64,000 nucleotides of DNA from assembly GCF_000803065.1 (NCBI RefSeq), contig NZ_JSXI01000059.1:1-64000 (forward strand), read 5' to 3'. The notes beneath the pieces are model-generated. The model saw nothing but the letters and a program-made list of their open reading frames with translations. It ran no database searches and was not told the DNA's origin. The position numbers and the translations under genes are program-made. Position 1 is the first letter of the stretch. Each line of letters begins with the position of its first letter. Source of the DNA: Sphingomonas sp. ERG5 (lineage in GTDB: Bacteria; Pseudomonadota; Alphaproteobacteria; Sphingomonadales; Sphingomonadaceae). This document shows positions 1 to 64,000 of the stretch, in pieces.

Positions 1-181
1 CGATGCCGGGCTCAAGATCCGCACCATGCGCCTGCCCGACATCTTCCAGGACCAGGACAAGCCCGATACCCAATATGCCGAAGCCGGCCTCGACGCCGAC
101 GCCATCGTCGATACCGTACTAAAGGCACTGCGCCACAATTCCGGAAACGTCGTCGAGGAAGCCAGGCGCGATGCCATCTGA
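1..181 (+). CDS. dxs: 1-deoxy-D-xylulose-5-phosphate synthase, C-terminal fragment
   Basis: Only the last 59 codons are inside the window; the reading frame starts at base 2 and ends with TGA at 179-181. The peptide contains [13 protein letters not shown] and [12 protein letters not shown], which match the end of the DXS transketolase C-terminal domain, where this dimeric cytosolic thiamine-diphosphate enzyme makes DXP from pyruvate and glyceraldehyde-3-phosphate. It is the first step of the MEP isoprenoid pathway, so its place directly before hopanoid genes fits a precursor-supply role. The stop overlaps the next start by 11 bases, suggesting co-transcription. The identification rests on a short tail and on context. 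Confidence 0.82.
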
Positions 182-635
182 GCGCCGGCGTGCCTCGATT
201 GCCGTGCTGATCGGATTCGCCCTCACCGCAGCGGCGCCACCAAGCGGCACGCTGACGATCCGGGTCGGCAATGTGCGGAACTCGGCGGGCGTGGTCCATG
301 TCGATATCTGCCCTCAGGCGCAGTTCCTGAAGGACGATTGTCCTTATGCCGGCGATGCGCCGGCTCATGCGGGCGTCACGGTGGTGACTGTCCATGGCGT
401 GCCTGCCGGACGCTATGCGGCGCAGGTGTTCCATGACGAGAACCGCAACAAGAAGGTTGATCGCGCACTCTTCGGTATCCCAAAGGAAGGCGTAGGGTTC
501 TCGAACGACGCCCGGATCGGGCTTGGCCCGCCGAAATGGGCCGACGCTGTGTTCGCGTTCGATGGGCAGGAGCAGGCGATTGCCCTCAATATGCGATATT
601 TTCTGGGGGCAAGCGGGCCGGCAAAGGCGCGTTGA
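171..635 (+). CDS. DUF2141 domain exported protein
   Basis: This 154-residue protein starts at ATG 171 inside the end of dxs. Residues about 8-22 form a hydrophobic signal-like segment ([13 protein letters not shown]), followed by a compact beta-rich domain with the DUF2141 hallmarks [15 protein letters not shown] and [21 protein letters not shown]. The family is predicted periplasmic and has no established biochemical role. Genes of this type recur beside hopanoid and carotenoid genes, and here it lies between dxs and hpnN with only 4 bases before the latter, so an envelope-lipid role is possible but unproven. The family call is firm; the function is unknown. Confidence 0.8.
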
Positions 636-639
636 CGGG

Positions 640-3243
640 ATGCGCTCACCCATTCCCGCCCTGGTCGCCGTCAGTGTCCGTCGCCCCTGGCTGACATTGC
701 TGCTGTCCGTCGTGCTCGCGGGCCTAGCCCTGTTCTTCACCACCGCGCGGTTCGACATGACGACCGATACGGCAGCGCTGATCTCGCCCGATATCGATTG
801 GCGTAAGCAGGAGAGGGCGATGGAAGCCGCTTTTCCCCAGCTGCGCGATGTGATGGTGGTGGTGATTGACGGTCAGACACCCGAGCTGGCCGAGGATGCC
901 GCAGCAAAGCTGACTCTGGCCCTGGGCGCCGACAAAGCGCATTTCAGACTGGTGCGCCGACCGGACGGCGGTGATTTCTTCGCGCGCGAAGGATTGTTGT
1001 TCGGATCGCGCGAGGACGTGCGTCAGGCGACTGCGGCCTTGATCGAAGCGCAGCCTATGCTTGGGCCGCTTGCGGCCGATCCGTCATTGCGCGGTGTGAA
1101 CGGCGCACTGTCGACGATGCTAGACGGCGTCGAGACGAAGGCGGCGACGCTCGATCAGATCGATCGGCCGATGCGGGCGCTGGCCGAGGCGACCGAGCGT
1201 TCGCTCGACGGCAAGCCGAGCTATTTCTCGTGGCAGCAATTGTTCGCGACAGGGGCGGGGCCGCTCAGCCCGCCCAAGCGTCGCCTGATCCTCGCCCAGC
1301 CGGTGCTCGATCACACCGCGCTGATGCCGGGCGAAGCTGCCAGCGACGCGTTGCATGCCGCCGCCGCGGCGCTGCACCTCGATGCCGCGCATGGCGTCAC
1401 GGTGCGCCTGACCGGCGAGGTGCCGCTCGCCGATGAGGAGTTCGCGACGCTGCAGGAAAATATCGGGGCGGTGGGCATGGTGATGCTCGGCGCAATGTTG
1501 CTGACCCTGTGGTTCGCGACGCGATCGATCAGGCTGGTCGCGGCGATTTTCGGCACGATCATCCTCGGACTGGTCGTTACCCTCGCGGTGGGGCTGTTCG
1601 CGGTCGGTCGCCTCAATCTCATTTCGGTCGCCTTCATTCCCCTGTTCGTCGGTCTGGGGGTGGATTTCGGGATTCAGATCTGCGTCCGCTACAATGCGGA
1701 ACGCGTGACGGGGCTCGTCCCCGCGGCGGCGTTGCAGGGGGCCGCGACGGCGCTCGGCGCGCCGCTGCTGCTGGCGGCGGGGGCGGTGTTCCTCGGCTTC
1801 GGCGCCTTCCTGCCCACCGCCTATATCGGCATCGCCGAACTGGGGGTGATCGCGGGCCTCGGCATGGTGATCGCACTTCTGTTCAGCGTCACGCTGCTAC
1901 CCGCTCTGATCCTGTTGCTGCGTCCCGGGGCGCCGCGCCGTGAGGTCGGCTTTGCACAATTCGCTCCTGCCGATCGTTTCCTCGAACGACGCCGCAAGGC
2001 AGTGCTTTGGGCGTTCGGTGCGTCAATGGCGGTGAGCATCGCGCTTCTTCCCTGGGTCGTATTCGACTTCAACCCGCTCCATCTGCGCGATCCCAGCGCG
2101 CCGTCGATGCAGGCGCTGACCGACCTGACTCGTGACCCGGATCGCACGCCGAACACGATCGATGTGCTTGCGCCTGGTCCGCAGGCCGCGACGGAACTGG
2201 CGAAGCGCCTGTCGGCGCTGCCGGAGGTCGGTCAGGTGATCTCGGTCGACAGCTTCGTGCCCGAGGACCAACCGGCAAAGCTCGCCTTGATCCAGGACGC
2301 GTCGGTGCTGCTCGACCTGACGATCAACCCGTTCGAAATCGCGACGCCACCCGATGATGCGGCGCTGGTGACATCGCTGCGCCAGGTATCGAATCGGCTA
2401 AAGGCAGTCGGCGGTACAGAACAGGGCGCCGTCGATGCACGCCGCCTCGCTGCCGCTTTCGAGCGGCTGGCGTCGGCAACGCCCGCCAGGCGCGCCGCAG
2501 TGAACGAGATGCTGTCGCGACCACTGACGGTCATGCTCGATCAGGTCCGCGCCGCGCTGCAGGCCGAACCGGTCACGCGCGCGAGTTTGCCGCCCGACAT
2601 GGTCCGCGATTGGATCGCGCCCGACGGTCGGGCCAGGCTTCAGGCCTTTCCCAAGGGCGATGGCAATGACAATCAGGTGATCAAGCGCTTCCGCGCCGCG
2701 GTCGTGACGGTAACACCGGCGGTCTCGGGCCTGCCGGTCGCGACCCAGGCCGCTGCCTTCACCGTGGCCGGCGCGTTCGTACAGGCCGGGGTGATCGCCT
2801 TCATCCTGGTCAGCCTGTTGCTGCTGGCGGTACTGCGCAACCTGCGCGAGGTGATGTTCACACTGGCCCCGGTGATCCTGTCGATCTTCCTGACGCTCGC
2901 GACCTGCGTGCTGATCGGCCAGCCGATCAACTTCGCCAACATCATCGCCTTCCCGTTGCTGTTCGGGGTCGGCGTCGCCTTCCATATCTATTTTGTGATG
3001 GCGTGGCGGAACGGCGCGACCGGGCTGCTCCAGTCAAGCCTTGCCCGCGCAGTGCTGTTCAGCGCGCTCGCCACGGGCACAGCGTTCGGCAGCCTGTGGC
3101 TGTCGCACCATCCGGGCACGGCAAGCATGGGCAAGATCCTGATGATCTCGCTCATCTGGACGCTGATCTGCGCGCTGATATTCGAACCCGCTTTGCTCGG
3201 GCCGCCGGTCGAGAAGGACAAGGCGGAGCCGGTCCTGAGCTAG
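640..3243 (+). CDS. hpnN: Hopanoid transporter of the RND superfamily, HpnN
   Basis: The 867-residue protein has the RND layout: one transmembrane helix near residues 15-35, a large periplasmic domain, a five-helix bundle around 270-430 (with GLGVDFGIQICVRY), a second periplasmic domain, and a last five-helix bundle from about 705 to the end. HpnN proteins are reported to move hopanoids from the inner to the outer membrane. ATG 640 is preferred to upstream in-frame starts because it falls just after the DUF2141 stop and begins the expected short cytoplasmic leader. It follows dxs and DUF2141 as a probable operon and faces the mlaA/hpnM pair. The family call is strong; the substrate comes from family knowledge. 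Confidence 0.92.
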   Translation: MRSPIPALVAVSVRRPWLTLLLSVVLAGLALFFTTARFDMTTDTAALISPDIDWRKQERAMEAAFPQLRDVMVVVIDGQTPELAEDAAAKLTLALGADKAHFRLVRRPDGGDFFAREGLLFGSREDVRQATAALIEAQPMLGPLAADPSLRGVNGALSTMLDGVETKAATLDQIDRPMRALAEATERSLDGKPSYFSWQQLFATGAGPLSPPKRRLILAQPVLDHTALMPGEAASDALHAAAAALHLDAAHGVTVRLTGEVPLADEEFATLQENIGAVGMVMLGAMLLTLWFATRSIRLVAAIFGTIILGLVVTLAVGLFAVGRLNLISVAFIPLFVGLGVDFGIQICVRYNAERVTGLVPAAALQGAATALGAPLLLAAGAVFLGFGAFLPTAYIGIAELGVIAGLGMVIALLFSVTLLPALILLLRPGAPRREVGFAQFAPADRFLERRRKAVLWAFGASMAVSIALLPWVVFDFNPLHLRDPSAPSMQALTDLTRDPDRTPNTIDVLAPGPQAATELAKRLSALPEVGQVISVDSFVPEDQPAKLALIQDASVLLDLTINPFEIATPPDDAALVTSLRQVSNRLKAVGGTEQGAVDARRLAAAFERLASATPARRAAVNEMLSRPLTVMLDQVRAALQAEPVTRASLPPDMVRDWIAPDGRARLQAFPKGDGNDNQVIKRFRAAVVTVTPAVSGLPVATQAAAFTVAGAFVQAGVIAFILVSLLLLAVLRNLREVMFTLAPVILSIFLTLATCVLIGQPINFANIIAFPLLFGVGVAFHIYFVMAWRNGATGLLQSSLARAVLFSALATGTAFGSLWLSHHPGTASMGKILMISLIWTLICALIFEPALLGPPVEKDKAEPVLS

Positions 3244-3265
3244 GGTTTCGAGCCCTTGGCCCTGG

Positions 3266-3476
3266 GGCAATCCTGTTTTCAACCGCGAGAAAGAGCGTGC
3301 CGGCATAAGTCCGGCAAAGAGTGACCTGCCCGATCCCATGCGATGATTGAATCGCCGACGGCAGCATTGCGGAGGGGAGGAGCGCCGGGAGATATGTTAC
3401 ACCTGTATGTTACATATCCTTTCCGTCGGCACCCCAACGAAAACCCAGTATAAATATTGTATATCAGATACTTAAT
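3266..3476 (-). repeat. Dispersed ~210 bp intergenic element, copy 1
   Basis: Nearly the whole 288-base gap between hpnN and mlaA is an element that recurs in opposite orientation at about 26692-26905. Read on the minus strand, both copies begin TAAGTATCTGATATA, carry a TGTAACAT palindrome, then CTGCCGTCGGCG, GGGATCGGGCA, an imperfect GCCGG stem and GCTCTTTCT. By eye, identity is roughly three bases in four over the full length, with small indels. It encodes no obvious gene and no transposase. It could be a regulatory module, a small RNA locus or a non-autonomous repeat. Confidence 0.72.
3394..3415. promoter_or_regulatory. TetR-like palindrome in repeat copy 1
   Basis: Read on the minus strand, arms ATGTAACA and TGTAACAT are separated by six bases. 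The left arm differs by one base from a perfect inverted repeat. The equivalent site in copy 2 is perfect. The size and TGTAACA core resemble operators of TetR-family dimers, but no TetR gene lies in the window, so the binding protein is unknown. Confidence 0.45.
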
Positions 3477-3531
3477 TATCAGCGACTGGGATTGAACCAC
3501 CAACCGTTGTCGAGAGTGAAGTCGATAGGAG

Positions 3532-4665
3532 CTAGGGATTTGCCGGCGCGGCCGGATCGGCAAGCGGATCCTTGAGTGGATCGGCTTGCCTGGCGGGGGG
3601 ATCGCCGGCCGACGCGCCGGGTGTCCCGGCCTTGTCACTGGCAGGAACGTCTGGCGAGCTTGGAGCCGCTGTGGCCGGATCATTCAGAGGATCGTTGAGC
3701 GGGCTGGCCGCGCCCGATGCCGGGTCACTCAGCGGATCCTCCAGCGAGCCGGTTCCAATTGCTACCGTGCGACCGTGCAACGCCTCGATTTCGGCGGTGC
3801 GGTTCTGCAGATAGACCGATCGCAGCGTCGCATAGGGATCGACTGCACCGTCGAGCAGCGCCTTCATGTCGGCATCCGATTCGGCCCGTTGGTCGAGAGC
3901 GCCGAGCGCGCCCTTCGGCACCAGATACTGCCAGCGGTCGAATGGCTTGCCGACAGCGAGCGGCAGCACCATGCCGTCGCCCTGTCCACCGAGCAGATCG
4001 CGGAGCGTGGTAGGGCCGACGAACGGCAGAAACAGATAGGGGCCCGGGCCGACCCCATAATAGGCCAGCGTATTGCCGAAGCCATTGTCGTGATGCGGTA
4101 AGCTGAAGGCCGGTGTCTTGGCCACATCCACCAGGCCGCCGATGCCAATGGTCGAGTTGGTGAGGAAGCGCACCAGGGTCCTGATCGCCCGGCCCGGCTT
4201 GAGCTGAAGCAGGTCGTTCACGAAGACGATCGGCTCGCCCAGGTTGCTGAGGGCGTTGCGAATTCCTGACCGCAGCGGCTTGGGAACGACATGCTTGTAG
4301 CCCATCGCGACCGGCCGGATGATTTTTTGGTCGGCTGTCCGAAACACTGAGTACATGGCTCGATTAAAGCCTTCCAACGGATCCCCGGGCGTCGCCTCGA
4401 TGTTCCCGGCTGTGGCTTCCATCGCGGTTGGCGCCGTGGCGGGAGCAGTCTGCGAGGCGGTCGCGGCTGGGTCGACCAGCGGATCGAGCGGTGCAGACCC
4501 AGGGGGCGAAGCCGGCGCGACAGCCTCGACCTGAGGTTCTGGCGCGGCCGATTGCGGCGTGGCTGCAGACGAGACCTGCACGACCGGCATCGGCGCTGCC
4601 GCGGCAGGCTCTTCCGGAGGCGCGATAAACAGCGCAACCGTTGGCAGGACAAGGCCGAAGCTCAA
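3532..4665 (-). CDS. mlaA: MlaA/VacJ-family lipid transport protein
   Basis: The 377-residue product has a hydrophobic N-terminus, a Pro/Ala-rich linker to about residue 90, and the MlaA domain at roughly 93-240 ([44 protein letters not shown]). The last 65 residues are an unusual DPL/DPA-rich low-complexity tail. MlaA proteins sit in the outer membrane and remove or pass on lipids with MlaC-type carriers. The apparent start is TTG, sharing TTGA with the hpnM stop, which indicates translational coupling. No clear lipobox cysteine is visible, so anchoring may differ from the E. coli lipoprotein. The start is less certain than the family. Confidence 0.82.
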
Positions 4666-5279
4666 TTTCCGCCCTTGGCAGCCAGTTCATCGAGATGGCG
4701 AATCAACCCCTTCGCTCCGCCCGTCGCCAGTACCCGGGAAAAATCGGAACGGCGGGTGGCAAGCTGGCTGATCGAATTGCGATAATAGACATCAATGATC
4801 TTCCAGCCGCCACCACTGGCGCGCAGGCGGTAGGCGATCGGGATCGGCGCTTCGCCGGTCTGGACCAGGTTGGTGCGGACGAGCTTGTCGGTTCCGCGAG
4901 TCTCGACATTGGCGTCGACGGTGAATTTCTGGCTGGAGAAGGAGTCGAAATTGGTCGCGTATTGGCCGATCACCATGCGCCGGAAAGCCGCCACCAGAGC
5001 CGTCTGGTCCGCCGGAGCGATCCCATTCCAGCCGGCGCCGACCGTCAGCCGGGTCATCAGCGGCACGTCATAGACACGGTCGACAACGGGGCCGATCGCG
5101 GTCGCGCGGCCACGCACGCCCATCGCCTTGCCGCCCTTCATGATCGAGACCAGGCCGTCGCAAAGCGCCTGGACCGGCGCGCGCGCCGGATCGCCGGCCT
5201 GTGCCAGCGCCGCTGGTGCCGAAACGACCAGCGTGACGGCGGTAAGGGAAGGGATCAGAGAAGATGCCAGGGTTCGCAT
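4662..5279 (-). CDS. hpnM: MlaC/Ttg2D-like periplasmic lipid carrier, HpnM type
   Basis: ATG 5279 gives a 205-residue protein with a signal peptide ([20 protein letters not shown]) cut near ALAQA. The MlaC/Tol-Ttg2 fold follows, with [22 protein letters not shown], here cited only by its core GWNGI, plus [14 protein letters not shown] and [16 protein letters not shown]. HpnM is the hopanoid-locus version of the periplasmic phospholipid carrier and would shuttle lipid to or from the MlaA-like partner encoded next, with which it overlaps by four bases. It lies divergent from ispH across a 228-base gap that should hold both promoters. Hopanoid specificity is inferred from context. Confidence 0.85.
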
Positions 5280-5507
5280 GCTCGGTTCGTTCCATTCTGC
5301 CCCGTCGCCCCTGTATCGGCGGTGCAGCGCAAAATCCACCCTGCCAATGTGCCCTATTCTGCCGAAACGATGAGCTTCGAACCGTTTATGCCGCTTTTAC
5401 ACCTTTTTCTTCCGCTATCGCACCGCTATCTACCCTCGCGTAACGGCGAAGGATATCGCCGAACCGGGGGCTGGTTCGAAACTAGTACGGGGCTGGACAC
5501 GAGTTTG

Positions 5508-6482
5508 ATGACCGCCGAAAAAAAAGCTTCATTGCAGGTGATTCTCGCGAAACCGCGGGGTTTTTGCGCGGGAGTGGTACGCGCTATCGACATTGTCGAA
5601 CGCGCCCTCGACCTCCACGGGGCGCCAGTCTATGTCCGACACGAGATCGTCCATAATCGCCATGTCGTGAACAAGCTCCGAAGCAAGGGCGCGATTTTCG
5701 TCGAGGATCTTTCGGAGATTCCGGCGGGCGCGCCGACCATCTTCAGTGCGCATGGGGTCGCCCGGTCGGTGCAGGATGAGGCACGGTTGCGTCAGCTTCC
5801 CGTGTTCGATGCGACCTGCCCGCTGGTCACCAAGGTGCATGTGCAGGGCCGGCGCTACGCCAAGGCGGGACGCACCCTCGTGTTGATCGGGCACGCCGGG
5901 CATGCCGAGGTCGAGGGAACGATGGGGCAGGTCGATGCGCCGATCCATCTCGTCTCGACCGAGGCCGAGGTCGAAGCGCTGCCGCTCGCGATCGACACGC
6001 CGATCGCCTATGTGACCCAGACCACGCTCAGCGTCGATGACACCCGCGGCGTGATCGCCGCGCTGAACGAGCGTTTCAGTGACGTGCAGGGGCCGGACGT
6101 GTCGGAAATCTGCTATGCCACGCAGAACCGTCAGACCGCCGTGCGCGATCTCGCACGGGTCAGCGAGTTGCTGATCGTGGTTGGTGCCGAGAACAGCTCC
6201 AATTCCAACCGGCTGCGTGAAATCGGGGTCGAGATGGGGGTTCCGAGTTATCTCGTGGCCGATGGCGATGGGGTCGATCCGGCATGGCTGGTCGGGGTCG
6301 ATGCCGTCGGGATCACCGCTGGCGCCTCGGCGCCGGACGAGCTTGTCGATGACGTCATCGCGGCTCTGGCCCGGCTTCGCCCGATCGAGGTTTCGCAACT
6401 TGACGGTGTGGAAGAAAATATCGAGTTCAGCCTGCCGCCCGAACTCAGAAATGTAATGCCGCGCGTCGCCGCGGCCGAATAG
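5508..6482 (+). CDS. ispH: 4-hydroxy-3-methylbut-2-enyl diphosphate reductase
   Basis: This 324-residue enzyme makes IPP and DMAPP from HMBPP, the last step of the MEP pathway, using an oxygen-sensitive iron-sulfur cluster. The three cluster cysteines are visible: Cys20 in KPRGFCAGV, Cys104 in [11 protein letters not shown] and one near residue 205 in [10 protein letters not shown]. The active-site histidines are in HEIVHN and SAHGV, and SSNSNRLRE is present. ATG 5508 was chosen because it sits just before the conserved N-terminus; the frame stays open far upstream without family similarity. hpnH starts 10 bases after its stop, linking isoprenoid supply to hopanoid side-chain synthesis. Confidence 0.95.
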
Positions 6483-6491
6483 GACGATTCA

Positions 6492-7637
6492 ATGAGCCTT
6501 CCGCTTTCCCAGATCGCCCGAATCGGCGCTTATACGGTTCGCCAGCACATCAAGGGTGGCCGCTACCCGCTGGTCCTGATGCTCGAGCCGCTGCTGCGCT
6601 GCAATCTCGCTTGCCCCGGCTGCGGCAAGATCGACTATCCCGACGCGATTCTCAACCAGCGGCTGAGTTTCGAGCAGTGCATGGAAGCGATCGACGATTG
6701 CGGTGCGCCGGCGGTGTCGATCGCCGGGGGTGAACCACTGCTTCACCGCGACATGCCGAAGATCGTGAAGGGCTATATCGCGAAGAAGAAGTTCGTAATC
6801 CTGTGCACCAATGCGTTGCTGCTGAAAAAGAAGATCGACGATTATGCGCCGTCGCCCTTCTTTACCTGGTCGATCCACCTCGATGGCGACAAGGGCATGC
6901 ACGATCATGCGGTGGACCAGGAGGGCACATATGAGGTCGCGATCGAGGCGATCCAGCTGGCCAAGGCGAAAGGCTTCCGGGTTCAGGTGAACTGCACGGT
7001 GTTCGACGGTGCTTCGCCTGAACGGCTTGCCGCCTATTTCGACGAGATGGAGAAGCTTGGTGTCGAGATCACCATCTCGCCCGGCTATGCTTATGAACGT
7101 GCGGCGGATCAGGAGCATTTCCTCAACCGCACCCGCACCAAGCAATTCTTTCGCGACGTGTTTGCGCGGGGCAATGGCGGCAAGGACTGGACCTTCACCA
7201 ATTCGCCGCTGTTCCTCGATTTCCTGGCCGGCAACCGCAGCTATGAATGCACGCCCTGGTCAATGCCGCTGCGCACCGTCTTTGGCTGGCAGAAACCCTG
7301 CTATCTGGTCGGCGAAGGCTATGTGCAAAGCTTCAAGGAGCTGATGGAAGGCACCGAGTGGGACGATTATGGCGTCGGCAAATATGAGAAGTGCGCCAAC
7401 TGCATGGTCCATTGCGGTTTCGAGGGCACGGCGGCCACGGATTCGATCCGCCATCCACTCAACATGATGGCGGTCGCACGCAAGGGTGTCCGGACCACCG
7501 GGCCGATGGCGCCGGATATCGATCTCAGCAAGCAGCGCCCGGCGCAGGACGTGCATTCGTCGCACGTCGAGCGCGAGCTGGAGATCATCCGCAAGGCCAA
7601 TCCGAAAGCGGGTAAACACGTCTCGCAGGCTGCTTGA
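6492..7637 (+). CDS. hpnH: Adenosyl-hopane synthase, radical SAM protein HpnH
   Basis: The 381-residue protein carries the radical SAM cluster motif CNLACPGC (Cys37, Cys41, Cys44), the SAM-binding SIAGGEPLLH segment and a C-terminal cysteine set (CANCMVHCGFEG). HpnH adds the 5'-deoxyadenosyl radical to diploptene, giving adenosylhopane, the first committed step to extended C35 hopanoids. It follows ispH closely and ends convergent with hpnG, whose product acts on the next intermediate. Length and motifs fit the family throughout. Product recognition is strong. Confidence 0.95.
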   Translation: MSLPLSQIARIGAYTVRQHIKGGRYPLVLMLEPLLRCNLACPGCGKIDYPDAILNQRLSFEQCMEAIDDCGAPAVSIAGGEPLLHRDMPKIVKGYIAKKKFVILCTNALLLKKKIDDYAPSPFFTWSIHLDGDKGMHDHAVDQEGTYEVAIEAIQLAKAKGFRVQVNCTVFDGASPERLAAYFDEMEKLGVEITISPGYAYERAADQEHFLNRTRTKQFFRDVFARGNGGKDWTFTNSPLFLDFLAGNRSYECTPWSMPLRTVFGWQKPCYLVGEGYVQSFKELMEGTEWDDYGVGKYEKCANCMVHCGFEGTAATDSIRHPLNMMAVARKGVRTTGPMAPDIDLSKQRPAQDVHSSHVERELEIIRKANPKAGKHVSQAA

Positions 7638-7681
7638 CGCCCGCCTGATTTCGAACGGTGCGATGACCTGTCGCCACGGCC

Positions 7682-8341
7682 TCAGGCCGGCGGCAGGTCT
7701 TCCGGCGAAATATGGTCGAATCCAGTTGCGATGAGTGCCGCGAATGCGCGATCCAGGCTCTTGAAAGCGCGCCCGGCCTGATTGCCCGTGCGGACCAGGG
7801 CCGGTAGCTGACCGGGCTTGCGGGCCAGCGACCGGAGCACCGCGCCGAGCGCCATGCCGCCGTCCGGTTTCATCCCGACCAGCGCAGCGGGGGGCAGGGT
7901 CGATCCGGCGTCGTCCGATATCACCCGCAGCGCCACAAACGGCAAATTTCTTCGAGCGGCGACTTGGGCCGCGACATGCGTTTCCATGTCCACAGCAATG
8001 GCGCCGGTACGCGCGGCCAGTGTGCGCTTATTGGCTGTCGTTGCGACGATGGTATCGCTGCCAGCAACCGCACCGACCCGGGCATCGGGCAGGGCGGCCG
8101 CGATCTGCGCCACCAGATGGTGGTGACCGTCGATCACGATATCTCCCGGGCGCAGCGTCGGGTCAAGTGCGCCCGCCAGACCGCTCGACATGATGATCCC
8201 GGGAAACCTTGCTGCCCTGGCGTCGAGCTCGGCATCGAGGCGGGAGGCATCGCCGCCACCGATCACCACGGTCACGTCGCGGCCCGGCCGATCGATGATC
8301 CGTTCCTCGCGCTTCAGCCCGCAGGCGACGACCAGTGTCAC
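7682..8341 (-). CDS. hpnG: Hopanoid-associated nucleoside phosphorylase HpnG
   Basis: The GTG start at 8341 overlaps the shc stop as GTGA and gives 219 residues in the nucleoside phosphorylase/nucleosidase fold: VVIGGGDASRL, SSGLAGALDPTLRPGDIVI and AVDMETHVAA, the last matching the substrate-binding VDME segment of MTA/SAH nucleosidases. HpnG removes adenine from adenosylhopane to give phosphoribosyl- or ribosylhopane. It is the last gene of the hpnA-to-hpnG operon and converges with hpnH, the preceding enzyme. A longer frame runs upstream through shc in another phase and shows no family similarity, so the coupled GTG is preferred. Confidence 0.9.
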   Translation of the reverse strand: MTLVVACGLKREERIIDRPGRDVTVVIGGGDASRLDAELDARAARFPGIIMSSGLAGALDPTLRPGDIVIDGHHHLVAQIAAALPDARVGAVAGSDTIVATTANKRTLAARTGAIAVDMETHVAAQVAARRNLPFVALRVISDDAGSTLPPAALVGMKPDGGMALGAVLRSLARKPGQLPALVRTGNQAGRAFKSLDRAFAALIATGFDHISPEDLPPA

Positions 8342-10290
8342 ATGCCGTGCGCGACGCGGCGCGTGTTGGAGCGTTTGAGATTGCGATAGCGCGCCATCGC
8401 CCAGAGCGGGAAATATTTGGGATACCCATGGTAGCGCAGATAGAAGACTCGCGGAAAACCGCCCCCCGAGTACATCTCCTGCCCCCAGAGACCGTCGGCT
8501 TCCTGGTTCGCCGCCAGCCAGTCGATCCCACGCGTGACGGCTGGGGAGTCGACGTCGCCCGCCGCCATCAGGCCGAGCAGTGCCCAGGCGGTTTGCGAAG
8601 CGGTTGAAGACGCTGGCGTATGGCCCTTGTAATCGAGCGCATAGCTCTCGCAATCCTCGCCCCAGCCGCCGTCCGCGTTCTGGATCCGGGTAAGCCAGTC
8701 GACGGCTTTCGCGACGATCGGCTCCTCGGGTGCGATGCCCGCGGCATTGAGCGCGCACAGCACCGACCAGGTGCCGTAGATATAATTCACACCCCAGCGG
8801 CCGAACCAGCTCCCGTCGGACATCTGCTCCCTGGTGAGGAAGTCGAGCGCGGCGCGCATCCGCGCGCTGTCGCGGGTCTCGCCCAGTTGCGCGAGCATCG
8901 AGACGCAGCGTGCGCTGACGTCCGAGGTGGGCGGATCGAGCAAGGCGCCGTGATCGGCGAAAGGCAGGTTGTTGAGATAATGATAGCTGTTGTCGGCATC
9001 GAACGCGCCCCAGCCGCCATCGCGGCTCTGCAGGCCGACGGTCCATTCGACACCGCGATCGATCGCCTCGCGATCCTGGCCGGCCCGGGCGCGGTCCATC
9101 GCCATCACCACCACGGCGGTGTCGTCGAGATCGGGATAATGCGCGTTATTGTATTGAAAAGCCCAGCCGCCCGGCCGAACGTCCGGCTTTTCATCGGCCC
9201 AGTCGCCCTTCACGTCGAGCACCTGCAACGGCTTCAGCCAGTCGAGCCCGCGGCCTGCGCGCGCTTCGGCATCGTTGCCGCCCGCTTCGAGCATCGCATG
9301 GGCCGCAAGTGCCGTATCCCAGACCGGTGACACGCAAGGCTGGCAATAAGCCTCGTCCTCGCGGATCACGAGCAGTTTCTCGATCGATTGCCGCGCGATC
9401 GCGCGCGCCGGATGATCCTCCGCATAGCCCAGGCAATCGAACATCATCACGCTGTTGGCCATCGCCGGATAGATCGCCCCGAGCCCGTCCTCGCCGTTCA
9501 GTCGCTCCACCACGAAATCGACACAGGCCTGGATCGCGCGAGCGCGGAGCTTCTTCGGCCATAGGCCATTGCCGGCCTTGAGCACCCGATCGAGCGCGTT
9601 GAAACCATGAGTCCACAACCATTTGGGATCGGCCGCCTTGGTGCCCGGACGGACCTTTTCGCCGGTGTAAAGCTCATCGACCTTCACTCCGAGCGCGTTG
9701 CGCGCCACCGGTTGGAGCGCGCCGAGCACCAGCAGCGGCGCCACCACGGTGCGCGCCCAATAGGACATCTTCGACAAATGGATCGGGAACCAGCGCGGCA
9801 GCAGGATCAGTTCCGGCGGCATGGTCGGTACGACCGACCAGGGCCCCGCCGCGAACAGGGCGAGCTGGATACGGGTGAAGACATTGACCGCTGCAGCACC
9901 ACCCGCCGCAAGGATCGCGGCGCGGGCGTTCGCCATGTGCAGCGCGTCGACCGGATCACCGATCATCTTCAGTGCGTAATAGGCCTTTACCGACGCGCTG
10001 ACATCGAAAGCACCGCCATGGAACAGCCCCCAGCCATGATGCTCGCTCGACTGAATTCGACGCAGATACGCGCCGATCTTGGCTTCGAGCCCGGCATCGA
10101 CCGACTCACCAAGATAATGGCGGAGCAGGACATATTCGGCCGGAATGGTGGCGTCGGCCTCGAGCTCGAAAACCCAGTGACCGTCATCGCGCTGCAGTTT
10201 CGCGAGCGCATGGGTTGCGCGATCGACTGCTGCTTCGACCGTCGCGAGCGAGGTTGCGGTCCCCTCGATCTCGGAAAAACTCTGGTGCAT
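8338..10290 (-). CDS. shc: Squalene-hopene cyclase
   Basis: This 650-residue membrane-associated terpene cyclase converts squalene to diploptene and diplopterol. The catalytic acid motif DLDDTA lies near residue 380. Several QW-type repeats are visible, such as GLQSRDGGWGAFD, QNADGGWGED and EADGLWGQE, along with ARTVVAPLLVLG and the C-terminal YPKYFPLWAMARYR. It has full family length. ATG 10290 is 8 bases past the hpnE stop and the stop overlaps hpnG by four bases, placing it in the operon that also makes its squalene. There are no visible active-site losses. Confidence 0.96.
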   Translation of the reverse strand: MHQSFSEIEGTATSLATVEAAVDRATHALAKLQRDDGHWVFELEADATIPAEYVLLRHYLGESVDAGLEAKIGAYLRRIQSSEHHGWGLFHGGAFDVSASVKAYYALKMIGDPVDALHMANARAAILAAGGAAAVNVFTRIQLALFAAGPWSVVPTMPPELILLPRWFPIHLSKMSYWARTVVAPLLVLGALQPVARNALGVKVDELYTGEKVRPGTKAADPKWLWTHGFNALDRVLKAGNGLWPKKLRARAIQACVDFVVERLNGEDGLGAIYPAMANSVMMFDCLGYAEDHPARAIARQSIEKLLVIREDEAYCQPCVSPVWDTALAAHAMLEAGGNDAEARAGRGLDWLKPLQVLDVKGDWADEKPDVRPGGWAFQYNNAHYPDLDDTAVVVMAMDRARAGQDREAIDRGVEWTVGLQSRDGGWGAFDADNSYHYLNNLPFADHGALLDPPTSDVSARCVSMLAQLGETRDSARMRAALDFLTREQMSDGSWFGRWGVNYIYGTWSVLCALNAAGIAPEEPIVAKAVDWLTRIQNADGGWGEDCESYALDYKGHTPASSTASQTAWALLGLMAAGDVDSPAVTRGIDWLAANQEADGLWGQEMYSGGGFPRVFYLRYHGYPKYFPLWAMARYRNLKRSNTRRVAHGM

Positions 10291-10298
10291 TCGTCTTC

Positions 10299-11555
10299 CT
10301 ACCGCGCAAGTACGAGGCGCGCTACGGTTTCACCCGATCGCAATGCGCCCTCGATCGTCGCGGGCAGGCCGGTAGCGGTCCAGTCACCGGCCAGGAACAG
10401 GTTGCGCCAGCGTGTCGCAGCCAGCGGGCGCTTGGCATTCTGTTCCGGCGTGGCGGCGAAAGTCGCGCGCTTCTCCTTGACGATCTGCCAGGCCGGCATC
10501 GGTGCGTCGATGCCGAGCGCGGTTTGAATATCGGCCCAGAAACCCCGGGCCAGCGCTTCACGGTCCATCTCGACCAGCCGGTCGGCTGCGCTGACCGTCA
10601 CCGACAAGCGATCGGGAAAGGCGAAAAGCCATTCCGCCGTCCCCCCGAACAGCCCGAGCATCGGCGGCGCACCGGCCGGGGCGGGCAGCGCGAAATGGCC
10701 GTTGACGATGGCCCGGAAATCGTCGGGCGCTTGCAATGTCGGTACCAGCGAGGTTGCGACCCAGGGCGGCACCGCCAGGATTACCGCTTCATCGGCAGCG
10801 ACCGGCTCGATGCCCGCGCCCCAGTCGAGACCAGTCGCCCGGTCATCATCGAACGCGATACCGCGAAGCCGGCGCCCCAGCGTCACCGGGGTTTTCTGGC
10901 TGTCGAGCCAGGCAAGGGCAGGGTCGATAAAGGCCGCGGCAAGGCTGGGTTCCGCGATAAGCGGACGCATCGCGCGGCCACCCTTGGCGATCGTTTCGCG
11001 CAGGACGTTGGCAGCAAGCAGGGCCGAGGATTCGCCTGGAGCGGTGTTGAGCGCCGCAAGCAGTATGGGCTCAAGCAGCAGCGACCAGACTGGGCCATGC
11101 GTGGCGATACGCTGGTCGATCCGGCCCTCGCGGTTCGACAACAGCTTTGCCAGGGGCAGATAGTCGCTGATCCGGCTGCCCGGCACGCGCCGGGCTGGGG
11201 CTGCGATCCACCAAGGGACAGCGCCGTCATTGATCCGCACCGCCCAGCGCTTCGAGTTCGTCAGGTCCTGAAAGGTGAAATCCGCATGGTCCGGCCCTGT
11301 CAGTGGCGTCGTCGCGCTGACCGCGGATCGGAAGCGCGCAACCGCCGGATTACCCGACAATACGAGGTGATTGCCATTGTCGATCGTCAGGCCAAGCTGC
11401 GGATCGTGATAGGAACGGCAGCGTCCCCCGGCCTGTGCCGCGGAATCCGCGATTGAAACCGCGACGCCGGCCTTGCGCAATGTGACGGCGGCGCAAAGTC
11501 CAGCCAGACCGGCACCGGCAATCGTCGCCCGAGTGAAGCTCAACGCGTCAGCCAC
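10299..11555 (-). CDS. hpnE: FAD-dependent squalene-forming oxidoreductase HpnE
   Basis: The 418-residue protein has an N-terminal dinucleotide site (TIAGAGLAGLCAAV), GGRCRSYHD as in phytoene-desaturase-like amine oxidases, and a C-terminal FAD segment (LFLAGDWTATGLPATIEGAL). HpnE reduces hydroxysqualene to squalene, the last of the HpnC-HpnD-HpnE steps that replace a single squalene synthase. The marked start is GTG 11555, overlapping hpnD by 16 bases. TTG 11543, which would share TTGA with the hpnD stop, is an equally coupled alternative and loses only four residues. Confidence 0.92.
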   Translation of the reverse strand: MADALSFTRATIAGAGLAGLCAAVTLRKAGVAVSIADSAAQAGGRCRSYHDPQLGLTIDNGNHLVLSGNPAVARFRSAVSATTPLTGPDHADFTFQDLTNSKRWAVRINDGAVPWWIAAPARRVPGSRISDYLPLAKLLSNREGRIDQRIATHGPVWSLLLEPILLAALNTAPGESSALLAANVLRETIAKGGRAMRPLIAEPSLAAAFIDPALAWLDSQKTPVTLGRRLRGIAFDDDRATGLDWGAGIEPVAADEAVILAVPPWVATSLVPTLQAPDDFRAIVNGHFALPAPAGAPPMLGLFGGTAEWLFAFPDRLSVTVSAADRLVEMDREALARGFWADIQTALGIDAPMPAWQIVKEKRATFAATPEQNAKRPLAATRWRNLFLAGDWTATGLPATIEGALRSGETVARLVLAR

Positions 11556-12379
11556 AACCGCGCCACGGTCCAGAGCAGCGCCAGCTTGGACACTTTCACC
11601 CGGTGGCGCGGCGGTTTCCAGCCAATCGCCTCGGTGCGCTGCAATACCTTGGCATAAGCGGCTTCCATCAGGCGCGGCGCGATCAGATGCCCGCGCGGCC
11701 GTGTGGCAAGCAGTGCATGAGCACGCCGGTAATGCTCATGCGCCGTTGCCGCGACCGAGCGGCAGGCGGCGTCGATGCGCGGATCGGCGATGACATCGAG
11801 CGGGGTGGTAAGAGGAATTCCGGCGGTGGCGATCGCCTCGAACGGGAGATAGACGCGGCCGATCTCCGCATCCTCGTCGACATCGCGCAGGATATTGGTG
11901 AGTTGCAACGCGCGACCGAGATGATGGGCGAGCTCGATTCCCGGCGCCGCGTCCATGCCGAAGATGCGCACCGACAGCCGTCCAACGGCCGAGGCGACAC
12001 GATCGCAATAAAGGTCGAGCTCGGCCATCGCCGGCCAGCGGATGTCGCGATCGACATCCATCGCCATGCCGTCGATCACTGCCTCGAAATCCGCGCGGTC
12101 GAGATCAAAGCGTTTCACGGCCTCGGCGACCAGAGCCGCCTGGCCGGGCGGGCCACCCGCGTAAAGCGAGTCGAGATCGGTGCGCCACGCGTCGAGCGCC
12201 GCCATCCGACCGTCGCGATTGCCCTGCTGGTCATCGGCGATATCATCGACCAGCCGGCAAAAGCCGTAGATCGCGTACATGGCTTCGCGTTCGGCCTTGG
12301 GCAGCACGCGCATGCCGGCGTAGAAGGAGCTGCCCGAAACCTGCTGCTGCAGCGCGGCGGGGGTGGCATCCGGATTCAT
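11540..12379 (-). CDS. hpnD: Presqualene diphosphate synthase HpnD
   Basis: A 279-residue squalene/phytoene-synthase-fold enzyme. The two Asp-rich magnesium sites are present: DDIADD near residue 41 and DVDEDAEIGRVYLP near 170, plus LTNILRDVDED. HpnD joins two farnesyl diphosphates into presqualene diphosphate. ATG 12379 was picked over an upstream frame extension because it shares ATGA with the hpnC stop and starts the conserved domain. HpnC and HpnD are adjacent homologues with distinct steps, as usual in alphaproteobacterial hopanoid operons. Confidence 0.93.
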   Translation of the reverse strand: MNPDATPAALQQQVSGSSFYAGMRVLPKAEREAMYAIYGFCRLVDDIADDQQGNRDGRMAALDAWRTDLDSLYAGGPPGQAALVAEAVKRFDLDRADFEAVIDGMAMDVDRDIRWPAMAELDLYCDRVASAVGRLSVRIFGMDAAPGIELAHHLGRALQLTNILRDVDEDAEIGRVYLPFEAIATAGIPLTTPLDVIADPRIDAACRSVAATAHEHYRRAHALLATRPRGHLIAPRLMEAAYAKVLQRTEAIGWKPPRHRVKVSKLALLWTVARLWLTR

Positions 12380-13215
12380 GCCGCGCGCCGGAACAGGCTG
12401 CCGACCGCGGCACCGGCGGCGAGGAAGGCGGCTTCCCAGGACTTGTGATGGACCCGCTCGCTGAGCGGGTCGCGCTTCTCCAGACGCCCGCACAGGCTGG
12501 TCGCGAGGCGATGAATGATCGCGACTTCGGCGCCGAGACGGCGGTCGGCAATCATGCTGGAGAAGTTGGCGGAGGTGTCGAGCAGCATGCGAGTCTTACT
12601 CACCAGAGAGATGATTGCGGCGCGCAGGCGTGGCGTGGCGTGGTCGGCGGTGAGATCCTCAATCCGCGCGCCCGTTTCCGCGAAAGTTTCGGCCGGGATA
12701 TAGACGCGGTCGAGCGTGCGATAGTCCTTCGCGCAATCCTGCAGATGGTTGATTACCTGCAGCGCGGCGCAGAGCGCGTCGGACGCGGCCCAGGTGATGC
12801 GATCCTCGCCGTGTACGTCGAGCACATAGCGTCCGACTGGCATGGCCGACAGCCGGCAATAGCCGATCAGCCCGTCCCAATCCTCGTACCGGGTGACTGT
12901 CACATCGCGCTCGAACGCACCGAGCAGGTCATGCGCATGGACTGGGTCGAGCCGATGATCGGCCATGACCGCGCGAAGCGCAAGCGCCTCGGTCGCGCCA
13001 TCCGCCTTGCCGTCCAGCCCGGCGCGCATCCGCCCGAGCTGGGCGAGCTTTTCCGCCGCGGGCAGGGTCTCATGATCGGAGATATCGTCCGCCACGCGGG
13101 CAAAGCGGTAGAACGCCATGACCGGAGCACGGTGTTCCGGTTTGAGCAGGACTGAGGCGACGGGGAAATTCTCGTCGCGATGTCCCTTGCCCGAGGCGAG
13201 ATCGGCGGTCTCCAT
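12376..13215 (-). CDS. hpnC: Hydroxysqualene synthase HpnC
   Basis: The 279-residue protein is the second squalene-synthase-fold enzyme of the operon, with ENFPVASVLLKPEHR, DDISDHETL and QDCAKDYRTLDRVYIP. HpnC hydrolyses presqualene diphosphate to hydroxysqualene for HpnE. The order C, D, E with four-base and sixteen-base overlaps shows that the three are translated together. ATG 13215 is coupled to the hpnB stop through TGATG; the longer upstream frame overlaps hpnB and lacks family similarity. The start GKGHRDENFP fits known HpnC N-termini. Confidence 0.93.
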   Translation of the reverse strand: METADLASGKGHRDENFPVASVLLKPEHRAPVMAFYRFARVADDISDHETLPAAEKLAQLGRMRAGLDGKADGATEALALRAVMADHRLDPVHAHDLLGAFERDVTVTRYEDWDGLIGYCRLSAMPVGRYVLDVHGEDRITWAASDALCAALQVINHLQDCAKDYRTLDRVYIPAETFAETGARIEDLTADHATPRLRAAIISLVSKTRMLLDTSANFSSMIADRRLGAEVAIIHRLATSLCGRLEKRDPLSERVHHKSWEAAFLAAGAAVGSLFRRAA

Positions 13216-14348
13216 CAGCGGGCCTCCGATGCCTGGGCGCGGCCTTTCCACATTCCACCACGTCCTCGCATATGCTGCCATGCCGATAGCAAGGTGCAGC
13301 CGGCGTAGAAAGCGGCGATCAGCGGCAGGGCCACGCCCCACAATGGGGAGCGGCGGTAGAAGCGCAGCATCGGCTGGAACGCGACCGCCATGAGCGCCCA
13401 GGCGCTCGCGCCGGCGAGTTGCGCCCAGCCGCTCCCGGCGAACGCCAGGATCGGCGGTGCGCCATAGACCAGTGCCAGGCCGATCAGGGTGCCGATCAGC
13501 AACAGCGGCGAGTAGCCGAGCTGGGCATAGGCCGATCGCGAGATCATCGCCGCGATCACGCCGGCATCGTCATAGGCGCGGATGCTGCGCGAGCGATGAG
13601 TAAGGCCGAGCCAGATCGGGCCCCGTTCCTTGAGCAGCGCGCCCAATGTGCAATCGTCGATCAGCGCGGTGCGGATCGCGGCGATGCCGCCGGCCGCCGC
13701 CAGCGCGTCGCGGCGCACCAGCATGCAGCCGCCTGCGGCCGCGCCAGGACCGTTCGGGCGGTTCACCCGGGCAAATGGATAGAGCATCTGGAAGAAGAAG
13801 ACGAAGGCGGGGATCAGCGCGCGTTCGGCCATGCTGGTGCAGCGCAATTCCGCCATCAGCGAGACGAGCGTCAATCCACCGGCCTCGCCGCGCGCGACCA
13901 GAGTGCGGAGCGTGTCGGCATCATGCTCGATATCGGCGTCGGTCAGCCAGAGATAGCGTGGCGCAGCGCCGGCATGCTCGATCCCCTGCGCGACCGCCCA
14001 GAGCTTGCCGGTCCAGCCAGAGGCGAGCGGTTGGCCAGCCATCACCTCAAATAGGTGCGGACCTGCTGTCGCACTGGCGATGCCGGCGGTGCCGTCGCTG
14101 CTCGAATCGTCAACCAGGATGATGCGGAAACGGCCCGGATAGTCCTGCGCGCGCAGGCTTCCGATTGCACGCGCAATCACGTCCGCCTCGTCACGCGCCG
14201 GGACGATTGCGATGACTTCCGGCCAGTCAGCAGGTTCGCTCGGGGCGCGATTGGTATCGCGTTCGCGGGCGAGCCAGAAGCCGCCATGGGCAAAGACCAG
14301 ACCAAGCCATATGGTGAGGCTCAGGCCGCCCACGATAAGGGCGATCAC
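13215..14348 (-). CDS. hpnB: Hopene-associated glycosyltransferase HpnB
   Basis: The product has an N-terminal membrane helix (IALIVGGLSLTIWLGLVFAHG), a GT2 catalytic domain with VPARDEADVI, LVDDSSSDGT and LTDADIEHD, and C-terminal hydrophobic segments, typical of membrane-bound processive-type glycosyltransferases. HpnB is found in many hopanoid operons, but its acceptor and sugar have not been settled to my knowledge. The GTG at 14348 shares GTGA with the hpnA stop; an ATG at 14375 would add nine residues and overlap hpnA by 31 bases. I prefer GTG because the hydrophobic helix then starts at once, as in the family. Confidence 0.88.
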   Translation of the reverse strand: MIALIVGGLSLTIWLGLVFAHGGFWLARERDTNRAPSEPADWPEVIAIVPARDEADVIARAIGSLRAQDYPGRFRIILVDDSSSDGTAGIASATAGPHLFEVMAGQPLASGWTGKLWAVAQGIEHAGAAPRYLWLTDADIEHDADTLRTLVARGEAGGLTLVSLMAELRCTSMAERALIPAFVFFFQMLYPFARVNRPNGPGAAAGGCMLVRRDALAAAGGIAAIRTALIDDCTLGALLKERGPIWLGLTHRSRSIRAYDDAGVIAAMISRSAYAQLGYSPLLLIGTLIGLALVYGAPPILAFAGSGWAQLAGASAWALMAVAFQPMLRFYRRSPLWGVALPLIAAFYAGCTLLSAWQHMRGRGGMWKGRAQASEAR

Positions 14349-15346
14349 CGGATCATTCCCGCTTGCCGGAACCATGCGATCGCGTCGGCTACCGCCTCTC
14401 CCCAGGGGCGGGCGCGATAACCGAGTTCTGCTTCGGCCCTGGCCGAGGTGAAGAACATATGGTGCTTCGCCATCTTCAGCCCGTCGACGGTGAGGAAGGG
14501 CTCCTTGCCGGTGATCCGCGCCAGCGCCTGATTGATATAAGCCAGCGGAAAAAGTGGTGCGCGGGGCAGGCTGATCGCAGGCGGCCGGCGTTTCATGGTC
14601 ACGGCGATGGCGGCGAGCATGTCGGCCAGCCGCACGTCCTGTCCACCAAGGATGTAGCGCTCACCGGTACGGCCCTTTTCCAGCGCCTGCAGGTGGCCGG
14701 TGGCGACGTCGTCGACATGGACCAGGTTCAGTCCGCTATTGAGATAGGCCGGCATCTTGCCGCTTGCCGCCTCAACGATGATCCGCCCGGTCGGGGTTGG
14801 CCGCACATCGCGCGGGCCGATCGGGGTGGACGGGTTGACGATCACCGCAGGCAAGCCGCGCTCGACGACCATCTGCTCGACCAGCCGCTCGGCCACCACC
14901 TTGCTGCGCTTATAGGCGCCGACCGCTTGATCCGGCGTGGCGGCGCGGGTTTCGTCCGCCGGGGCCGTGGGGTCGGGTTTGAGCGTGGCCACGCTGCTTG
15001 TGTAGACCAGCCGCTCGACCCCGGCGGCGAGCGCCGCGTCCATCACGATGCGGGTGCTGGCGAGGTTGTTGCGGACGATCTCCTCCGGATCGGGTGCCCA
15101 GATGCGATAGTCGGCCGCGACATGGAACAGGTGCCGTACGCCGCGCATCGCCTTGGCCATTGCCGCCGGATCGCGCGCATCGCCTTCGACAAGCGTTCCG
15201 GGAAAGTCGACGAGATTGGTGCGAGGGCTGCCGGCACGGACAAGACCACGCACGTGCCGTCCCTGCGCGGCGAGTGCGCGTGCCACCGCCGATCCGACAA
15301 AACCCGACACGCCGGTGACCAGCACCGCATCCGAACTCTGGCTCAC
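14345..15346 (-). CDS. hpnA: Hopanoid-associated sugar epimerase HpnA
   Basis: The 333-residue protein is an extended short-chain dehydrogenase/reductase with the NAD(P) motif TGVSGFVGSAVARAL, TSSVATL, and the catalytic YKRSK near residue 145. HpnA heads the hpnA-B-C-D-E-shc-hpnG operon. The family is named for its genetic link to hopanoids, probably acting on a nucleotide sugar or hopanoid sugar, but its reaction is not established. The GTG start at 15346 is preceded by GGAGGCGAG, a good ribosome-binding site. The 140-base gap to divergent hpnI should hold the promoters for both operons. Confidence 0.88.
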   Translation of the reverse strand: MSQSSDAVLVTGVSGFVGSAVARALAAQGRHVRGLVRAGSPRTNLVDFPGTLVEGDARDPAAMAKAMRGVRHLFHVAADYRIWAPDPEEIVRNNLASTRIVMDAALAAGVERLVYTSSVATLKPDPTAPADETRAATPDQAVGAYKRSKVVAERLVEQMVVERGLPAVIVNPSTPIGPRDVRPTPTGRIIVEAASGKMPAYLNSGLNLVHVDDVATGHLQALEKGRTGERYILGGQDVRLADMLAAIAVTMKRRPPAISLPRAPLFPLAYINQALARITGKEPFLTVDGLKMAKHHMFFTSARAEAELGYRARPWGEAVADAIAWFRQAGMIR

Positions 15347-15486
15347 CTCGCCTCCGCGCGTTTCAATCGCGCTCTACACAGGATCCATGAGCGGCGATAG
15401 GGAGGGGCGATGGCGAATGCGATCACTCGGCCGAACCTTTCATACCTTCTCCCCTGGCGGGCGAGGGGGTTGCAGCGTTTGCCGCC

Positions 15487-16641
15487 ATGTTAGCCTTTGC
15501 CGTTATCGGTTGGATCCTGTGCGGCCTCGGGGCTGCCGGTACCCTGTACATGGTCGCCGCCTCGATCGTATTTCGGCGCTTCATGGTCGTACAGGCCGTA
15601 CCGACCCGCCGCGCCGAGGCGGTGACTCTGCTCAAGCCGCTCCACGGCGCAGAGCCTCGTCTGTTCGAAAACCTGGAAAGCTTCCTCATCCAGGATCACG
15701 CTGGTCCGATCCAGCTGCTGTGCGGCGTCCAATGCCCCGACGACCCCGCCATTGACGTGGTGGCGGCGTTGCGCACCCGATATCCGAATGTCGCGATCGA
15801 CCTCGTGATCGACCCCGCGAACCACGGTGCGAATCACAAGATCTCGAACCTCGTCAACATGATGGCCGAAGCCCGGCATGCGATCCTGGTGCTGAGCGAC
15901 AGCGACATGGTCGCGACGCCCGATTATCTCCCGCGCGTCCTGTCCGCGCTCGACACGCGTGATGTCGGCGCCATGACAAGCCTCTATCATGGACGGGGTG
16001 ACGCGGGCCTCTGGTCGCGGCTTGGCGCGGCCGGGCTCAGCTATCAATTCCTGCCCGGCGTGGTGTTCGGCGTGGCGTTGGGATTGGCACGGCCATGCAT
16101 GGGATCGACCATCGCGATTCGGCGCGAGACTCTCGACCGAATCGGCGGTTTCGCGCGTTTCTCGGACGTGCTGGCCGACGATTATGCGATCGGCGAAGCG
16201 GTTCGCGCGCTTGGGCAGAAGGTGGCGGTACCGCCGATGCTGATCGCCCATGCCTCGGCCGAGCGCAGCTTCATCGAATTGTGGCGGCACGAACTGCGCT
16301 GGGGGGCGACAGTACGCGGCGTCGTGCCGGGCGCCTATATCGGGTCGGTCATCGGTATGCCGGTTCCGCTCGCGCTGCTCGGCGCCGCGCTGATTCCTGT
16401 GCATATGACCGGCCTCGCTGTCGCCTTGGCCTCGCTCGTCGTTCGCGCTATTGTCACCCTTGTCGTCGATCGTCGGACCGGCATGCGGGCCGCGCCTTTG
16501 TGGCTTTTGCCGATACGCGATTGCCTCACTTTCGCGATATTTGTCGCAAGCTTCTTCACCGCGTCGGTTGATTGGCGCGGACGACGTCTTAAAATGGCAG
16601 ATGACGGCCGCGTTTCGGCCGATCCGGAGATTTCCGCATGA
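15487..16641 (+). CDS. hpnI: Hopanoid glycosyltransferase HpnI
   Basis: The 384-residue protein resembles ceramide glucosyltransferases (GT21): an N-terminal helix (FAVIGWILCGLGAAGTLYMV), LLKPLHGAEP, LSDSDMVATPDYL, a conserved DDYAIGEAV, and C-terminal membrane helices. HpnI is reported to transfer an N-acetylglucosamine unit to the hopanoid polyol in composite hopanoid synthesis, followed by HpnK deacetylation and HpnJ action. It is the first gene of the plus-strand tailoring operon and overlaps hpnJ by ATGA. Family call is strong; the sugar is taken from the literature on homologues. Confidence 0.9.
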   Translation: MLAFAVIGWILCGLGAAGTLYMVAASIVFRRFMVVQAVPTRRAEAVTLLKPLHGAEPRLFENLESFLIQDHAGPIQLLCGVQCPDDPAIDVVAALRTRYPNVAIDLVIDPANHGANHKISNLVNMMAEARHAILVLSDSDMVATPDYLPRVLSALDTRDVGAMTSLYHGRGDAGLWSRLGAAGLSYQFLPGVVFGVALGLARPCMGSTIAIRRETLDRIGGFARFSDVLADDYAIGEAVRALGQKVAVPPMLIAHASAERSFIELWRHELRWGATVRGVVPGAYIGSVIGMPVPLALLGAALIPVHMTGLAVALASLVVRAIVTLVVDRRTGMRAAPLWLLPIRDCLTFAIFVASFFTASVDWRGRRLKMADDGRVSADPEISA

Positions 16642-18083
16642 TGCGTACGCTTTTTCTTCAAGCTCCCTCGTTCGACGGTTATGATGGGGGCGCCGGCGCA
16701 CGCTATCAGATGAAGCGCGAGGTGAAGTCGTTCTGGTATCCCACCTGGCTCGCACAGCCTGCGGCAATGGTCGAGGGCTCGAAGCTGATTGATGCTCCCG
16801 CACATGACCAGAGCTGGGACGATATCCAGCACGAATTTGACGATCGCGACCTCGTCATCCTCCACACCTCGACGCCCAGCTTCGGCCAGGACATTCGTAC
16901 CGCCGCGCTGATCAAGGGGCGCAATCCGAAGGTGCTGATCGGCTTCGTAGGCGCCAAGGTCGCGGTTGAGCCCGACAAGAGCCTCGCCGCCTCTCCGCAC
17001 ATCGATTTTGTCGCGCGAGAGGAATATGATTTCACGATTCTGGAGATCGCCGAGGGCAAGCCGCTCGCCACTGTCGATGGCATCACTTGGCGTGCGCCCG
17101 ACGGTGCGTTCGTGCGCAACAAGGATCGCGCAGCGATCGAGGACATGGACGTCCTCCCGATGGTTTCGCCGGTTTACAAGCGCGACTTGCAGATCGACAA
17201 ATATTTCGGCGGCTATCTCCGCCATCCCTATGTCAGCTTCTACACCGGGCGCGGCTGCAAGAGCCGTTGTACCTTCTGCCTGTGGCCGCAGACGATCAGC
17301 GGCCATAATTACCGCTTCCGCTCGGTGCCCAAGGTAATCGAGGAGGTGGAGTATATCCTGAAGGAAATCCCCGAAACAAAGGAGATCTTCTTCGACGACG
17401 ATACGCTGACCGACAATCATGAGCGTGTCGAGGAACTGGCGATCGCCCTTGGCAAGCTCGGCTTCGGCAAGCCGGGCTTCCCGGTCTCGTGGAGCTGCAA
17501 CGCCAAGGCCAATGTGCCGCGCAAGACGCTCGAGGTGCTGAAGGCCAACGGCCTGCGGCTGCTACTCGTCGGTTACGAAAGCGGTAATCAGCAGATCCTG
17601 CACAACATCAAGAAGGGTCTGCGCATCGATGTCGCGCGGCAGTTCACCAAGGATTGCCACGCGCTCGGGATCGTCATCCACGGAACCTTTATCCTCGGCT
17701 TGCCGGGAGAGACCGAGGAGACGATCGAGGAGACGATCAACTACGCCAAGGAGATCGATCCGCATACGATCCAGGTGTCGTTGGCGGCGCCCTATCCGGG
17801 GACATTCCTGTACAAGCAAGCGACCGAGAATGGCTGGTTCGACGGCACCGATCATTTGCTGACCGACGGCGGCAACCAGATCGCGCAGCTTAGCTATCCG
17901 CATCTGCCGGCGAGCGTGATTTTCGACAAGGTCGAGGAATTTTACAAGCGCTTCTATTTCCGCCCCTCCAAGATCTGGTCGATCGTGTCCGAGATGCTGC
18001 GCGACTGGAACATGATGAAGCGCCGGCTGCGTGAAGGGGTGGAGTTTTTCGATTTCCTCCGCCGGCGCAAAGAGGCCGCGTGA
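16638..18083 (+). CDS. hpnJ: Hopanoid B12-binding radical SAM protein HpnJ
   Basis: The 481-residue protein has an N-terminal cobalamin-binding-type Rossmann half (LFLQAPSFDGYDGG, ILHTSTPSFGQD) and a radical SAM domain with CKSRCTFC near residue 212, EIFFDDDTLTDN and GTFILGLPGETEETI. HpnJ is associated with forming the cyclitol-ether head group of composite hopanoids. Translation can start at ATG 16638, coupled to the hpnI stop, or at ATG 16641, one codon later. It lies between the glycosyltransferase HpnI and deacetylase HpnK. The family call is secure. Confidence 0.92.
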   Translation: MMRTLFLQAPSFDGYDGGAGARYQMKREVKSFWYPTWLAQPAAMVEGSKLIDAPAHDQSWDDIQHEFDDRDLVILHTSTPSFGQDIRTAALIKGRNPKVLIGFVGAKVAVEPDKSLAASPHIDFVAREEYDFTILEIAEGKPLATVDGITWRAPDGAFVRNKDRAAIEDMDVLPMVSPVYKRDLQIDKYFGGYLRHPYVSFYTGRGCKSRCTFCLWPQTISGHNYRFRSVPKVIEEVEYILKEIPETKEIFFDDDTLTDNHERVEELAIALGKLGFGKPGFPVSWSCNAKANVPRKTLEVLKANGLRLLLVGYESGNQQILHNIKKGLRIDVARQFTKDCHALGIVIHGTFILGLPGETEETIEETINYAKEIDPHTIQVSLAAPYPGTFLYKQATENGWFDGTDHLLTDGGNQIAQLSYPHLPASVIFDKVEEFYKRFYFRPSKIWSIVSEMLRDWNMMKRRLREGVEFFDFLRRRKEAA

Positions 18084-18090
18084 CGATGCT

Positions 18091-18111
18091 CCCTCTCCCG
18101 GAGGGGGAGGG
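18091..18111 (+). promoter_or_regulatory. Hairpin covering the hpnK ribosome-binding site
   Basis: CCCTCTCCC and the purine run GGGGGAGGG can pair in a roughly nine-base-pair stem with a GGA loop in the hpnJ-hpnK gap. The right arm is the only Shine-Dalgarno-like sequence before the hpnK GTG. The stem could damp hpnK translation. Similar GC-rich palindromes are common between genes in related genomes, so function is uncertain. Confidence 0.4.
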
Positions 18112-18117
18112 GACAAG

Positions 18118-18951
18118 GTGAAGCGCCTGATCGTCACCTCGGACGACTTCGGTGCCGCCGTCGCGGTCAACGAAGCTGTTGAGCAAGCCCATCGCGGCGG
18201 CATCCTCACCGCCGCCAGCCTGATGGTATCTGGCGATGCGGCTGCGGACGCGGTGGCGCGTGCCAGGACCATGCCGAGGCTTGGCGTCGGTTTGCACGTC
18301 GTGCTCGTCGAGGGGCGGCCCACGCTCCCCCCTGAGCAGGTCTCCGAACTGCTCGACACGACCGGGCATTTCCGTGCCGACATGGTCCGCGCCGGCATAA
18401 CGATCTTCACCAACCCGGCTGCGCGGCGCCAGCTTCTGGCCGAGGTGGAGGCTCAGTTCGCCGCCTTTGCCGCCACCGGCCTGCCGCTAGATCATGTCAA
18501 TGCGCACAAGCATTTCCATCTTCACCCGACCATCGCCTCGGCGATCCTCAGGGTCGGCAAGCGCTACCGCATGAAATCGGTCCGCGCGCCGATCGAGCCG
18601 CGTGCGGTGCTGGCAAGGATCGAGCCGGGGACCGGCGGGGTCGATGTCGCCCGGCTCTGGGCGCTGCTCGTGCGGCGGCGGATGCGTGCGGCGGGCATGA
18701 CTGTGCCGGACCAGGTGTTTGGCCTGGCATGGTCGGGCGCAATGGATGCGTCGCGGATTCGCGGACTGATCGAGCAACTCCCGGATGGCCTGACCGAAAT
18801 CTACACCCATCCCGCCACTGACGATCGCTATCCCTCCCACGCCCCGGGCTATGCCTATCGCGCGGAACTGGCCGGGTTGATCGACCCCCTTGCGCGCGAG
18901 GCGATCTCGCGCGACAGGATCGCGCTGGGGAGCTTCACTGACTTCGCTTGA
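18118..18951 (+). CDS. hpnK: Hopanoid deacetylase HpnK (YdjC family)
   Basis: GTG 18118, just after a GGGGAGGGG ribosome-binding site, opens a 277-residue YdjC-like carbohydrate deacetylase. It shows LIVTSDDFG with the catalytic and metal-binding aspartates and HVNAHKHFHLHP with the metal-binding histidines, followed by a C-terminal YTHPATDD. HpnK removes the acetyl group from the N-acetylglucosamine placed by HpnI, giving a glucosaminyl hopanoid. An in-frame extension upstream overlaps hpnJ and has no family match. The 34-base gap to hpnJ contains a hairpin that may sequester the ribosome-binding site. Confidence 0.9.
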   Translation: MKRLIVTSDDFGAAVAVNEAVEQAHRGGILTAASLMVSGDAAADAVARARTMPRLGVGLHVVLVEGRPTLPPEQVSELLDTTGHFRADMVRAGITIFTNPAARRQLLAEVEAQFAAFAATGLPLDHVNAHKHFHLHPTIASAILRVGKRYRMKSVRAPIEPRAVLARIEPGTGGVDVARLWALLVRRRMRAAGMTVPDQVFGLAWSGAMDASRIRGLIEQLPDGLTEIYTHPATDDRYPSHAPGYAYRAELAGLIDPLAREAISRDRIALGSFTDFA

Positions 18952-18961
18952 GACCTGCGCC

Positions 18962-19867
18962 ATGAACATTGCCAACGGCTTCCGCCATTTTGCTCAGCCA
19001 GAGCCTATTCCCGCCGGCGCGATCCGGCTCGGCAGCCGCGAGCATCGTGCGCTGTTCTGCCAGACCATGCTCGACACGCACGATCCCTATCGGCCCGCGC
19101 TGATCGACTGGCCCAAGCTCGAGCCTGACACGCGCGACAAGATTGTCTCGCTGCCGATCTGGGACATTGCCGTCGCCACCGAAGGGCGCGCAGGCATGAA
19201 CGTGAAGACATTCGGCGAGAAGATCGGCGATCCCCTGCTCAAGGCCGCGGTCGATATGAACGGCTTCGAGGAAAGCCGGCACAAGATCGTGCTTGCCGAT
19301 ATGGTGCAGGCTTACGGCATCGAGCTGGCGCCGGAGCCTGAGTACAAGCCCCCGCGCGACCCCGAATTCGCCTTCATGCGCACCGGCTATTCGGAATGCA
19401 TCGACAGCTTCTTCGGCTTCGGCCTGTTCAAGCTCGCCAAGGATTCGGGGTTCTTCCCCGAGGAACTGGTCGACACGTTCGAGCCGGTGATGCGCGAGGA
19501 GGGCCGACACATCCTGTTCTTCGTCAACTGGGTAGCATGGTGGCGCCGCAACATGCCTTGGTGGCGGCGTCCGCTGTTCGAGGCCAAGGTGCTGATCGTG
19601 TGGATGTTTCTGATCGGTGAGCGGATCAGCATGGCCAAGGGCATGGGAGGCGACAATACCAAGGCCCAGGAGAACAACTTCACCCTGAACGGTTCGAAGG
19701 AGCTTGGGGTTGAAGTGACCTTCCCCGAACTCGCCCGGATCTGCCTGGCGGAGAATGACCGGCGGCTGGCGCCTTATGACCAGCGGTTGATCCGGCCGCG
19801 TTTCGTGCCGGCGATGATGCGCCTCGCGCTGCGTTTCGCGGGCGGTCGCAAGGGAGAGGCCGGCTGA
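18962..19867 (+). CDS. Ferritin-like di-iron domain protein in the hopanoid operon
   Basis: This 301-residue protein has the carboxylate/histidine pattern of a ferritin-like four-helix bundle: FEESRHKIVLADM, then GYSECIDSFFGFGLF, then MREEGRHILFFVNW, giving two ExxH-type pairs. A Trp- and Arg-rich segment (WVAWWRRNMPWWRRP) and a helix VLIVWMFLIGERI may bind or enter the membrane. Such proteins can be oxygenases, desaturases or oxidases. It lies 10 bases after hpnK and 20 before hpnL, clearly in the operon. No established hopanoid step is assigned to it that I know of; a role in oxidising the hopanoid head group or side chain is inference. Confidence 0.7.
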   Translation: MNIANGFRHFAQPEPIPAGAIRLGSREHRALFCQTMLDTHDPYRPALIDWPKLEPDTRDKIVSLPIWDIAVATEGRAGMNVKTFGEKIGDPLLKAAVDMNGFEESRHKIVLADMVQAYGIELAPEPEYKPPRDPEFAFMRTGYSECIDSFFGFGLFKLAKDSGFFPEELVDTFEPVMREEGRHILFFVNWVAWWRRNMPWWRRPLFEAKVLIVWMFLIGERISMAKGMGGDNTKAQENNFTLNGSKELGVEVTFPELARICLAENDRRLAPYDQRLIRPRFVPAMMRLALRFAGGRKGEAG

Positions 19868-19887
19868 AGAATTTCGCACGCGCGGGT

Positions 19888-20853
19888 ATGCTGCTCGCGA
19901 CCCTGGTGGGGTTGGCGGCCGCGGTCTGGGTCTTCGGCTCGATCGGGTTCGGCAGCGTGCTGGCGGCCGCGGGACGGATCGGGATCGGCGGGTTCCTGGT
20001 CTTCTGCGCCATTTCCATTTCGACCTTCTTGATTCTGGGTGCTGCCTGGCTGGCGGCGGCGCCGGGGGAGCCGCTCACCCGGGTCGGCCTGTTCGCCTGG
20101 GCGCGGGCCGTGCGGGAGGCGGTATCGGATCTGCTCCCCTTTTCGCAGATTGGCGGCATCGTCGTCGGTACCCGGACATTGACGACGGCCGGCATCCCCG
20201 CGTCCCGGGTCTATGCGTCCTTCGTGGTTGATATGACGACGGAAATGGGCGCGCAGCTCGTCTTTACCCTGTTCGGCCTGACGATGATGCTCACGCTGTT
20301 TGCTGCGGACGGGGAGGCGGCGGCGCTACGTCCGCTCATCCTCGGTGGCACGGGCGTAATGGCTGCGGTGATGGTCATGTTCTTCTTCGCGCAACGCCCC
20401 GCGCTCGGTCTGGCCGGAAGGGTCGCCCAGCATTTTCTGCCTGGATCGGTCGTTGCGATGACCGGGATCACCGACAGATTGCGCGAGACCTATGCGCTGC
20501 GCAGGCGCGTGGCGCTGGCCTTCGCGCTGAACCTGGCCGGCTGGATCGCCAGTGCAATCGGCGGCTGGGTCGTGCTACGGATGATGGGGGCGGATATTTC
20601 GATCTGGTCGGCGCTGTCGATCGAAAGCCTGATCTTTACCTTGCGGAGCGTGGCCTTTGCCGTGCCGGGTGCGATCGGCGTGCAGGAAGCTGCCTATGCC
20701 CTGGCCGCGCCGCTGTTCGGCCTGCCCCCCGAAACGGCGCTGGCTTTGTCACTCGCCAAGCGTGCGCGCGATCTGGCGATCGGATTGCCGACATTGATCA
20801 TCTGGCAAATTGGCGAGGCGCGGGCAGTGGCGCATGCTGTCCGCAAGGGATAG
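19888..20853 (+). CDS. hpnL: Hopanoid-associated membrane protein HpnL
   Basis: The product is a polytopic inner-membrane protein of about 321 residues with several hydrophobic segments (LATLVGLAAAVWVFGS, FLVFCAISISTFLILG, GVMAAVMVMFFFAQ). It carries the AVPGAIGVQEAAYALAAPLFG signature of the family that includes the transmembrane half of lysyl-phosphatidylglycerol synthases. It ends the hpnI-J-K operon. Function is unproven; lipid flipping is suggested by the relatives. ATG 19888 is marked, but the frame is open to CTG 19864, which would overlap the preceding TGA as CTGA and add eight residues, matching other coupled starts nearby. Confidence 0.85.
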   Translation: MLLATLVGLAAAVWVFGSIGFGSVLAAAGRIGIGGFLVFCAISISTFLILGAAWLAAAPGEPLTRVGLFAWARAVREAVSDLLPFSQIGGIVVGTRTLTTAGIPASRVYASFVVDMTTEMGAQLVFTLFGLTMMLTLFAADGEAAALRPLILGGTGVMAAVMVMFFFAQRPALGLAGRVAQHFLPGSVVAMTGITDRLRETYALRRRVALAFALNLAGWIASAIGGWVVLRMMGADISIWSALSIESLIFTLRSVAFAVPGAIGVQEAAYALAAPLFGLPPETALALSLAKRARDLAIGLPTLIIWQIGEARAVAHAVRKG

Positions 20854-20987
20854 TCGGCTTTCCGTGACGTCGGATGGCGGGACGGCGACTCGTTCAGCGA
20901 CCGTGGATTGTGGGTCTGAGTTCCGGCCAGATTCCGGCTAAATCGGCCTTTCGGTCGACAGTCCTGCAGCGAATTCATTGAAAGCGC

Positions 20988-21062
20988 TGGTGACCCCTAC
21001 GAGAATCGAACTCGTGTTTTCGCCGTGAGAGGGCGACGTCCTAACCGCTAGACGAAGGGGCC
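20988..21062 (-). tRNA. tRNA-Glu (anticodon CTC)
   Basis: The minus strand folds as a standard cloverleaf. Acceptor arm GGCCCCT pairs with AGGGGTC (one G-U), followed by discriminator A and encoded CCA. The D-arm contains AGCGGTTAGGA. The anticodon arm is CGCC CTCTCAC GGCG with CTC at positions 34-36. The T-arm carries GTTCGATTC. There is no intron or mismatch needing explanation. It lies alone between hpnL and mprF, transcribed toward hpnL. Confidence 0.95.
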
Positions 21063-21158
21063 GTGCAAGCAGAGGCGCGGCAAATAGGGCGAGGGTGGGG
21101 TGGCGTCAAGCAGCCCGTCACGCGAGGGGCGCAGACTCGACGATCGATCAGCCACCCA

Positions 21159-23732
21159 TCAGCCGCCGATCAGGCCGACGAGATTGATCATCGCCCATGG
21201 CGTGGCGAGGCCTGGCATGGTCGCGACATAGCGCGGTACCCAGGCGGGCTGGAATTTTGCCTTGAACGACCGCAGCCCCGAAAAGCCATACAGCGCTTCG
21301 CCATGGCCGTAGATCGCATGGCCGATGCGTGACCAGAGCGGGGCGAGGCGGCGGCCTGTGAGGCCCGACAGTGGCGCCATGCCGAGGTTGAAGCGCGTAT
21401 AGCCATTGGCGGCGCCCCATTGCATCAGCCGGACGAACAGCAGGTCCATCGTGCCATAGGGCGTGTCGGGCAAATGCCGCATCAGATCGACCGACAATTC
21501 GGCGCGGTTGCGGGTCGTCCAGATATTGGCGAAAGCGACGATCCGTCCTTCCTGCCGCAGCACCGCGCAGTCGAAGCGGGCGAGATAGGCCGGGTCGAAG
21601 CGTCCGACGCTGAAATATTTCTCATGCCCGCCCTTGTCGCCGAGCCAGGCGTCGGACACCGTCCTGAGTTCCGGCACGATCGCGGGCACTCCGGCGGCCG
21701 GAACGATGTCGAACGACAGGCCGGCGCTTTCTGCTTTGCGCGTCGAATGGCGCAGCGATTTGGACGCCGGCCCTTCAAGCGTGAACGTGGCGAGATCGAC
21801 TTGTGCCTCGTCGCCATATTTCATCACTTGCAGGCCCATTTCGATCAGCAACGGCAGCAGCTCGTTGCTCGCCTGATAGAAGCACAGCCGTCCATGCGCG
21901 GCATCGCATTTGCCGCGGATCTGCCAGACCAGGTCGGACCAATCGGCGAACTGTCCAACGGGATCGCCCATCACTACCCAGGTGCGTCCGCGCACGCGAT
22001 ACATCAGGAAAGCGCCGCCCGACGCCGAGACGAGAAATTGCTTGTCGCCGGTCAAGGCGAGTGCGGCGTCGGCGCGCGAGGACAAAGAGAGCGCAGCATC
22101 GGCGACCTCGGGCGGCAGGCTGGCATTGCCGTCGGGCCGGATCGGCGCGCTAAGCAGCCGCCAACATGCCACCGCCCCAAGCAGGACCGCTGCCCCCATG
22201 CTGGCGCGCAGGAAACGCGGCGCGTTGCCCTTCCAGGCAAAGGCCCACCATAAATCGTCGTTGTAGGGAATACGCTTGTAAGCGAAGAATCCCGCCCACA
22301 GACTGAGGCCGATCGCGACCGCGGCAGCGGCAAACCAGGTACGTTGCAGCGGCGCATCGAGGATGCCGGCGCGGCGGTAGAAAGCGGGGCGGCAATATTG
22401 CAGGATGACCGCGATCACGCCGAGCAGCGTGGCTTCCTCATAGTCGACGCCCTTGAGGAGCGAGAAGATGATGCCCCCGGCGAGCAACAGCCGCGCGGCG
22501 AGGAAGCCGCTGCGCATCCGCGCGCTGATCGCCGGGGCGACGAGCAACAAGGCGGTGCCGGCCATGCTGGCGGCGAAATGCGACGCCTCGACGAACGGCA
22601 GCGGTACGACATGTGCCAGCCAGTGGATCCGCCAATGCACTGCCGGCAACGCACCCGATACGAGCAGGATCAGTCCGCCGGTAAATACCAGCAAGCCGAT
22701 CAGCGGTGGGGCGAGAAAGCGGGCGCTACGTTCGGCGAGCGAGAGGCCAATCGCGATCGGACGGCGCAGCCTGTGGCCCTCGACCGAGGCAAGCAATCCC
22801 GCCGCGACAATCAGTGGCAGGACATAATAGATCAGCCGGTACAGCAGCAACGCGGCGAATACGGCACCATTGGAAGCCGGCGTGATGGCCAGAATGATTG
22901 CCTCGAACACGCCGATGCCACCGGGTACGTGTGACACGGCGGCGACGGAGACCGCCACGGCATAGGCCAGGTAGAAATAGGCGAACGTCTCGGGGGCTGC
23001 GTTGGGCAGCAGCACGAACAGGGCGGCGTAAGATGCCGCGAGGTCGAACGCGGCAACGCCCAATTGAGCGGCCATGATCGAGGCCGATGGGATGGGCAGG
23101 GTGAAGCGCCCAATCCCGACTTGTTCGACCCCGCGCAAACGGGCGACGAACAGGCATGTCAGCAAAGCCAGTATCGCGATGCCGATCGCTTGACCCGCCA
23201 TCGTCGGTAGAACGAGGCCGCCGATATCGATTGGCGCACCGCCACTGAGCAGCGCCAGTGCGGCGACGCCGAGCAGCGCTGCCCAGAACGCGGCGGAGGA
23301 GAGCAGCCCGACACGCGCGACATTGCCGAGATCCAGTCCCGCGGAAGCATAGACCCGGTAGCGGGCCGATCCGCCAGTCAGCAGCGTAAGCCCGAAATTA
23401 TGGCTGATTGCGTAGCTGGTGAAGGACGCCAGGGCGGCGGTTCGCCAGGGGAGGTGCACGCCGATTGCGCGCAACGACAGCGTCTCGCTGAAAGTCAGCG
23501 ATAGATAGCTGAGCGCGGTCAGCGCCAGCGCCGCGACGATCTGCGCTTGCGGGATCGCGTGAAGCGCATGACGGACATCTTTCAGCCGGACCTCAACGAG
23601 GATTGCGCGCAAGGCTCCGAAACCGGCCAGTGCGACAAGGAGCACGGCAAGAATCGCCAGCGCGCGGCTGTTCGCACGGCCCCAGGCGAGCGCTTCGCCA
23701 ATTCGGTCGCGCCGGATCAGACGCGGGTCCAT
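21159..23732 (-). CDS. mprF: Phosphatidylglycerol lysyltransferase / flippase MprF
   Basis: The 857-residue protein begins with a long multi-helix membrane half (about residues 25-540, with VSHVPGGIGVFEAIILAI) and ends in a soluble aminoacyl-transferase domain of the DUF2156/GNAT-like type (GDPVGQFADWSDLVWQI, KYGDEAQVDLATFTLEG, DLLFVRLMQWGA). MprF transfers lysine from Lys-tRNA to phosphatidylglycerol and flips the product, lowering surface negative charge and raising resistance to cationic peptides or acid. The start MDPRLIRRD at 23732 is a choice; MALQIADMD at 23753 is possible. It overlaps DUF2147, and the neighbouring virJ gene suggests a cycle of making and degrading aminoacyl lipids. 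Confidence 0.92.
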   Translation of the reverse strand: MDPRLIRRDRIGEALAWGRANSRALAILAVLLVALAGFGALRAILVEVRLKDVRHALHAIPQAQIVAALALTALSYLSLTFSETLSLRAIGVHLPWRTAALASFTSYAISHNFGLTLLTGGSARYRVYASAGLDLGNVARVGLLSSAAFWAALLGVAALALLSGGAPIDIGGLVLPTMAGQAIGIAILALLTCLFVARLRGVEQVGIGRFTLPIPSASIMAAQLGVAAFDLAASYAALFVLLPNAAPETFAYFYLAYAVAVSVAAVSHVPGGIGVFEAIILAITPASNGAVFAALLLYRLIYYVLPLIVAAGLLASVEGHRLRRPIAIGLSLAERSARFLAPPLIGLLVFTGGLILLVSGALPAVHWRIHWLAHVVPLPFVEASHFAASMAGTALLLVAPAISARMRSGFLAARLLLAGGIIFSLLKGVDYEEATLLGVIAVILQYCRPAFYRRAGILDAPLQRTWFAAAAVAIGLSLWAGFFAYKRIPYNDDLWWAFAWKGNAPRFLRASMGAAVLLGAVACWRLLSAPIRPDGNASLPPEVADAALSLSSRADAALALTGDKQFLVSASGGAFLMYRVRGRTWVVMGDPVGQFADWSDLVWQIRGKCDAAHGRLCFYQASNELLPLLIEMGLQVMKYGDEAQVDLATFTLEGPASKSLRHSTRKAESAGLSFDIVPAAGVPAIVPELRTVSDAWLGDKGGHEKYFSVGRFDPAYLARFDCAVLRQEGRIVAFANIWTTRNRAELSVDLMRHLPDTPYGTMDLLFVRLMQWGAANGYTRFNLGMAPLSGLTGRRLAPLWSRIGHAIYGHGEALYGFSGLRSFKAKFQPAWVPRYVATMPGLATPWAMINLVGLIGG

Positions 23733-24148
23733 ATCTGCGATTTGCAAAGCCATCCTCCGATCAGGCAGCCGGAGATTTTGAGGCTGTCGGGCGATAGCTG
23801 AACGATCCGCGACGAGAAGCTGCGGCCCATATCGGGGACGAACACCGTGCCCGACCATTTGCCCGGGCCGGTCGCGCGGTAGCCGGAGAGCAATTGCACA
23901 CCGACCAGCTGTTGGACGCCGGCCTCGCGGGCATCCTGCTCGGCGACCGGGCTCGCATGAGCGATGACGCCGCACAATTCGCCGCCACACGCCTGGGTAC
24001 GGACTTGCAGCGTGTTCTGAGGGTTATGCCACAGGCCAAGAATGGGCAGCGCCTCGATCGCCGCCGGGGCGGGGACTGCGGCGGCGAGGGCCGGGATTAC
24101 CGCAAGCATCATCGCCAGCCGGCCGGAACGAATCCCGGAACGAATCAT
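23717..24148 (-). CDS. DUF2147 exported protein
   Basis: This 143-residue protein has a signal peptide (LAMMLAVIPALAAAVPAPAA) and the DUF2147 domain: ILGLWHNPQNTLQVRTQAC, CGVIAHASP and the C-terminal LKISGCLIGGWLCKSQIWTR. The family is a small beta-rich periplasmic protein of unknown role, often annotated as an envelope protein. It overlaps virJ upstream by ATGA and mprF downstream by 16 bases, so all three appear to be one transcript. Its presence between the lipid synthase and the hydrolase is the best clue to function: something on the periplasmic side of aminoacyl-lipid homeostasis. That is inference. Confidence 0.82.
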   Translation of the reverse strand: MIRSGIRSGRLAMMLAVIPALAAAVPAPAAIEALPILGLWHNPQNTLQVRTQACGGELCGVIAHASPVAEQDAREAGVQQLVGVQLLSGYRATGPGKWSGTVFVPDMGRSFSSRIVQLSPDSLKISGCLIGGWLCKSQIWTRV

Positions 24149-24906
24149 TGCGTAACTTCCTTGAGCTGGGGAACATAAGGGCGAAGCGTGGCGACGATCG
24201 TGGCGAGCAGCTTCGGTTCATCGCGGTGGAGGTAATGGCCGCCGGGCAAAGCGATGACCCGGGCCGATGTGCCCTTCAGGTGAGGGCAGAGGCTATCGGT
24301 TTCCTGTTCGCCGTGAATGCACACGAACGGCGCCCAGTCGATGCTCTTCGCCGCCGTTATCGGGTCTGCGTCGGGCGTGCCACGATAGGCGAAGCCGGTC
24401 GGATCGGCGCGATAGAAAACGCTCTGGCCAGGTACTACCAGGACGATCGCGGCGATGCGCCGGCGCAGATCGGGGGGGAGTGCCGCCGCTCCGGTGCCCA
24501 GCACATCAGCACCGAACGACTGGCCGATCAGGATAATTCGTGCGGCGCTGGTCCGCGCCAGGACATCGCGGACTGCATGCGCGACGATCGCATCGACTTC
24601 GGCGCGCGTCCGGTGTCGGGCGAACAACGCCGGCGAACTGATGCCGAGCACCGGAATATGCCGCGCGGCCAGCGCGTTGGAAACGCCGCTGCCCATACCG
24701 AAGTGCAGGCCCATATCGCCCGACATATAGAGCGCCGCGACGGGTACAGTGCCTTTTGCGGGGCTCGCGAAGAAATGGTCGGGATCGCTGTCGAAGAAGC
24801 CCGCCGCCCAGGCGACAGCGCAGCCGATGGCCAGAATTACCCCCGCCACAAGGAGGATCGGACGCAACGCCGACCGGCGACGGGTGTTGAAGGGGGATCT
24901 AGCCAT
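24145..24906 (-). CDS. VirJ/AcvB-family serine hydrolase
   Basis: The product has an N-terminal membrane anchor (PILLVAGVILAIGCAVAWAAG) and an alpha/beta-hydrolase-type domain: LYMSGDMGLHFGMG, a nucleophile elbow IGQSFGAD and a C-terminal GGHYLHRDEP supplying the catalytic histidine. AcvB of Agrobacterium, with its single-domain relative VirJ, is reported to hydrolyse lysyl-phosphatidylglycerol, and in rhizobia acvB/atvA lies in an acid-induced operon with the MprF homologue lpiA. The same pairing here, with mprF two genes downstream, supports that role. ATG 24906 was chosen; ATG 24915 and GTG 24936 are in frame upstream. Confidence 0.85.
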   Translation of the reverse strand: MARSPFNTRRRSALRPILLVAGVILAIGCAVAWAAGFFDSDPDHFFASPAKGTVPVAALYMSGDMGLHFGMGSGVSNALAARHIPVLGISSPALFARHRTRAEVDAIVAHAVRDVLARTSAARIILIGQSFGADVLGTGAAALPPDLRRRIAAIVLVVPGQSVFYRADPTGFAYRGTPDADPITAAKSIDWAPFVCIHGEQETDSLCPHLKGTSARVIALPGGHYLHRDEPKLLATIVATLRPYVPQLKEVTQ

Positions 24907-25010
24907 TGCGCACATGTAACCATCGGCAGATTTCACAGAGATGGCGGCGGGATGACGAATTTGTCATGCGCACACACCGCTCGATACACGTCGTAATAGG
25001 CTGAGGATAG

Positions 25011-25026
25011 CCGTCCTGCAGGACGG
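25011..25026. promoter_or_regulatory. Perfect palindrome upstream of the virJ-mprF operon
   Basis: CCGTCCTGCAGGACGG is a perfect 16-base self-complementary sequence about 105 bases upstream of the chosen virJ start. The size and position suit a dimeric repressor or activator site. It could also be a hairpin in the leader transcript. No regulator gene is adjacent. Confidence 0.35.
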
Positions 25027-25187
25027 TGCAGTCTGTCCCGAACGTCGCCATATCGCGGGGGTGTAGCCCGGTTGCGGCGTCGAGGTGAAATCGAAAAAAG
25101 CGCTTCGACTAGCGGTGCATGGCTTATTGCGCGCGATCGGATTTGTGATGTCGCCGTCCCGCTTCCGGGCACGACGGAGTCGACAAT

Positions 25188-25321
25188 CCACCCCTGTTAC
25201 GTTGGAAATACTCGACAAAATAGTTATTATTTTTCATGTACTTGCTAGAAAATGCGGCTCGCAGGCAATGGCCGTTAACAGGGGGAATAGCAGGAGTGGA
25301 TCAGGCCGATAACAGGGGTGG
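25188..25321. repeat. 12-base inverted repeat around an AT-rich core
   Basis: CCACCCCTGTTA (25188-25199) and its exact complement TAACAGGGGTGG (25310-25321) bracket 110 bases. A third related copy, TTAACAGGGGG, lies at about 25275-25285. The bracketed DNA includes TAGTTATTATTTTTC, far richer in A+T than the surroundings. No coding sequence is seen. It may be a multi-site operator, a structured leader or a small non-autonomous element. Confidence 0.5.
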
Positions 25322-25464
25322 CCGTCGCGCGGCTTTCCCGCGGTCGGTCATCTTGAATCATCTCGTCATGTGAAAGAGCGCGCGGGGACCCGGAAGGCCT
25401 CGCTCGGGCGCGACGTTTTCATGATCGGCGTGGCGATTGAATCGAGCTGCGCTCGCGGCCGGCA

Positions 25465-26301
25465 TCACCGCAAATTGCTCTCGCCCTCTTCCAGCACCTC
25501 CACCTGATCCCCGACGGTGATCTCGCCGGGCCGATCGGGAATGGCGTTCTGCCCGAACATGACGCCGCCCTTCGCCATCCGTCCCATCGCGCGCAGCGTG
25601 GTCAGCGGGTCATTCCCTTCGCCTTGTTCGCCGGTCAGCGGATGCTGTGTCGTGATGACGCAGCGCGCGCAGGGTTTGACGATCCGCAGGGTGACGTTGC
25701 CGATGCGAAGCCGCCGCCAGCGGTCCTCGGCCCATTCATCGGCGCCGGCGATGACGATATTGGGCCTGAACCGCTCCATACCAACTGGCACGGCCAGGTG
25801 CGCGTTGAGCGCCCGGAGTGATGCTTCGCTGGTGATCAGGAAGGGAAAACCATCGGCCAGGCTGACCTGGTCGTCCACACTGGCATAGCGCGGATCGATC
25901 GGCCGCGGGGCCATATCGTCCTGATAGACGAGCCGTACCGGCTTGCCCAAAGCCCGGGACAGGAATGCGGCGGCGTCGGCCGATGCAAGGCGGACGGAGA
26001 CCGTGTCGCGCCAGATCCTGGCCTCGATCGTCGCGGCGTCTCCATCCGGTCGGCCGACACGATGCACGCCCAGATCGGGATGGCTGAGGATCAGCGCATC
26101 GCCGTCGCGATCGACCTCGAACCGCGCCATGTGCGGCAATTCGCGCCGCGTCTGGAAACGGCCGGTATCGTCGACCACCATCCAGCGCCGGTCACCGACA
26201 ATCCCGCGCGGTTCGATCGTCGCCCGGTCAAGCGCATGACCGCGCAGGCTCTTTACCGGATAACGGTGCAGGCCAGTGATGTGCGGAGCGGGAGAAGCCA
26301 T
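25465..26301 (-). CDS. MOSC domain protein (YcbX-like)
   Basis: The roughly 278-residue protein has an N-terminal MOSC beta-barrel (ITGLHRYPVKSLRGHALD, GDRRWMVVDDTGRF) and a C-terminal MOSC domain with NIVIAGADEWAEDRWRRL, KPCARCVITT and a final GDQVEVL. MOSC proteins bind the molybdenum cofactor through a conserved cysteine, here probably the one in PCARC. Relatives reduce N-hydroxylated compounds. It stands alone between two non-coding stretches. The start is uncertain: ATG 26301, ATG 26313 and 26337 are all in frame without a good ribosome-binding site. Confidence 0.82.
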   Translation of the reverse strand: MASPAPHITGLHRYPVKSLRGHALDRATIEPRGIVGDRRWMVVDDTGRFQTRRELPHMARFEVDRDGDALILSHPDLGVHRVGRPDGDAATIEARIWRDTVSVRLASADAAAFLSRALGKPVRLVYQDDMAPRPIDPRYASVDDQVSLADGFPFLITSEASLRALNAHLAVPVGMERFRPNIVIAGADEWAEDRWRRLRIGNVTLRIVKPCARCVITTQHPLTGEQGEGNDPLTTLRAMGRMAKGGVMFGQNAIPDRPGEITVGDQVEVLEEGESNLR

Positions 26302-26382
26302 GACCGGCGTCATAACGGAACGATGGGCGGCGTCCATGTTGCTGTGAAGGCCTGCCGCTCGATTGGCCGCCCTCCGGGCCGC

Positions 26383-26690
26383 TCAATAGAGATTCGACTC
26401 ATAATCCTTGTCCAATCCCTTGCGCATTAGCCCGAGGATCGCGGCAGCGGTGCCGATCAGCTTCGCCTGAAGACCCTAGTCCCTGTTGATCTTCAGATGC
26501 GCGACGAACAGCTGTGCGGCGTCGAGATCGGCGGTCTCGCCGAGCGGCCATAACACCGCTCGCGTCAGCGCGGCGCTTGGCTCCAGCCGGAGGTCGAGAT
26601 CGTCGATGCACGTGACGAGCGCCGGCACCTTGTCGCGTACCGCGAAGCCGGCACGAACCTTGGCGTCGCATCTCGCGGCTGGATCCTGTC
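26383..26690 (-). pseudogene. Decayed gene fragment of unknown family
   Basis: One minus-strand frame reads as plausible protein: FAVRDKVPALVTCIDDLDL, then AALTRAVLWPLGETADLDA and AQLFVAHLKINRD, interrupted by an in-frame TAG at 26476-26478, then continues GLQAKLIGTAAAILGLMRKG and ends at 26383. No start codon with a ribosome-binding site is present, and the frame runs straight into the adjacent repeat copy. The picture is a gene whose 5' end was replaced or removed by the repeat and which then gained a stop. I do not recognise the family. Because codon composition continues on both sides of the TAG, decay is more likely than chance. Confidence 0.5.
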
Positions 26691-26691
26691 T

Positions 26692-26905
26692 AAGTATCTG
26701 ATATATAATGGATTATGTGGACCATTCGCTGGGGCGACGGTCGAAAGACCATGTTACATTCCGGTGTAACATATCTCCCATTGCTCGTCCTGCAGTCCTG
26801 CCGTCGGCGGCGATTCAACCAGCGCACGGGATCGGGCATGTCACCCTTGCCGGATTTAAGCCGACCTGCTCTTTCTTAGTGTCGAAAACAGCATTGCCAC
26901 GGCGC
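26692..26905 (+). repeat. Dispersed ~210 bp intergenic element, copy 2
   Basis: This is the second copy of the element at 3266-3476, in opposite orientation on the chromosome. Shared blocks in order are TAAGTATCTGATATA, a TGTAACAT palindrome followed by ATCTCCC, CTGCCGTCGGCG, GGGATCGGGCA, a GCCGG stem, GCTCTTTCT and GAAAACAG. A TATAAT hexamer sits at 26704-26709 near its left end. It lies between a broken gene and the 3' end of a convergent hydrolase gene, so it does not obviously drive a neighbouring gene. Confidence 0.72.
26751..26772. promoter_or_regulatory. TetR-like palindrome in repeat copy 2
   Basis: Arms ATGTTACA and TGTAACAT are perfect inverted complements separated by six bases (TTCCGG). 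It occupies the same place in the element as the imperfect site at 3394-3415 and lies about 45 bases downstream of a TATAAT hexamer. It resembles a TetR-family operator; no cognate regulator gene is present in the window. Confidence 0.5.
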
Positions 26906-26971
26906 CCGCAGCGCCGCGCGCCCTGTTGATGATTCAGGTGATTTGGCTGGCGTCACGCTGAGGCGCCGACA

Positions 26972-28015
26972 CTATTTGGTATGAGCGAGATGCGCGTCGA
27001 AAAAGGCGACGGCCCGCGCCACCGCGAGGCGGGATTCCGGGGAGTGCGACGCCAGCGTCTGGAAAACGTGCGGCATGCCTTCATAGATATCGAGCACGGC
27101 CTCATGTCCGCCGGAACGGATCGCCTGATAGTGCCGAACGAAATTGCTCAGGAAGATCTCGCGCGTGCCGCCCTGGATCAGCGTCGGCGGGAAGGCCTTC
27201 GAATAATCGCCATAGACGGGCGAGACATAGGGATTCTTCTGGTCGGCCGGCGCCGCATAGACGTCCGCGCCCCAGGAAAGCGATTCCGTGTTCAGTGACG
27301 GGTCCGCGGCGGCCAGGGTGGTATAGGTGTCGCCGGTGGCGGTGATATCCGACCAGGGCGAGAGAAGCAGGAGCGCGCCGGGCAGCGGCAGCCCCTGATC
27401 GCGCATCTTCAGCACTGATCCGGCGACCAAGCCCCCGCCGGCTGAATCGCCGAACATGCCGATTGTCGCGGGCTTCGCGCCGGCGGCGATGAGCGCCTTC
27501 CAGACGGCGAGCACCTGATCGGTGGCGGTGCGCCAATTGCCCTGTGGTGCGACGGTGTAATCGATCGAGATCACCTCCCGGCCGGACGCGGCGGCGAGGA
27601 GTGCGCCGGTCAGCCGCGACGTCTTGGCCGAAAAGGAGACATAGCCGCCGCCATGGACATAGATCAGTGGCGCTGTGCCTGTCTTGTAACGGGCTGGTCG
27701 CAACCGAAGGACCGGGACATCACCGAGCCGGTCGGGCGTCTCGATGATACCGAGCGGCTTGACGGTTGCGGCGACGAACGGTTCGATCATGGTCTCGAGC
27801 TGATCGTAGGACGCTTTCCAGTCCGCGGGGCCGCTGGGCTTGGCTGGCGCCTTCCCCCCTCGCCAAAGCCCGAAGATCATCTTCAGCTCCGCCGCCGCTG
27901 CCGGCGAGACAGTTCCAGGAAGGGTGAAGCGAGAGTCGGGCTGCGCAGGCGCCGATTGCGCAAAGCCGGCCGTCGCCGCGCCAAAGGTCAACAATGCGGC
28001 GATGAAAACCTTCAT
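26972..28015 (-). CDS. Exported alpha/beta hydrolase (HSL-type esterase)
   Basis: The 347-residue protein starts with a signal peptide (MKVFIAALLTFGAATAGFA) and has the hormone-sensitive-lipase hallmarks: the oxyanion-hole motif HGGGY near residue 135, the nucleophile elbow GDSAGGG, SPWSDITATGDTY and a C-terminal GMPHVFQ histidine. It is likely a secreted or periplasmic esterase or lactonase of unknown substrate. ATG 28015 was chosen for the signal peptide. It follows the DAHP synthase gene on the same strand after 43 bases and may be read from it or independently. Confidence 0.85.
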   Translation of the reverse strand: MKVFIAALLTFGAATAGFAQSAPAQPDSRFTLPGTVSPAAAAELKMIFGLWRGGKAPAKPSGPADWKASYDQLETMIEPFVAATVKPLGIIETPDRLGDVPVLRLRPARYKTGTAPLIYVHGGGYVSFSAKTSRLTGALLAAASGREVISIDYTVAPQGNWRTATDQVLAVWKALIAAGAKPATIGMFGDSAGGGLVAGSVLKMRDQGLPLPGALLLLSPWSDITATGDTYTTLAAADPSLNTESLSWGADVYAAPADQKNPYVSPVYGDYSKAFPPTLIQGGTREIFLSNFVRHYQAIRSGGHEAVLDIYEGMPHVFQTLASHSPESRLAVARAVAFFDAHLAHTK

Positions 28016-28058
28016 GTAACGCCCCTCCCGGTTCCAGCCGACCGCCGATTGCCTGGCC

Positions 28059-29429
28059 CTAGGCGGCTGCCCGCCGCCGCTCCGCCATTTCCACATTGAG
28101 CATTTCGGCGAGCAGGAAGGCAAGCTCCAGGCTCTGCCCAGCATTCAACCGAGGGTCGCAATGCGTGTGATAGCGGTCGGCCAGCGACTGTTCGGTCACA
28201 TCGACCGCGCCGCCGGTGCATTCGGTGACGTTCTGGCCGGTCATTTCGGCATGGATGCCGCCGGCGATCGAGCCTTCAGCACGGTGCACGGCGAAGAAGC
28301 CGCGCACTTCGGCAAGGATGCGTTCGAACGGCCGCGTCTTATAGCCGTTCGCCGCCTTGATCACGTTGCCGTGCATCGGATCGCAGCTCCACACCACCGG
28401 ATGGCCTTCGCGCAACACTGCGCGGACCAGCTTGGGCAGGCCGGCCTCGATCTTGTCATGGCCGTAGCGCGTGATCAGCGTCATGCGGCCGGGCACGCGG
28501 TTCGGGTTGAGCGTGTCGAGCAGGCGCAGCAGCGCGTCGGGCTCGAGGCTGGGGCCGCACTTCATGCCGATCGGGTTGCCGATGCCGCGCAGATATTCGA
28601 CATGCGCGCTGCCCTCGAAGCGGGTGCGGTCACCGATCCACAGCATGTGTGCGCTGGTGTCGTACCAGTCGCCGGTCAGCGAATCCTGCCGCGTCAGCGC
28701 CTGTTCGTAGCGCAGCAGCAGCGCCTCATGGCTGGTATAGAATTGCGTCTGGCTCAGCTGCGGCACGGTCTCCGGGCTGATCCCGCACGCTTCCATAAAG
28801 TCGAGCGCTTCGCCGATGCGATCGGCGACGTCGGAATATTTCTTCGCCCAGGGGCTGCGGCCCATATAGTCATGCGTCCAGCGATGGACCTGATGCAGGT
28901 TCGCATAACCGCCGGTCGCGAAGGCGCGCAACAGGTTGAGCGTCGCCGCCGACTGGCTATAGGCGCGGATCATGCGCTGCGGGTCGGGCTGGCGTCCGGC
29001 CGCGGTGAACTCGATATCGTTGACGATGTCGCCGCGATAGGCGGGGAGTTCGATATCGCCCTGCAACTCCGTATCGGCCGAGCGTGGTTTGGCGAATTGT
29101 CCAGCCATGCGGCCGAGCTTCACCACCGGCAGCTTGGATGCGTAGGTGAGCACGACGGCCATCTGCAGCAGTACGCGGAACGTGTCGCGGATGTTGTTCG
29201 CGCTATGCTCCGCGAAGCTTTCGGCGCAATCGCCGCCTTGCAGCAGGAACGCCTTGCCTTCGGCGACCTTGGCTAGATCAGCGGTCAGGTTGCGTGCCTC
29301 GCCGGCGAAGACGAGCGGCGGGAATTTCTCCAGCGCGTCGGTCGCGGCATCGAGTGCGACGGGGTCGGCATAGGTCGGAAGCTGTCGCGCCTCGGCTTTG
29401 GTCCAGCTATTGGGGGCCCAGGTGCTCAT
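28059..29429 (-). CDS. aroF: Class II 3-deoxy-7-phosphoheptulonate synthase
   Basis: From ATG 29429 the product is 456 residues, the usual length of class II DAHP synthases, which condense phosphoenolpyruvate with erythrose-4-phosphate to start the shikimate pathway. Motifs visible are GGDCAESF (metal-binding Cys), [29 protein letters not shown] and [18 protein letters not shown]. The start has a good site, CACGGAG, seven bases upstream. The frame stays open for 84 more codons and encodes a small HTH-like module described separately; whether the two are made as one chain is unresolved. The symbol follows common use for this class. Confidence 0.93.
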
Positions 29430-29645
29430 GTCATTCTCCGTGCGTATCGCAATATACCAATCGGCATGGCTGGCGATGCCGTTCGCCGCGATCTGGTTGA
29501 CGACCGGGCCGCTGGCACGCTTGCCATCCTCTTCCCAGCCCTGAACCGTGCTGCCCGGCGCGCTGTACCACGCGCCGAATGCCGCTCGGGTGAGCGCGCG
29601 CTCCTCGCGGAAGCGCTTGATCTTGATGCCGGCCATTGTCGTCAT
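29430..29645 (-). CDS. HTH (XRE-like) module in frame with DAHP synthase
   Basis: From ATG 29645 (or ATG 29636) the frame encodes [20 protein letters not shown], then [18 protein letters not shown] and [18 protein letters not shown], fitting a small lambda-repressor-like helix-turn-helix with the usual turn-recognition-helix spacing and WEEDGKR. No stop intervenes, so it runs into DAHP synthase at 29429. Two readings are possible: a 528-residue fused regulator-enzyme, or a regulator ORF that lost its stop while the enzyme still starts at its own ATG with its own ribosome-binding site. Palindromes lie just upstream. Similarity to XRE proteins is judged by eye only. Confidence 0.55.
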
Positions 29646-29654
29646 GCCGGGGCT

Positions 29655-29673
29655 GTTACCCAGTTGGGGTAAC
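29655..29673. promoter_or_regulatory. Operator-like palindrome at the HTH-aroF start
   Basis: GTTACCCAGTTGGGGTAAC is an inverted repeat with seven-base arms and a five-base centre, ending 10 bases before the ATG of the HTH module. A second, related site lies one element upstream at 29688-29707, with centres about 33 bases apart, or three helical turns. Position and pairing suggest autoregulation by the encoded HTH. Confidence 0.5.
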
Positions 29674-29687
29674 GCAAGCAAGAGGGA

Positions 29688-29707
29688 ATTTCCCTGATAG
29701 GGTAAAT
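29688..29707. promoter_or_regulatory. Second operator-like palindrome upstream of HTH-aroF
   Basis: Arms ATTTCCC and GGGTAAAT surround TGATA, a weaker copy of the site at 29655-29673 with the same five-base centre. The pair may bind two dimers on one face of the helix. It is 14 bases from the 3' end of the next gene. Confidence 0.42.
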
Positions 29708-29720
29708 CGTGTCGGGTAGG

Positions 29721-30656
29721 TCAATAGCCGGCGGTGAGGTCGACGACATTCTCCATTGGGCGCCCGGCCATGAAAGCGTCGAGATTTTTCAGGAAGAGGA
29801 CGCCGGCGCGCTGGAACATCTTGGTCTGGCTGCGGCCTGACAAATGCATGGTGTGGATGGCGTTGGGCGCATCCCATAACGGGTGCTCGGGCGGTAGCGG
29901 TTCCGGCGTGACGGTGTCGAGAAACGCACCAGCAATGCGGCGCGCTTTCAGTGTCTCGATCAGCGCGTCCTGATCGACCATGTCGCCGCGCGCGATGTTG
30001 ATCAACCAGGCGCTGCGCTTCATCGCCGCGAGTTCGGCCGCGCCGAGCATCGCCTTGGTTTCGCCGGTCGAGGGGGCTGCGAGGATCACCCAGTCATAGT
30101 CGCCGAGCCTGGCGCGCCATGCATCTGGGGCAAGGGTGCCATCACGGCCCGAGCGGGTGACGCCGGTGACGGTCACGCCGAAGGCGGCGAGGCGGTCGCC
30201 GATCAGCTTGCCGATCGCGCCATAGCCGATGATCAGCGCGGTCGTGTCGAGCAGCTCGACCTGTCCTGGTGCAGCGATGGTCCATTCGTGGCGGTCGGCG
30301 AGCCGCACGACTTCGTCGAAGCGCTTGGCGGCGGCGAGCACGCCCATCACCGCATATTCGGCGACCGCGACCGCGTTGATGCCGGTGCCGTTCGTGACGA
30401 TGACGCCGCGTTCCTTCAACAGGTCGAGCGGAAAGGCGTCGAGGCCGGCGAAGATGGTCGAGAGCCATTTGAGCTGTGTGCCGCGTGCCGCGACTTCACC
30501 TGAATGCGCCGAGCGCTGCATGTCGACCCAGGCGATATCGGCATCGAGCACCATCTGTTCGGCATCGTCGCGCGTGGTGAACCAGGCGGCCTCGAGTCCG
30601 GCGGGCAGGTGCGGTTCGAGCAAGGGACGGGCGAGGGCAGGGAGAACGGCTTTCAT
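29721..30656 (-). CDS. D-2-hydroxyacid dehydrogenase (NAD-binding)
   Basis: The 311-residue protein has the D-isomer 2-hydroxyacid dehydrogenase layout: a catalytic half, a Rossmann segment (LIIGYGAIGKLIGDRL), the substrate-binding arginine in NIARGDMVDQDAL, the glutamate in PEPLPPEHPLW and the catalytic histidine in IHTMHLSGRS. It would interconvert a 2-oxoacid and a D-2-hydroxyacid; the substrate cannot be told. ATG 30656 was chosen because an upstream extension overlaps cysS. It lies between cysS and the aromatic pathway gene on the same strand. Confidence 0.86.
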   Translation of the reverse strand: MKAVLPALARPLLEPHLPAGLEAAWFTTRDDAEQMVLDADIAWVDMQRSAHSGEVAARGTQLKWLSTIFAGLDAFPLDLLKERGVIVTNGTGINAVAVAEYAVMGVLAAAKRFDEVVRLADRHEWTIAAPGQVELLDTTALIIGYGAIGKLIGDRLAAFGVTVTGVTRSGRDGTLAPDAWRARLGDYDWVILAAPSTGETKAMLGAAELAAMKRSAWLINIARGDMVDQDALIETLKARRIAGAFLDTVTPEPLPPEHPLWDAPNAIHTMHLSGRSQTKMFQRAGVLFLKNLDAFMAGRPMENVVDLTAGY

Positions 30657-30677
30657 GATCTTGACAATCTCCTGTCG

Positions 30678-30702
30678 AATCCTCCCCGTGCCGGGGAGGA
30701 TT
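30678..30702. repeat. Perfect 11-bp stem palindrome after cysS
   Basis: AATCCTCCCCG and CGGGGAGGATT flank a TGC loop, a perfect stem that overlaps the cysS stop codon by two bases. It could end or stabilise the cysS transcript, but there is no T-run. Similar extragenic GC palindromes recur in related genomes. Confidence 0.5.
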
Positions 30703-32125
30703 AAGTGAGCTTCCAATCCCATCCGAGCGGATCACCATCCATGACCTCGACTCCTGCAGCGGCCAGTTCGTCGCGGATCGCGTCGGAGCGGGCGAAATCC
30801 TTGTCGATACGCGCTTGTTTGCGGTCGGCCAGGCGGGCGTCGATGGCGTCGGCAGTGAGTGTCGCATTGGCCGGTCGCACGCGCAGATCGGCGCGGGTGA
30901 GGGTGGAGAGTTCAAGGCCCAGTACCGCATCGAACGCGGCCAGCGCCGCGAGGCGGTCGGCGGCGGGAAGGCGCTTGTCGGCAATCATGTCCTCCAGCAC
31001 CGGCAAAGCGCGTGGGGTGGCGAGATCATCGGACACTGCTTCATCGAGCCGCATCAGATAAGCGGTGGCGCTGTCCGCAGTGCCAGCTTCATCAGTGCGG
31101 AAGTGCTCGATCGCCTGGACGAGTCGCTTCAGCCGCTTCGCGGCGGCAGCGAGATTGTCCCAGGTGAACTCCAACTCGCTGCGATACTGTGCTTGCAGGC
31201 AGAGCAGGCGATAGGCGAGCGGGTGATAGCCGGCATCAACCAGCACTTGCAGCTTGAGGAATTCGCCGGTCGATTTCGACATCTTGCCGCCGCGATCGAC
31301 GAGGAAATTATTGTGCATCCAGATCCGCGCACCGCTGTCGCCGCACGAGCAGAATGCCTGGTTTTGCGCGATCTCGTTGGGGTGGTGAATCTCGCGGTGA
31401 TCAATGCCGCCGGTATGGATGTCGAACGGATGGCCGAGATGCTGGTGGCTCATCACCGAGCATTCGAGATGCCAGCCCGGCGCGCCCCTGCCCCAGGGTG
31501 AGTCCCATTCCATCTGCCGCTGCTCGCCCTCGGGCGATTTGCGCCAGATCGCGAAATCCTGCGGGTGGCGTTTGCCCGAAACGGGGTCGATGCGGCTTTC
31601 GCCCTCATCCGAAATGGTGCGGGCGAGTCGGCCATAATCAGGCACGCTGGTCGAATCGAAATACAGGCCCGACTCGATCTCGTAGCAATGCTCGGGCGCG
31701 ATCTTCTCGGCGAAGTCGATCATCTGCGCGATATGGTCGGTCGCGACGGTCCATTCGGCCGGTGGCACGATGTTCAGCCGTGCGACGTCGTGCTTGAACG
31801 CATCGGTATAGTGCGCGGCGATTTCCCAGATCGATTTCGCCTGGGCGGCAGCGGCCTTTTCCATCTTGTCGTCGCCGGCATCGGCGTCCGAGGTCAGGTG
31901 GCCGACATCGGTGATGTTGATGATATGTTTGGTCGGCCAGCCCTTCCAGCGCAGCACGCGGCCCAGCGTATCGGCGAACAGGAAGGCGCGCATATTGCCA
32001 ATATGCTGATAGTTATAGACCGTCGGGCCACAGGTGTAGACGCGCGTCAGTGACGGATCGATCGGCTGGAAGGGCTCGATCGATCGGGAGAGGCTGTTAT
32101 ACAGGGTCAAAGGCGTGCTGGTCAT
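30701..32125 (-). CDS. cysS: Cysteinyl-tRNA synthetase
   Basis: The 474-residue class I aminoacyl-tRNA synthetase charges tRNA-Cys. The N-terminal TCGPTVYNYQHIGNMR supplies the zinc cysteine and HIGH-like site. WHLECSVMS, FDIHTGGIDHREIHHPNE supply zinc ligands, and KMSKSTG is the KMSKS loop. The C-terminal DALR-like and anticodon-binding parts end with DFARSDAIRDELAAAGVEV. ATG 32125 gives the conserved start; ATG 32137 is four codons upstream. It is read away from rpsU and precedes the dehydrogenase gene. Confidence 0.96.
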   Translation of the reverse strand: MTSTPLTLYNSLSRSIEPFQPIDPSLTRVYTCGPTVYNYQHIGNMRAFLFADTLGRVLRWKGWPTKHIINITDVGHLTSDADAGDDKMEKAAAAQAKSIWEIAAHYTDAFKHDVARLNIVPPAEWTVATDHIAQMIDFAEKIAPEHCYEIESGLYFDSTSVPDYGRLARTISDEGESRIDPVSGKRHPQDFAIWRKSPEGEQRQMEWDSPWGRGAPGWHLECSVMSHQHLGHPFDIHTGGIDHREIHHPNEIAQNQAFCSCGDSGARIWMHNNFLVDRGGKMSKSTGEFLKLQVLVDAGYHPLAYRLLCLQAQYRSELEFTWDNLAAAAKRLKRLVQAIEHFRTDEAGTADSATAYLMRLDEAVSDDLATPRALPVLEDMIADKRLPAADRLAALAAFDAVLGLELSTLTRADLRVRPANATLTADAIDARLADRKQARIDKDFARSDAIRDELAAAGVEVMDGDPLGWDWKLT

Positions 32126-32274
32126 GGCGCGGGGCATAGCCGGGCAGGGCGGAGGCCGCAAATATGCCGTTTCGTCTTGAAAACCCTGGCGGGCACTGGT
32201 AGGGCGCACGCCTTCGCGGCGCGGACCCATGTCTGCGACGCCCTGTTTCTATTGATTCGGAGCTGCACCGGTTT

Positions 32275-32481
32275 ATGCAAATCATCGTTCGCGACAATAA
32301 CGTCGACCAGGCCCTGCGTGCCCTGAAGAAGAAGCTGCAGCGCGAAGGCGTCTATCGCGAAATGAAGCTGCGCCGGCATTACGAAAAGCCGTCGGAAAAG
32401 CGCGCTCGCGAGCGTGCGGCAGCGGTTCGCCGCGCCCGTAAGCTTGAGCGCAAGCGCCTGGAGCGCGACGGCGCACGGTAA
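32275..32481 (+). CDS. rpsU: 30S ribosomal protein S21
   Basis: This 68-residue basic protein matches S21 end to end: [20 protein letters not shown], then [20 protein letters not shown] and an Arg/Ala-rich helix. S21 binds the 3' domain of 16S rRNA and helps initiation. It has a dedicated promoter region in the divergent gap with cysS and is followed by a strong terminator hairpin. There are no anomalies. Confidence 0.97.
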
Positions 32482-32489
32482 GTATCCGG

Positions 32490-32509
32490 CGGGAACCTTC
32501 GGGTTCCCG
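32490..32509 (+). terminator. Hairpin terminator after rpsU
   Basis: CGGGAACC, a TTCG tetraloop and GGTTCCCG form a perfect eight-base-pair stem starting 9 bases after the rpsU stop. The following sequence TAACTGCTCTC has only a weak T content, so it is a plausible but not classic intrinsic terminator. Confidence 0.7.
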
Positions 32510-32571
32510 TAACTGCTCTCACGTTCCTCAACCTCAGTGCCGCTGGCGGCACCGCGTCAGGATAAGCGCCG

Positions 32572-33168
32572 ATGTCCTCAGTCACCGCCGTCCCGTTGCA
32601 GCCAACCAAGCGGCGCGTGCTGGTGTATCTGTGGCTTGGGATCGCGCTGGCGCTGTGCGGCGCGGTGGCGCTGGCGCAGATGGCGCCGGTTGATCCCGTG
32701 ACGACCTATCTCGCCAAGAACAAGCGCGACAAGGGCGTGGTGCAGACCGAATCGGGTCTGCAGTACAAGATTATCGCACCCGGCAGTGGCGATGCCCGGC
32801 CGACCGCAGCGGACGTCGCGCTGGTCAATTACGAGGGCAAGCTGACCGACGGCACGACCTTCGACAAGTCGCAACAGCCTTCGCCGCTTCCGGTGGCGGG
32901 CGTGGTGCCGGGCTTTTCCGAAGCGCTGAAGCTGATGCCCAAGGGCGCCAAGTATCGCTTCTGGATCAAGCCGAGCCTTGGCTATGGCGACAAGGCGAGC
33001 GGCCCGATCCCGGCCAATTCGATTCTCGTCTTCGATGTCGAACTGCTTGATTTCATCTCCGAAACGCAGCTTCGCCAGATGCAGATGCAGCAGCAGATGA
33101 TGCAACAGCAGGGCGCCGCGCCAGGCGGGCCGCCTCCTGGTGCGGGTGGACCGCCTCCGGGCCAGTAA
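32572..33168 (+). CDS. Membrane-anchored FKBP-type peptidyl-prolyl isomerase
   Basis: The 198-residue protein has one N-terminal membrane helix (VLVYLWLGIALALCGAVALA) and a periplasmic FKBP domain at about 60-160: ESGLQYKIIAPGSG, NYEGKLTDGTTFDKS, PGFSEALKLMPKGAKYRFW, LGYGDKASGPIPANSILVF. It should catalyse cis-trans proline isomerisation on envelope proteins. The tail is unusual, QMQMQQQMMQQQ followed by Gly/Pro repeats. The next gene is a close paralogue 46 bases downstream, indicating tandem duplication and probable co-transcription. Confidence 0.9.
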   Translation: MSSVTAVPLQPTKRRVLVYLWLGIALALCGAVALAQMAPVDPVTTYLAKNKRDKGVVQTESGLQYKIIAPGSGDARPTAADVALVNYEGKLTDGTTFDKSQQPSPLPVAGVVPGFSEALKLMPKGAKYRFWIKPSLGYGDKASGPIPANSILVFDVELLDFISETQLRQMQMQQQMMQQQGAAPGGPPPGAGGPPPGQ

Positions 33169-33214
33169 GTCGCGTTAGACGATCGCTTCGCGCACGCTGC
33201 GCCTTGCCGACATA

Positions 33215-33853
33215 ATGAAAGCTCAACCGATGGCGTCGATTCCTCCCAAGCCCGTCGTGACGCCCGCCTCGAAGCCGGGCAATGGTCGCGCGCTGATCTT
33301 CGGTGTGATCGGGATCATCATTGGTGTGGCGGCGACGCTGGGCGTCCTCAAGGCGATGGATTATTCTCGCACGCAAACCCTGTCGGGCGCCACGTTCCTC
33401 GCGAAGAACCGCAGCGGCGACAAGACGATCGTCGAGACGCCGTCGGGCCTGCAGTACAAGGTCCTGACGCCGGGCAAGGGCCCGAAGCCGACCGACACCG
33501 ATGTCGTGCTGATCAATTACGAAGGCAAGCTGACCGACGGTACGACCTTCGACAAGTCGCCGCAGCCAACGCCACTGCAGGTCACTGGCGTGGTGCCGGG
33601 CTTTTCCGAAGCGCTGAAGCTGATGGCCAAGGGCGGCAAGTCCCGCTTCTGGATCAAGCCGAGCCTTGGTTATGGCGACAAGGCGACTGGGCCGATCCCG
33701 GCCAATTCGGTGCTGGTGTTCGATGTCGAGCTGGTCGACTTCATGTCGGTGGAGCGCGTCCGTCAGCTGCAGATGCAGCAGCAGATGATGCAGCAGGGCG
33801 GCGCTCGCCCGGGTGCCGGGGCGCCGCCGGCCGAAGCCGCGCCCAAGCCATAG
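33215..33853 (+). CDS. Second membrane-anchored FKBP-type isomerase (paralogue)
   Basis: This 212-residue protein repeats the architecture of the gene before it: a membrane helix (ALIFGVIGIIIGVAATLGVL), an FKBP domain (SGLQYKVLTPGKGPKPTDTD, NYEGKLTDGTTFDKS, LGYGDKATGPIPANSVLVF) and a Met/Gln-rich tail (QLQMQQQMMQQ). The domains share most residues, so a recent tandem duplication is clear. ATG 33215 is marked; ATG 33230 is in frame five codons later. It converges with the methyltransferase gene after only 17 bases. Separate substrates are unknown. Confidence 0.9.
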   Translation: MKAQPMASIPPKPVVTPASKPGNGRALIFGVIGIIIGVAATLGVLKAMDYSRTQTLSGATFLAKNRSGDKTIVETPSGLQYKVLTPGKGPKPTDTDVVLINYEGKLTDGTTFDKSPQPTPLQVTGVVPGFSEALKLMAKGGKSRFWIKPSLGYGDKATGPIPANSVLVFDVELVDFMSVERVRQLQMQQQMMQQGGARPGAGAPPAEAAPKP

Positions 33854-33870
33854 CCCGGACGCGGCGGAGC

Positions 33871-34821
33871 TCAGCGCTCCATTATCTGCTGCGGTTCCGC
33901 GATCAACAGAACATGCGTTGCATGGTCGATGAAATGGGGATCGGCCGCATAGGTCTGCTCCAATAACTCGAGATCGTGGTGAAAGGCCGCGTCCTCCGCA
34001 CCTTCGGCCGGATTCCAGCGCGGATCGGGTGCGAACCGGCTGTGGAAGATATCGAGCCCCGACAGGCGCGTGATCTCGATATGCGGCGCGAACAGCGACC
34101 GCACCTCGCTGGCGTGAAACAGATGCAGGTCGAACTCGACATGATGTCCGTCGCGCAGCTCGATTTCGAGCCGGTCGGTGCGGTCATCGTGGCGGAAATC
34201 GGCCGCCGCATCGACCCGATCGATGAAAATCGAGGGCTGGCTGCCGGTGGTGCGCACGGTGACGAACAATTTCCCCGCTGTGACGCGGGCGAGTTCGGCG
34301 GCGACGCGCACGCGGTCGGCGGCGGAGACATGGTTGAGGACGCCGTTGAGGCACAGACACAGATCGACCGAGCCGTCTTCCTCGACCAAGGGCGTGATCA
34401 GGTCACGTTCCTCGAACCGCAATCTGACACCGGGGAGCTGGCGCAACGTGCCGGCCTGAAGCCGCGCGATGGCGATCTGCTCGCCCGAAATGTCGAAGCC
34501 GGTCGCACAAATCTCCGGGATACCAAGCAAATGCGCTCGCGTGACGACACGCCGCAGCCATGTTCCCGGACCGCAGCCGGCGTCGAGCACGACCAGTCGG
34601 CGGTGCCCAGCCTCCGCAAAGGCGACCAGCTTCGCTTCGATCGCCTGCCAGATGCGACGGTCGCCATAGCAATAGCGGCCGCCGAAATCGAACAGGTCAC
34701 CGGCCATACCGTCGGCATAGTCGAGATAGCGCGCGCCGGCGCGGTCATAGGCATGGGCAATATCGTTTGCGACGTGCGCGTCGGAGGCGACGCGCAGCTT
34801 CAGGATCGTTCGGGCCGACAT
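33871..34821 (-). CDS. SAM-dependent class I methyltransferase
   Basis: The 316-residue protein has motif I VVLDAGCGPGTWL near residue 80, TGFDISGEQIAIARLQAG, and VDLCLCLNGVLNHV as motif IV-like, fitting a Rossmann methyltransferase for a small molecule or lipid. A C-terminal segment LFHASEVRSLFAPHIEI is also typical. ATG 34821 was selected by the onset of the domain; the long upstream open frame is the shadow of cydA. It is divergent from cydA and may be unrelated to it. The substrate is unknown. Confidence 0.78.
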   Translation of the reverse strand: MSARTILKLRVASDAHVANDIAHAYDRAGARYLDYADGMAGDLFDFGGRYCYGDRRIWQAIEAKLVAFAEAGHRRLVVLDAGCGPGTWLRRVVTRAHLLGIPEICATGFDISGEQIAIARLQAGTLRQLPGVRLRFEERDLITPLVEEDGSVDLCLCLNGVLNHVSAADRVRVAAELARVTAGKLFVTVRTTGSQPSIFIDRVDAAADFRHDDRTDRLEIELRDGHHVEFDLHLFHASEVRSLFAPHIEITRLSGLDIFHSRFAPDPRWNPAEGAEDAAFHHDLELLEQTYAADPHFIDHATHVLLIAEPQQIMER

Positions 34822-35010
34822 GGTGGAAAGGGTTCCGTGGCGGAAGTGCCGATGCGCGATATCGGCTCGGCCGGCATGAGATTGCCATATGGATTTGCGC
34901 CATCCGCATATAGTTGGCGTTAAGATCGATCCGGCATGGAGCGACGGGATCGGTCGCGCCCTTGCACCGCACTGGTCATGAGCGCACAGAGTCGCCAGAG
35001 GTGCTATCCG

Positions 35011-36420
35011 ATGTTCGACGCGTTCGATCCGATTGTCCTGGCCCGTATCCAGTTCGCCTTCACCGTCAGCTTCCATTTCATTTTCCCGGCGTTTTCGATC
35101 GGACTGGCGAGCTATCTCGCGGTGCTCGAAGGGCTGTGGCTGCGCACCGGCAAGCAGCTCTATCTCGACCTGTTCCGTTTCTGGATAAAGATCTTCGCGG
35201 TCGCTTTTGCGATGGGCGTCGTGTCCGGCATCGTCATGTCCTATCAGTTCGGCACCAACTGGGCAGTATTCTCCGACAAGACCGGACCGGTGATCGGGCC
35301 GCTCATGGCTTATGAGGTACTGACCGCCTTCTTTCTCGAGGCAGGATTCCTGGGCGTCATGCTGTTCGGCATGAAAAAGGTCGGCAAGGGGCTGCATTTC
35401 GCGGCGACCTGCTGCGTCGCGACGGGCACTTTCATCTCGGCCTTCTGGATACTCTCGGCGAACAGCTGGATGCAGACCCCGACCGGTTTCGAGATCAACG
35501 CTGCGGGACAGTTCGTGCCGGGGCCGAGCTGGGCGGCGATCATCTTCAACCCGAGCTTTCCCTACCGGCTCGTTCACACCGTGATCGGCGCGTATCTGAC
35601 GACGGCGCTGGTGGTCGGGGCGACAGGGGCCTGGCACTTGCTGAAGGATCATCGCAACCCACATGCGCGGAAGATGTTCTCGATGGCGATGTGGATGGCC
35701 GCACTGGTCGCGCCAGTGCAGATTTTCGCCGGGGACGCGCAGGGGCTGAATACGCTCGAACATCAGCCGGCCAAGGTGATGGCGATGGAGGGGCATTATG
35801 ACAGCCACCCCGATGGCGCGCCGCTGATCCTGTTTGGCCTGCCCAATGCGAAGGAAAAGCGCATCGATTATGCGATCGAGATTCCCAAGGCCTCGTCGTT
35901 GATCCTCAAGCACGACCTGAACGCGCCGCTGGCGGGTCTCGACACTATCCCTGATGACCGCGAACCGCCGGTGGCGATCGTCTTCTGGTCGTTTCGGGTC
36001 ATGGTCGGGCTCGGCATGGCGATGCTTGGCCTGGGCCTGTGGAGCCTGATCGCCCGGGCGCGGCGCAAATTATACGACTGGACATGGCTGCATCGCGCTG
36101 CCCTGCTCATGGGGCCGGCCGGCTTCGTGGCGGTGATTGCCGGCTGGATCACGACCGAGGTCGGACGTCAGCCCTTCACCGTCTATAATCTGTTGCGCAC
36201 GACGCACAGCGCGTCGCCGCTTGCCGCACCTGCGGTCGGCGCATCGCTGCTTGCGTTCGTGATCGTCTATTTCGCGGTATTCGGGTTCGGCACCTGGTAT
36301 ATTCTGAAGCTGATCCAGAAGGGTGCCGTGGCCGGCGAGCATGAGATCGAAGTCGCGCCGATCCGCACCGCCGGAATCACGCCATCGCCCGCGCAGCATC
36401 CGGCGGAGGTCCAGCAATGA
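35011..36420 (+). CDS. cydA: Cytochrome bd-type quinol oxidase subunit I
   Basis: The 469-residue multi-helix protein binds the haems of a bd-type quinol oxidase. It shows FHFIFPAFSIGLASYLAVLE, YQFGTNWAVFSDKTGPVIG, EAGFLGVMLFG, QPAKVMAMEGHYDS and GWITTEVGRQPFTVY. The segment after helix 5 is of the short Q-loop type found in cyanide-insensitive oxidases. ATG 35011 fits the family; in-frame upstream codons do not. It overlaps cydB by ATGA. The complex reduces oxygen to water using ubiquinol with high affinity or in stress. Confidence 0.95.
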   Translation: MFDAFDPIVLARIQFAFTVSFHFIFPAFSIGLASYLAVLEGLWLRTGKQLYLDLFRFWIKIFAVAFAMGVVSGIVMSYQFGTNWAVFSDKTGPVIGPLMAYEVLTAFFLEAGFLGVMLFGMKKVGKGLHFAATCCVATGTFISAFWILSANSWMQTPTGFEINAAGQFVPGPSWAAIIFNPSFPYRLVHTVIGAYLTTALVVGATGAWHLLKDHRNPHARKMFSMAMWMAALVAPVQIFAGDAQGLNTLEHQPAKVMAMEGHYDSHPDGAPLILFGLPNAKEKRIDYAIEIPKASSLILKHDLNAPLAGLDTIPDDREPPVAIVFWSFRVMVGLGMAMLGLGLWSLIARARRKLYDWTWLHRAALLMGPAGFVAVIAGWITTEVGRQPFTVYNLLRTTHSASPLAAPAVGASLLAFVIVYFAVFGFGTWYILKLIQKGAVAGEHEIEVAPIRTAGITPSPAQHPAEVQQ

Positions 36421-37424
36421 ACGTCAACATGGACCTCGCAATGATCTGGGCGTTCATCATCGCCTTTGCCGTGTTCGCTTATGTCGTGCTGGACGGTTTC
36501 GATCTGGGCATCGGCATCCTGTTCCCGGCGTTCGGCGTCGGCGAAGAGCGCGATCAGGCGATGAATACGATCGCACCGGTCTGGGATGGTAACGAAACCT
36601 GGCTGGTGCTCGGTGGCGGCGGGCTGATGGCGGCGTTTCCATTGGCCTATGCGATCATCCTGCCCGCGCTCTACCCGCCGATCATCGCGATGCTGCTCGG
36701 GCTGGTGTTTCGCGGCGTGGCGTTCGAGTTCCGCTGGCGCGACCCGCGTCACCGTGCGTTCTGGGACTTCGCCTTCACCGCGGGCTCGGTGACGGCGGCA
36801 CTGGCGCAGGGCATTGCGTTGGGCGCGCTGCTGCAGGGCATCCAGGTCGATGGCCGCGCTTATGGCGGCGGCTGGCTCGACTGGCTGACCCCCTTCACCT
36901 TGTTGACCGGTATGAGCGTTGTGGCGGGCTATGCGTTGCTTGGTGCGACCTGGCTGATCGCGAAGACCGAAGGTGGGGCGCAGATCCGCGCCTATCGGCT
37001 GGCAAAATGGTCGGGCGTGATCACGCTTGTCGCGATCGGCGCAGTAAGCCTGGCGACGCCCTTTCTCGATCACGACTATTACAGCCGCTGGTTCGAGATG
37101 CCGGGCATCATGCTGACCGCGCCGGTGCCGGTGCTGATCGTGGCGCTGAGCTTGGCCTTTTGGCGTGCCCTGGCGCGGGGGGCGCAATCAACGCCGTTTC
37201 TGCTGGTGCTTGCGGTGTTCGCGCTTTGCTTTGCTGGTCTGGGCATCAGCATGTATCCGTTCATCGTGCCCGATCAGGTCACAATCTGGGAGGCTGCCGC
37301 CCCCGAATCGAGCCAGATCTTCATGCTGATCGGTGCCGGGATCATGATCCCCATCATCCTTGGCTATACCGGTTGGGCCTATTGGGTGTTTCGCGGCAAA
37401 GTCGGCACTGACGGCTATCACTGA
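36417..37424 (+). CDS. cydB: Cytochrome bd-type quinol oxidase subunit II
   Basis: The 335-residue membrane protein starts with the family sequence IIAFAVFAYVVLDGFDLGIG and has PVWDGNETWLVLGGGGLMA and WRDPRHRAFWDFAF, then several helices to YTGWAYWVFRGKVG. It pairs with CydA in the oxidase. The gene overlaps cydA by four bases and its stop overlaps the small cydX-like gene as TGATG, so the three form one operon. Confidence 0.95.
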   Translation: MNVNMDLAMIWAFIIAFAVFAYVVLDGFDLGIGILFPAFGVGEERDQAMNTIAPVWDGNETWLVLGGGGLMAAFPLAYAIILPALYPPIIAMLLGLVFRGVAFEFRWRDPRHRAFWDFAFTAGSVTAALAQGIALGALLQGIQVDGRAYGGGWLDWLTPFTLLTGMSVVAGYALLGATWLIAKTEGGAQIRAYRLAKWSGVITLVAIGAVSLATPFLDHDYYSRWFEMPGIMLTAPVPVLIVALSLAFWRALARGAQSTPFLLVLAVFALCFAGLGISMYPFIVPDQVTIWEAAAPESSQIFMLIGAGIMIPIILGYTGWAYWVFRGKVGTDGYH

Positions 37425-37543
37425 TGGACGATGATGCCAGCCCGTTATGGCAGCGGCTCGCCTGGATGGCTGCGATCTGGATGGGCAGCGTCGCGACACT
37501 GGGGTGTGTCGCAATGGCTATCCGATGGTGGCTGAAGGGCTGA
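37424..37543 (+). CDS. CydX-like small subunit (DUF2474 type)
   Basis: A 39-residue protein begins at ATG 37424, sharing TGATG with the cydB stop. It has one membrane helix (LAWMAAIWMGSVATLGCVAM) flanked by an acidic start, MDDDASPLWQR, and a basic end, IRWWLKG. DUF2474/CydX peptides stabilise bd oxidases. The size, topology and position match; individual residues are weakly conserved in this family, so the call rests mostly on context. It is too short for most gene finders. Confidence 0.78.
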   Translation: MDDDASPLWQRLAWMAAIWMGSVATLGCVAMAIRWWLKG

Positions 37544-37728
37544 CCGCCGCCGCGTGGCCAATCTCGTCGGCGATCGGCCTGCGTCCCGCGACGGCCAATA
37601 GCAGCGTGCCGAATAGCAAGGCGAGGAAGCTTGGCATGACGATATAGACGATCTCGCGCGAGTCGATCGCGCCATCCAGCACAAACGAACAGTGGAATGA
37701 CGAGCCAACCCGCGGTGCGGCGTGCCAT
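37518..37728 (-). pseudogene. Possible frameshifted small membrane protein
   Basis: On the minus strand one frame reads MARRTAGWLVIPLFVCAG from ATG 37728 and another, one shift away, reads REIVYIVMPSFLALLFGTLL and LAVAGRRPIADEIGHAAA to a stop at 37518. Joined by a single shift near the TGCTGGATGG run, they would make a two-helix membrane protein of about 70 residues. Neither frame alone looks complete. It may be a decayed gene, a sequencing error or chance. It fills most of the 303-base gap between the cyd operon and galU, where I see nothing else. Confidence 0.25.
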
Positions 37729-37846
37729 CGACCACAGATCGGGCCAGCAGGCATGGAGCCAGGCTTTATCAACCGCAACTGCCCCTTCCAATAGCGTTGC
37801 AAGCCTCTTACGGCTCGCACGACATGTGTTTCAGGAACCCGGCGCC

Positions 37847-38716
37847 ATGAGTTTCAAGCCCCTCCGTAAGGCAGTCTTTCCCGTAGGTGGGCTCGGGACA
37901 CGATTCCTGCCCGCAACCAAGGCTTTGCCTAAGGAAATGCTACCGGTGGTCGATCGGCCGCTGATCCAATATGCGGTGGATGAGGCACTCGAGGCCGGGA
38001 TCGAGCAAATGATCTTCGTCACGGGGCGCGGCAAATCGGCGATCGAGGATCATTTCGACATTGCCTATGAACTCGAAACGACAATGGCGCATCGCGGCAA
38101 GTCGATGGACTTGCTACACCAGACGCGGTTGAATCCGGGGGCGGTGGCCTATGTCCGCCAGCAGGAGCCGATGGGATTGGGGCACGCGGTGTGGTGCGCG
38201 CGGCATATCGTCGGTGACGAACCGTTCGCGGTGTTGCTCGCCGACGATTTCATGGTCGGCGAACCGGGCTGCCTGAAGCAGATGGTCGAGGCGTATAATG
38301 AGGTTGGCGGCAATCTGATCTGCGCGCAGGAAGTGCCCGAGGATCAGACGCATATGTACGGCGTCATTACGCCGGGCAGCCGCGACGGGGCGCTGACCGA
38401 AGTGCGTGGCCTGGTCGAAAAGCCCAGGCCCGGCACGGCCCCATCCAACCTGTCGGTGATCGGGCGTTATATTCTCCAGCCGGAAGTGATGCGTGTGCTG
38501 GAGACGCAGGAAAAGGGCGCGGGCGGCGAAATTCAACTGACGGATGCGATGGCACGGATGATCGGGGATCAGCCCTTTCACGGCGTGACTTTCAATGGCC
38601 GGCGCTATGATTGTGGCGACAAGGCGGGCTATGTTCAGGCCAATCTGGCGGTCGCGCTGGGCCGTGACGATATCGGCGGGACGGTGCGCGCGTTCGCGGT
38701 CGACCTGCTAAGCTGA
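37847..38716 (+). CDS. galU: UTP-glucose-1-phosphate uridylyltransferase
   Basis: This 289-residue nucleotidyltransferase makes UDP-glucose. Motifs are FPVGGLGTRFLPATKALPKE, VVDRPLIQYAVDEA, FVTGRGKSAIEDHFD, ADDFMVGEPGCLKQMVEAY and VEKPRPGTAPSNL. It opens the polysaccharide region; UDP-glucose feeds glucosyl and, after oxidation, glucuronosyl residues in sphingan-type polymers. ATG 37847 was chosen by the family start. A hairpin separates it from rfbA. Confidence 0.96.
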   Translation: MSFKPLRKAVFPVGGLGTRFLPATKALPKEMLPVVDRPLIQYAVDEALEAGIEQMIFVTGRGKSAIEDHFDIAYELETTMAHRGKSMDLLHQTRLNPGAVAYVRQQEPMGLGHAVWCARHIVGDEPFAVLLADDFMVGEPGCLKQMVEAYNEVGGNLICAQEVPEDQTHMYGVITPGSRDGALTEVRGLVEKPRPGTAPSNLSVIGRYILQPEVMRVLETQEKGAGGEIQLTDAMARMIGDQPFHGVTFNGRRYDCGDKAGYVQANLAVALGRDDIGGTVRAFAVDLLS

Positions 38717-38743
38717 GATAGCTTTAACCAATCCGCTTTAAGA

Positions 38744-38766
38744 CCGTCCGTTCAGAGAACGGACGG
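38744..38766 (+). terminator. Hairpin between galU and rfbA
   Basis: CCGTCCGTT and AACGGACGG form a perfect nine-base-pair stem around CAGAG, 28 bases after galU and ending 9 bases before the rfbA start. It has no T-run and abuts the rfbA ribosome-binding site (TTGGAG), so it may attenuate or set rfbA expression rather than end transcription. Confidence 0.5.
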
Positions 38767-38775
38767 GTTGGAGCG

Positions 38776-39654
38776 ATGAAGGGCATTATCCTGGCGGGCG
38801 GCAGCGGAACGCGGCTGTACCCCGCGACACTGGCAATATCGAAACAGTTGCTGCCGGTCTTCGACAAGCCGATGATCTATTATCCGCTGTCGGTGCTGAT
38901 GCTCGCCGGCATCCGCGACATTCTGATCATTTCGACCCCGCGCGACTTGCCGATGTTCCGGCTGTTGCTGGGCGATGGGTCGGCGTTCGGGATCACGCTT
39001 GCCTATGCCGAGCAGGATGCGCCGCGCGGATTGCCCGAAGCCTTTCTGATCGCGCAGGAGTTTCTCGAGGGCGAGGCATGTGCGCTGATCCTGGGCGACA
39101 ATATCTTTCATGGCGATGGGCTGGGAACGAAATGCCGTACCGCCGCGGCGGCGGCTCAGGCAGGATCGGCGACGGTCTTCGCCTATCAGGTCGATGACCC
39201 GGAACGTTACGGTGTCGTGTCGTTCGACGCCAAAGGTCGCGCCGCGGCGATCGAAGAAAAGCCCGAGGCTCCGACATCGAACTGGGCGCTGACCGGACTG
39301 TATTTTTGCCCGGCCGATGTCGTGACGGTCGCGCAGGGCCTGAAGCCTTCGGCGCGGGGCGAGCTGGAGATCGTCGATGTGCTCCGCGCGTATCTCGATG
39401 CGGGTTCGCTCGAAGTCGGGCGGCTGGGGCGCGGTTATGCATGGCTCGACACCGGGACGCATGAATCATTGCATGACGCGTCGTCGTTCGTGCGCACTAT
39501 CGAGCGGCGGCAAGGGATCAAGATTGCTTGCCCGGAGGAAATTGCGCTCGACCTTGGCTATCTTCAGCCGGCTGCGTTGATGACGCGCGCCGACTTGCTC
39601 GGCAAGACCGATTATGCGCGCTATCTGCGTTATTGCGCGACGCAAGCGGCATGA
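38776..39654 (+). CDS. rfbA: Glucose-1-phosphate thymidylyltransferase
   Basis: The 292-residue enzyme makes dTDP-glucose from glucose-1-phosphate and dTTP. It shows [71 protein letters not shown] and [19 protein letters not shown]. It overlaps rfbB by ATGA, so the two steps to dTDP-4-keto-6-deoxyglucose are coupled. The later rhamnose genes rfbC and rfbD are not next to them. Confidence 0.96.
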
Positions 39655-40709
39655 TGCGGGCGATTACCTCAGTCGAACGGACCGTGCTTGTCACTGGCGG
39701 TGCAGGGTTTATCGGTTCCGCGCTATGTCGGCATCTCATCGTCGGCGGCCGAACACGGGTAATCAATCTCGACAAGATGACCTATGCCGCTTCGCATGCG
39801 GCACTGGCCGAGATCGAAAGGTCGCCGAACTATCGCTTCGTGCAGGGCGATATCGCCGATCGCCAACTCGTTGCGGGAATTCTCGCGGCGGAAAAGGTGG
39901 ATGCGATCATGCATCTCGCGGCGGAAAGCCATGTCGATCGGTCGATCGAGGGACCGGCCGTGTTCATCGAAACCAACATTACCGGCACTTTCCATATGCT
40001 GGAAGCGGCGCTCGATCATTGGCGCATGCTGGATGAACGAGGGAAGGGGGTTTTCCGCTTCCATCACGTCTCGACGGATGAAGTGTTCGGCGACCTGCCG
40101 TTCGATGACAGTAGATTCAGCGAAGAATCGGCCTATCGGCCGTCATCGCCATATTCGGCATCAAAGGCGGCGGCGGATCATCTCGTCCGCGCATGGCATC
40201 ACACCTATGGATTGCCGGTCGTGCTGTCGAACTGCAGCAACAATTACGGGCCGCATCAATATCCTGAAAAGCTGATTCCGTTGACCATCACGCGCGCCGC
40301 GGCGGGCCTGACCTTGCCGGTCTACGGGACGGGAGCCAATGTGCGCGACTGGCTGCACGTGGCGGATCATGCACGCGCCCTGGAATTGGTCATGACTCGC
40401 GGCGAGCTGGGTGCGACCTATGTGGTTGGAGGCCGCGAGGAGCATAGCAACGTGGCGGTCGTCGCGATGATCTGTGATCTGGTCGATGAACGTATGCCGT
40501 GGCCGGCGGGGCGGCGGCGGAACTTGATCCGGTTCGTCGAGGACCGGGCGGGGCATGACCGGCGCTACGCGATCGACCCGTCCCGGATCGAACAGTCGCT
40601 CGGCTGGCATCCCGAGGTCAGATTTCGAGAAGGCCTGGCGGCGACAGTCGACTGGTATCTCGCGGATCGGGCGGCTGACCTGCAATCGGCCTTGGCTACA
40701 CAGGGCTAG
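39651..40709 (+). CDS. rfbB: dTDP-glucose 4,6-dehydratase
   Basis: The 352-residue short-chain dehydrogenase-like enzyme has [43 protein letters not shown] with the catalytic [18 protein letters not shown] with the YxxxK pair, and [14 protein letters not shown]. It converts dTDP-glucose to dTDP-4-keto-6-deoxyglucose, a branch point for rhamnose and other deoxysugars. ATG 39651 is coupled to rfbA and is followed at once by another ATG. The downstream gap contains a terminator that serves the opposing gene. Confidence 0.95.
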
Positions 40710-40778
40710 TTTGACGGAGTGCCGACGGCCCTGATGAGGGAAAGGGGCAATCCACCGGAAATCCAGCACATACGAAAA

Positions 40779-40804
40779 CGGGGCCGAACTTGCGTTCGGC
40801 CCCG
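40779..40804 (-). terminator. Strong hairpin terminator, convergent genes
   Basis: CGGGGCCGAAC, a TTGC loop and GTTCGGCCCCG make a perfect 11-base-pair stem. On the minus strand it is followed by TTTTCGTATG, a classic U-rich tail for the gene at 40828-41265. On the plus strand it lies 69 bases after rfbB and may stop that transcript too. Confidence 0.82.
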
Positions 40805-40827
40805 CTCAATTTCGTACCGCCAGACGA

Positions 40828-41265
40828 TTACGGGCTGGCAGGTGCGCTGTCTTTGTTGTCGACGGCGACATAGATGCCGGCACCCACGGCGATTGCCGCA
40901 AGGACGGGAACGATGAAGTTGCTGCCACGGCTGCCGGCGCCTTCATCGCTGCTGTCTTGTGCAACAGCAAAGGACTTCGGTGCGGTGAGGCATGCCGACT
41001 TGCCGACCGACAGGATCGACGTCGGTGCGAGCGTGTAGCTGCAGCCTGCCATCGAAACCTTGGCGTTCGCCTTGCCGCGCGTCAAAACGCGATCACCGGT
41101 GTACAGAGCCTGGCCAGGATAAGCTGCGATCAGCTTGCCCTCACGAGCAACGAACGTGCCCTGGCTGGCCGTGGCCATCTTGCCAACAGTCTGCTCCGAC
41201 GCCGCGATCAGCGGCGACGAAAGGCTCGCCATAAGGATGGCGGCGGTCACCCGCGAAAATTTCAT
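40828..41265 (-). CDS. FecR-like exported protein of unknown function
   Basis: The 145-residue protein has a signal peptide (FSRVTAAILMASLSSPLIAA), a beta-rich middle (QGTFVAREGKLIAAYPGQ, LYTGDRVLTRGKANAKVSMA, CSYTLAPTSIL) resembling FecR-type domains, and a C-terminal hydrophobic helix (FIVPVLAAIAVGAGIYVAV) that may anchor it. The domain similarity is judged by eye. It is flanked by nucleotide-sugar and glycosyltransferase genes, so a role in polymer secretion or its control is possible. A strong terminator follows. Confidence 0.6.
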   Translation of the reverse strand: MKFSRVTAAILMASLSSPLIAASEQTVGKMATASQGTFVAREGKLIAAYPGQALYTGDRVLTRGKANAKVSMAGCSYTLAPTSILSVGKSACLTAPKSFAVAQDSSDEGAGSRGSNFIVPVLAAIAVGAGIYVAVDNKDSAPASP

Positions 41266-41411
41266 TTCAGTCTCCCTTTAACCGCATCAACTTGTAGGCT
41301 CACGAATCCGATACCGAGAGCATGTGGATTTGTCTACCCGAAAATCGACCCTCCGGCCTTACAAAGATCGAAATTCCAAGGCGCAACGCCCCACATTCAA
41401 CAAAGTTCCAA

Positions 41412-42179
41412 TCAAAAACGAGCTGTCAGATAGCGCCGTTCGGTCCCTTCGATACACAAGGCGGTCAAAATACCGGATGTATAAGCGCCAGTGTCGATAC
41501 CAATTCGATTGAATTGTTCATCTGGTCCGTCGCTAATTGTATGTCCGTGGACAACAATAAGCTGGTGATCGACTGTACTGTCGAGAAAATCTTCGCGTAT
41601 CCAGCGCAGGTCCTGGATTGTCTGCTCTTGTATTGGGACGCCCGGTCTGATGCCGGCATGGACGAACAGATAATCGCCGAACTGAAAACTATCCACGAAA
41701 CTGTCGATAAATGCCAAATGATCGTCAGGAATTGCGCGCCGCACAAAAGAGGCCGCGGCAGGCGAATCGAGCAGAGCGAGTCGCCCGACCTCCACGCCAT
41801 AGCTCTGCGCGCATTCATAGCCACCATAGCGTAGCCAGTCGCGAATCTGGTCGGTGTCCCGGTCCAGGACACGCAACAGCATTTCCTCGTGATTTCCCAT
41901 CACGAAGATCGGTGTCGGCAGGAAACTTCGCGCTTGCAGCAGAAAATCCAGCACGCCGCGCGAATCAGGACCGCGGTCGATCAGGTCGCCGAGGAAAATG
42001 ATATATTCGCGCTGACAGGGGTGCGCACGGCGGTCCGCGGCAATCTCGTCGATCAGTGCACGCAGCAGGTCGAGTCGGCCATGCACGTCGCCGATCGCAT
42101 AAGCGCGAGCGTCGGGCGGGCCGCTGGGTATGCGGGGCGCCTTGGGCTGTTTGCGCCCGAATTTTCCAAAAAGTCCCAC
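41412..42179 (-). CDS. PPP-family metallophosphatase
   Basis: The 255-residue protein has the full phosphoprotein-phosphatase signature: GDVHGRLDLL, FLGDLIDRGPDSRGV, VMGNHEEM, a metal-binding histidine in FVHAGIRP and VHGHTISD. Such bacterial enzymes remove phosphate from serine, threonine, histidine or tyrosine residues. The start is GTG 42179 with no competing ATG nearby. It lies among polysaccharide genes that include a Wzc-type tyrosine kinase but no Wzb phosphatase; acting on that kinase is possible but inferred. Confidence 0.85.
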   Translation of the reverse strand: MGLFGKFGRKQPKAPRIPSGPPDARAYAIGDVHGRLDLLRALIDEIAADRRAHPCQREYIIFLGDLIDRGPDSRGVLDFLLQARSFLPTPIFVMGNHEEMLLRVLDRDTDQIRDWLRYGGYECAQSYGVEVGRLALLDSPAAASFVRRAIPDDHLAFIDSFVDSFQFGDYLFVHAGIRPGVPIQEQTIQDLRWIREDFLDSTVDHQLIVVHGHTISDGPDEQFNRIGIDTGAYTSGILTALCIEGTERRYLTARF

Positions 42180-42216
42180 TCTGTCGTCTTACTTCATTCG
42201 ATGATCGGTTAAACCG

Positions 42217-43500
42217 CTATACGTCCGAGGTGCGGTTTTGTTGCGCTGCCCCAACGATTCCCATGTGATCAAGCATCACGCGCCACCGATCCAGCGTCCG
42301 CGCCTTGGTATAATGACGATCGAGGATGTCGCGAGCGACGGCCCCCATTTTGTCACCCCGCACGCGATCGTCAGCAAGCGTGGTGATCGCCGTGACGAGT
42401 GCGACGGCATCGCCGGGAACGGCAACGAGGCAGGCATGGCCGGGTTCGAGGAGGCGGATCAGTTCACCGTCCATCGCACAGACGGCGATGACCGGGCGCG
42501 CCGCAGCACAGATGCCGAACACCTTGCTCGGCACGACCAGGCCTTCGAATTCGGGACGAAGCGAGACCCAGTGAGCGTCGCCTGCGCCCAGTGATTCGGA
42601 AAGACGCTCGCGCGGTTGATACGGTGCGAACCGAAAGCTGGTCAGGCCAAGCTCGGCGACGCGCGCGGCAAGCTGGTCGGACACATGGCCGCCACCAATA
42701 AACAGGAAGACGATATCGAGCCGGTCGCGAAGCACAGTCGCGGCATCGAGAAGCGTCTCATATTCGTGTGCCCGGCCGAGGTTGCCTGAATATTCCAGGA
42801 CGAATGCGGCCTCCGGGATGTTCCAGTCACGCCGCAGCGAGGGCGAGCGGACGAGGGATGGCGTGATCTCGATATCGTTCGACCAGTTGGGAATGACGGT
42901 GATCCGATCCCGCGCGACGCCCATGCGCTCGACTCGTTCGGCCATCAGGTCACCGATCGCCACCACCGTTGCTGCACGACGAAAGGACCAGTTGCGCACC
43001 GCGGCGAGAAATTTGCCGATCGGCCCGTCCGCCAGGCGCATGCCATAGGCGCCGGCAATCTCAGGATAGAGATCCTGTACCCAATGAACCAGGGTCGCAC
43101 CCCGCAAGCTGGCGGCGATGGCGATCGGCACCGACAGAAGCGGGGGGTCCGTCTTGACCACGAGAATGCTTCCGCGGCGCGCGCGGCGCAGCGCTTCGAA
43201 AAAGGCCATGATATAATAAGTCAGATAAGCAACGATCCGCCCTGCCATGCCGCGCCTGCGAGCAGGGGTGGCGGTGCGGACCACAGCGACGCCGCGGCGC
43301 AGTTCGTGCACCGCAAGCAGGCCATCCTCCTGGCCATATATCGCCCGGCTGGTCACGACGGTCACGTCATGGCCCGTGTCGGCGAGATGCTCGGCAAGGT
43401 CGGACAGGATTTGCGCGGTCGCGCTGTGATCGGGCGCATAGAAACGATTGAAAAAGATGATCGGCGTACCCGCGCTGGATTCTGCTGCCCCGCTGTTCAT
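42217..43500 (-). CDS. Glycosyltransferase family 4 (WbuB-like)
   Basis: The 427-residue protein has the GT-B fold of family 4: an N-terminal half with PDHSATAQILSDLAEHLADT, GHDVTVVTSRAIYGQ and VHWVQDLYPEIAGAYG, and a C-terminal half with LEYSGNLGRAHEYETLLDAA and FEGLVVPSKVFGICAAARPV. It is like WbuB-type enzymes that add a sugar early in polysaccharide repeat assembly. ATG 43500 fits the conserved start. It is divergent from the initiating transferase gene, sharing a 360-base regulatory gap. The sugar is unknown. Confidence 0.83.
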   Translation of the reverse strand: MNSGAAESSAGTPIIFFNRFYAPDHSATAQILSDLAEHLADTGHDVTVVTSRAIYGQEDGLLAVHELRRGVAVVRTATPARRRGMAGRIVAYLTYYIMAFFEALRRARRGSILVVKTDPPLLSVPIAIAASLRGATLVHWVQDLYPEIAGAYGMRLADGPIGKFLAAVRNWSFRRAATVVAIGDLMAERVERMGVARDRITVIPNWSNDIEITPSLVRSPSLRRDWNIPEAAFVLEYSGNLGRAHEYETLLDAATVLRDRLDIVFLFIGGGHVSDQLAARVAELGLTSFRFAPYQPRERLSESLGAGDAHWVSLRPEFEGLVVPSKVFGICAAARPVIAVCAMDGELIRLLEPGHACLVAVPGDAVALVTAITTLADDRVRGDKMGAVARDILDRHYTKARTLDRWRVMLDHMGIVGAAQQNRTSDV

Positions 43501-43862
43501 GGTCGATCCCTCATGCCGTGCGCCAAAGCACGAGTTCGCGGCACTGATCAACGGGGCAGTGCCGATAACTGACCTGGAAAAGCCTTTTTCCGCCTTGGAC
43601 TCAATCCGTCCCACGAAGAGAACGCTGCACCTGCGAAGTGTTTGTACATGTCATCGATCATGGCGTATGGGCATGCGCGTCGCTCGAACGTGTTGCCGCT
43701 GGGTTCGATTCTTATGACAAGAATGAGAATCGTCCAGCATATATTATTGATCTAGAAGGCTTGTTTGGGGAACCGCAATGATGTGGCCCCAGTTGGGCAA
43801 CAACTGTATTGCCTGGCCCGCGCGTACTTTGCCGGCCGGGGCCTAATAGGGGGCGTTCACCA
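43501..43862. promoter_or_regulatory. Divergent control region of the polysaccharide operons
   Basis: This 362-base gap separates the WbuB-like gene from the initiating sugar transferase operon. It holds an AT-rich stretch (ATATATTATTGATC near 43738-43751) suited to a promoter and imperfect repeats GATTCTTATGAC and AAGAATGAGAATC. A 22-codon frame lies just ahead of the transferase gene. No longer gene is seen. Confidence 0.5.
43778..43846 (+). CDS. Possible 22-residue leader peptide
   Basis: ATG 43778 follows TTGGGGAACCGCA, a fair ribosome-binding site, and opens the frame MMWPQLGNNCIAWPARTL to TAA at 43844-43846, 16 bases before the sugar transferase start. The GC-rich GCCGGCCGGGGCC at its end can fold. 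A translated leader controlling the operon is possible, but short frames with such sites arise by chance. Confidence 0.22.
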   Translation: MMWPQLGNNCIAWPARTLPAGA

Positions 43863-45161
43863 ATGCTGCAGTCGCGATTGCAGAGGCATCATGGGGTTGT
43901 AAAATCGCCAGCTGAGCGGCTGCGCGTTCAGTCGGCAATCGGCTTGCTGGTGGCGGTCGCGTTGCCGGTCATCGCACGTGCCAACTTCATGCCTCAGGGC
44001 GTAATACAATATAGCAGCAGCTTGAATTCGATGATCGCAGCCACGGTTGCAGTGCTGCTTGGTGTCATGCTGTTTCGCCGTTTCCGCAATTTTCCGGGCG
44101 TCCGGGCTTATGAATATGTGCTGCCATCCTTCTTCACTTCTTATGGCTTGGTCACAGCGATTCTGCTTGCATTCCGTTTCGACTATGTCGTGTCGGTGCT
44201 GCTCGCGAGCCTGGGGCTCTCGATCGTAACCTTCTTTGTGCTATGTTATTTCGGGCTGCGATCTACTGCCTATGTATTTCATGTTGTTCCGACGGGCGAT
44301 GTTTCGCGACTGGAAGAGGTTGGCAATGTCGAGTGGCTGCACATGCGTGAGCCGACGCTGCCAGCTGCGCCTGGTTCAGGCATCGTGGTCGACTTGCGCG
44401 CTGATATCGATGATGAGTGGGAGCGCCTGCTTGCCGATGCCGCGCTGGAGGGCATCCCGGTCTACCACATGAAGCAGCTGCTCGAATCGATCACCGGACA
44501 GCTCGAGATTGAGCATATTTCTGAAAACGGTCTCGGTTCGCTCACGCCCAACGAGGGGTATGGCAAGCTCAAACAACTAAGCGACATGGCGGCGGCAATC
44601 ATTCTCCTGCCCATGTTGTTGCCGTTGCTGGCGATCGTCGCCATCGCGATCCGGCTCGATTCGAGTGGGCCCGTGCTGTTCCGCCAACAGCGTATGGGTT
44701 TTCGCGGCAGGCCATTCCAGGTGTACAAGTTTCGCACGATGCGGATGCTGACCGCCGCGGCGGCAAGCAGCGACGATGAGCGCCGGCGGGCGATGACTCA
44801 GGATGAGGATTATCGCGTCACCCGGGTCGGCAGATTCCTGCGGCGCACGCGGATCGACGAAATTCCACAGATCCTCAACATTTTGCGCGGCGAAATGAGC
44901 TGGATCGGTCCGCGGCCGGAGGCGATGTCGCTGTCGAACTGGTATCAGCGCGAGCTGCCCTTCTATAGTTACCGCCATGTCGTGAAGCCGGGCATCACCG
45001 GTTGGGCGCAGGTCAATCAGGGACATGTCGCGGAGATCGGCGATGTGCATTACAAATTATGCTATGATTTCTACTACATAAAGTACCTGTCTGCCTGGCT
45101 TGATGCGTTGATACTGTTCCGGACCGTCCGGACGGTGATCACCGGTTCCGGGTCGAAATAG
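43863..45161 (+). CDS. Undecaprenyl-phosphate sugar-phosphate transferase
   Basis: The 432-residue protein starts polysaccharide repeat synthesis by putting a sugar phosphate on the lipid carrier. It has N-terminal membrane helices (about 25-150), a short cytoplasmic middle, a helix IILLPMLLPLLAIVAIAI, and the bacterial sugar transferase domain: SGPVLFRQQRMGFRGRPFQV, YKFRTMR, RRTRIDEIPQILNILRGEMS, WIGPRPEAM, KPGITGWAQV. The catalytic Asp-Glu pair is in RIDEIPQ. ATG 43863 was chosen by RBS GGGGGCG upstream. The WcaJ/SpsB type is likely; the sugar is not resolved. Confidence 0.9.
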   Translation: MLQSRLQRHHGVVKSPAERLRVQSAIGLLVAVALPVIARANFMPQGVIQYSSSLNSMIAATVAVLLGVMLFRRFRNFPGVRAYEYVLPSFFTSYGLVTAILLAFRFDYVVSVLLASLGLSIVTFFVLCYFGLRSTAYVFHVVPTGDVSRLEEVGNVEWLHMREPTLPAAPGSGIVVDLRADIDDEWERLLADAALEGIPVYHMKQLLESITGQLEIEHISENGLGSLTPNEGYGKLKQLSDMAAAIILLPMLLPLLAIVAIAIRLDSSGPVLFRQQRMGFRGRPFQVYKFRTMRMLTAAAASSDDERRRAMTQDEDYRVTRVGRFLRRTRIDEIPQILNILRGEMSWIGPRPEAMSLSNWYQRELPFYSYRHVVKPGITGWAQVNQGHVAEIGDVHYKLCYDFYYIKYLSAWLDALILFRTVRTVITGSGSK

Positions 45162-45307
45162 AATCGCAAGAATACTGACCAGGCCTTTGGCGCGGCGAGA
45201 TTCGGGGGTGGGGGATGAATCCACCCCGATCCCCTGTCGGGTTGATTCCAGCGGGCCGGGTGCTAAACCGCCACGATCATGCGAGGGGCCCCTTCGCCAT
45301 CGAATTT

Positions 45308-46060
45308 ATGGAGCTGGCATTGATCGCTCACGCTAAACGCGTCCGCAGGGAATCCCTTGGCGGCCTCCGCTTGCTTCGCCACCGGGTGTGGCTGATTGCG
45401 ATGATGTCGCTTGCCCTGGCGGCTTGCGCCGACAAGCGCGGCGGCACGGTGCCTTATGGCGTCCAGGATTTCGGATCGCCGGACGTGCCAGTCGCGCTCA
45501 AGACCGATGAAAGCTACCATATCGGCCCCGGCGACACATTGTCGGTCATCGTGTTTCGCGTTCCCGATATGTCGGGCGATGTAACGGTCGATGTGACGGG
45601 CACCTTCACCATGCCGCTGATCGGCCAGGTCGAAGCGACCGGCAAAACCACCGACCAGCTTTCGGGCGAACTCGCCACTCGGCTGGGCGCCAAGTATTTG
45701 CAGTCCCCTGAAGTGCGCGTTGCGGTGAAGAGCGCGACGAGCCAGCGTGTCACGATCGACGGCTCGGTCAAGCAGGCCGGCATCTACCCGATCGCTGGAT
45801 CGACCACCCTGATCCAGGCGATCGCGCTCGCGCGAGGCACCGATACCGATGCCAATCCGCGCCGGGTCGTGGTGTTTCGTATGATCAAGGGGCAGCGCCA
45901 GGCGGCATCTTTCGATTTGACTGATATCCGTCGCGGCATGCAGCCTGATCCGGAGATATTCGGCAACGACATCATCGTCGTGGATGGCAACAAGGCGCGA
46001 CAGACTTTCAAGGATGCGCTGAGCACTGTGCCCTTGCTCGCGATTTTCAGGCCGTTTTGA
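45308..46060 (+). CDS. Polysaccharide export outer-membrane lipoprotein (Wza-like)
   Basis: ATG 45308 gives 250 residues. The N-terminal helix ends in a lipobox, LALAACADK, with the lipidated cysteine. The polysaccharide export domain starts YHIGPGDTLSVIVFRVPDMS and is followed by an SLBB domain (VTIDGSVKQAGIYPIAGSTT). Wza-type proteins form the outer-membrane exit channel. It precedes the wzc-like gene by 46 bases. A stretch between the lipobox and start is long and basic, so a shorter start is possible, but none gives a better signal. Confidence 0.9.
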   Translation: MELALIAHAKRVRRESLGGLRLLRHRVWLIAMMSLALAACADKRGGTVPYGVQDFGSPDVPVALKTDESYHIGPGDTLSVIVFRVPDMSGDVTVDVTGTFTMPLIGQVEATGKTTDQLSGELATRLGAKYLQSPEVRVAVKSATSQRVTIDGSVKQAGIYPIAGSTTLIQAIALARGTDTDANPRRVVVFRMIKGQRQAASFDLTDIRRGMQPDPEIFGNDIIVVDGNKARQTFKDALSTVPLLAIFRPF

Positions 46061-46106
46061 TGAAGGTGCGCATCTTGCCTGACATGATTTACGATTCGGG
46101 GGTTTC

Positions 46107-48344
46107 ATGAACGAGTATCAACCGCGACCCGAAGATCGCGCACTGCGCGGGCCCGGGCAGACCGCGCTGGTCGACCCCCGTTCGGCCGGGCTGGTGCCGT
46201 TCCGTGCCGCACCGCCGGCCGAAGGGGCGATCGCCGAAATCGATCCGCATGAGATCTGGCGCGTCCTGACCAAATGGCGCTGGCTGATTGCAGGCTGCAC
46301 GGTGCTGGCCTTGCTGGTTGGGCTGGCCATCTCGCTGCTGGCGACGCCGATGTACAAGTCCGCCGCGCAGATAGAGATCGCGTTGGCGCAGGAGGACATC
46401 ACATCCAACAATGATCGCGGCAATCGCCAGACGGCGGTGCGTGACCCGCAATATCTGGCTACGCAGATCGGCCTGTTGAAGAGCCGCTCGCTCGCCGAAC
46501 GCGTGATCGCGGACCTTGGCCTCGACGGCAAGAGCGGGCGACCCGATCGCCCACGCGTTGGCGCCGGCACGATTCAGCGTAACCTGGCTGTGGTGCCGGT
46601 TCCCGCCAGCCGGCTGATCAACATCAGCTTCACCAGCCCTTCGCCGCAGCTTGCCGCAGACGTGTCGAACGCGATCGCCGATGGTTTCATCGCCTCCAAT
46701 CTCGAACGGCAATATGGCGCGACATCCTATGCGCGCACCTTTCTGGAAAACCGCATTGCGAAGGTGAAGAGCCAGCTCGAGACGTCGGAACGTCAGCTGG
46801 TTGAATATGCCCAGAAAGCCGGCATCATCGTCGTCAATCAGAACAAGGGCGACGATGGCGGCGATACCACCAGCAGCTCGCTGGACAGCGCATCGCTGGT
46901 CACGCTGAACGAGGCCCTTTCCGCCGCGCAGAGCGATCGGATCGCCGTCGAGCAGAAGTATCGCAACGCGTTGCGCACCGCGCCGCAATCGCAAGTGGTG
47001 CAAAGTGCCGCGGTTCAGTCGCTGATTGGTCAGAAGGCGGCACTCGATGCCGACTATCAGGACAAGCTGAACATCTACAAACCCGATTTCCCCGAGATGC
47101 AGCAATTGCGGTCGCGGATTCAGTCGCTTCAGCGGCAGATCGCGGCGACGTCGGGCAGTATCTCCGGCGCGGCTGCGGGTGATCTGCGGGCGGAATATCT
47201 GACCGCGGTCGGCCGGGAAAACGACCTGCGCAGCAAGGTCAATGGCCTGAAGACGTCAGTCATGGATTTGCGCGGACGCAGCATTCAGTACACCATCCTG
47301 CAGCGCGAGGTGGACACCAACCGCCAGCTCTATGACGGCCTGTTGCAGCGCTACAAGGAAGTTGGCGTGGCTGGTGGCGTTGCTAACAGTCTGGTGTCGA
47401 TCATCGATCGCGCCAAGGTGCCAGGTGCGCCCTATGCGCCGTCCATCCCCAGCAATCTCGCCTTCGCGTTGTTCCTGGGACTGATGCTCGGCGTTGGTCT
47501 GGCCTTTGCGATCGAGTTCATCGACGACACGGTCAAGAATCCTGACGACATCAAGGACAAGCTCAAACTGTCTCTCCTCGGCGTGGTACCGACAGCCCCG
47601 AAGGGCGATGCGGTTGCCGAATTGCTCAATGACCCGACTTCGGAACAGTCCGAAGCCTATTCGTCGGCGCGCAATTCGATCGACTTCGCCACTTCCGGTG
47701 GCGTCGCCAAGTCGATCCTGATCACCAGCTGTGCGCCTGGCGAGGGCAAGTCGGTCAGTTCGCTCGCGCTCGCGCAGAAGTTCGCGCGATCGGGCCGTAC
47801 CGTGCTGCTGATCGACGCCGATATGCGTAAACCGACGTTCAAGGTGAAGCTGGAAGAGAAATGCGGCCTGTCGTCGCTGCTCGCCAGCCATGACAGCATC
47901 CGCAACCATATCGCACGCACCAGCATCGATGAGCTTTACGTCGTGCCGTCGGGCCCGATCCCACCCAATCCGGCCGAATTGCTCGCCGGACGACGGATGC
48001 GCGAATTGCTGACCGAGGCCGAGGGTATCGTCGATATCGTGATCATCGATTCGCCGCCGATCCTGGGCCTGGCCGATGCGCCGCTGCTGTCATCGATGTG
48101 TGAAGCGACGATCCTGATCGTGCAGGCCGGCCGGATTCGCCGACCGGTGCTCAAGCGGTCGGTGGCGCGCCTGCAGGAAGCCGGATCGCATCTGATCGGC
48201 GTCGTGCTGACCAAGTTCAATGCCCGTACCTCCGGTTATGGCTATGGGTACGGCTATGGCTATGGGTACGGCTATGGTTATGGCCGCGAGCCGGGCGACA
48301 AGAAGTCCGATCCGCAGCGTCAGCTCTCGGTCAACGCCGACTGA
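46107..48344 (+). CDS. wzc: Wzc-like polysaccharide copolymerase and tyrosine kinase
   Basis: The 745-residue inner-membrane protein has a Wzz domain with helices near residues 60-85 and 450-475, long coiled-coil segments between, and a cytoplasmic BY-kinase domain: Walker A CAPGEGKSVSSLAL, Walker A' VLLIDADMRKPTF, Walker B DIVIIDSPP. It controls chain length and export by phosphorylating its own C-terminal tyrosines. Here the tail is eight Gly-Tyr pairs, instead of the spaced tyrosines of E. coli Wzc. Wza-like and ligase genes flank it. The whole polypeptide is fused, unlike the split kinase pairs of gellan producers. Confidence 0.93.
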   Translation: MNEYQPRPEDRALRGPGQTALVDPRSAGLVPFRAAPPAEGAIAEIDPHEIWRVLTKWRWLIAGCTVLALLVGLAISLLATPMYKSAAQIEIALAQEDITSNNDRGNRQTAVRDPQYLATQIGLLKSRSLAERVIADLGLDGKSGRPDRPRVGAGTIQRNLAVVPVPASRLINISFTSPSPQLAADVSNAIADGFIASNLERQYGATSYARTFLENRIAKVKSQLETSERQLVEYAQKAGIIVVNQNKGDDGGDTTSSSLDSASLVTLNEALSAAQSDRIAVEQKYRNALRTAPQSQVVQSAAVQSLIGQKAALDADYQDKLNIYKPDFPEMQQLRSRIQSLQRQIAATSGSISGAAAGDLRAEYLTAVGRENDLRSKVNGLKTSVMDLRGRSIQYTILQREVDTNRQLYDGLLQRYKEVGVAGGVANSLVSIIDRAKVPGAPYAPSIPSNLAFALFLGLMLGVGLAFAIEFIDDTVKNPDDIKDKLKLSLLGVVPTAPKGDAVAELLNDPTSEQSEAYSSARNSIDFATSGGVAKSILITSCAPGEGKSVSSLALAQKFARSGRTVLLIDADMRKPTFKVKLEEKCGLSSLLASHDSIRNHIARTSIDELYVVPSGPIPPNPAELLAGRRMRELLTEAEGIVDIVIIDSPPILGLADAPLLSSMCEATILIVQAGRIRRPVLKRSVARLQEAGSHLIGVVLTKFNARTSGYGYGYGYGYGYGYGYGREPGDKKSDPQRQLSVNAD
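48234..48284 (+). repeat. Coding repeat for the Gly-Tyr tail of Wzc
   Basis: Seventeen codons, GGN TAY repeated eight times plus a glycine, form an imperfect tandem repeat. A longer unit, TATGGGTACGGCTATGGC, recurs, so the region has repeat order at 6 and 24 bases. Slippage would change tyrosine number in frame by one pair at a time, since each unit is six bases. Confidence 0.85.
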
Positions 48345-48350
48345 TCGTCG

Positions 48351-49637
48351 ATGGCCCAGCGGAGCTTATTATATTCGAGCACCACGCGTTGGGTGCTCGC
48401 GGGTGTACTCGTGGTTGCCACGGGCTGGGCGTCGCTCAGCCATGTTTACCGCGCCGCGCACCGTAGGATTGATGCGGTCACCATCGTTCTGGGCGATGAC
48501 CCGGAGGTTCTGCGGACACGACTGGTCGAGCTTAACGGTGGACTGGCGATCAAGCTCGATCCTGCCGAACGTGCGAGATTGTACCAGCGGCTGACGAGCA
48601 AGCCGCTGGATGGTACGGCATTCGCACTGGCCGCGCTCGATGCGACGGCAAAAGGCGACAAGGAGGGCGCGGCCAAGCTGGTTGAGCATGCGCTCGCGCT
48701 GGAACCGCGAACCCGGCTCGCTTGGCTGTGGCGGCTCGATCAGCAGATGCGGAACGGCCAGACGGTGGACGCGGCGACCAGTACGCTCAGGTTGCTCGCG
48801 GTAGATCCCGAACAATATCCAAGCTATGTGCCGATCCTTGCCGGACTGGCGAGAGATCGCCGTAACATTCCGCAGATCGCGGCAGTAATACAGCGCAATC
48901 CGGGTTGGCGGGAGACGTTTCTCAGCACGTTGCAGGCCCGCGGCTACGATCCTTCGATCCGCTTTGCAATCATGGATGTAGGCACAAGTGAAGTCTATTT
49001 GATCGATCGCGAACGTGCCGCATTCGTTGCCGATCTGGTCGCCAAGGCGGATTATGAACGGGCTTACCTTGCCTGGATTTCCTATCTGCCCGAGTCCGCA
49101 TTGGCGAGCGTGGATACGCCCTATGATGCGCAGTTCAAGGGTATGCCGGGACCTCCGCCGTTCAACTGGCAACTGACCGCCGCGGACGGCGATCGAGCGG
49201 ACACGAATAACGGGCTTGATCTGTCCTATTCCGGACGCAAGCCGGTGACGTTGGCGACTCAGGTCGTCGTGCTGCAGCCCGGCGGCTATCGCCTGCGCAG
49301 CACGGTGACCAACGCGCATAGCGAGGGGCCGTCGAGTGGCGGCACGGTCCTGACCTGGCAAATATCCTGTCTGCCGGGCAATCAGCCGATCGGCAATCTG
49401 GCGCTCGACACCAGCGTGACGGGAAAGCCGCAAATGTCGGTGCCGTTCGACGTGCCCGAAACATGCCAGGCGGTCTCGCTGTCACTGACCGGAGCCGCAT
49501 CGGAATTCCCGGTGCGTCTCAACGCGCGCATTGCAGCGGTACAGTTCGAGCGAGCTACGGCATCGGCCTCCGCGCCGGAATCGGCTGCCAACCCGACATC
49601 GGCGATCTCGTCGCCCCAGCCATCGGTCACGCCATGA
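48351..49637 (+). CDS. Membrane-anchored TPR-like protein of the export operon
   Basis: The 428-residue protein has an N-terminal helix (WVLAGVLVVATGWASLSHVY), a helical repeat region about 60-200 (TAFALAALDATAKGD, KLVEHALALEPRTRLAWLW) resembling TPR units, and a beta-rich C-terminal part with GGYRLRSTVTNA and TVLTWQISCLPG. It ends with a Ser/Pro/Ala tail. I do not recognise an established family. It sits between wzc and the ligase, with a six-base gap and a four-base overlap, so it is probably part of the secretion machinery, perhaps an assembly or periplasmic scaffold protein. Confidence 0.65.
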   Translation: MAQRSLLYSSTTRWVLAGVLVVATGWASLSHVYRAAHRRIDAVTIVLGDDPEVLRTRLVELNGGLAIKLDPAERARLYQRLTSKPLDGTAFALAALDATAKGDKEGAAKLVEHALALEPRTRLAWLWRLDQQMRNGQTVDAATSTLRLLAVDPEQYPSYVPILAGLARDRRNIPQIAAVIQRNPGWRETFLSTLQARGYDPSIRFAIMDVGTSEVYLIDRERAAFVADLVAKADYERAYLAWISYLPESALASVDTPYDAQFKGMPGPPPFNWQLTAADGDRADTNNGLDLSYSGRKPVTLATQVVVLQPGGYRLRSTVTNAHSEGPSSGGTVLTWQISCLPGNQPIGNLALDTSVTGKPQMSVPFDVPETCQAVSLSLTGAASEFPVRLNARIAAVQFERATASASAPESAANPTSAISSPQPSVTP

Positions 49638-50989
49638 ACCGTACCGCGCCCATCATTCCCGCGACTCTTTTCCTGTTCGTCGCGATCGTTCTTGGCGGGT
49701 CATCTCGTGGCGGCGTCTACGCCAATGCTGCGATCCAGTTCGCGGCCGCGCTCGGTATCGCCTTGGCGATCGTTTCGCGGCACAATTATCCGGGCGGAAC
49801 GCAAAAAGGGCTGTTGCTGCTGCTTTGTGGCGCAATTGGCTTAGCGATCTTCCAGCTGATTCCTCTGCCGCCCGCCTTGTGGTCGGCCTTGCCGGCGCGC
49901 AGTATCGTCTCCGATGGCATGAGGCTTGTGGGTGTCGAAAATGGCTGGCGGCAGATCAGCATGACACCGGAAGGCACGATCGGTGCCGCATTAAGCATGC
50001 TGCCGGTCATTGCTGCGGCGCTGATCGGTATGCGCGCGCCGCGCGTCGGGCTCGTCTCCTTGTTCATCATGCTGATCCTGCTGCTGATCGTATCGGTCAG
50101 CATTGGGCTCGCGCAAAGGATGACCGGCATCCAGTCGTCCTTCTATCTGTACGATATTTCCAACCGCGGAGAAGCGACCGGCCTGTTCGCCAACAGCAAT
50201 CATCTTGCGACATTGTGTGTGCTGTCGATCCCGGCGGCGACTGCGTTGTTCGTTGCGCAACGCGGGTCGACCAAACCCAATGCCAGCTGGCTGGTCTGGA
50301 TCGCGATCGTGCTTGTCGCGCTGTTCGGCGTGTGGATCGCGAATTCGCTTGCCGGAATGGGATTGTCGCTGATCGCAGTGGCATCGGTTTTCCTGATTGC
50401 GCGGCTACGGCGCGGCAACAGTAAGGTTCGCATCGGCGTGATCGGCGCAATCGGGGTTTCCGTCCTGGCGATCGGTATGGTCGCGGCCGTTCTGATATGG
50501 GGGCATGTGTCTAGCGGCCAGTTCGCCGCCGAAGCCGAAATGGGGCGCCCTCAGCTCTGGTCGCGGGCCATAAAGGCGATCGGCGCATTCATGCCCTTCG
50601 GATCGGGAGTCGGCGGTTTCCGTGCCGTCTTCCCGCAGTTCGAGGACGCCCAGACCGTGACCCGAGTCTATGCCAACCATGCGCATAACGACATCCTCGA
50701 ACTGATCATGACCGGCGGCATACCGGCGGTCATCCTGATGCTTGGCTTTGCCGCCTGGTGGCTGCGCACTACGATCGTGATCTGGCGCGCATCGACCCGC
50801 GATGCTTTTTCGGAAGCGGCGACGGTTATCACCGGCATCATCATGCTGCATGAGTTCGTCGATTACCCGCTGCGCACCGCGGCGATTGGGGTCATCTTCG
50901 GCTTGTGCTGCGGTGTGATGGCGCGACCGCGACGGATCGTCGAGCCGGAGGAAGCGCCGGAACGCGCCAGACGCCATCTCGCGGCCTGA
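49634..50989 (+). CDS. O-antigen ligase / Wzy-type polymerase
   Basis: The 451-residue multi-helix membrane protein has the O-antigen ligase family core about residues 190-390: NRGEATGLFANSNHLATL, then a large periplasmic loop with WSRAIKAIGAFMPFGSGVGG and YANHAHNDILELIMTGG. Members either ligate a polymer to lipid A or polymerise repeat units; the position in a Wza-Wzc operon favours polymerisation. It overlaps the TPR-like gene by ATGA. A flippase (wzx) is not found in the window. Confidence 0.85.
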   Translation: MNRTAPIIPATLFLFVAIVLGGSSRGGVYANAAIQFAAALGIALAIVSRHNYPGGTQKGLLLLLCGAIGLAIFQLIPLPPALWSALPARSIVSDGMRLVGVENGWRQISMTPEGTIGAALSMLPVIAAALIGMRAPRVGLVSLFIMLILLLIVSVSIGLAQRMTGIQSSFYLYDISNRGEATGLFANSNHLATLCVLSIPAATALFVAQRGSTKPNASWLVWIAIVLVALFGVWIANSLAGMGLSLIAVASVFLIARLRRGNSKVRIGVIGAIGVSVLAIGMVAAVLIWGHVSSGQFAAEAEMGRPQLWSRAIKAIGAFMPFGSGVGGFRAVFPQFEDAQTVTRVYANHAHNDILELIMTGGIPAVILMLGFAAWWLRTTIVIWRASTRDAFSEAATVITGIIMLHEFVDYPLRTAAIGVIFGLCCGVMARPRRIVEPEEAPERARRHLAA

Positions 50990-51116
50990 CGAACCCCAAC
51001 GGGGCGACCAATCCCGAATTGCCTGCCGCCCGGCGGCGGGCGGGGGGAACGGCATGGCTCAACATCGGGCCGTGAAAGCTCGCAAGATTTAACACCAATA
51101 TTGGTTATGGCGGCGA

Positions 51117-51142
51117 GGAGCCGGGGCGATCGCTCCCGCTCC
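51117..51142. terminator. Imperfect hairpin between convergent genes
   Basis: GGAGC and GCTCC bracket an imperfect palindrome centred on GCGATCGC. The stem tolerates two mismatches and is followed by TTTG on the plus strand. It lies 128 bases past the ligase stop and 110 before the end of the MBOAT gene and may serve both. The rest of the 263-base gap shows nothing clear. Confidence 0.35.
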
Positions 51143-51252
51143 TTTGCATGGCGGGTCAAAATCAGATGGGTCTGAACCGGCTCTTCCACCAGGGAACATC
51201 TGGCCGGGCCGACAATGCGGGCTGCTATCTGATAACAGCCAGCAATGGCGGA

Positions 51253-52737
51253 TCAGAACTGGAAGTAGATAAAGGCGCTCTTCACTTCCAGCATCACGAA
51301 CACCACGGCGATCGCGACGGTCAGATAGGCGGTCTTGGCCACGATCAGCGGCGTGCCGTTGGCGGCGAGGCGCGGCACGATGCGGTCGCGGACGAACCAG
51401 ACGATAAACATCAACACAGTCAGCGCCGCCGCCATCATGTAGCTGTTCGGGGCGAGCCCGAAGGCATGATACTGGCGCGGGTCGAGCATCTTGCCCCACA
51501 AGGTGAAGGTGTCATGCAGGCTGACCGCGCGGAACGGAATCCACGCCGCCATCATCAACGGCAGGGTGATCGCGACACCGATCAGCGCACCGATGACGCC
51601 TCCGGGCATGCGGATGCGCGGCGAGATGACACGCTGCGCCCAGACCATGGCGGCATGGTAGACACCCCAAAGGACAAAGGTCCAGTTGGCGCCATGCCAC
51701 AGGCCCATGATCGCCCAGGTCGAAAAGAGCGCACGGGTGCGCTTGCCCTCGGTCACCTTGGCCGCGCCAGGCGCACTCTCGGAGCTCTCCGCCAACGTAT
51801 CCCAGGCGCCGTGACCGGGCTCGCGGTAGCGGCCCATCAGCGGGATATAGACATAGTCGCGAATCCAGGTGGACAGCGAGATATGCCAGCGCTTCCAGAA
51901 TTCACGCGGCGAGGTCGAGACATAGGGGAAGTTGAAATTCTCCGGCACATAGATGTTCATGATCATCGCCGAACCGATGGCGATCGATGAATAGCCGGCG
52001 AAATCGAAATAGATCTGAAAGCCGAACAGGAAGGCGAGTGTCCAGGCGTCGAACGCACTCATCTGCGCGATGTTGCCGCCAAAGCCCTGGTCGACGAACC
52101 CGGCGATTGTGTCGGCCAGCACGACCTTGAGGAACAGGCCGGCGATGATGCGCTCTATGCCGCGACGGACCTGCTGGCCATCGAACGGCGCTGGATCCTT
52201 TAGCTGCGGGATCAGGATGTCCGGACGCATGATCGGGCCCGCGACGAGATGCGGATAGAAGGTCACGAAGGTCAGGTAGCGCAGCATGTTGCGCTCTGGC
52301 GGCAGGTCGCGGCGATACACGTCGATCGTGTAGCTCAGCGTCTGGAAGATATAGAAGCTGATGCCGAGCGGCAGAATGATGTTGAGCGTGGTGAAGCTAG
52401 GATGGAAGCCCAGCACTTCGGCCAGCGAGAACACGCTGTTACGGAAGAAGATGAAATATTTGAAGAATCCGAGGATGCCGAGATTCACAACGAGGCTGAT
52501 TTGCATCAGTCGCTTGCGCTTGATCGGATCCTCCTGCCGGTCGATCAGCAGTGCGAGGTAATAGTCCATGACCGCGCTGCCGAGCATCAGCGGCACGAAT
52601 TCGATCCGCCAGAAGCCGTAAAAAGTCGTGCTGCCGAGCAGCAGCAGCCACAGCCGCGCATTGCCCTTCAGCTGCCAGTACAGGATGCAGATGATCGGTA
52701 GGAACAGGCCGAGAAAGGTGACTGAATTGAACAGCAT
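51253..52737 (-). CDS. MBOAT membrane O-acyltransferase (AlgI/DltB-like)
   Basis: The 494-residue polytopic protein has FNSVTFLGLFLPIICILYWQ at the start, PLGISFYIFQTLSYTIDVYR, FYPHLVAGPIMRPD, REFWKRWHISLSTWIRDYVY and the catalytic histidine in MGLWHGANWTFVLWG. MBOAT proteins of this sort pass acyl groups, usually acetyl, across the membrane for transfer to exopolysaccharide by a periplasmic partner. The SGNH-like gene three bases upstream encodes a likely partner. Confidence 0.92.
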   Translation of the reverse strand: MLFNSVTFLGLFLPIICILYWQLKGNARLWLLLLGSTTFYGFWRIEFVPLMLGSAVMDYYLALLIDRQEDPIKRKRLMQISLVVNLGILGFFKYFIFFRNSVFSLAEVLGFHPSFTTLNIILPLGISFYIFQTLSYTIDVYRRDLPPERNMLRYLTFVTFYPHLVAGPIMRPDILIPQLKDPAPFDGQQVRRGIERIIAGLFLKVVLADTIAGFVDQGFGGNIAQMSAFDAWTLAFLFGFQIYFDFAGYSSIAIGSAMIMNIYVPENFNFPYVSTSPREFWKRWHISLSTWIRDYVYIPLMGRYREPGHGAWDTLAESSESAPGAAKVTEGKRTRALFSTWAIMGLWHGANWTFVLWGVYHAAMVWAQRVISPRIRMPGGVIGALIGVAITLPLMMAAWIPFRAVSLHDTFTLWGKMLDPRQYHAFGLAPNSYMMAAALTVLMFIVWFVRDRIVPRLAANGTPLIVAKTAYLTVAIAVVFVMLEVKSAFIYFQF

Positions 52738-52740
52738 CGA

Positions 52741-53889
52741 TCAGTATCCCATCCGGCGCGCGGCCTGGTCGATTCCAGCGGCGAAGTGTTTGTGGCCGGC
52801 AGCGGTGAAGTGCATGAAATCGGCCTCCTTGAAGCCGAACAGTTCGTCGGTGACGGTCGCCCATTCGGGGCCTGGAACGATCGGGTCGATGTCGGCGAAC
52901 CCGGCGCCGTGGCGCTTGGCGAGCGCCTCCAACTCGGTCTTGAACGCTCGGTACTGCGCCATCGGATAGGGGCCATCGATGTCCTGGCGATAGGGCGGCA
53001 CATAAAGCAGCACATCGACCCCTTGTGCCCGCGCATCGGCGACCATGCCGTCGAGCAATTCCATGCGGTCGCGATAGACATTGGCATCGACCGGACGCTT
53101 GCTGGTCGAGTGGATGCCGAGCACCTTGTTGCGCAGCGTATGGACCGCAAAGCCGAGCGTGCCGCGCAACGACGGCTTGGCCCGCCACAATGGCCAATGC
53201 CCTGCCAGGAAGCCGGTCGCCTCGTGTTCGACCCGGGTCTGCAGCGATTGATGCCCCTTGGCGACTTGGGGTGATGACGCCTTCAAGCTTTCCTGCATCG
53301 GCCCGGCGATCAGCGGCCAATAGCGCTGGGACTCCAACCGGGCCGTGACGCCCGGACGCTCGATGAAATCGCCCACCGTCTCGCGCACGCCGAGTTCGCG
53401 AATGTCGTCATAGCATACCGGCAGGATGAGAAGCTTGGGGCGATAGATCGGCGCGACGGCATTCCAGACGATCGCCTCTTCAGTCAGGTTCGCATTGGGT
53501 TGGCTATAGGTGACGAGATATTTGCCGCGCTCGGCGAGTGCACGGCGCAGCAACTCGGGTGCGTTGACGTCGCCGGGCCGATATCGGTTGATCCCGGAGA
53601 GTTGCGAGTTGCCGAACCACAGCACCACCGGCGGCTTGCCGGCTTTGCTCCAGGTGGCAACGCATCGGTCGCTATCGATCGCATCACTGCACTGAGTGAT
53701 CTGACGGCGCTGCGCAAAGCCGGAGGTTTCGGCACCGAAGCCAGCATAGGCCAGCCTGATGAGGATATGGGTCCGCGCATATTCGAGAAACGACAGCGCG
53801 AGTAGCGCACCGACCAGCAGCGGCAACCAGGCCTTCAGTCTTGCCTTGGGTGGTGGAGCTATAGGAGAGGGCGCGATGGGGTCGATCAT
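52741..53889 (-). CDS. SGNH-like periplasmic acyl-transfer partner
   Basis: The 382-residue protein has one N-terminal membrane anchor (AWLPLLVGALLALSFLEY) and an SGNH-hydrolase-like domain: VLWFGNSQLSGINRY with the serine of GNSQ, a middle VLLYVPPYRQDI and the closing DFMHFTAAGH carrying Asp-His. It resembles DltD/AlgX-type proteins that load acyl groups onto a polymer. It is three bases from the MBOAT gene, an MBOAT-SGNH pair, so O-acylation of the exported polysaccharide is the best guess. Confidence 0.78.
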   Translation of the reverse strand: MIDPIAPSPIAPPPKARLKAWLPLLVGALLALSFLEYARTHILIRLAYAGFGAETSGFAQRRQITQCSDAIDSDRCVATWSKAGKPPVVLWFGNSQLSGINRYRPGDVNAPELLRRALAERGKYLVTYSQPNANLTEEAIVWNAVAPIYRPKLLILPVCYDDIRELGVRETVGDFIERPGVTARLESQRYWPLIAGPMQESLKASSPQVAKGHQSLQTRVEHEATGFLAGHWPLWRAKPSLRGTLGFAVHTLRNKVLGIHSTSKRPVDANVYRDRMELLDGMVADARAQGVDVLLYVPPYRQDIDGPYPMAQYRAFKTELEALAKRHGAGFADIDPIVPGPEWATVTDELFGFKEADFMHFTAAGHKHFAAGIDQAARRMGY

Positions 53890-53908
53890 GAAAATCTTCC
53901 GATGGAAA

Positions 53909-54193
53909 TCAGGTCGCGGACGAGGCAGGGGTTGCGGTCTGCATCCGCCGCCAGGAATAGCGCTTCTTCACGTGCAGCATCGGCTGCTCAAGGAAGCGCC
54001 AGGACAATTCAGCGACGATCATAGCTGGCATGAACGAGCAGGACGAAGGCGACTGACAGAGCGCGCAGACCGTCAAGCTCAGGAAGATAGTCCCGCTTGC
54101 CCCCTGCCTGCGTCTCGCCATGCTTCCCCGCACCATGCGGTGCCACGGCGCCGCGAGCTCATCCCCGGAGATTGTCCATGTCAGAAGTTGCAC
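53909..54193 (-). pseudogene. Remnant of an acyltransferase-3 gene, C-terminal end
   Basis: The last part reads MIVAELSWRFLEQPMLHVKK, the typical end of acyltransferase-3 proteins, where the final helix leads to an FLEQP motif. The upstream part of the same frame has no family similarity, and no membrane domain precedes it. It looks like the tail of a gene of the same type as three intact copies nearby, left behind by deletion or recombination. It is downstream of an orphan 86-residue frame, which may mark the other edge of the rearrangement. Confidence 0.55.
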
Positions 54194-54207
54194 GGTCGGT
54201 CGAGACT

Positions 54208-54468
54208 CTACGCCGGGCGGTGCGGGACGGCGGCCGATGCCACCGATAATCTACGGGTCGGCACCTGAGGCAGGGTTGCCCCAAAATCTCCGACTGCGTC
54301 GATCATCGCGTCGGACAAAATCCGGCACAACCGCGCGGTCTTCGCAAAACCTGGGTTGGACCCGCTGCCCCGGATCTCCACATCGTCATGGTCGTGCTGG
54401 ATGCGCCAGCTTTCCGGCCAGTCCGCGGGTGGCTCGATCGGTGATGTGTCGAACATGTATGACGGCAT
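54208..54468 (-). CDS. Hypothetical 86-residue protein
   Basis: ATG 54468 follows GGAGGGCAGATACCG, a good ribosome-binding site. The product starts MPSYMFDTSPIEPPADWPES and has a helical segment LCRILSDAMIDAVGDFGATL; no signal or membrane helix is seen. I recognise no family. It lies between a broken acyltransferase and an intact one, so it could be a real small gene or a truncated end. Codon composition is similar to neighbouring genes. Confidence 0.38.
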   Translation of the reverse strand: MPSYMFDTSPIEPPADWPESWRIQHDHDDVEIRGSGSNPGFAKTARLCRILSDAMIDAVGDFGATLPQVPTRRLSVASAAVPHRPA

Positions 54469-54555
54469 CGGTATCTGCCCTCCATTTTCTATCGCGACGC
54501 AACGGCATGTGCCTGACGAATGATGCCTTGAATTACAAGCGAGACCGGCCTCCGG

Positions 54556-56583
54556 TCATGGGCCAAGTATTGCGGCGTCGAGTGCCGGACGGAGCGGTGC
54601 GGCAAGCGCGGCGCTTCCGACCGAAGACAGATGATGATCGTCGGTGAACAAAACCACGCCGTCTCGTATTGGCGCGCAGCGTCCTCCCGGACAAATCAGG
54701 GCGCTGGGATCCAGCAGGCGGATGCCGGGGTTACCGGCCGCCAGCGCCGAGAGTGTCCGGTCGGCGTCGCCGGGATCGCCTGCGGCAAGTGAGACGGCGC
54801 AGCGGTCAACGGACCGGCGCGCAAGGCAGCGCGGAACATGATAAGGGAAGCTCGGCGTATCCTTGACCAGGACTAGCCGGATTCTGTTCTCCTGGGTCAA
54901 CCGGGTTAGCTGCGCCAGGCCGTTGGCGAAGCCCGATCGAACCTCGGCCAGCGGACCGGGCAAGGTGCCGGCAACGCCGGCATTCGGCCAACGCGCTGAC
55001 GCGACGATCGCGATTACCTGCCCGGATGCGGCCAATCGCCCGGCTTCGGCCAGAACCGCGTCACGGAAGCGGCTGCACTCGGCGAGATGAGACGCGCTGG
55101 GGGCAATGCCAATGACCAGCGCCTGCCCATCGAGTGGGCGGCATCCGCCGCGCGTGCGGGGGAGGATGGCGACATGCGCGCCCTGACCCCAGTGGTCCAG
55201 CATCGGAATCAGATGAGCGCCGTGTGAATCGCCGATCAGGATGATCATTCGCTTCGCTGTACGATCGCCGATCAGGCAGGACTCGACCGGTGTGAGTTTA
55301 CTGAAGTTGATCCGGTAGTTGCTGCATTCGGGCGATATGGCCGGGTCGGCTTGTCTGGTTTCTGCTGCGGCGATCGCCTGAAGGCGTGACGAGCCGGCAA
55401 GCTGGTGGTTCGCGACGGTGATGGTGATCCCGGCCGCTACGGCACCGATCGACAACAACGCGACGCCAGCGATCAGGCTCTTGCGGGTCGTCCGGAACAA
55501 CGAAGGCCGTTGGTGACGAACAGGTGTCTCGATCAGGTGATAGCTGGCCGCACTAAGCAGGAACGACGCGATGACCGCTGCGATCAGCGCGCCCGCACTC
55601 GGCGCACCCAGCGCATCGCCGCGCACAAAGGCGAGCAACGGCCAATGCCAGAGATACCAGCCATAGGAGAGTTTGCCGACATAAGTGACCGGTGCGAGCG
55701 CGAGGATGCGAGCGATCGGATTGGCCGGAGCAATGGCGCCCGCCGCCAGTAACGCCGCCGCGCCAAGGGTCGGCAGGAGTGCGATCCAGCTTGGAAAGGG
55801 CGTGTCGTGATCCAGTGTCCAGAGCGCGGTGCCGATCAGGATCAGGCCGGTCACTGCCAACCCGAAGGCCAGGGGGACGGCTCCGCGGTGAGCCCAGCGG
55901 GGTCGGTCACCGTCGATCGCCAACGACAACATTGCGCCGATGGCGAATTCCCAGCCGCGAAACGGGGTGAGATAGAATGCCCAGGTCGGGCGCATCTGAG
56001 TCCCGACAATGCTGATCGCGAGCGAGCTGATGAACACTGCGCCGAACAGGATCCAGAGCGCGCGATGTCGGCTGAGGCCGATCCGCGCCGCGATCCAGCC
56101 GGTCAGCGGAATCAGCAGCGGCCAGACGATGTAGAATTGCTCCTCGACCGCGAGCGTCCAAGTGTGCAGCAGGGGGTAGGTCTCCGCCGCAGCGGCGAAA
56201 TAGCCCGATGGCTGTAACGCGAAGAAGATGTTCGAGGTGAAGAACAGTGCCGCGAGCGCCGACTTCGCGAGCGACTGAAGCTCGCCGGTCGCGGGCACCA
56301 ACCACAGGCCAAGCGCCAGCGTGGTGGCGACCACCGCGAGCAATGCGGGAAGCAGTCGGCGAACGCGGCGGGCGTAGAATTCGGCAAGATCGACCCGGCC
56401 CGTTCGCTCATGTTCGCGGACCAGGATGCCGGTGATCAGGAACCCCGAAATGACGAAGAAGATATCGACGCCGATAAACCCGCCCGGCAGCAGCGCGGGA
56501 AAGGCATGATACGCGACGACCGAGCCGACCGCGATCGTCCGCAACCCGTCGATATCGGGTCGATAAGCGATCTTTGCGCTCAT
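54556..56583 (-). CDS. OafA-type acyltransferase with SGNH domain
   Basis: The 675-residue protein has an N-terminal acyltransferase-3 domain with about ten helices (YRPDIDGLRTIAVGSVVAYH, FIGVDIFFVISGFLITGIL, LLHTWTLAVEEQFYIVWPLL) and, from about residue 440, a periplasmic SGNH domain (ILIGDSHGAHLIPML) ending with TDDHHLSSVG. Two-part proteins like this O-acetylate polysaccharides. It lies in a same-strand block with a carbamoyltransferase gene 10 bases upstream, suggesting joint decoration of one polymer. Its substrate is unproven. Confidence 0.88.
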   Translation of the reverse strand: MSAKIAYRPDIDGLRTIAVGSVVAYHAFPALLPGGFIGVDIFFVISGFLITGILVREHERTGRVDLAEFYARRVRRLLPALLAVVATTLALGLWLVPATGELQSLAKSALAALFFTSNIFFALQPSGYFAAAAETYPLLHTWTLAVEEQFYIVWPLLIPLTGWIAARIGLSRHRALWILFGAVFISSLAISIVGTQMRPTWAFYLTPFRGWEFAIGAMLSLAIDGDRPRWAHRGAVPLAFGLAVTGLILIGTALWTLDHDTPFPSWIALLPTLGAAALLAAGAIAPANPIARILALAPVTYVGKLSYGWYLWHWPLLAFVRGDALGAPSAGALIAAVIASFLLSAASYHLIETPVRHQRPSLFRTTRKSLIAGVALLSIGAVAAGITITVANHQLAGSSRLQAIAAAETRQADPAISPECSNYRINFSKLTPVESCLIGDRTAKRMIILIGDSHGAHLIPMLDHWGQGAHVAILPRTRGGCRPLDGQALVIGIAPSASHLAECSRFRDAVLAEAGRLAASGQVIAIVASARWPNAGVAGTLPGPLAEVRSGFANGLAQLTRLTQENRIRLVLVKDTPSFPYHVPRCLARRSVDRCAVSLAAGDPGDADRTLSALAAGNPGIRLLDPSALICPGGRCAPIRDGVVLFTDDHHLSSVGSAALAAPLRPALDAAILGP

Positions 56584-56593
56584 GGGACGACGA

Positions 56594-58345
56594 TCAATTC
56601 ACGGCCCCGCGCTCGATCAGCGTGTCGCCGAGCACCAGCACGTCCATCTTCGTCCGCAGGAAGCAATCCAGTGCTTCTTCCGGGCGGCACACCACCGGCT
56701 CATTCTCATTGAACGAAGTGTTGAGCACCATCGGCACGCCGCTGATTGCCTCGAACGCTTCGATCAGGTGGAAATAGCGCGGGTTGGTGCTTTCATTGAC
56801 GGTCTGGAGACGACCGGACCCGTCGACATGGGTCACCGCCGGGATCAGGTCGCGCTTCTCTTCGCGAATCTGGAACACCTGCATCATGAAGGGGACGCTG
56901 TCCTCCTCCTCGAACCAGCCGGTGACGCCGCGATCGAGCACTGACGGCGCGAACGGGCGGAAACTTTCGCGCCGCTTGATCTTGAGATTGAGGATTTCCT
57001 TCATGTCGGCGCGGCGTGGATCACCGAGAATCGACCGGTTGCCCAATGCGCGGGGACCCCATTCCATCCGGCCCTGATACCAGCCGATCACCTTGCCTTC
57101 GGAAATCGCGGTGGCAGTGCGGCGGCACAGCTCGGCCTCGTCAGTGATTGTTTCGATCGTGCAGCCGGCCGCCTCTATCTCGGCCTCGCGTGCGACCATC
57201 AGGCCTTCGATCTCATTGGTGGGGGCGTGTGGGCCCCAATAGGCGTGGTCCATGACGAAGCCACGCGGCTTGCCCTGTTTATGCCAGTAGGCGAATGCTG
57301 CGCCGATCGCACCGCCGGCATCGCCCGCCGCCGACTGCACATAGACATGAGTATAGGGCGTACGCCGTCGCACCTTGCCATTGGCGACCGAATTGTTGCC
57401 GCAGCCGCCGGCGACGGTCAGATGCGGCACTTTGTGCTTTGCGTGCAGCATGTCGAGCAGGTTGAAGAACGCTTCCTCGTACATCGCCTGGATCGACTTG
57501 GCCAAGTCGCGGTGGCCCTGGGTCAGCTCACCCTTGGGGTCGCGACGTGGGCCGAGCAATTCTTCGAGTTCAGGTGAGAACAGGTCGCCAATCTCGGGAA
57601 TGCCGTCAGTCCACTGATACTGCGTGCCTTCCTTGTGATGTTTGAAATATTTCAGGTTGAGCTCGAAGCTGCCATCACCCTTGAGTGTCACGATCTCGCG
57701 CATCGCGTCGATCTGGGTCGGCTGACCATAGGGCGCGAGGCCCATCACCTTATATTCGTCACCATAATGCGGAAAACCGAGATACTGGGTCAGCGCCTGA
57801 TAGAAGATGCCGAGCGAATGCGGGAAGAAGACCCGGCCCTGGATATCGATTTCGCTGCCATGGCCGATCGCCCAGGCGGCGCTGCTGAAATCGCCGAAAC
57901 CGTCGACTGATACGACGCTCGCATCCTGGAAGGGCGAGACGTGGAAAGCGGACGACAGATGCGCGAGATGGTGTTCGATCGGCGCGTGAATGCCCTTGAA
58001 GCTTTCGCCGGGAAAGCTTTCCTCGAGATATTCCGCGATGCCCTTGCGCGCCTTGCGATTCTTCAGCCGGTCCATGACGAAGCCGAGATCGGGTCGCTTG
58101 GTCGCGACATAGGCGATTTTGCGCAGCAAATTGGCGCGGCTGTCCTGATTGACCGCGATGACATCGACATCACCGAGCGTCAGTCCCGCTTCGGCGAGGC
58201 AATAGCGGATCGATTCAGACGGGAATCCAGCCCAGTGCTTGACGCGGCGGAACCGTTCTTCTTCTGCGGCGGCAATCATGACGCCGTCGCGTAACAGGCA
58301 TGCGGAGGAATCGCCGTGAAAGGCGTTGAGGCCCAGGATTATCAA
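56594..58345 (-). CDS. Carbamoyltransferase of the NodU/CmcH family
   Basis: The 583-residue protein has ILGLNAFHGDSSACLL, the metal-binding HHLAHLSSAF, the ATP-binding segment TVAGGCGNNSVANGK and a C-terminal YrdC-like carbamoyl-adenylate part (GRMEWGPRALGNRSILGDPR, LNTSFNENEPVV). The family transfers carbamoyl from carbamoyl phosphate, via carbamoyl-AMP, to hydroxyls of sugars or antibiotics. The start is TTG 58345, as no better start fits the conserved first residues. It lies in the decoration block, so carbamoylated exopolysaccharide is likely. Confidence 0.9.
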   Translation of the reverse strand: MIILGLNAFHGDSSACLLRDGVMIAAAEEERFRRVKHWAGFPSESIRYCLAEAGLTLGDVDVIAVNQDSRANLLRKIAYVATKRPDLGFVMDRLKNRKARKGIAEYLEESFPGESFKGIHAPIEHHLAHLSSAFHVSPFQDASVVSVDGFGDFSSAAWAIGHGSEIDIQGRVFFPHSLGIFYQALTQYLGFPHYGDEYKVMGLAPYGQPTQIDAMREIVTLKGDGSFELNLKYFKHHKEGTQYQWTDGIPEIGDLFSPELEELLGPRRDPKGELTQGHRDLAKSIQAMYEEAFFNLLDMLHAKHKVPHLTVAGGCGNNSVANGKVRRRTPYTHVYVQSAAGDAGGAIGAAFAYWHKQGKPRGFVMDHAYWGPHAPTNEIEGLMVAREAEIEAAGCTIETITDEAELCRRTATAISEGKVIGWYQGRMEWGPRALGNRSILGDPRRADMKEILNLKIKRRESFRPFAPSVLDRGVTGWFEEEDSVPFMMQVFQIREEKRDLIPAVTHVDGSGRLQTVNESTNPRYFHLIEAFEAISGVPMVLNTSFNENEPVVCRPEEALDCFLRTKMDVLVLGDTLIERGAVN

Positions 58346-58464
58346 GCAAAAGTCTCCGTGACTCGGCCGACGCTGGAACGCGGCATGACGATGTGGTGCG
58401 ACCCCTCGCTCGGCAGCGCTTATACCGAAAATGTTGCAGTACGGAAGAGATCACGCAAGGCGGC

Positions 58465-59634
58465 TTATCTCTTTGTGATGTGGAGGACCTGTAGGAACAG
58501 CGCACGGATTCGGCCGGTATTGCGCTCGAACAGCCACCACATCGCGGCGGCAAACCCGATCGCGGCGACAATCAGTCCGGCGGCGGCGGCAAAGGCCAGG
58601 GGCACGATGCCGAACTGCACCGGCGCGAGAAGCGCGAACCATAGCAAGGCGATCAATGGGAAATGCACCACGTAGAGCGTGAAGGATATTTCCGAGAGCC
58701 AGAAGGACAGGCGTCCATAGAATCCGCCGGGATTGTTCAAACGGGCGAGGCAGGGCAGCGTCGCGGCACACGCCAGGCCGAGTAGAATATCAGTCGGAAG
58801 GCTGGGGCGGGCGAGCGACGCGACGCCGCCGATTGCGATAGCCAGAGCGATCGCTGCGACAAGGAGAAGGAAGCGGCCGGGTGACAGTGCGCGAACGACG
58901 TCGCCCAACGACCAGGCGGTCGCTCCGATGACCCAGATGCTGCCCAGGGCGATGATCGGGAACGGCAGGAGAATCAGCACGACGATCGCGAACAGCGCCG
59001 AAAACATGCGGGCGACGACCGAAATATTACGTCCGGCCAGCGCCATCCAGGCGAAGGGGACGAGGAAATAATACCAGAACTCGTTGGCCAGGCTCCAGAG
59101 CGGGCCATTGGTGCCGAACACCGGCACGGCGATGGTCTGGAGGAAGGCGATATTGCCGAGAAAGCTCGTGAGTGTCGGTGTCGGATCGCTGCCGGGAAAG
59201 GGGCCGCTCGACAATATGTCCCAATATTCCGCGCCATAACCATTGAGGCGGAGCAAGTCGCGGCCGATCCAGTCGAGCAGCGCCGTGGCGATCAGCGCCG
59301 GGATTAGGGCGGTCCATAACCGGGCGAAGCGATGCACCGCATAATCGGGTAGATTCCATCTGCCCTGGCGAATCTCGCGCATCGCTCGTCCGCCGACCAG
59401 GAAGCCGCTCAGCGCGAAGAACAGGATCACCGCCTGATGGCCGAGCCCGCCGATCACATAGAGCGGCGCCGCGGCGAGCTTTGTGCCGGTCAGGTCGGAA
59501 TAGTCGATGAATACGAAACCGCGGACATGACCAACCAGTACCAGCAATGCCGCGAGGCCGCGGATCATATCGAGGTGTTCGAAACGGCCCGTGCGATGAG
59601 TGTGACGGCTGGTTGCCTCGACGTGTTCCCCCAT
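58465..59634 (-). CDS. Acyltransferase-3 family protein without SGNH domain
   Basis: The 389-residue protein has about ten hydrophobic segments and the family start LDMIRGLAALLVLVGHVRGF, then LGHQAVILFFALSGFLVGG, WSLANEFWYYFLVPF and a long run of helices to MWWLFERNTGRIRAL. It should move an acyl group onto a sugar. ATG 59634 is preferred to TTG 59640, which adds two residues. It is on the minus strand after the carbamoyltransferase gene and faces the GT2 gene. Confidence 0.86.
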   Translation of the reverse strand: MGEHVEATSRHTHRTGRFEHLDMIRGLAALLVLVGHVRGFVFIDYSDLTGTKLAAAPLYVIGGLGHQAVILFFALSGFLVGGRAMREIRQGRWNLPDYAVHRFARLWTALIPALIATALLDWIGRDLLRLNGYGAEYWDILSSGPFPGSDPTPTLTSFLGNIAFLQTIAVPVFGTNGPLWSLANEFWYYFLVPFAWMALAGRNISVVARMFSALFAIVVLILLPFPIIALGSIWVIGATAWSLGDVVRALSPGRFLLLVAAIALAIAIGGVASLARPSLPTDILLGLACAATLPCLARLNNPGGFYGRLSFWLSEISFTLYVVHFPLIALLWFALLAPVQFGIVPLAFAAAAGLIVAAIGFAAAMWWLFERNTGRIRALFLQVLHITKR

Positions 59635-59712
59635 CAGCAATCACTTCCCCCGCGATATCACGCCATGAAGCTTGGAGTGCGCGCGCCCGCCGTGTAGCGG
59701 CGGACGCACCGC

Positions 59713-60543
59713 ATGCCAAGGAGCCGACCACCGGTGCTCGATTCGATCACGCCTGTCATCCTGACGATGAACGAGGAACCCAACCTCCGCCGGCTGCTCG
59801 CCGCGCTCGACTGGGCGCGCGACATCGTCGTGGTCGATAGCGGCAGCAGTGATGCGACGCTTGCCATCCTTGCCGAATATCCGGCGGTCCGCGTCTTCCA
59901 CCGACCATTCGATACGCACGGTAATCAATGGCGCTACGCCGTCACCGATACCGGTGTGACGAGCGATTGGGTGTTGAGGATGGATGCCGATTATATCGTC
60001 ACGCCCGAACTTCGCGACGAACTCGCCGTGCTGACGCCGCTCGCGACCATCACATCCTACCGGATCGATTTCGGCTATGCGATCTTCGGACGCCGGCTGT
60101 CAGCCTCGCTTTATCCATCGAACATCGTTCTGTTTCGAGGTGATGCGATCGAGGTGTTCGACAAGGGGCACACCGAAGGCTGGCGCACGACGTACGGTAC
60201 TATGGGCAGGCTCGCCGGCAAACTTGTCCATGATGACTGGAAGCCGATGAAGGGCTGGATCGGATCGCAGGCGCGTTACATGGAACGCGAACTACCCCAT
60301 TTGAAGGCTTCTCCTGGCGGGCTGAAACACAGATTACGATTGTCGCCGCCGCTCATGCCGATCGTGATGTTCCTTTATACCTTATTTGGTCGGGGCATGA
60401 TTTTTAACGGCCGGGCCGGATTATTCTATGCATTGCAGCGGTTGCTGGCGGAAACCGCACTGGCGTTGTTTGTACTTGAAGATCGGATGCACGCTGAACG
60501 TGCTGCCGAGCAAACTCGGTCGGACGAAAATAGCGCCCGATAG
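59713..60543 (+). CDS. Glycosyltransferase family 2 (WaaE-like)
   Basis: The 276-residue protein has SITPVILTMNEEPNLRRLLA, VVDSGSSDATLAILAEY and the DxD site RMDADYIV, matching WaaE/KdtX-like family 2 enzymes that add a sugar to core or capsular structures. The C-terminal LFGRGMIFNGRAGLFYALQR suggests a membrane-proximal helix. It is the only plus-strand gene in this block and is convergent with the following acyltransferase gene. Donor and acceptor are unknown. Confidence 0.85.
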   Translation: MPRSRPPVLDSITPVILTMNEEPNLRRLLAALDWARDIVVVDSGSSDATLAILAEYPAVRVFHRPFDTHGNQWRYAVTDTGVTSDWVLRMDADYIVTPELRDELAVLTPLATITSYRIDFGYAIFGRRLSASLYPSNIVLFRGDAIEVFDKGHTEGWRTTYGTMGRLAGKLVHDDWKPMKGWIGSQARYMERELPHLKASPGGLKHRLRLSPPLMPIVMFLYTLFGRGMIFNGRAGLFYALQRLLAETALALFVLEDRMHAERAAEQTRSDENSAR

Positions 60544-60582
60544 GTTGCGGCTGTCAGGGGCCTTACCGCTGTGACGCTATCT

Positions 60583-62565
60583 TTATCGTCTCACTTGATC
60601 GGCACTTCGATTACTGGAGAGCAACGGCTCAATTAATGGAGGATAGATCGTGCGCGACGCGGTCGCGGTAATGTGATCGCCATCGGAGTAAATCGGAATG
60701 CCTTTCTCATCCATGACGAGGCATTCGCTTGGGCAGATGCGTGGATAGACAGCTACGAATTCTACTCCAAGCTGCTTGATTACCGCGCTGCTGCGGGCAT
60801 CGCGCGCGGCTACGTCAACTGTTGTAGGTACTGGTGGCAACGGCGCGCCGAAGCGTTGGAGTGCAGACAATTGCAACGGGGCGCTCCAGCCAATTTCCGG
60901 GACGTCGCCAAGGATCACAACGCGCTTGCCCATTGCCGAGAGCGCCTTGACGGTCTGTGTCATGGCGATCCTGAACAGTGGAGATTGACCGTCCCCTTCG
61001 GAATTCACGGCATTGGCAATGAATGTCGGCCGCGGCTGAATTGCTCCGTCTTTAAGTCGGCCTGATTCGTATAGCGGCCAACGACCCACCAGGAATACCA
61101 CAGTGATTTCGGGGTGGGTTCTCAGCCACGACAGCGTCGCTTGATTCGCGCTCGTGCATCCCAGCGCCGACTGCTCAATACCGACCAATGGGGGGCAGCC
61201 CCAGCGCGACGACACATATCCATTCGAGCCCGTGCGTTCGGCCGCCAACTGAAAACCCGGCTGCGCGGAGTCCGAATGGGAATCGCCCCAAAGCAAAAAG
61301 CTCGGTTCAACACCTGCCGCTCCAATGCGGCAAAACTGTCCGGCCTCGCGCATCGCGCATTCCGCGCGGCGCTCGTTGATGTCGGTTTGCGCCCCCAATA
61401 CTGCCAGTTGCGTTGGGGTGTATCGCTGCGGAAGACCTTGCAGGCCCCATAACCCCAAGGCGAGCACAAGCAGTGCCGCCACGGTGACTCCGGAGCCGAT
61501 GAACAATGTTTGCCGCGATATTGAAGCCGGCTGCCGGAAGGGTCTTTCGATAAAGCGCCAGCTTGCCCAGGCGAGGATGACCGAGGCAGAAACCGCGCCA
61601 ATTGACCATGTCATCGGCAATGGCGCGCCACCGCGTATGCCGTGAAGCAGTACGATCAGGGGCCAGTGCCAGAGATACAGGGAATAGGATATGAGGCCCA
61701 CCAAAACGAACGGGCGCCAAGTGAAGATTCGTGTCGGGCCGCGCTCCCCGAGGTAAATGACGAGAGCCGCTCCCAGGCATGGCGGGAGAGCGGCGAGCCC
61801 GGGGAAGGGAGTTGCCCCGCTGTATAAAAACACAGGAAGCGTAAGCAGTGCCAGTGCGATCATGCCGAGCGGGACACGCAGTTGCTCGCGCACAGCCGGT
61901 ACAACGCCTAGCGCAAGCAGGCTGCCGAGCCCAAGCTCCCAGACGCGCCCTATCGGGAGATAGAATACCTCCCTCGCATGTTCGAGGTGCCAAATTGCCG
62001 AATCATTGAGCCGCCAGAGGCTGTAAGCAAAGGAAGCTATGACGACCAAGATGGCAATCAGACGCACGCGCTTCGGCGCCAGGCGGACGCATAGCATCAG
62101 CAAAAGTGGGAAAAAGATGTAGAACTGTTCCTCAACGGCGAGGGACCAGGTATGAAGTAACGGATGACCGGTCGCGTCCGGTGAAAAATAACCACCAGTA
62201 GTTCGCCAGAACCACAAATTGGAGCCGAAGAACACGGTCGCCGCGAGGCTCTTGCCGTAGTTCATCAATTCACGGGGAGGCATCAGGATTACTGCCACCA
62301 GTGTGGCCGCGAGCAGCACGGCGCTAAGTGCCGGCATGATACGTCGGATGCGTCGCTCGTAGAATCTTACAATCGAGAAATCACCTCTGACCATTTCGGA
62401 ATAGATGATCTGAGTAATCAGGAATCCCGAAATGACGAAAAAGATGTCGACACCGACAAAGCCGCCCGAGAAACCCGGAACGCCCGCGTGAAACAAAACC
62501 ACCGGCAATACCGCCCAGGCACGTAGTCCGTCTATCTCTGGACGATAGTGCGATGCTTTGCTCAT
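60583..62565 (-). CDS. Second OafA-type acyltransferase with SGNH domain
   Basis: The 660-residue protein repeats the layout of the gene at 54556-56583: YRPEIDGLRAWAVLPVVLFH, FVGVDIFFVISGFLITQII, LLHTWSLAVEEQFYIFFPLL and, from about residue 420, FLLWGDSHSDSAQPGFQL with a late HITATASR. It shares much of the membrane domain but differs in the SGNH part, so it may acylate another sugar. It is separated from the last glycosyltransferase by a 113-base gap. Confidence 0.88.
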   Translation of the reverse strand: MSKASHYRPEIDGLRAWAVLPVVLFHAGVPGFSGGFVGVDIFFVISGFLITQIIYSEMVRGDFSIVRFYERRIRRIMPALSAVLLAATLVAVILMPPRELMNYGKSLAATVFFGSNLWFWRTTGGYFSPDATGHPLLHTWSLAVEEQFYIFFPLLLMLCVRLAPKRVRLIAILVVIASFAYSLWRLNDSAIWHLEHAREVFYLPIGRVWELGLGSLLALGVVPAVREQLRVPLGMIALALLTLPVFLYSGATPFPGLAALPPCLGAALVIYLGERGPTRIFTWRPFVLVGLISYSLYLWHWPLIVLLHGIRGGAPLPMTWSIGAVSASVILAWASWRFIERPFRQPASISRQTLFIGSGVTVAALLVLALGLWGLQGLPQRYTPTQLAVLGAQTDINERRAECAMREAGQFCRIGAAGVEPSFLLWGDSHSDSAQPGFQLAAERTGSNGYVSSRWGCPPLVGIEQSALGCTSANQATLSWLRTHPEITVVFLVGRWPLYESGRLKDGAIQPRPTFIANAVNSEGDGQSPLFRIAMTQTVKALSAMGKRVVILGDVPEIGWSAPLQLSALQRFGAPLPPVPTTVDVAARDARSSAVIKQLGVEFVAVYPRICPSECLVMDEKGIPIYSDGDHITATASRTIYPPLIEPLLSSNRSADQVRR

Positions 62566-62678
62566 TGGCCCCCCAAGGCGCAGAAATCATTGGATTCCGG
62601 ACCCATAGATATATAGCGGCGCGCCAGCAATTCTCATTTTGAGGCTTGAGCTGCGCACGAACCGCACCGGGTTTTTCG

Positions 62679-63845
62679 TCAGTGCGAGCCTGACAAGTCT
62701 CGATATGCGGCGAGCATGCGCCCGGCGATCGCGTGCCAGCCGAAATGGGCGCGGGCGGCCTCACATCCCAATATGCCCATTGCTTGCGCTCCGGCGGGGT
62801 CGTCGGCAAATGCGCGGATCGCGATGCCCAGGGCTTGTGGGTTTGGTTCGGTGATCAGGCCGCATCCCGCCGCTTTCACCACCTCCGCGACGCCGGCGCC
62901 GGTCGAGACGACCACTGGCTTTCCCCGTATCATCGCCTCAAGCACGGTATTGCCGAAATTCTCGTTGTGAGAGGGCAGGACGAACTGACCGCACCACGCG
63001 AACAGCCATTCCTTGTCGGGGCCTGTGACGCCGCGATCAATCAGGGTGACGCGGTCGCCGACATTCGCTTTGGCGATCGCCTCAAGCAATTCGGCCGAAT
63101 GGTTTTCGTCGTCCGTGCCGGCAATGATCAGCCGGGTGGCGGGGGAGAAAGCGATAGCATCGATCAGGGCGACGAGATTCTTCTTCCAGTTGAGACGGCC
63201 GAGGTACAATGCATAACCGGACTGCGCCGTCGCCTCCGCGATGTCCGGCGATACCGTATCGGGCGTTACGGGGGTCGGTTCTTCGACCCCGTTCGGGATG
63301 ATCAACCTGTGGTTCGCCCTCAGGCCGAGCTGGTCGAAATCAATCGCCTCACGGTCAGCGGTAAAATGGATCGCGGCGGCTTCGCGAATCGTCCGATGTT
63401 CGAACAACGCGAGCCAGGCCCGTTTGATGAGGCTCGATTTAGCCCGGATCAGGTCGGCGACGAGCATGCCGCGTGGCGACAGGATGAATGGCGTGCCGGC
63501 CTTTTTTGCGGCGCGGGCGGCGGTGAGAGTTGGCCAGAGAAAAACCGAATGAAGGTGGATGACGTCGAAGTCGGCGGCTTGCGCCTTGAGCGCTGTGCCC
63601 ATTGCCGGTGCGCGGTACAGTCGGCGTGGCGATCCGATCTCGAAATAGGTCACGGCGACGCCATCCATATCCACTGACGTCGAAACGGGCACGTCGGAAA
63701 CGCCAGGGCCGTCGGCATTGGTCGTGAAGACGCTGACCTGATGGCCGAGCGCGACTTGCCCGGCGGCAAGGCCGTGGACCGAATAGATCGGCCCGCCGTA
63801 ACGGACGGCCGGGAAATAGCTGGGAACCACATGAAGGATCTTCAC
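62679..63845 (-). CDS. Glycosyltransferase family 4
   Basis: The 388-residue GT-B protein starts VKILHVVPSYFPAVRYGGPI and has HLHSVFLWPTLTAARAAK, SPRGMLVADLIRAK, YLGRLNWKKNLVALIDAI and the EX7E-type site HNENFGNTVLEAM. It is likely an adder of a sugar during repeat-unit assembly. GTG 63845 shares GTGA with the stop of the gene upstream, which supports this start. The donor is unresolved. Confidence 0.9.
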   Translation of the reverse strand: MKILHVVPSYFPAVRYGGPIYSVHGLAAGQVALGHQVSVFTTNADGPGVSDVPVSTSVDMDGVAVTYFEIGSPRRLYRAPAMGTALKAQAADFDVIHLHSVFLWPTLTAARAAKKAGTPFILSPRGMLVADLIRAKSSLIKRAWLALFEHRTIREAAAIHFTADREAIDFDQLGLRANHRLIIPNGVEEPTPVTPDTVSPDIAEATAQSGYALYLGRLNWKKNLVALIDAIAFSPATRLIIAGTDDENHSAELLEAIAKANVGDRVTLIDRGVTGPDKEWLFAWCGQFVLPSHNENFGNTVLEAMIRGKPVVVSTGAGVAEVVKAAGCGLITEPNPQALGIAIRAFADDPAGAQAMGILGCEAARAHFGWHAIAGRMLAAYRDLSGSH

Positions 63846-64000
63846 GATGGTTCCGTCCAGCCCAGAATCCCAGCAATGACCTGGGCTACTCGCTGTCGGT
63901 AATGCACCCATTCGGCGCCCTGTGCCGATGCAATGGCCGCGGGACGCATCGCCCGGACGTTGGCGGGGTCGGCGGCATATTTCGCGAGCGTATCGATCAG
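63842..64000 (-). CDS. Probable glycosyltransferase, C-terminal fragment
   Basis: Only the last 52 codons are inside the window. The peptide includes LIDTLAKYAADPANVRAM and AEWVHYRQRVAQVIAGIL, which resembles the closing helices of family 4 glycosyltransferases. It overlaps the start of the next gene by four bases, showing that both are one transcript reaching left from beyond the window edge. The assignment rests on a short tail. Confidence 0.6.
   Translation of the reverse strand: MIDTLAKYAADPANVRAMRPAAIASAQGAEWVHYRQRVAQVIAGILGWTEPS

Follow-up and report, generated by a model that had tools for sequence, protein, structure and literature searches.

The 64,000-nucleotide stretch of Sphingomonas sp. 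ERG5 DNA analysed here (the window) carries two inverted copies of a non-coding, intergenic element of about 240 bp, a member of a repeat family that lies at gene 3' ends, retains three conserved motifs and is restricted to few genomes. We favour, with about even confidence, the interpretation that this is an old, slowly turning-over family that would act mainly as double-stranded protein-binding or attenuator DNA.

The window copies and their family

A blastn search of the source genome using positions 3266-3476 as query returned 42 matches, including 26691-26898 on the opposite strand (75% identity, query 1-209, E 2.2e-31). A profile model of length 241 extended the first copy, w1, to 3237-3475 on the + strand (187 bits; full length, model positions 2-241 of 241) and the second, w2, to 26916-26691 on the - strand (185 bits; full length, model positions 13-240). 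These scores establish that the inverted, approximately 75% identical pair flanking the hopanoid locus, proposed by eye in a preliminary description, is real. The suggestion made there that the pair might be members of an undescribed repeat family was likewise supported: rather than a chance-level alignment with no further copies, the recommended profile model and genome search revealed additional members in the source genome and in two relatives.

w1 lies between the convergent hpnN (ends 3243, + strand) and an mlaA-like gene (ends 3532, - strand), while w2 lies 3' of a hydrolase gene (26972-28015, - strand). Both possess a terminator-like left-end hairpin at equivalent element positions, followed in w1 by AATCCTGTTT (3252-3268, + strand) and in w2 by AATGCTGTTT (26896-26912, - strand). 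Two such hairpins were found in the w1 region, the second at 3316-3298 on the - strand (shuffle mean 0.4), and one was found for w2 (shuffle mean 0.3). On the + strand, w1 further contains a block conserved in the family alignment, AGAAAGAGCG (3288-3297), a GAATC constituting a CcrM-type GANTC site (3349-3353), a core dyad GAGATATGTTACACC...TGTTACATATC with one mismatch in the right arm (3389-3418) and a predicted site, TATCAGATACTTA, fitting the IHF consensus WATCARNNNNTTR (3462-3474). The corresponding features of w2, all on the - strand, are the GAATC (GANTC) site at 26812-26816, the core dyad GAGATATGTTACACC...TGTAACAT at 26748-26777 and TATCAGATACTTA, again a predicted IHF-type site, at 26691-26703. 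No promoters were found in w1 or w2. In keeping with the original statement that the copies contain no transposase, no transposase-like ORF was recognised in the surrounding ORF lists, 10 window proteins having been scanned against families.

Model matches spanning at least 140 positions and scoring above 70 bits were counted as full copies. This gave 112 in total over three genomes: at least 40 in the source genome (G000), together with 34 and 38 in two others of the genus (G033 and G068, respectively). The search yielded no full copy in the 292 further genus genomes that it covered. Excluded from G000 were two partial (L045, L046) and ten compact copies (L047-L056), and from G068 two copies split by arrays of the core (L100, L111) together with six loci that were either compact or arrays (L145-L150); the element core forms tandem arrays in G068. 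None was excluded from G033. Five copies reside on the 165-kb contig carrying the window. Copies showed no significant replichore orientation bias in G033 (p 0.20) or G068 (p 0.51), and their spacing along the genome was weakly uneven in G033 (p 0.045) and not in G068 (p 0.11).

At the gathering threshold, Rfam identified only tRNA in the window, and the w1 region (3150-3560) gave no match up to an E of 5. Four motif strings of the family were not found printed in the literature searched. A phage or plasmid origin was rejected: no match was obtained, and occurrences of a loose pattern in 33 viral contigs (best 15 bits) were close to chance by rough estimate.

Genomic context was counted for 106 of the 112 copies, the other six having a neighbour uncalled or beyond the end of the stretch, using a simple codon-usage gene caller trained on 3565 window codons in place of annotation, such that 3' ends denote gene ends and not transcripts. 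Convergent gaps hold 63 of these copies, although in three baselines such gaps make up only 17%, 20% and 17% of all gaps that reach 60 bp or more (by bases, 19%, 28% and 20%); divergent gaps hold five. At least one neighbouring gene ends towards the copy in 101 of 106 cases, compared with approximately 74-78% of gaps of at least 60 bp in the baselines. Tandem contexts are balanced in orientation (19 '++' and 19 '--'), as expected of a DNA site.

Conserved motifs and the core hairpin

The three conserved parts are TGAATC (a GANTC methylation site), GAGATATGnnACACC and, close to the right end, an IHF-type site. GAATC is present at its conserved place in 110 of 112 copies, with A as the N of GANTC in all 110; it lies on the strand of the core in 111 of 112 and 25-78 bases 5' of the dyad, and most compact copies lacking the left half keep it. 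GAGATATGnnACACC is near-invariant, its 13 fixed letters being exact in 99 of 112 copies, and forms part of the dyad in two of the three species. WATCARNNNNTTR, which we take to be the IHF consensus, occurs at one fixed register in 48 of 112 copies (shuffle mean 0.46). GAATC and the core arm are nearly exact while the remainder of the element drifts. A small-protein reading was set aside because the distances separating the conserved blocks differ by 13-14 bases among copies. The extended GcrA target site, given as YGAKTCK in the part of the source consulted (PMC7987155), is not matched: the lower strand reads YGATTCA in most copies, agreeing at six of seven positions.

RNAalifold drew hairpins over the element. 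Pair counts, however, equalled those predicted by independence except at two core positions, which covary (81 of 109 paired against 47 expected, and 63 of 109 against 44). Of the covarying stems that the preliminary description had proposed looking for, these two core positions are therefore what was found; four putative hairpins outside the core showed pairs no commoner than independence predicts and no covariation; a short hairpin beginning in GAATC does not covary. Building of a covariance model yielded no consensus pair in a 49-sequence alignment, and structured RNA over the whole element was rejected on the basis of the pair counts. From the alignment an outer core stem had also seemed to covary. 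When flanks were swapped between copies, pairing with its own partner brought this stem no gain in G000 or G068, where the covariation was not borne out, but it folded better with that partner in G033.

The core hairpin itself has a low mean z on either strand (-4.5 top, -4.4 bottom; 38 copies sampled). In G033 the core fold hardly beats shuffles (mean z -0.6) and the hairpin is largely decayed. The left-end hairpin is weak family-wide, with no covariation and a mean z of -0.6 (27 copies). Following the core, the top strand of the element is richer in T (2.5-3.3 of 8) than the opposite strand (1.1-1.6).

Candidate functions and rival explanations

We envisage an element that functions chiefly in double-stranded form: IHF would bend the right end at the predicted site, GAGATATGnnACACC would be read by a protein (in two of the species as a dyad), and the TGAATC methylation site may modulate binding of that protein. 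The combined effect could be to insulate or attenuate transcription and to fix supercoiling between mostly convergent genes, as is thought for the RIB/BIME-1 elements of E. coli. RNA-level attenuation of the transcript from upstream may be contributed in addition by the core hairpin and by the left-end hairpin and the T run that follows it. Supporting a DNA site are the 112 copies, the convergent excess, the conserved GAATC, the exact GAGATATGnnACACC, the IHF-consensus register, the two covarying core positions and the terminator-like left ends of w1 and w2. Counting against it, the IHF consensus is exact in under half of copies, the invariant A in GANTC is more than CcrM alone requires, and the core fold in G033 and the left-end hairpin are weak. 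Also against it, differences in presence between species show that some sites can do without the element.

The same position at gene ends might instead reflect a 3'-UTR RNA element, whereby hairpins in the upstream transcript terminate transcription or protect the mRNA from 3' exonucleases. Of the 85 copies towards which a gene runs, 57 have their left end within 50 bases of its stop codon, and both the core fold and the T content following it on the top strand are in keeping with such a role. Nevertheless, we consider this explanation quite improbable, given the independence of pairing in the four other putative hairpins, the failure of the outer stem to gain from its own partner in G000 and G068 as it does in G033, the decay of the core hairpin in one of three species, the balanced tandem orientations and, at site C, an intrinsic terminator (by eye) that already precedes a compact element. 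The RNA role originally suggested lacks support across most of the element. A non-autonomous MITE- or REPIN-like mobile element, its mostly old insertions retained where harmless behind genes and its motifs being past or present transposase recognition sites, is unlikely. In its favour, copies are dispersed, for many of them no same-site partner was found in the other genomes, two sites measure 0-11 bp in G000 and approximately 470-500 bp including the element in G068, and the core is arrayed in the latter genome. Against this, inspection by eye of the family alignment and of the empty sites A and B showed neither terminal inverted repeats nor target duplications, and GAATC and the core arm have withstood the surrounding drift. 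Young copies are also lacking; among the 581, 538 and 489 same-genome pairs compared, identity over at least 150 aligned bases does not exceed 87%, and mean identities are 74-77%. No linked transposase was seen. By one family search, Y1_Tnp proteins number two in G000, four in G033 and none in G068, and a scan of the six loci (2.1-3.3 kb each) found neither element nor core; movement of a REP or REPIN by a RAYT was therefore rejected.

It is highly improbable that w1 and w2 constitute a recombination substrate that inverts the hopanoid locus, as the preliminary description had ventured. The copies are inverted and 23.4 kb apart, but their longest common exact run is 17 bases, and both w2 flanks are collinear with G068; nothing in the G068 stretch compared corresponds to the w1 side. 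Contig C1, bearing two full and two compact copies, is collinear with a relative where aligned, save for a few displaced or short cross-matching blocks. The claim that every hopanoid gene but hpnN is bracketed holds for the genes checked: shc, hpnH, hpnC and hpnJ lie between the copies, with hpnN to the left of w1. The bracketing is incidental, since w1 and w2 are two of a family of approximately 40, with five on the contig, and synteny with the relative ends at tRNA-Glu (20988-21062) and not at w2. An inverted pair of copies should thus not be read as the borders of a locus.

A further proposal concerns the nn letters of GAGATATGnnACACC, where TT predominates in the source genome and GG in another species. 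The same difference is seen at three same-site, reciprocal-best pairs; in one, G033 L125 (GG) and G068 L078 (TT), the two copies have the same loop and each still folds. Conceivably, the methylatable TGAATC and GAGATATGnnACACC form a two-part chromosomal address read by a trans-acting factor, a shift in whose specificity changed dozens of sites, some in place. We regard this as very doubtful, and more so because neighbour order differs for the same-site pair L013/L133 and the GG partners in G033 fold imperfectly. If true, a nucleoid or cell-cycle factor would have co-evolved, on the scale of the genome, with its entire set of sites.

Comparison with known repeats

Outside E. coli, little is known of what BIMEs and other 3'-end repeats do; a clade-restricted family with approximately 40 copies at partly shared sites, and a core letter pair differing between related genomes, offers a natural experiment for finding the reader protein. 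RIB or BIME-1 elements of Escherichia coli were reportedly treated by Boccard and Prentki in 1993. Relative to BIME-1 as described in the sections consulted of PMC2817692, the present family is similarly extragenic at gene 3' ends, and its tandem versions recall BIME-2; its IHF site is a predicted one, from the consensus match in 48 of 112 copies. It lacks, however, two opposed REPs around the IHF site, having a single dyad core to one side, and is longer (240 bp), with a conserved GAATC and a distribution confined to few genomes of one genus.

Among other repeats, as covered in the relevant parts of the sources, the Neisseria Correia elements or NEMIS are also short and almost wholly intergenic, with an IHF site in the longer form, but possess 24-bp terminal inverted repeats, TA termini and target duplications, none of which was seen here (PMC2229807). 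Br-REP1 and Br-REP2 of Bradyrhizobium are alphaproteobacterial palindromic repeats of 3'-UTRs, found also between convergent genes, and Br-REP1 contains GAATC/GATTC; both are short palindromes (approximately 200 sites for Br-REP1) with no resemblance by eye to our core (PMC5082802). The Caulobacter CcrM-associated intergenic repeats (CIRs; Chen and Shapiro 2003, via the Delihas review, PMC2229807), compared by description only, share an alphaproteobacterial intergenic setting, a conserved GANTC and the absence of a clear terminal inverted repeat. CIR1-CIR4 are nevertheless approximately 110 bp long and have two long inverted repeats, one of which carries GANTC at its loop, whereas our GAATC lies 25-78 bases 5' of the dyad. 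Our best reading is that the elements form a new family, clade-restricted and akin in kind to RIB/BIME-1 and CIR.

A dispersed repeat family in Sphingomonas

The preliminary description of this DNA had proposed two inverted copies of an intergenic element, about 75% identical. This pair is real: a blastn query with positions 3266-3476 recovered its partner on the opposite strand, at 26691-26898 (75% identity, E 2.2e-31). With bounds taken from a profile model built on the element family, the copies occupy 3237-3475 on the + strand (w1) and 26916-26691 on the - strand (w2). The left boundary of w1 coincides with the stop codon of hpnN (end at 3243) and its right boundary falls 56 bases short of the end of a convergent mlaA-like gene, while w2 lies behind a hydrolase gene ending at 26972.

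The same query returned 42 matches in the 5.74-Mb ERG5 genome (G000), five of them on the 165-kb contig of the window (near 3, 27, 80, 102 and 121 kb). Full copies numbered 112 across three genomes (40 in G000, and 38 and 34 in its congeners G068 and G033), bearing out the suggestion that the pair belongs to a repeat family. Sampled pairs showed a mean identity of 74-77% both within and between genomes, and the closest pair inside any one genome was 87% identical.

Among 295 genomes of the genus, BLAST with two candidates scored per genome found matches in nine; six hold only a piece of 24-36 bases (E 8e-5 to 8e-4), the remaining three being G000, G068 and G033. A 135-position sequence model, run on the 295 genomes with strict filters that drop some weak matches, returned these three together with G266 (two compact, weaker copies) and G286 (a weak match without the core, 12 bits at rescoring). 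An exact two-part pattern occurred 38 times in G000 and was absent from 396 other genomes sampled from the bacterial family. Two exact patterns, neither of which G266-like copies fit, had no match in the genome_contigs collection, which may omit near relatives, and no element match was found in plasmid and phage collections.

The window is syntenic with 80 kb fetched from G068 over 20979 to 41964, including both flanks of w2. Synteny ends left of tRNA-Glu(CTC) (20988-21062), which the hopanoid block (1-20979) directly adjoins; the block is missing at the syntenic place in G068. Since synteny stops at the tRNA and continues across w2, w2 is not the border of the hopanoid block, and the arrangement suggests that the block was gained (or lost) at the tRNA. 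A 1.6-kb query comprising the ends of hpnN and the mlaA-like gene (40 candidates scored per genome) gave a list of 66 matches across G033 and G068, none of them to hpnN.

Anatomy of the element

From left to right, the element opens with a GC-rich end that bears a short hairpin and a T run. Next come AGAAAGAGCG and a GCCGG..CCGGC hairpin, then TTGAATCG and a G-rich variable stretch, and after these the core GAGATATGnnACACC plus its right arm; the AT-rich right end reads TATATCAGATACTTA. The longest column runs kept in at least 96% of copies are TGAATC, GAGATAT and ACACC, and 99 of the 112 copies match all 13 fixed positions of the core arm exactly. GAATC stands at its conserved place in 110/112 copies and on the same strand as the core in 111/112, directly followed by a purine in 109 of 111. 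The right end matches WATCARNNNNTTR, the consensus for IHF, in 48 of 112 copies, all in one register (shuffle mean 0.46/112). Ten G000 copies are compact, without the left half. Nine of them still have TGAATC upstream of their core, and so do both G266 copies and three of the six additional G068 loci; one more of the six has GAATC but not the preceding T.

Four G068 loci (L145, L100, L111 and L146) are arrays of two to four cores, spaced mostly 51-57 bases apart; in some the right arms have decayed. At two sites, D (L182 in G000 and L196 in G068) and C (L194 in G068), the element's right end is followed by another dispersed palindromic repeat (like GTCATCCCCGCGAAAGCGGGGATCC). Four cores (L017, L029, L044 and L049) lie about 100 bases or less from the ends of G000 contigs C57, C48, C5 and C15, respectively. 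This is far above the number we expect from chance alone; perhaps the hairpin disrupts sequencing or assembly.

Turnover and probable change in place

The aligned parts of G000 contig C1 and of G068 0.94-1.34 Mb are collinear, the exceptions being a few blocks that are displaced or that are short and cross-matching. Two sites are empty in G000, where G068 carries the element within about 470-500 extra bases; another holds a full copy in G000 versus three tandem cores in G068. Gain or loss of the element between the two genomes is clear. By eye, neither target duplication nor a terminal inverted repeat was seen in the family alignment or at the two sites empty in G000. Y1 transposase genes number two in G000, four in G033 and zero in G068, and the element was in none of the six loci examined.

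TT fills the two variable core positions in 38/40 G000 copies and GG fills them in 28/34 G033 copies, with G068 divided (TT 24/38, GG 13/38). Twenty copy pairs from different genomes have related neighbours; for L039/L125, L039/L078 and L043/L093 the call is based on one neighbour each. Ranked by similarity, 19 of these pairs (L038/L085 omitted; L013/L133 differing in neighbour order) gave a mean rank of 0.28, where 0.5 indicates unrelated copies. Five pairs were reciprocal best matches. Two have no letter difference (L037/L096 both TT, L063/L084 both GG), and three are GG versus TT with two to three neighbours agreeing in each (L030/L138, L125/L078 and L142/L097); in these, the letters were very likely altered in situ. 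Their TT partners are perfect dyads, whereas the GG partners fold imperfectly. Poorly ranked pairs, including L043/L122 and L042/L132, may reflect separate arrival in the same gap. L063 (G033) and L084 (G068) are 93% identical, far above other same-site pairs, and the two adjacent proteins are 99% identical, which hints that this segment was exchanged recently.

RNA hairpin or DNA site, and known repeats

On the covarying stems raised in the preliminary description, two core positions covary (paired in 81/109 versus 47 expected, and 63/109 versus 44), whereas four putative hairpins elsewhere in the element have pair counts that match independence (observed/expected 264/265, 484/486, 231/233 and 446/449). 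When the left arm is kept and only the right side shuffled, core stability is far above chance in G000 (mean z -4.3) and G068 (-4.0). In G033, however, the core is hardly stabler than chance (-0.6), though the left arm is exact in 27/34 copies and one letter off in seven. The element thus cannot be explained entirely by a conserved RNA hairpin.

The 106 copies with both neighbours called lie in 63 convergent, 38 tandem and five divergent gaps. Among gaps of at least 60 bp, the baseline convergent share is 17% both on contig C1 and in the window, and 20% over 400 kb of G068 (by bases 19%, 20% and 28%, respectively). Copies between tandem genes are split 19 to 19 in orientation. Where a gene runs towards the left end (85 copies), that end lies within 50 bases of the gene's stop codon in 57. 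The element thus marks gene 3' ends with no constant orientation relative to transcription, a pattern that speaks for a DNA site rather than a device acting purely as RNA.

The literature searched described no comparable family in Sphingomonas or relatives. The element resembles RIB/BIME-1 of E. coli (PMC2817692) in combining a 3'-end position, a dyad and an IHF-type site, and CIR repeats (via the Delihas review, PMC2229807) in its conserved GANTC. It lacks one defining feature of each, as given there, and is therefore assigned to neither; it probably works in the manner of RIB/BIME-1 and CIR.
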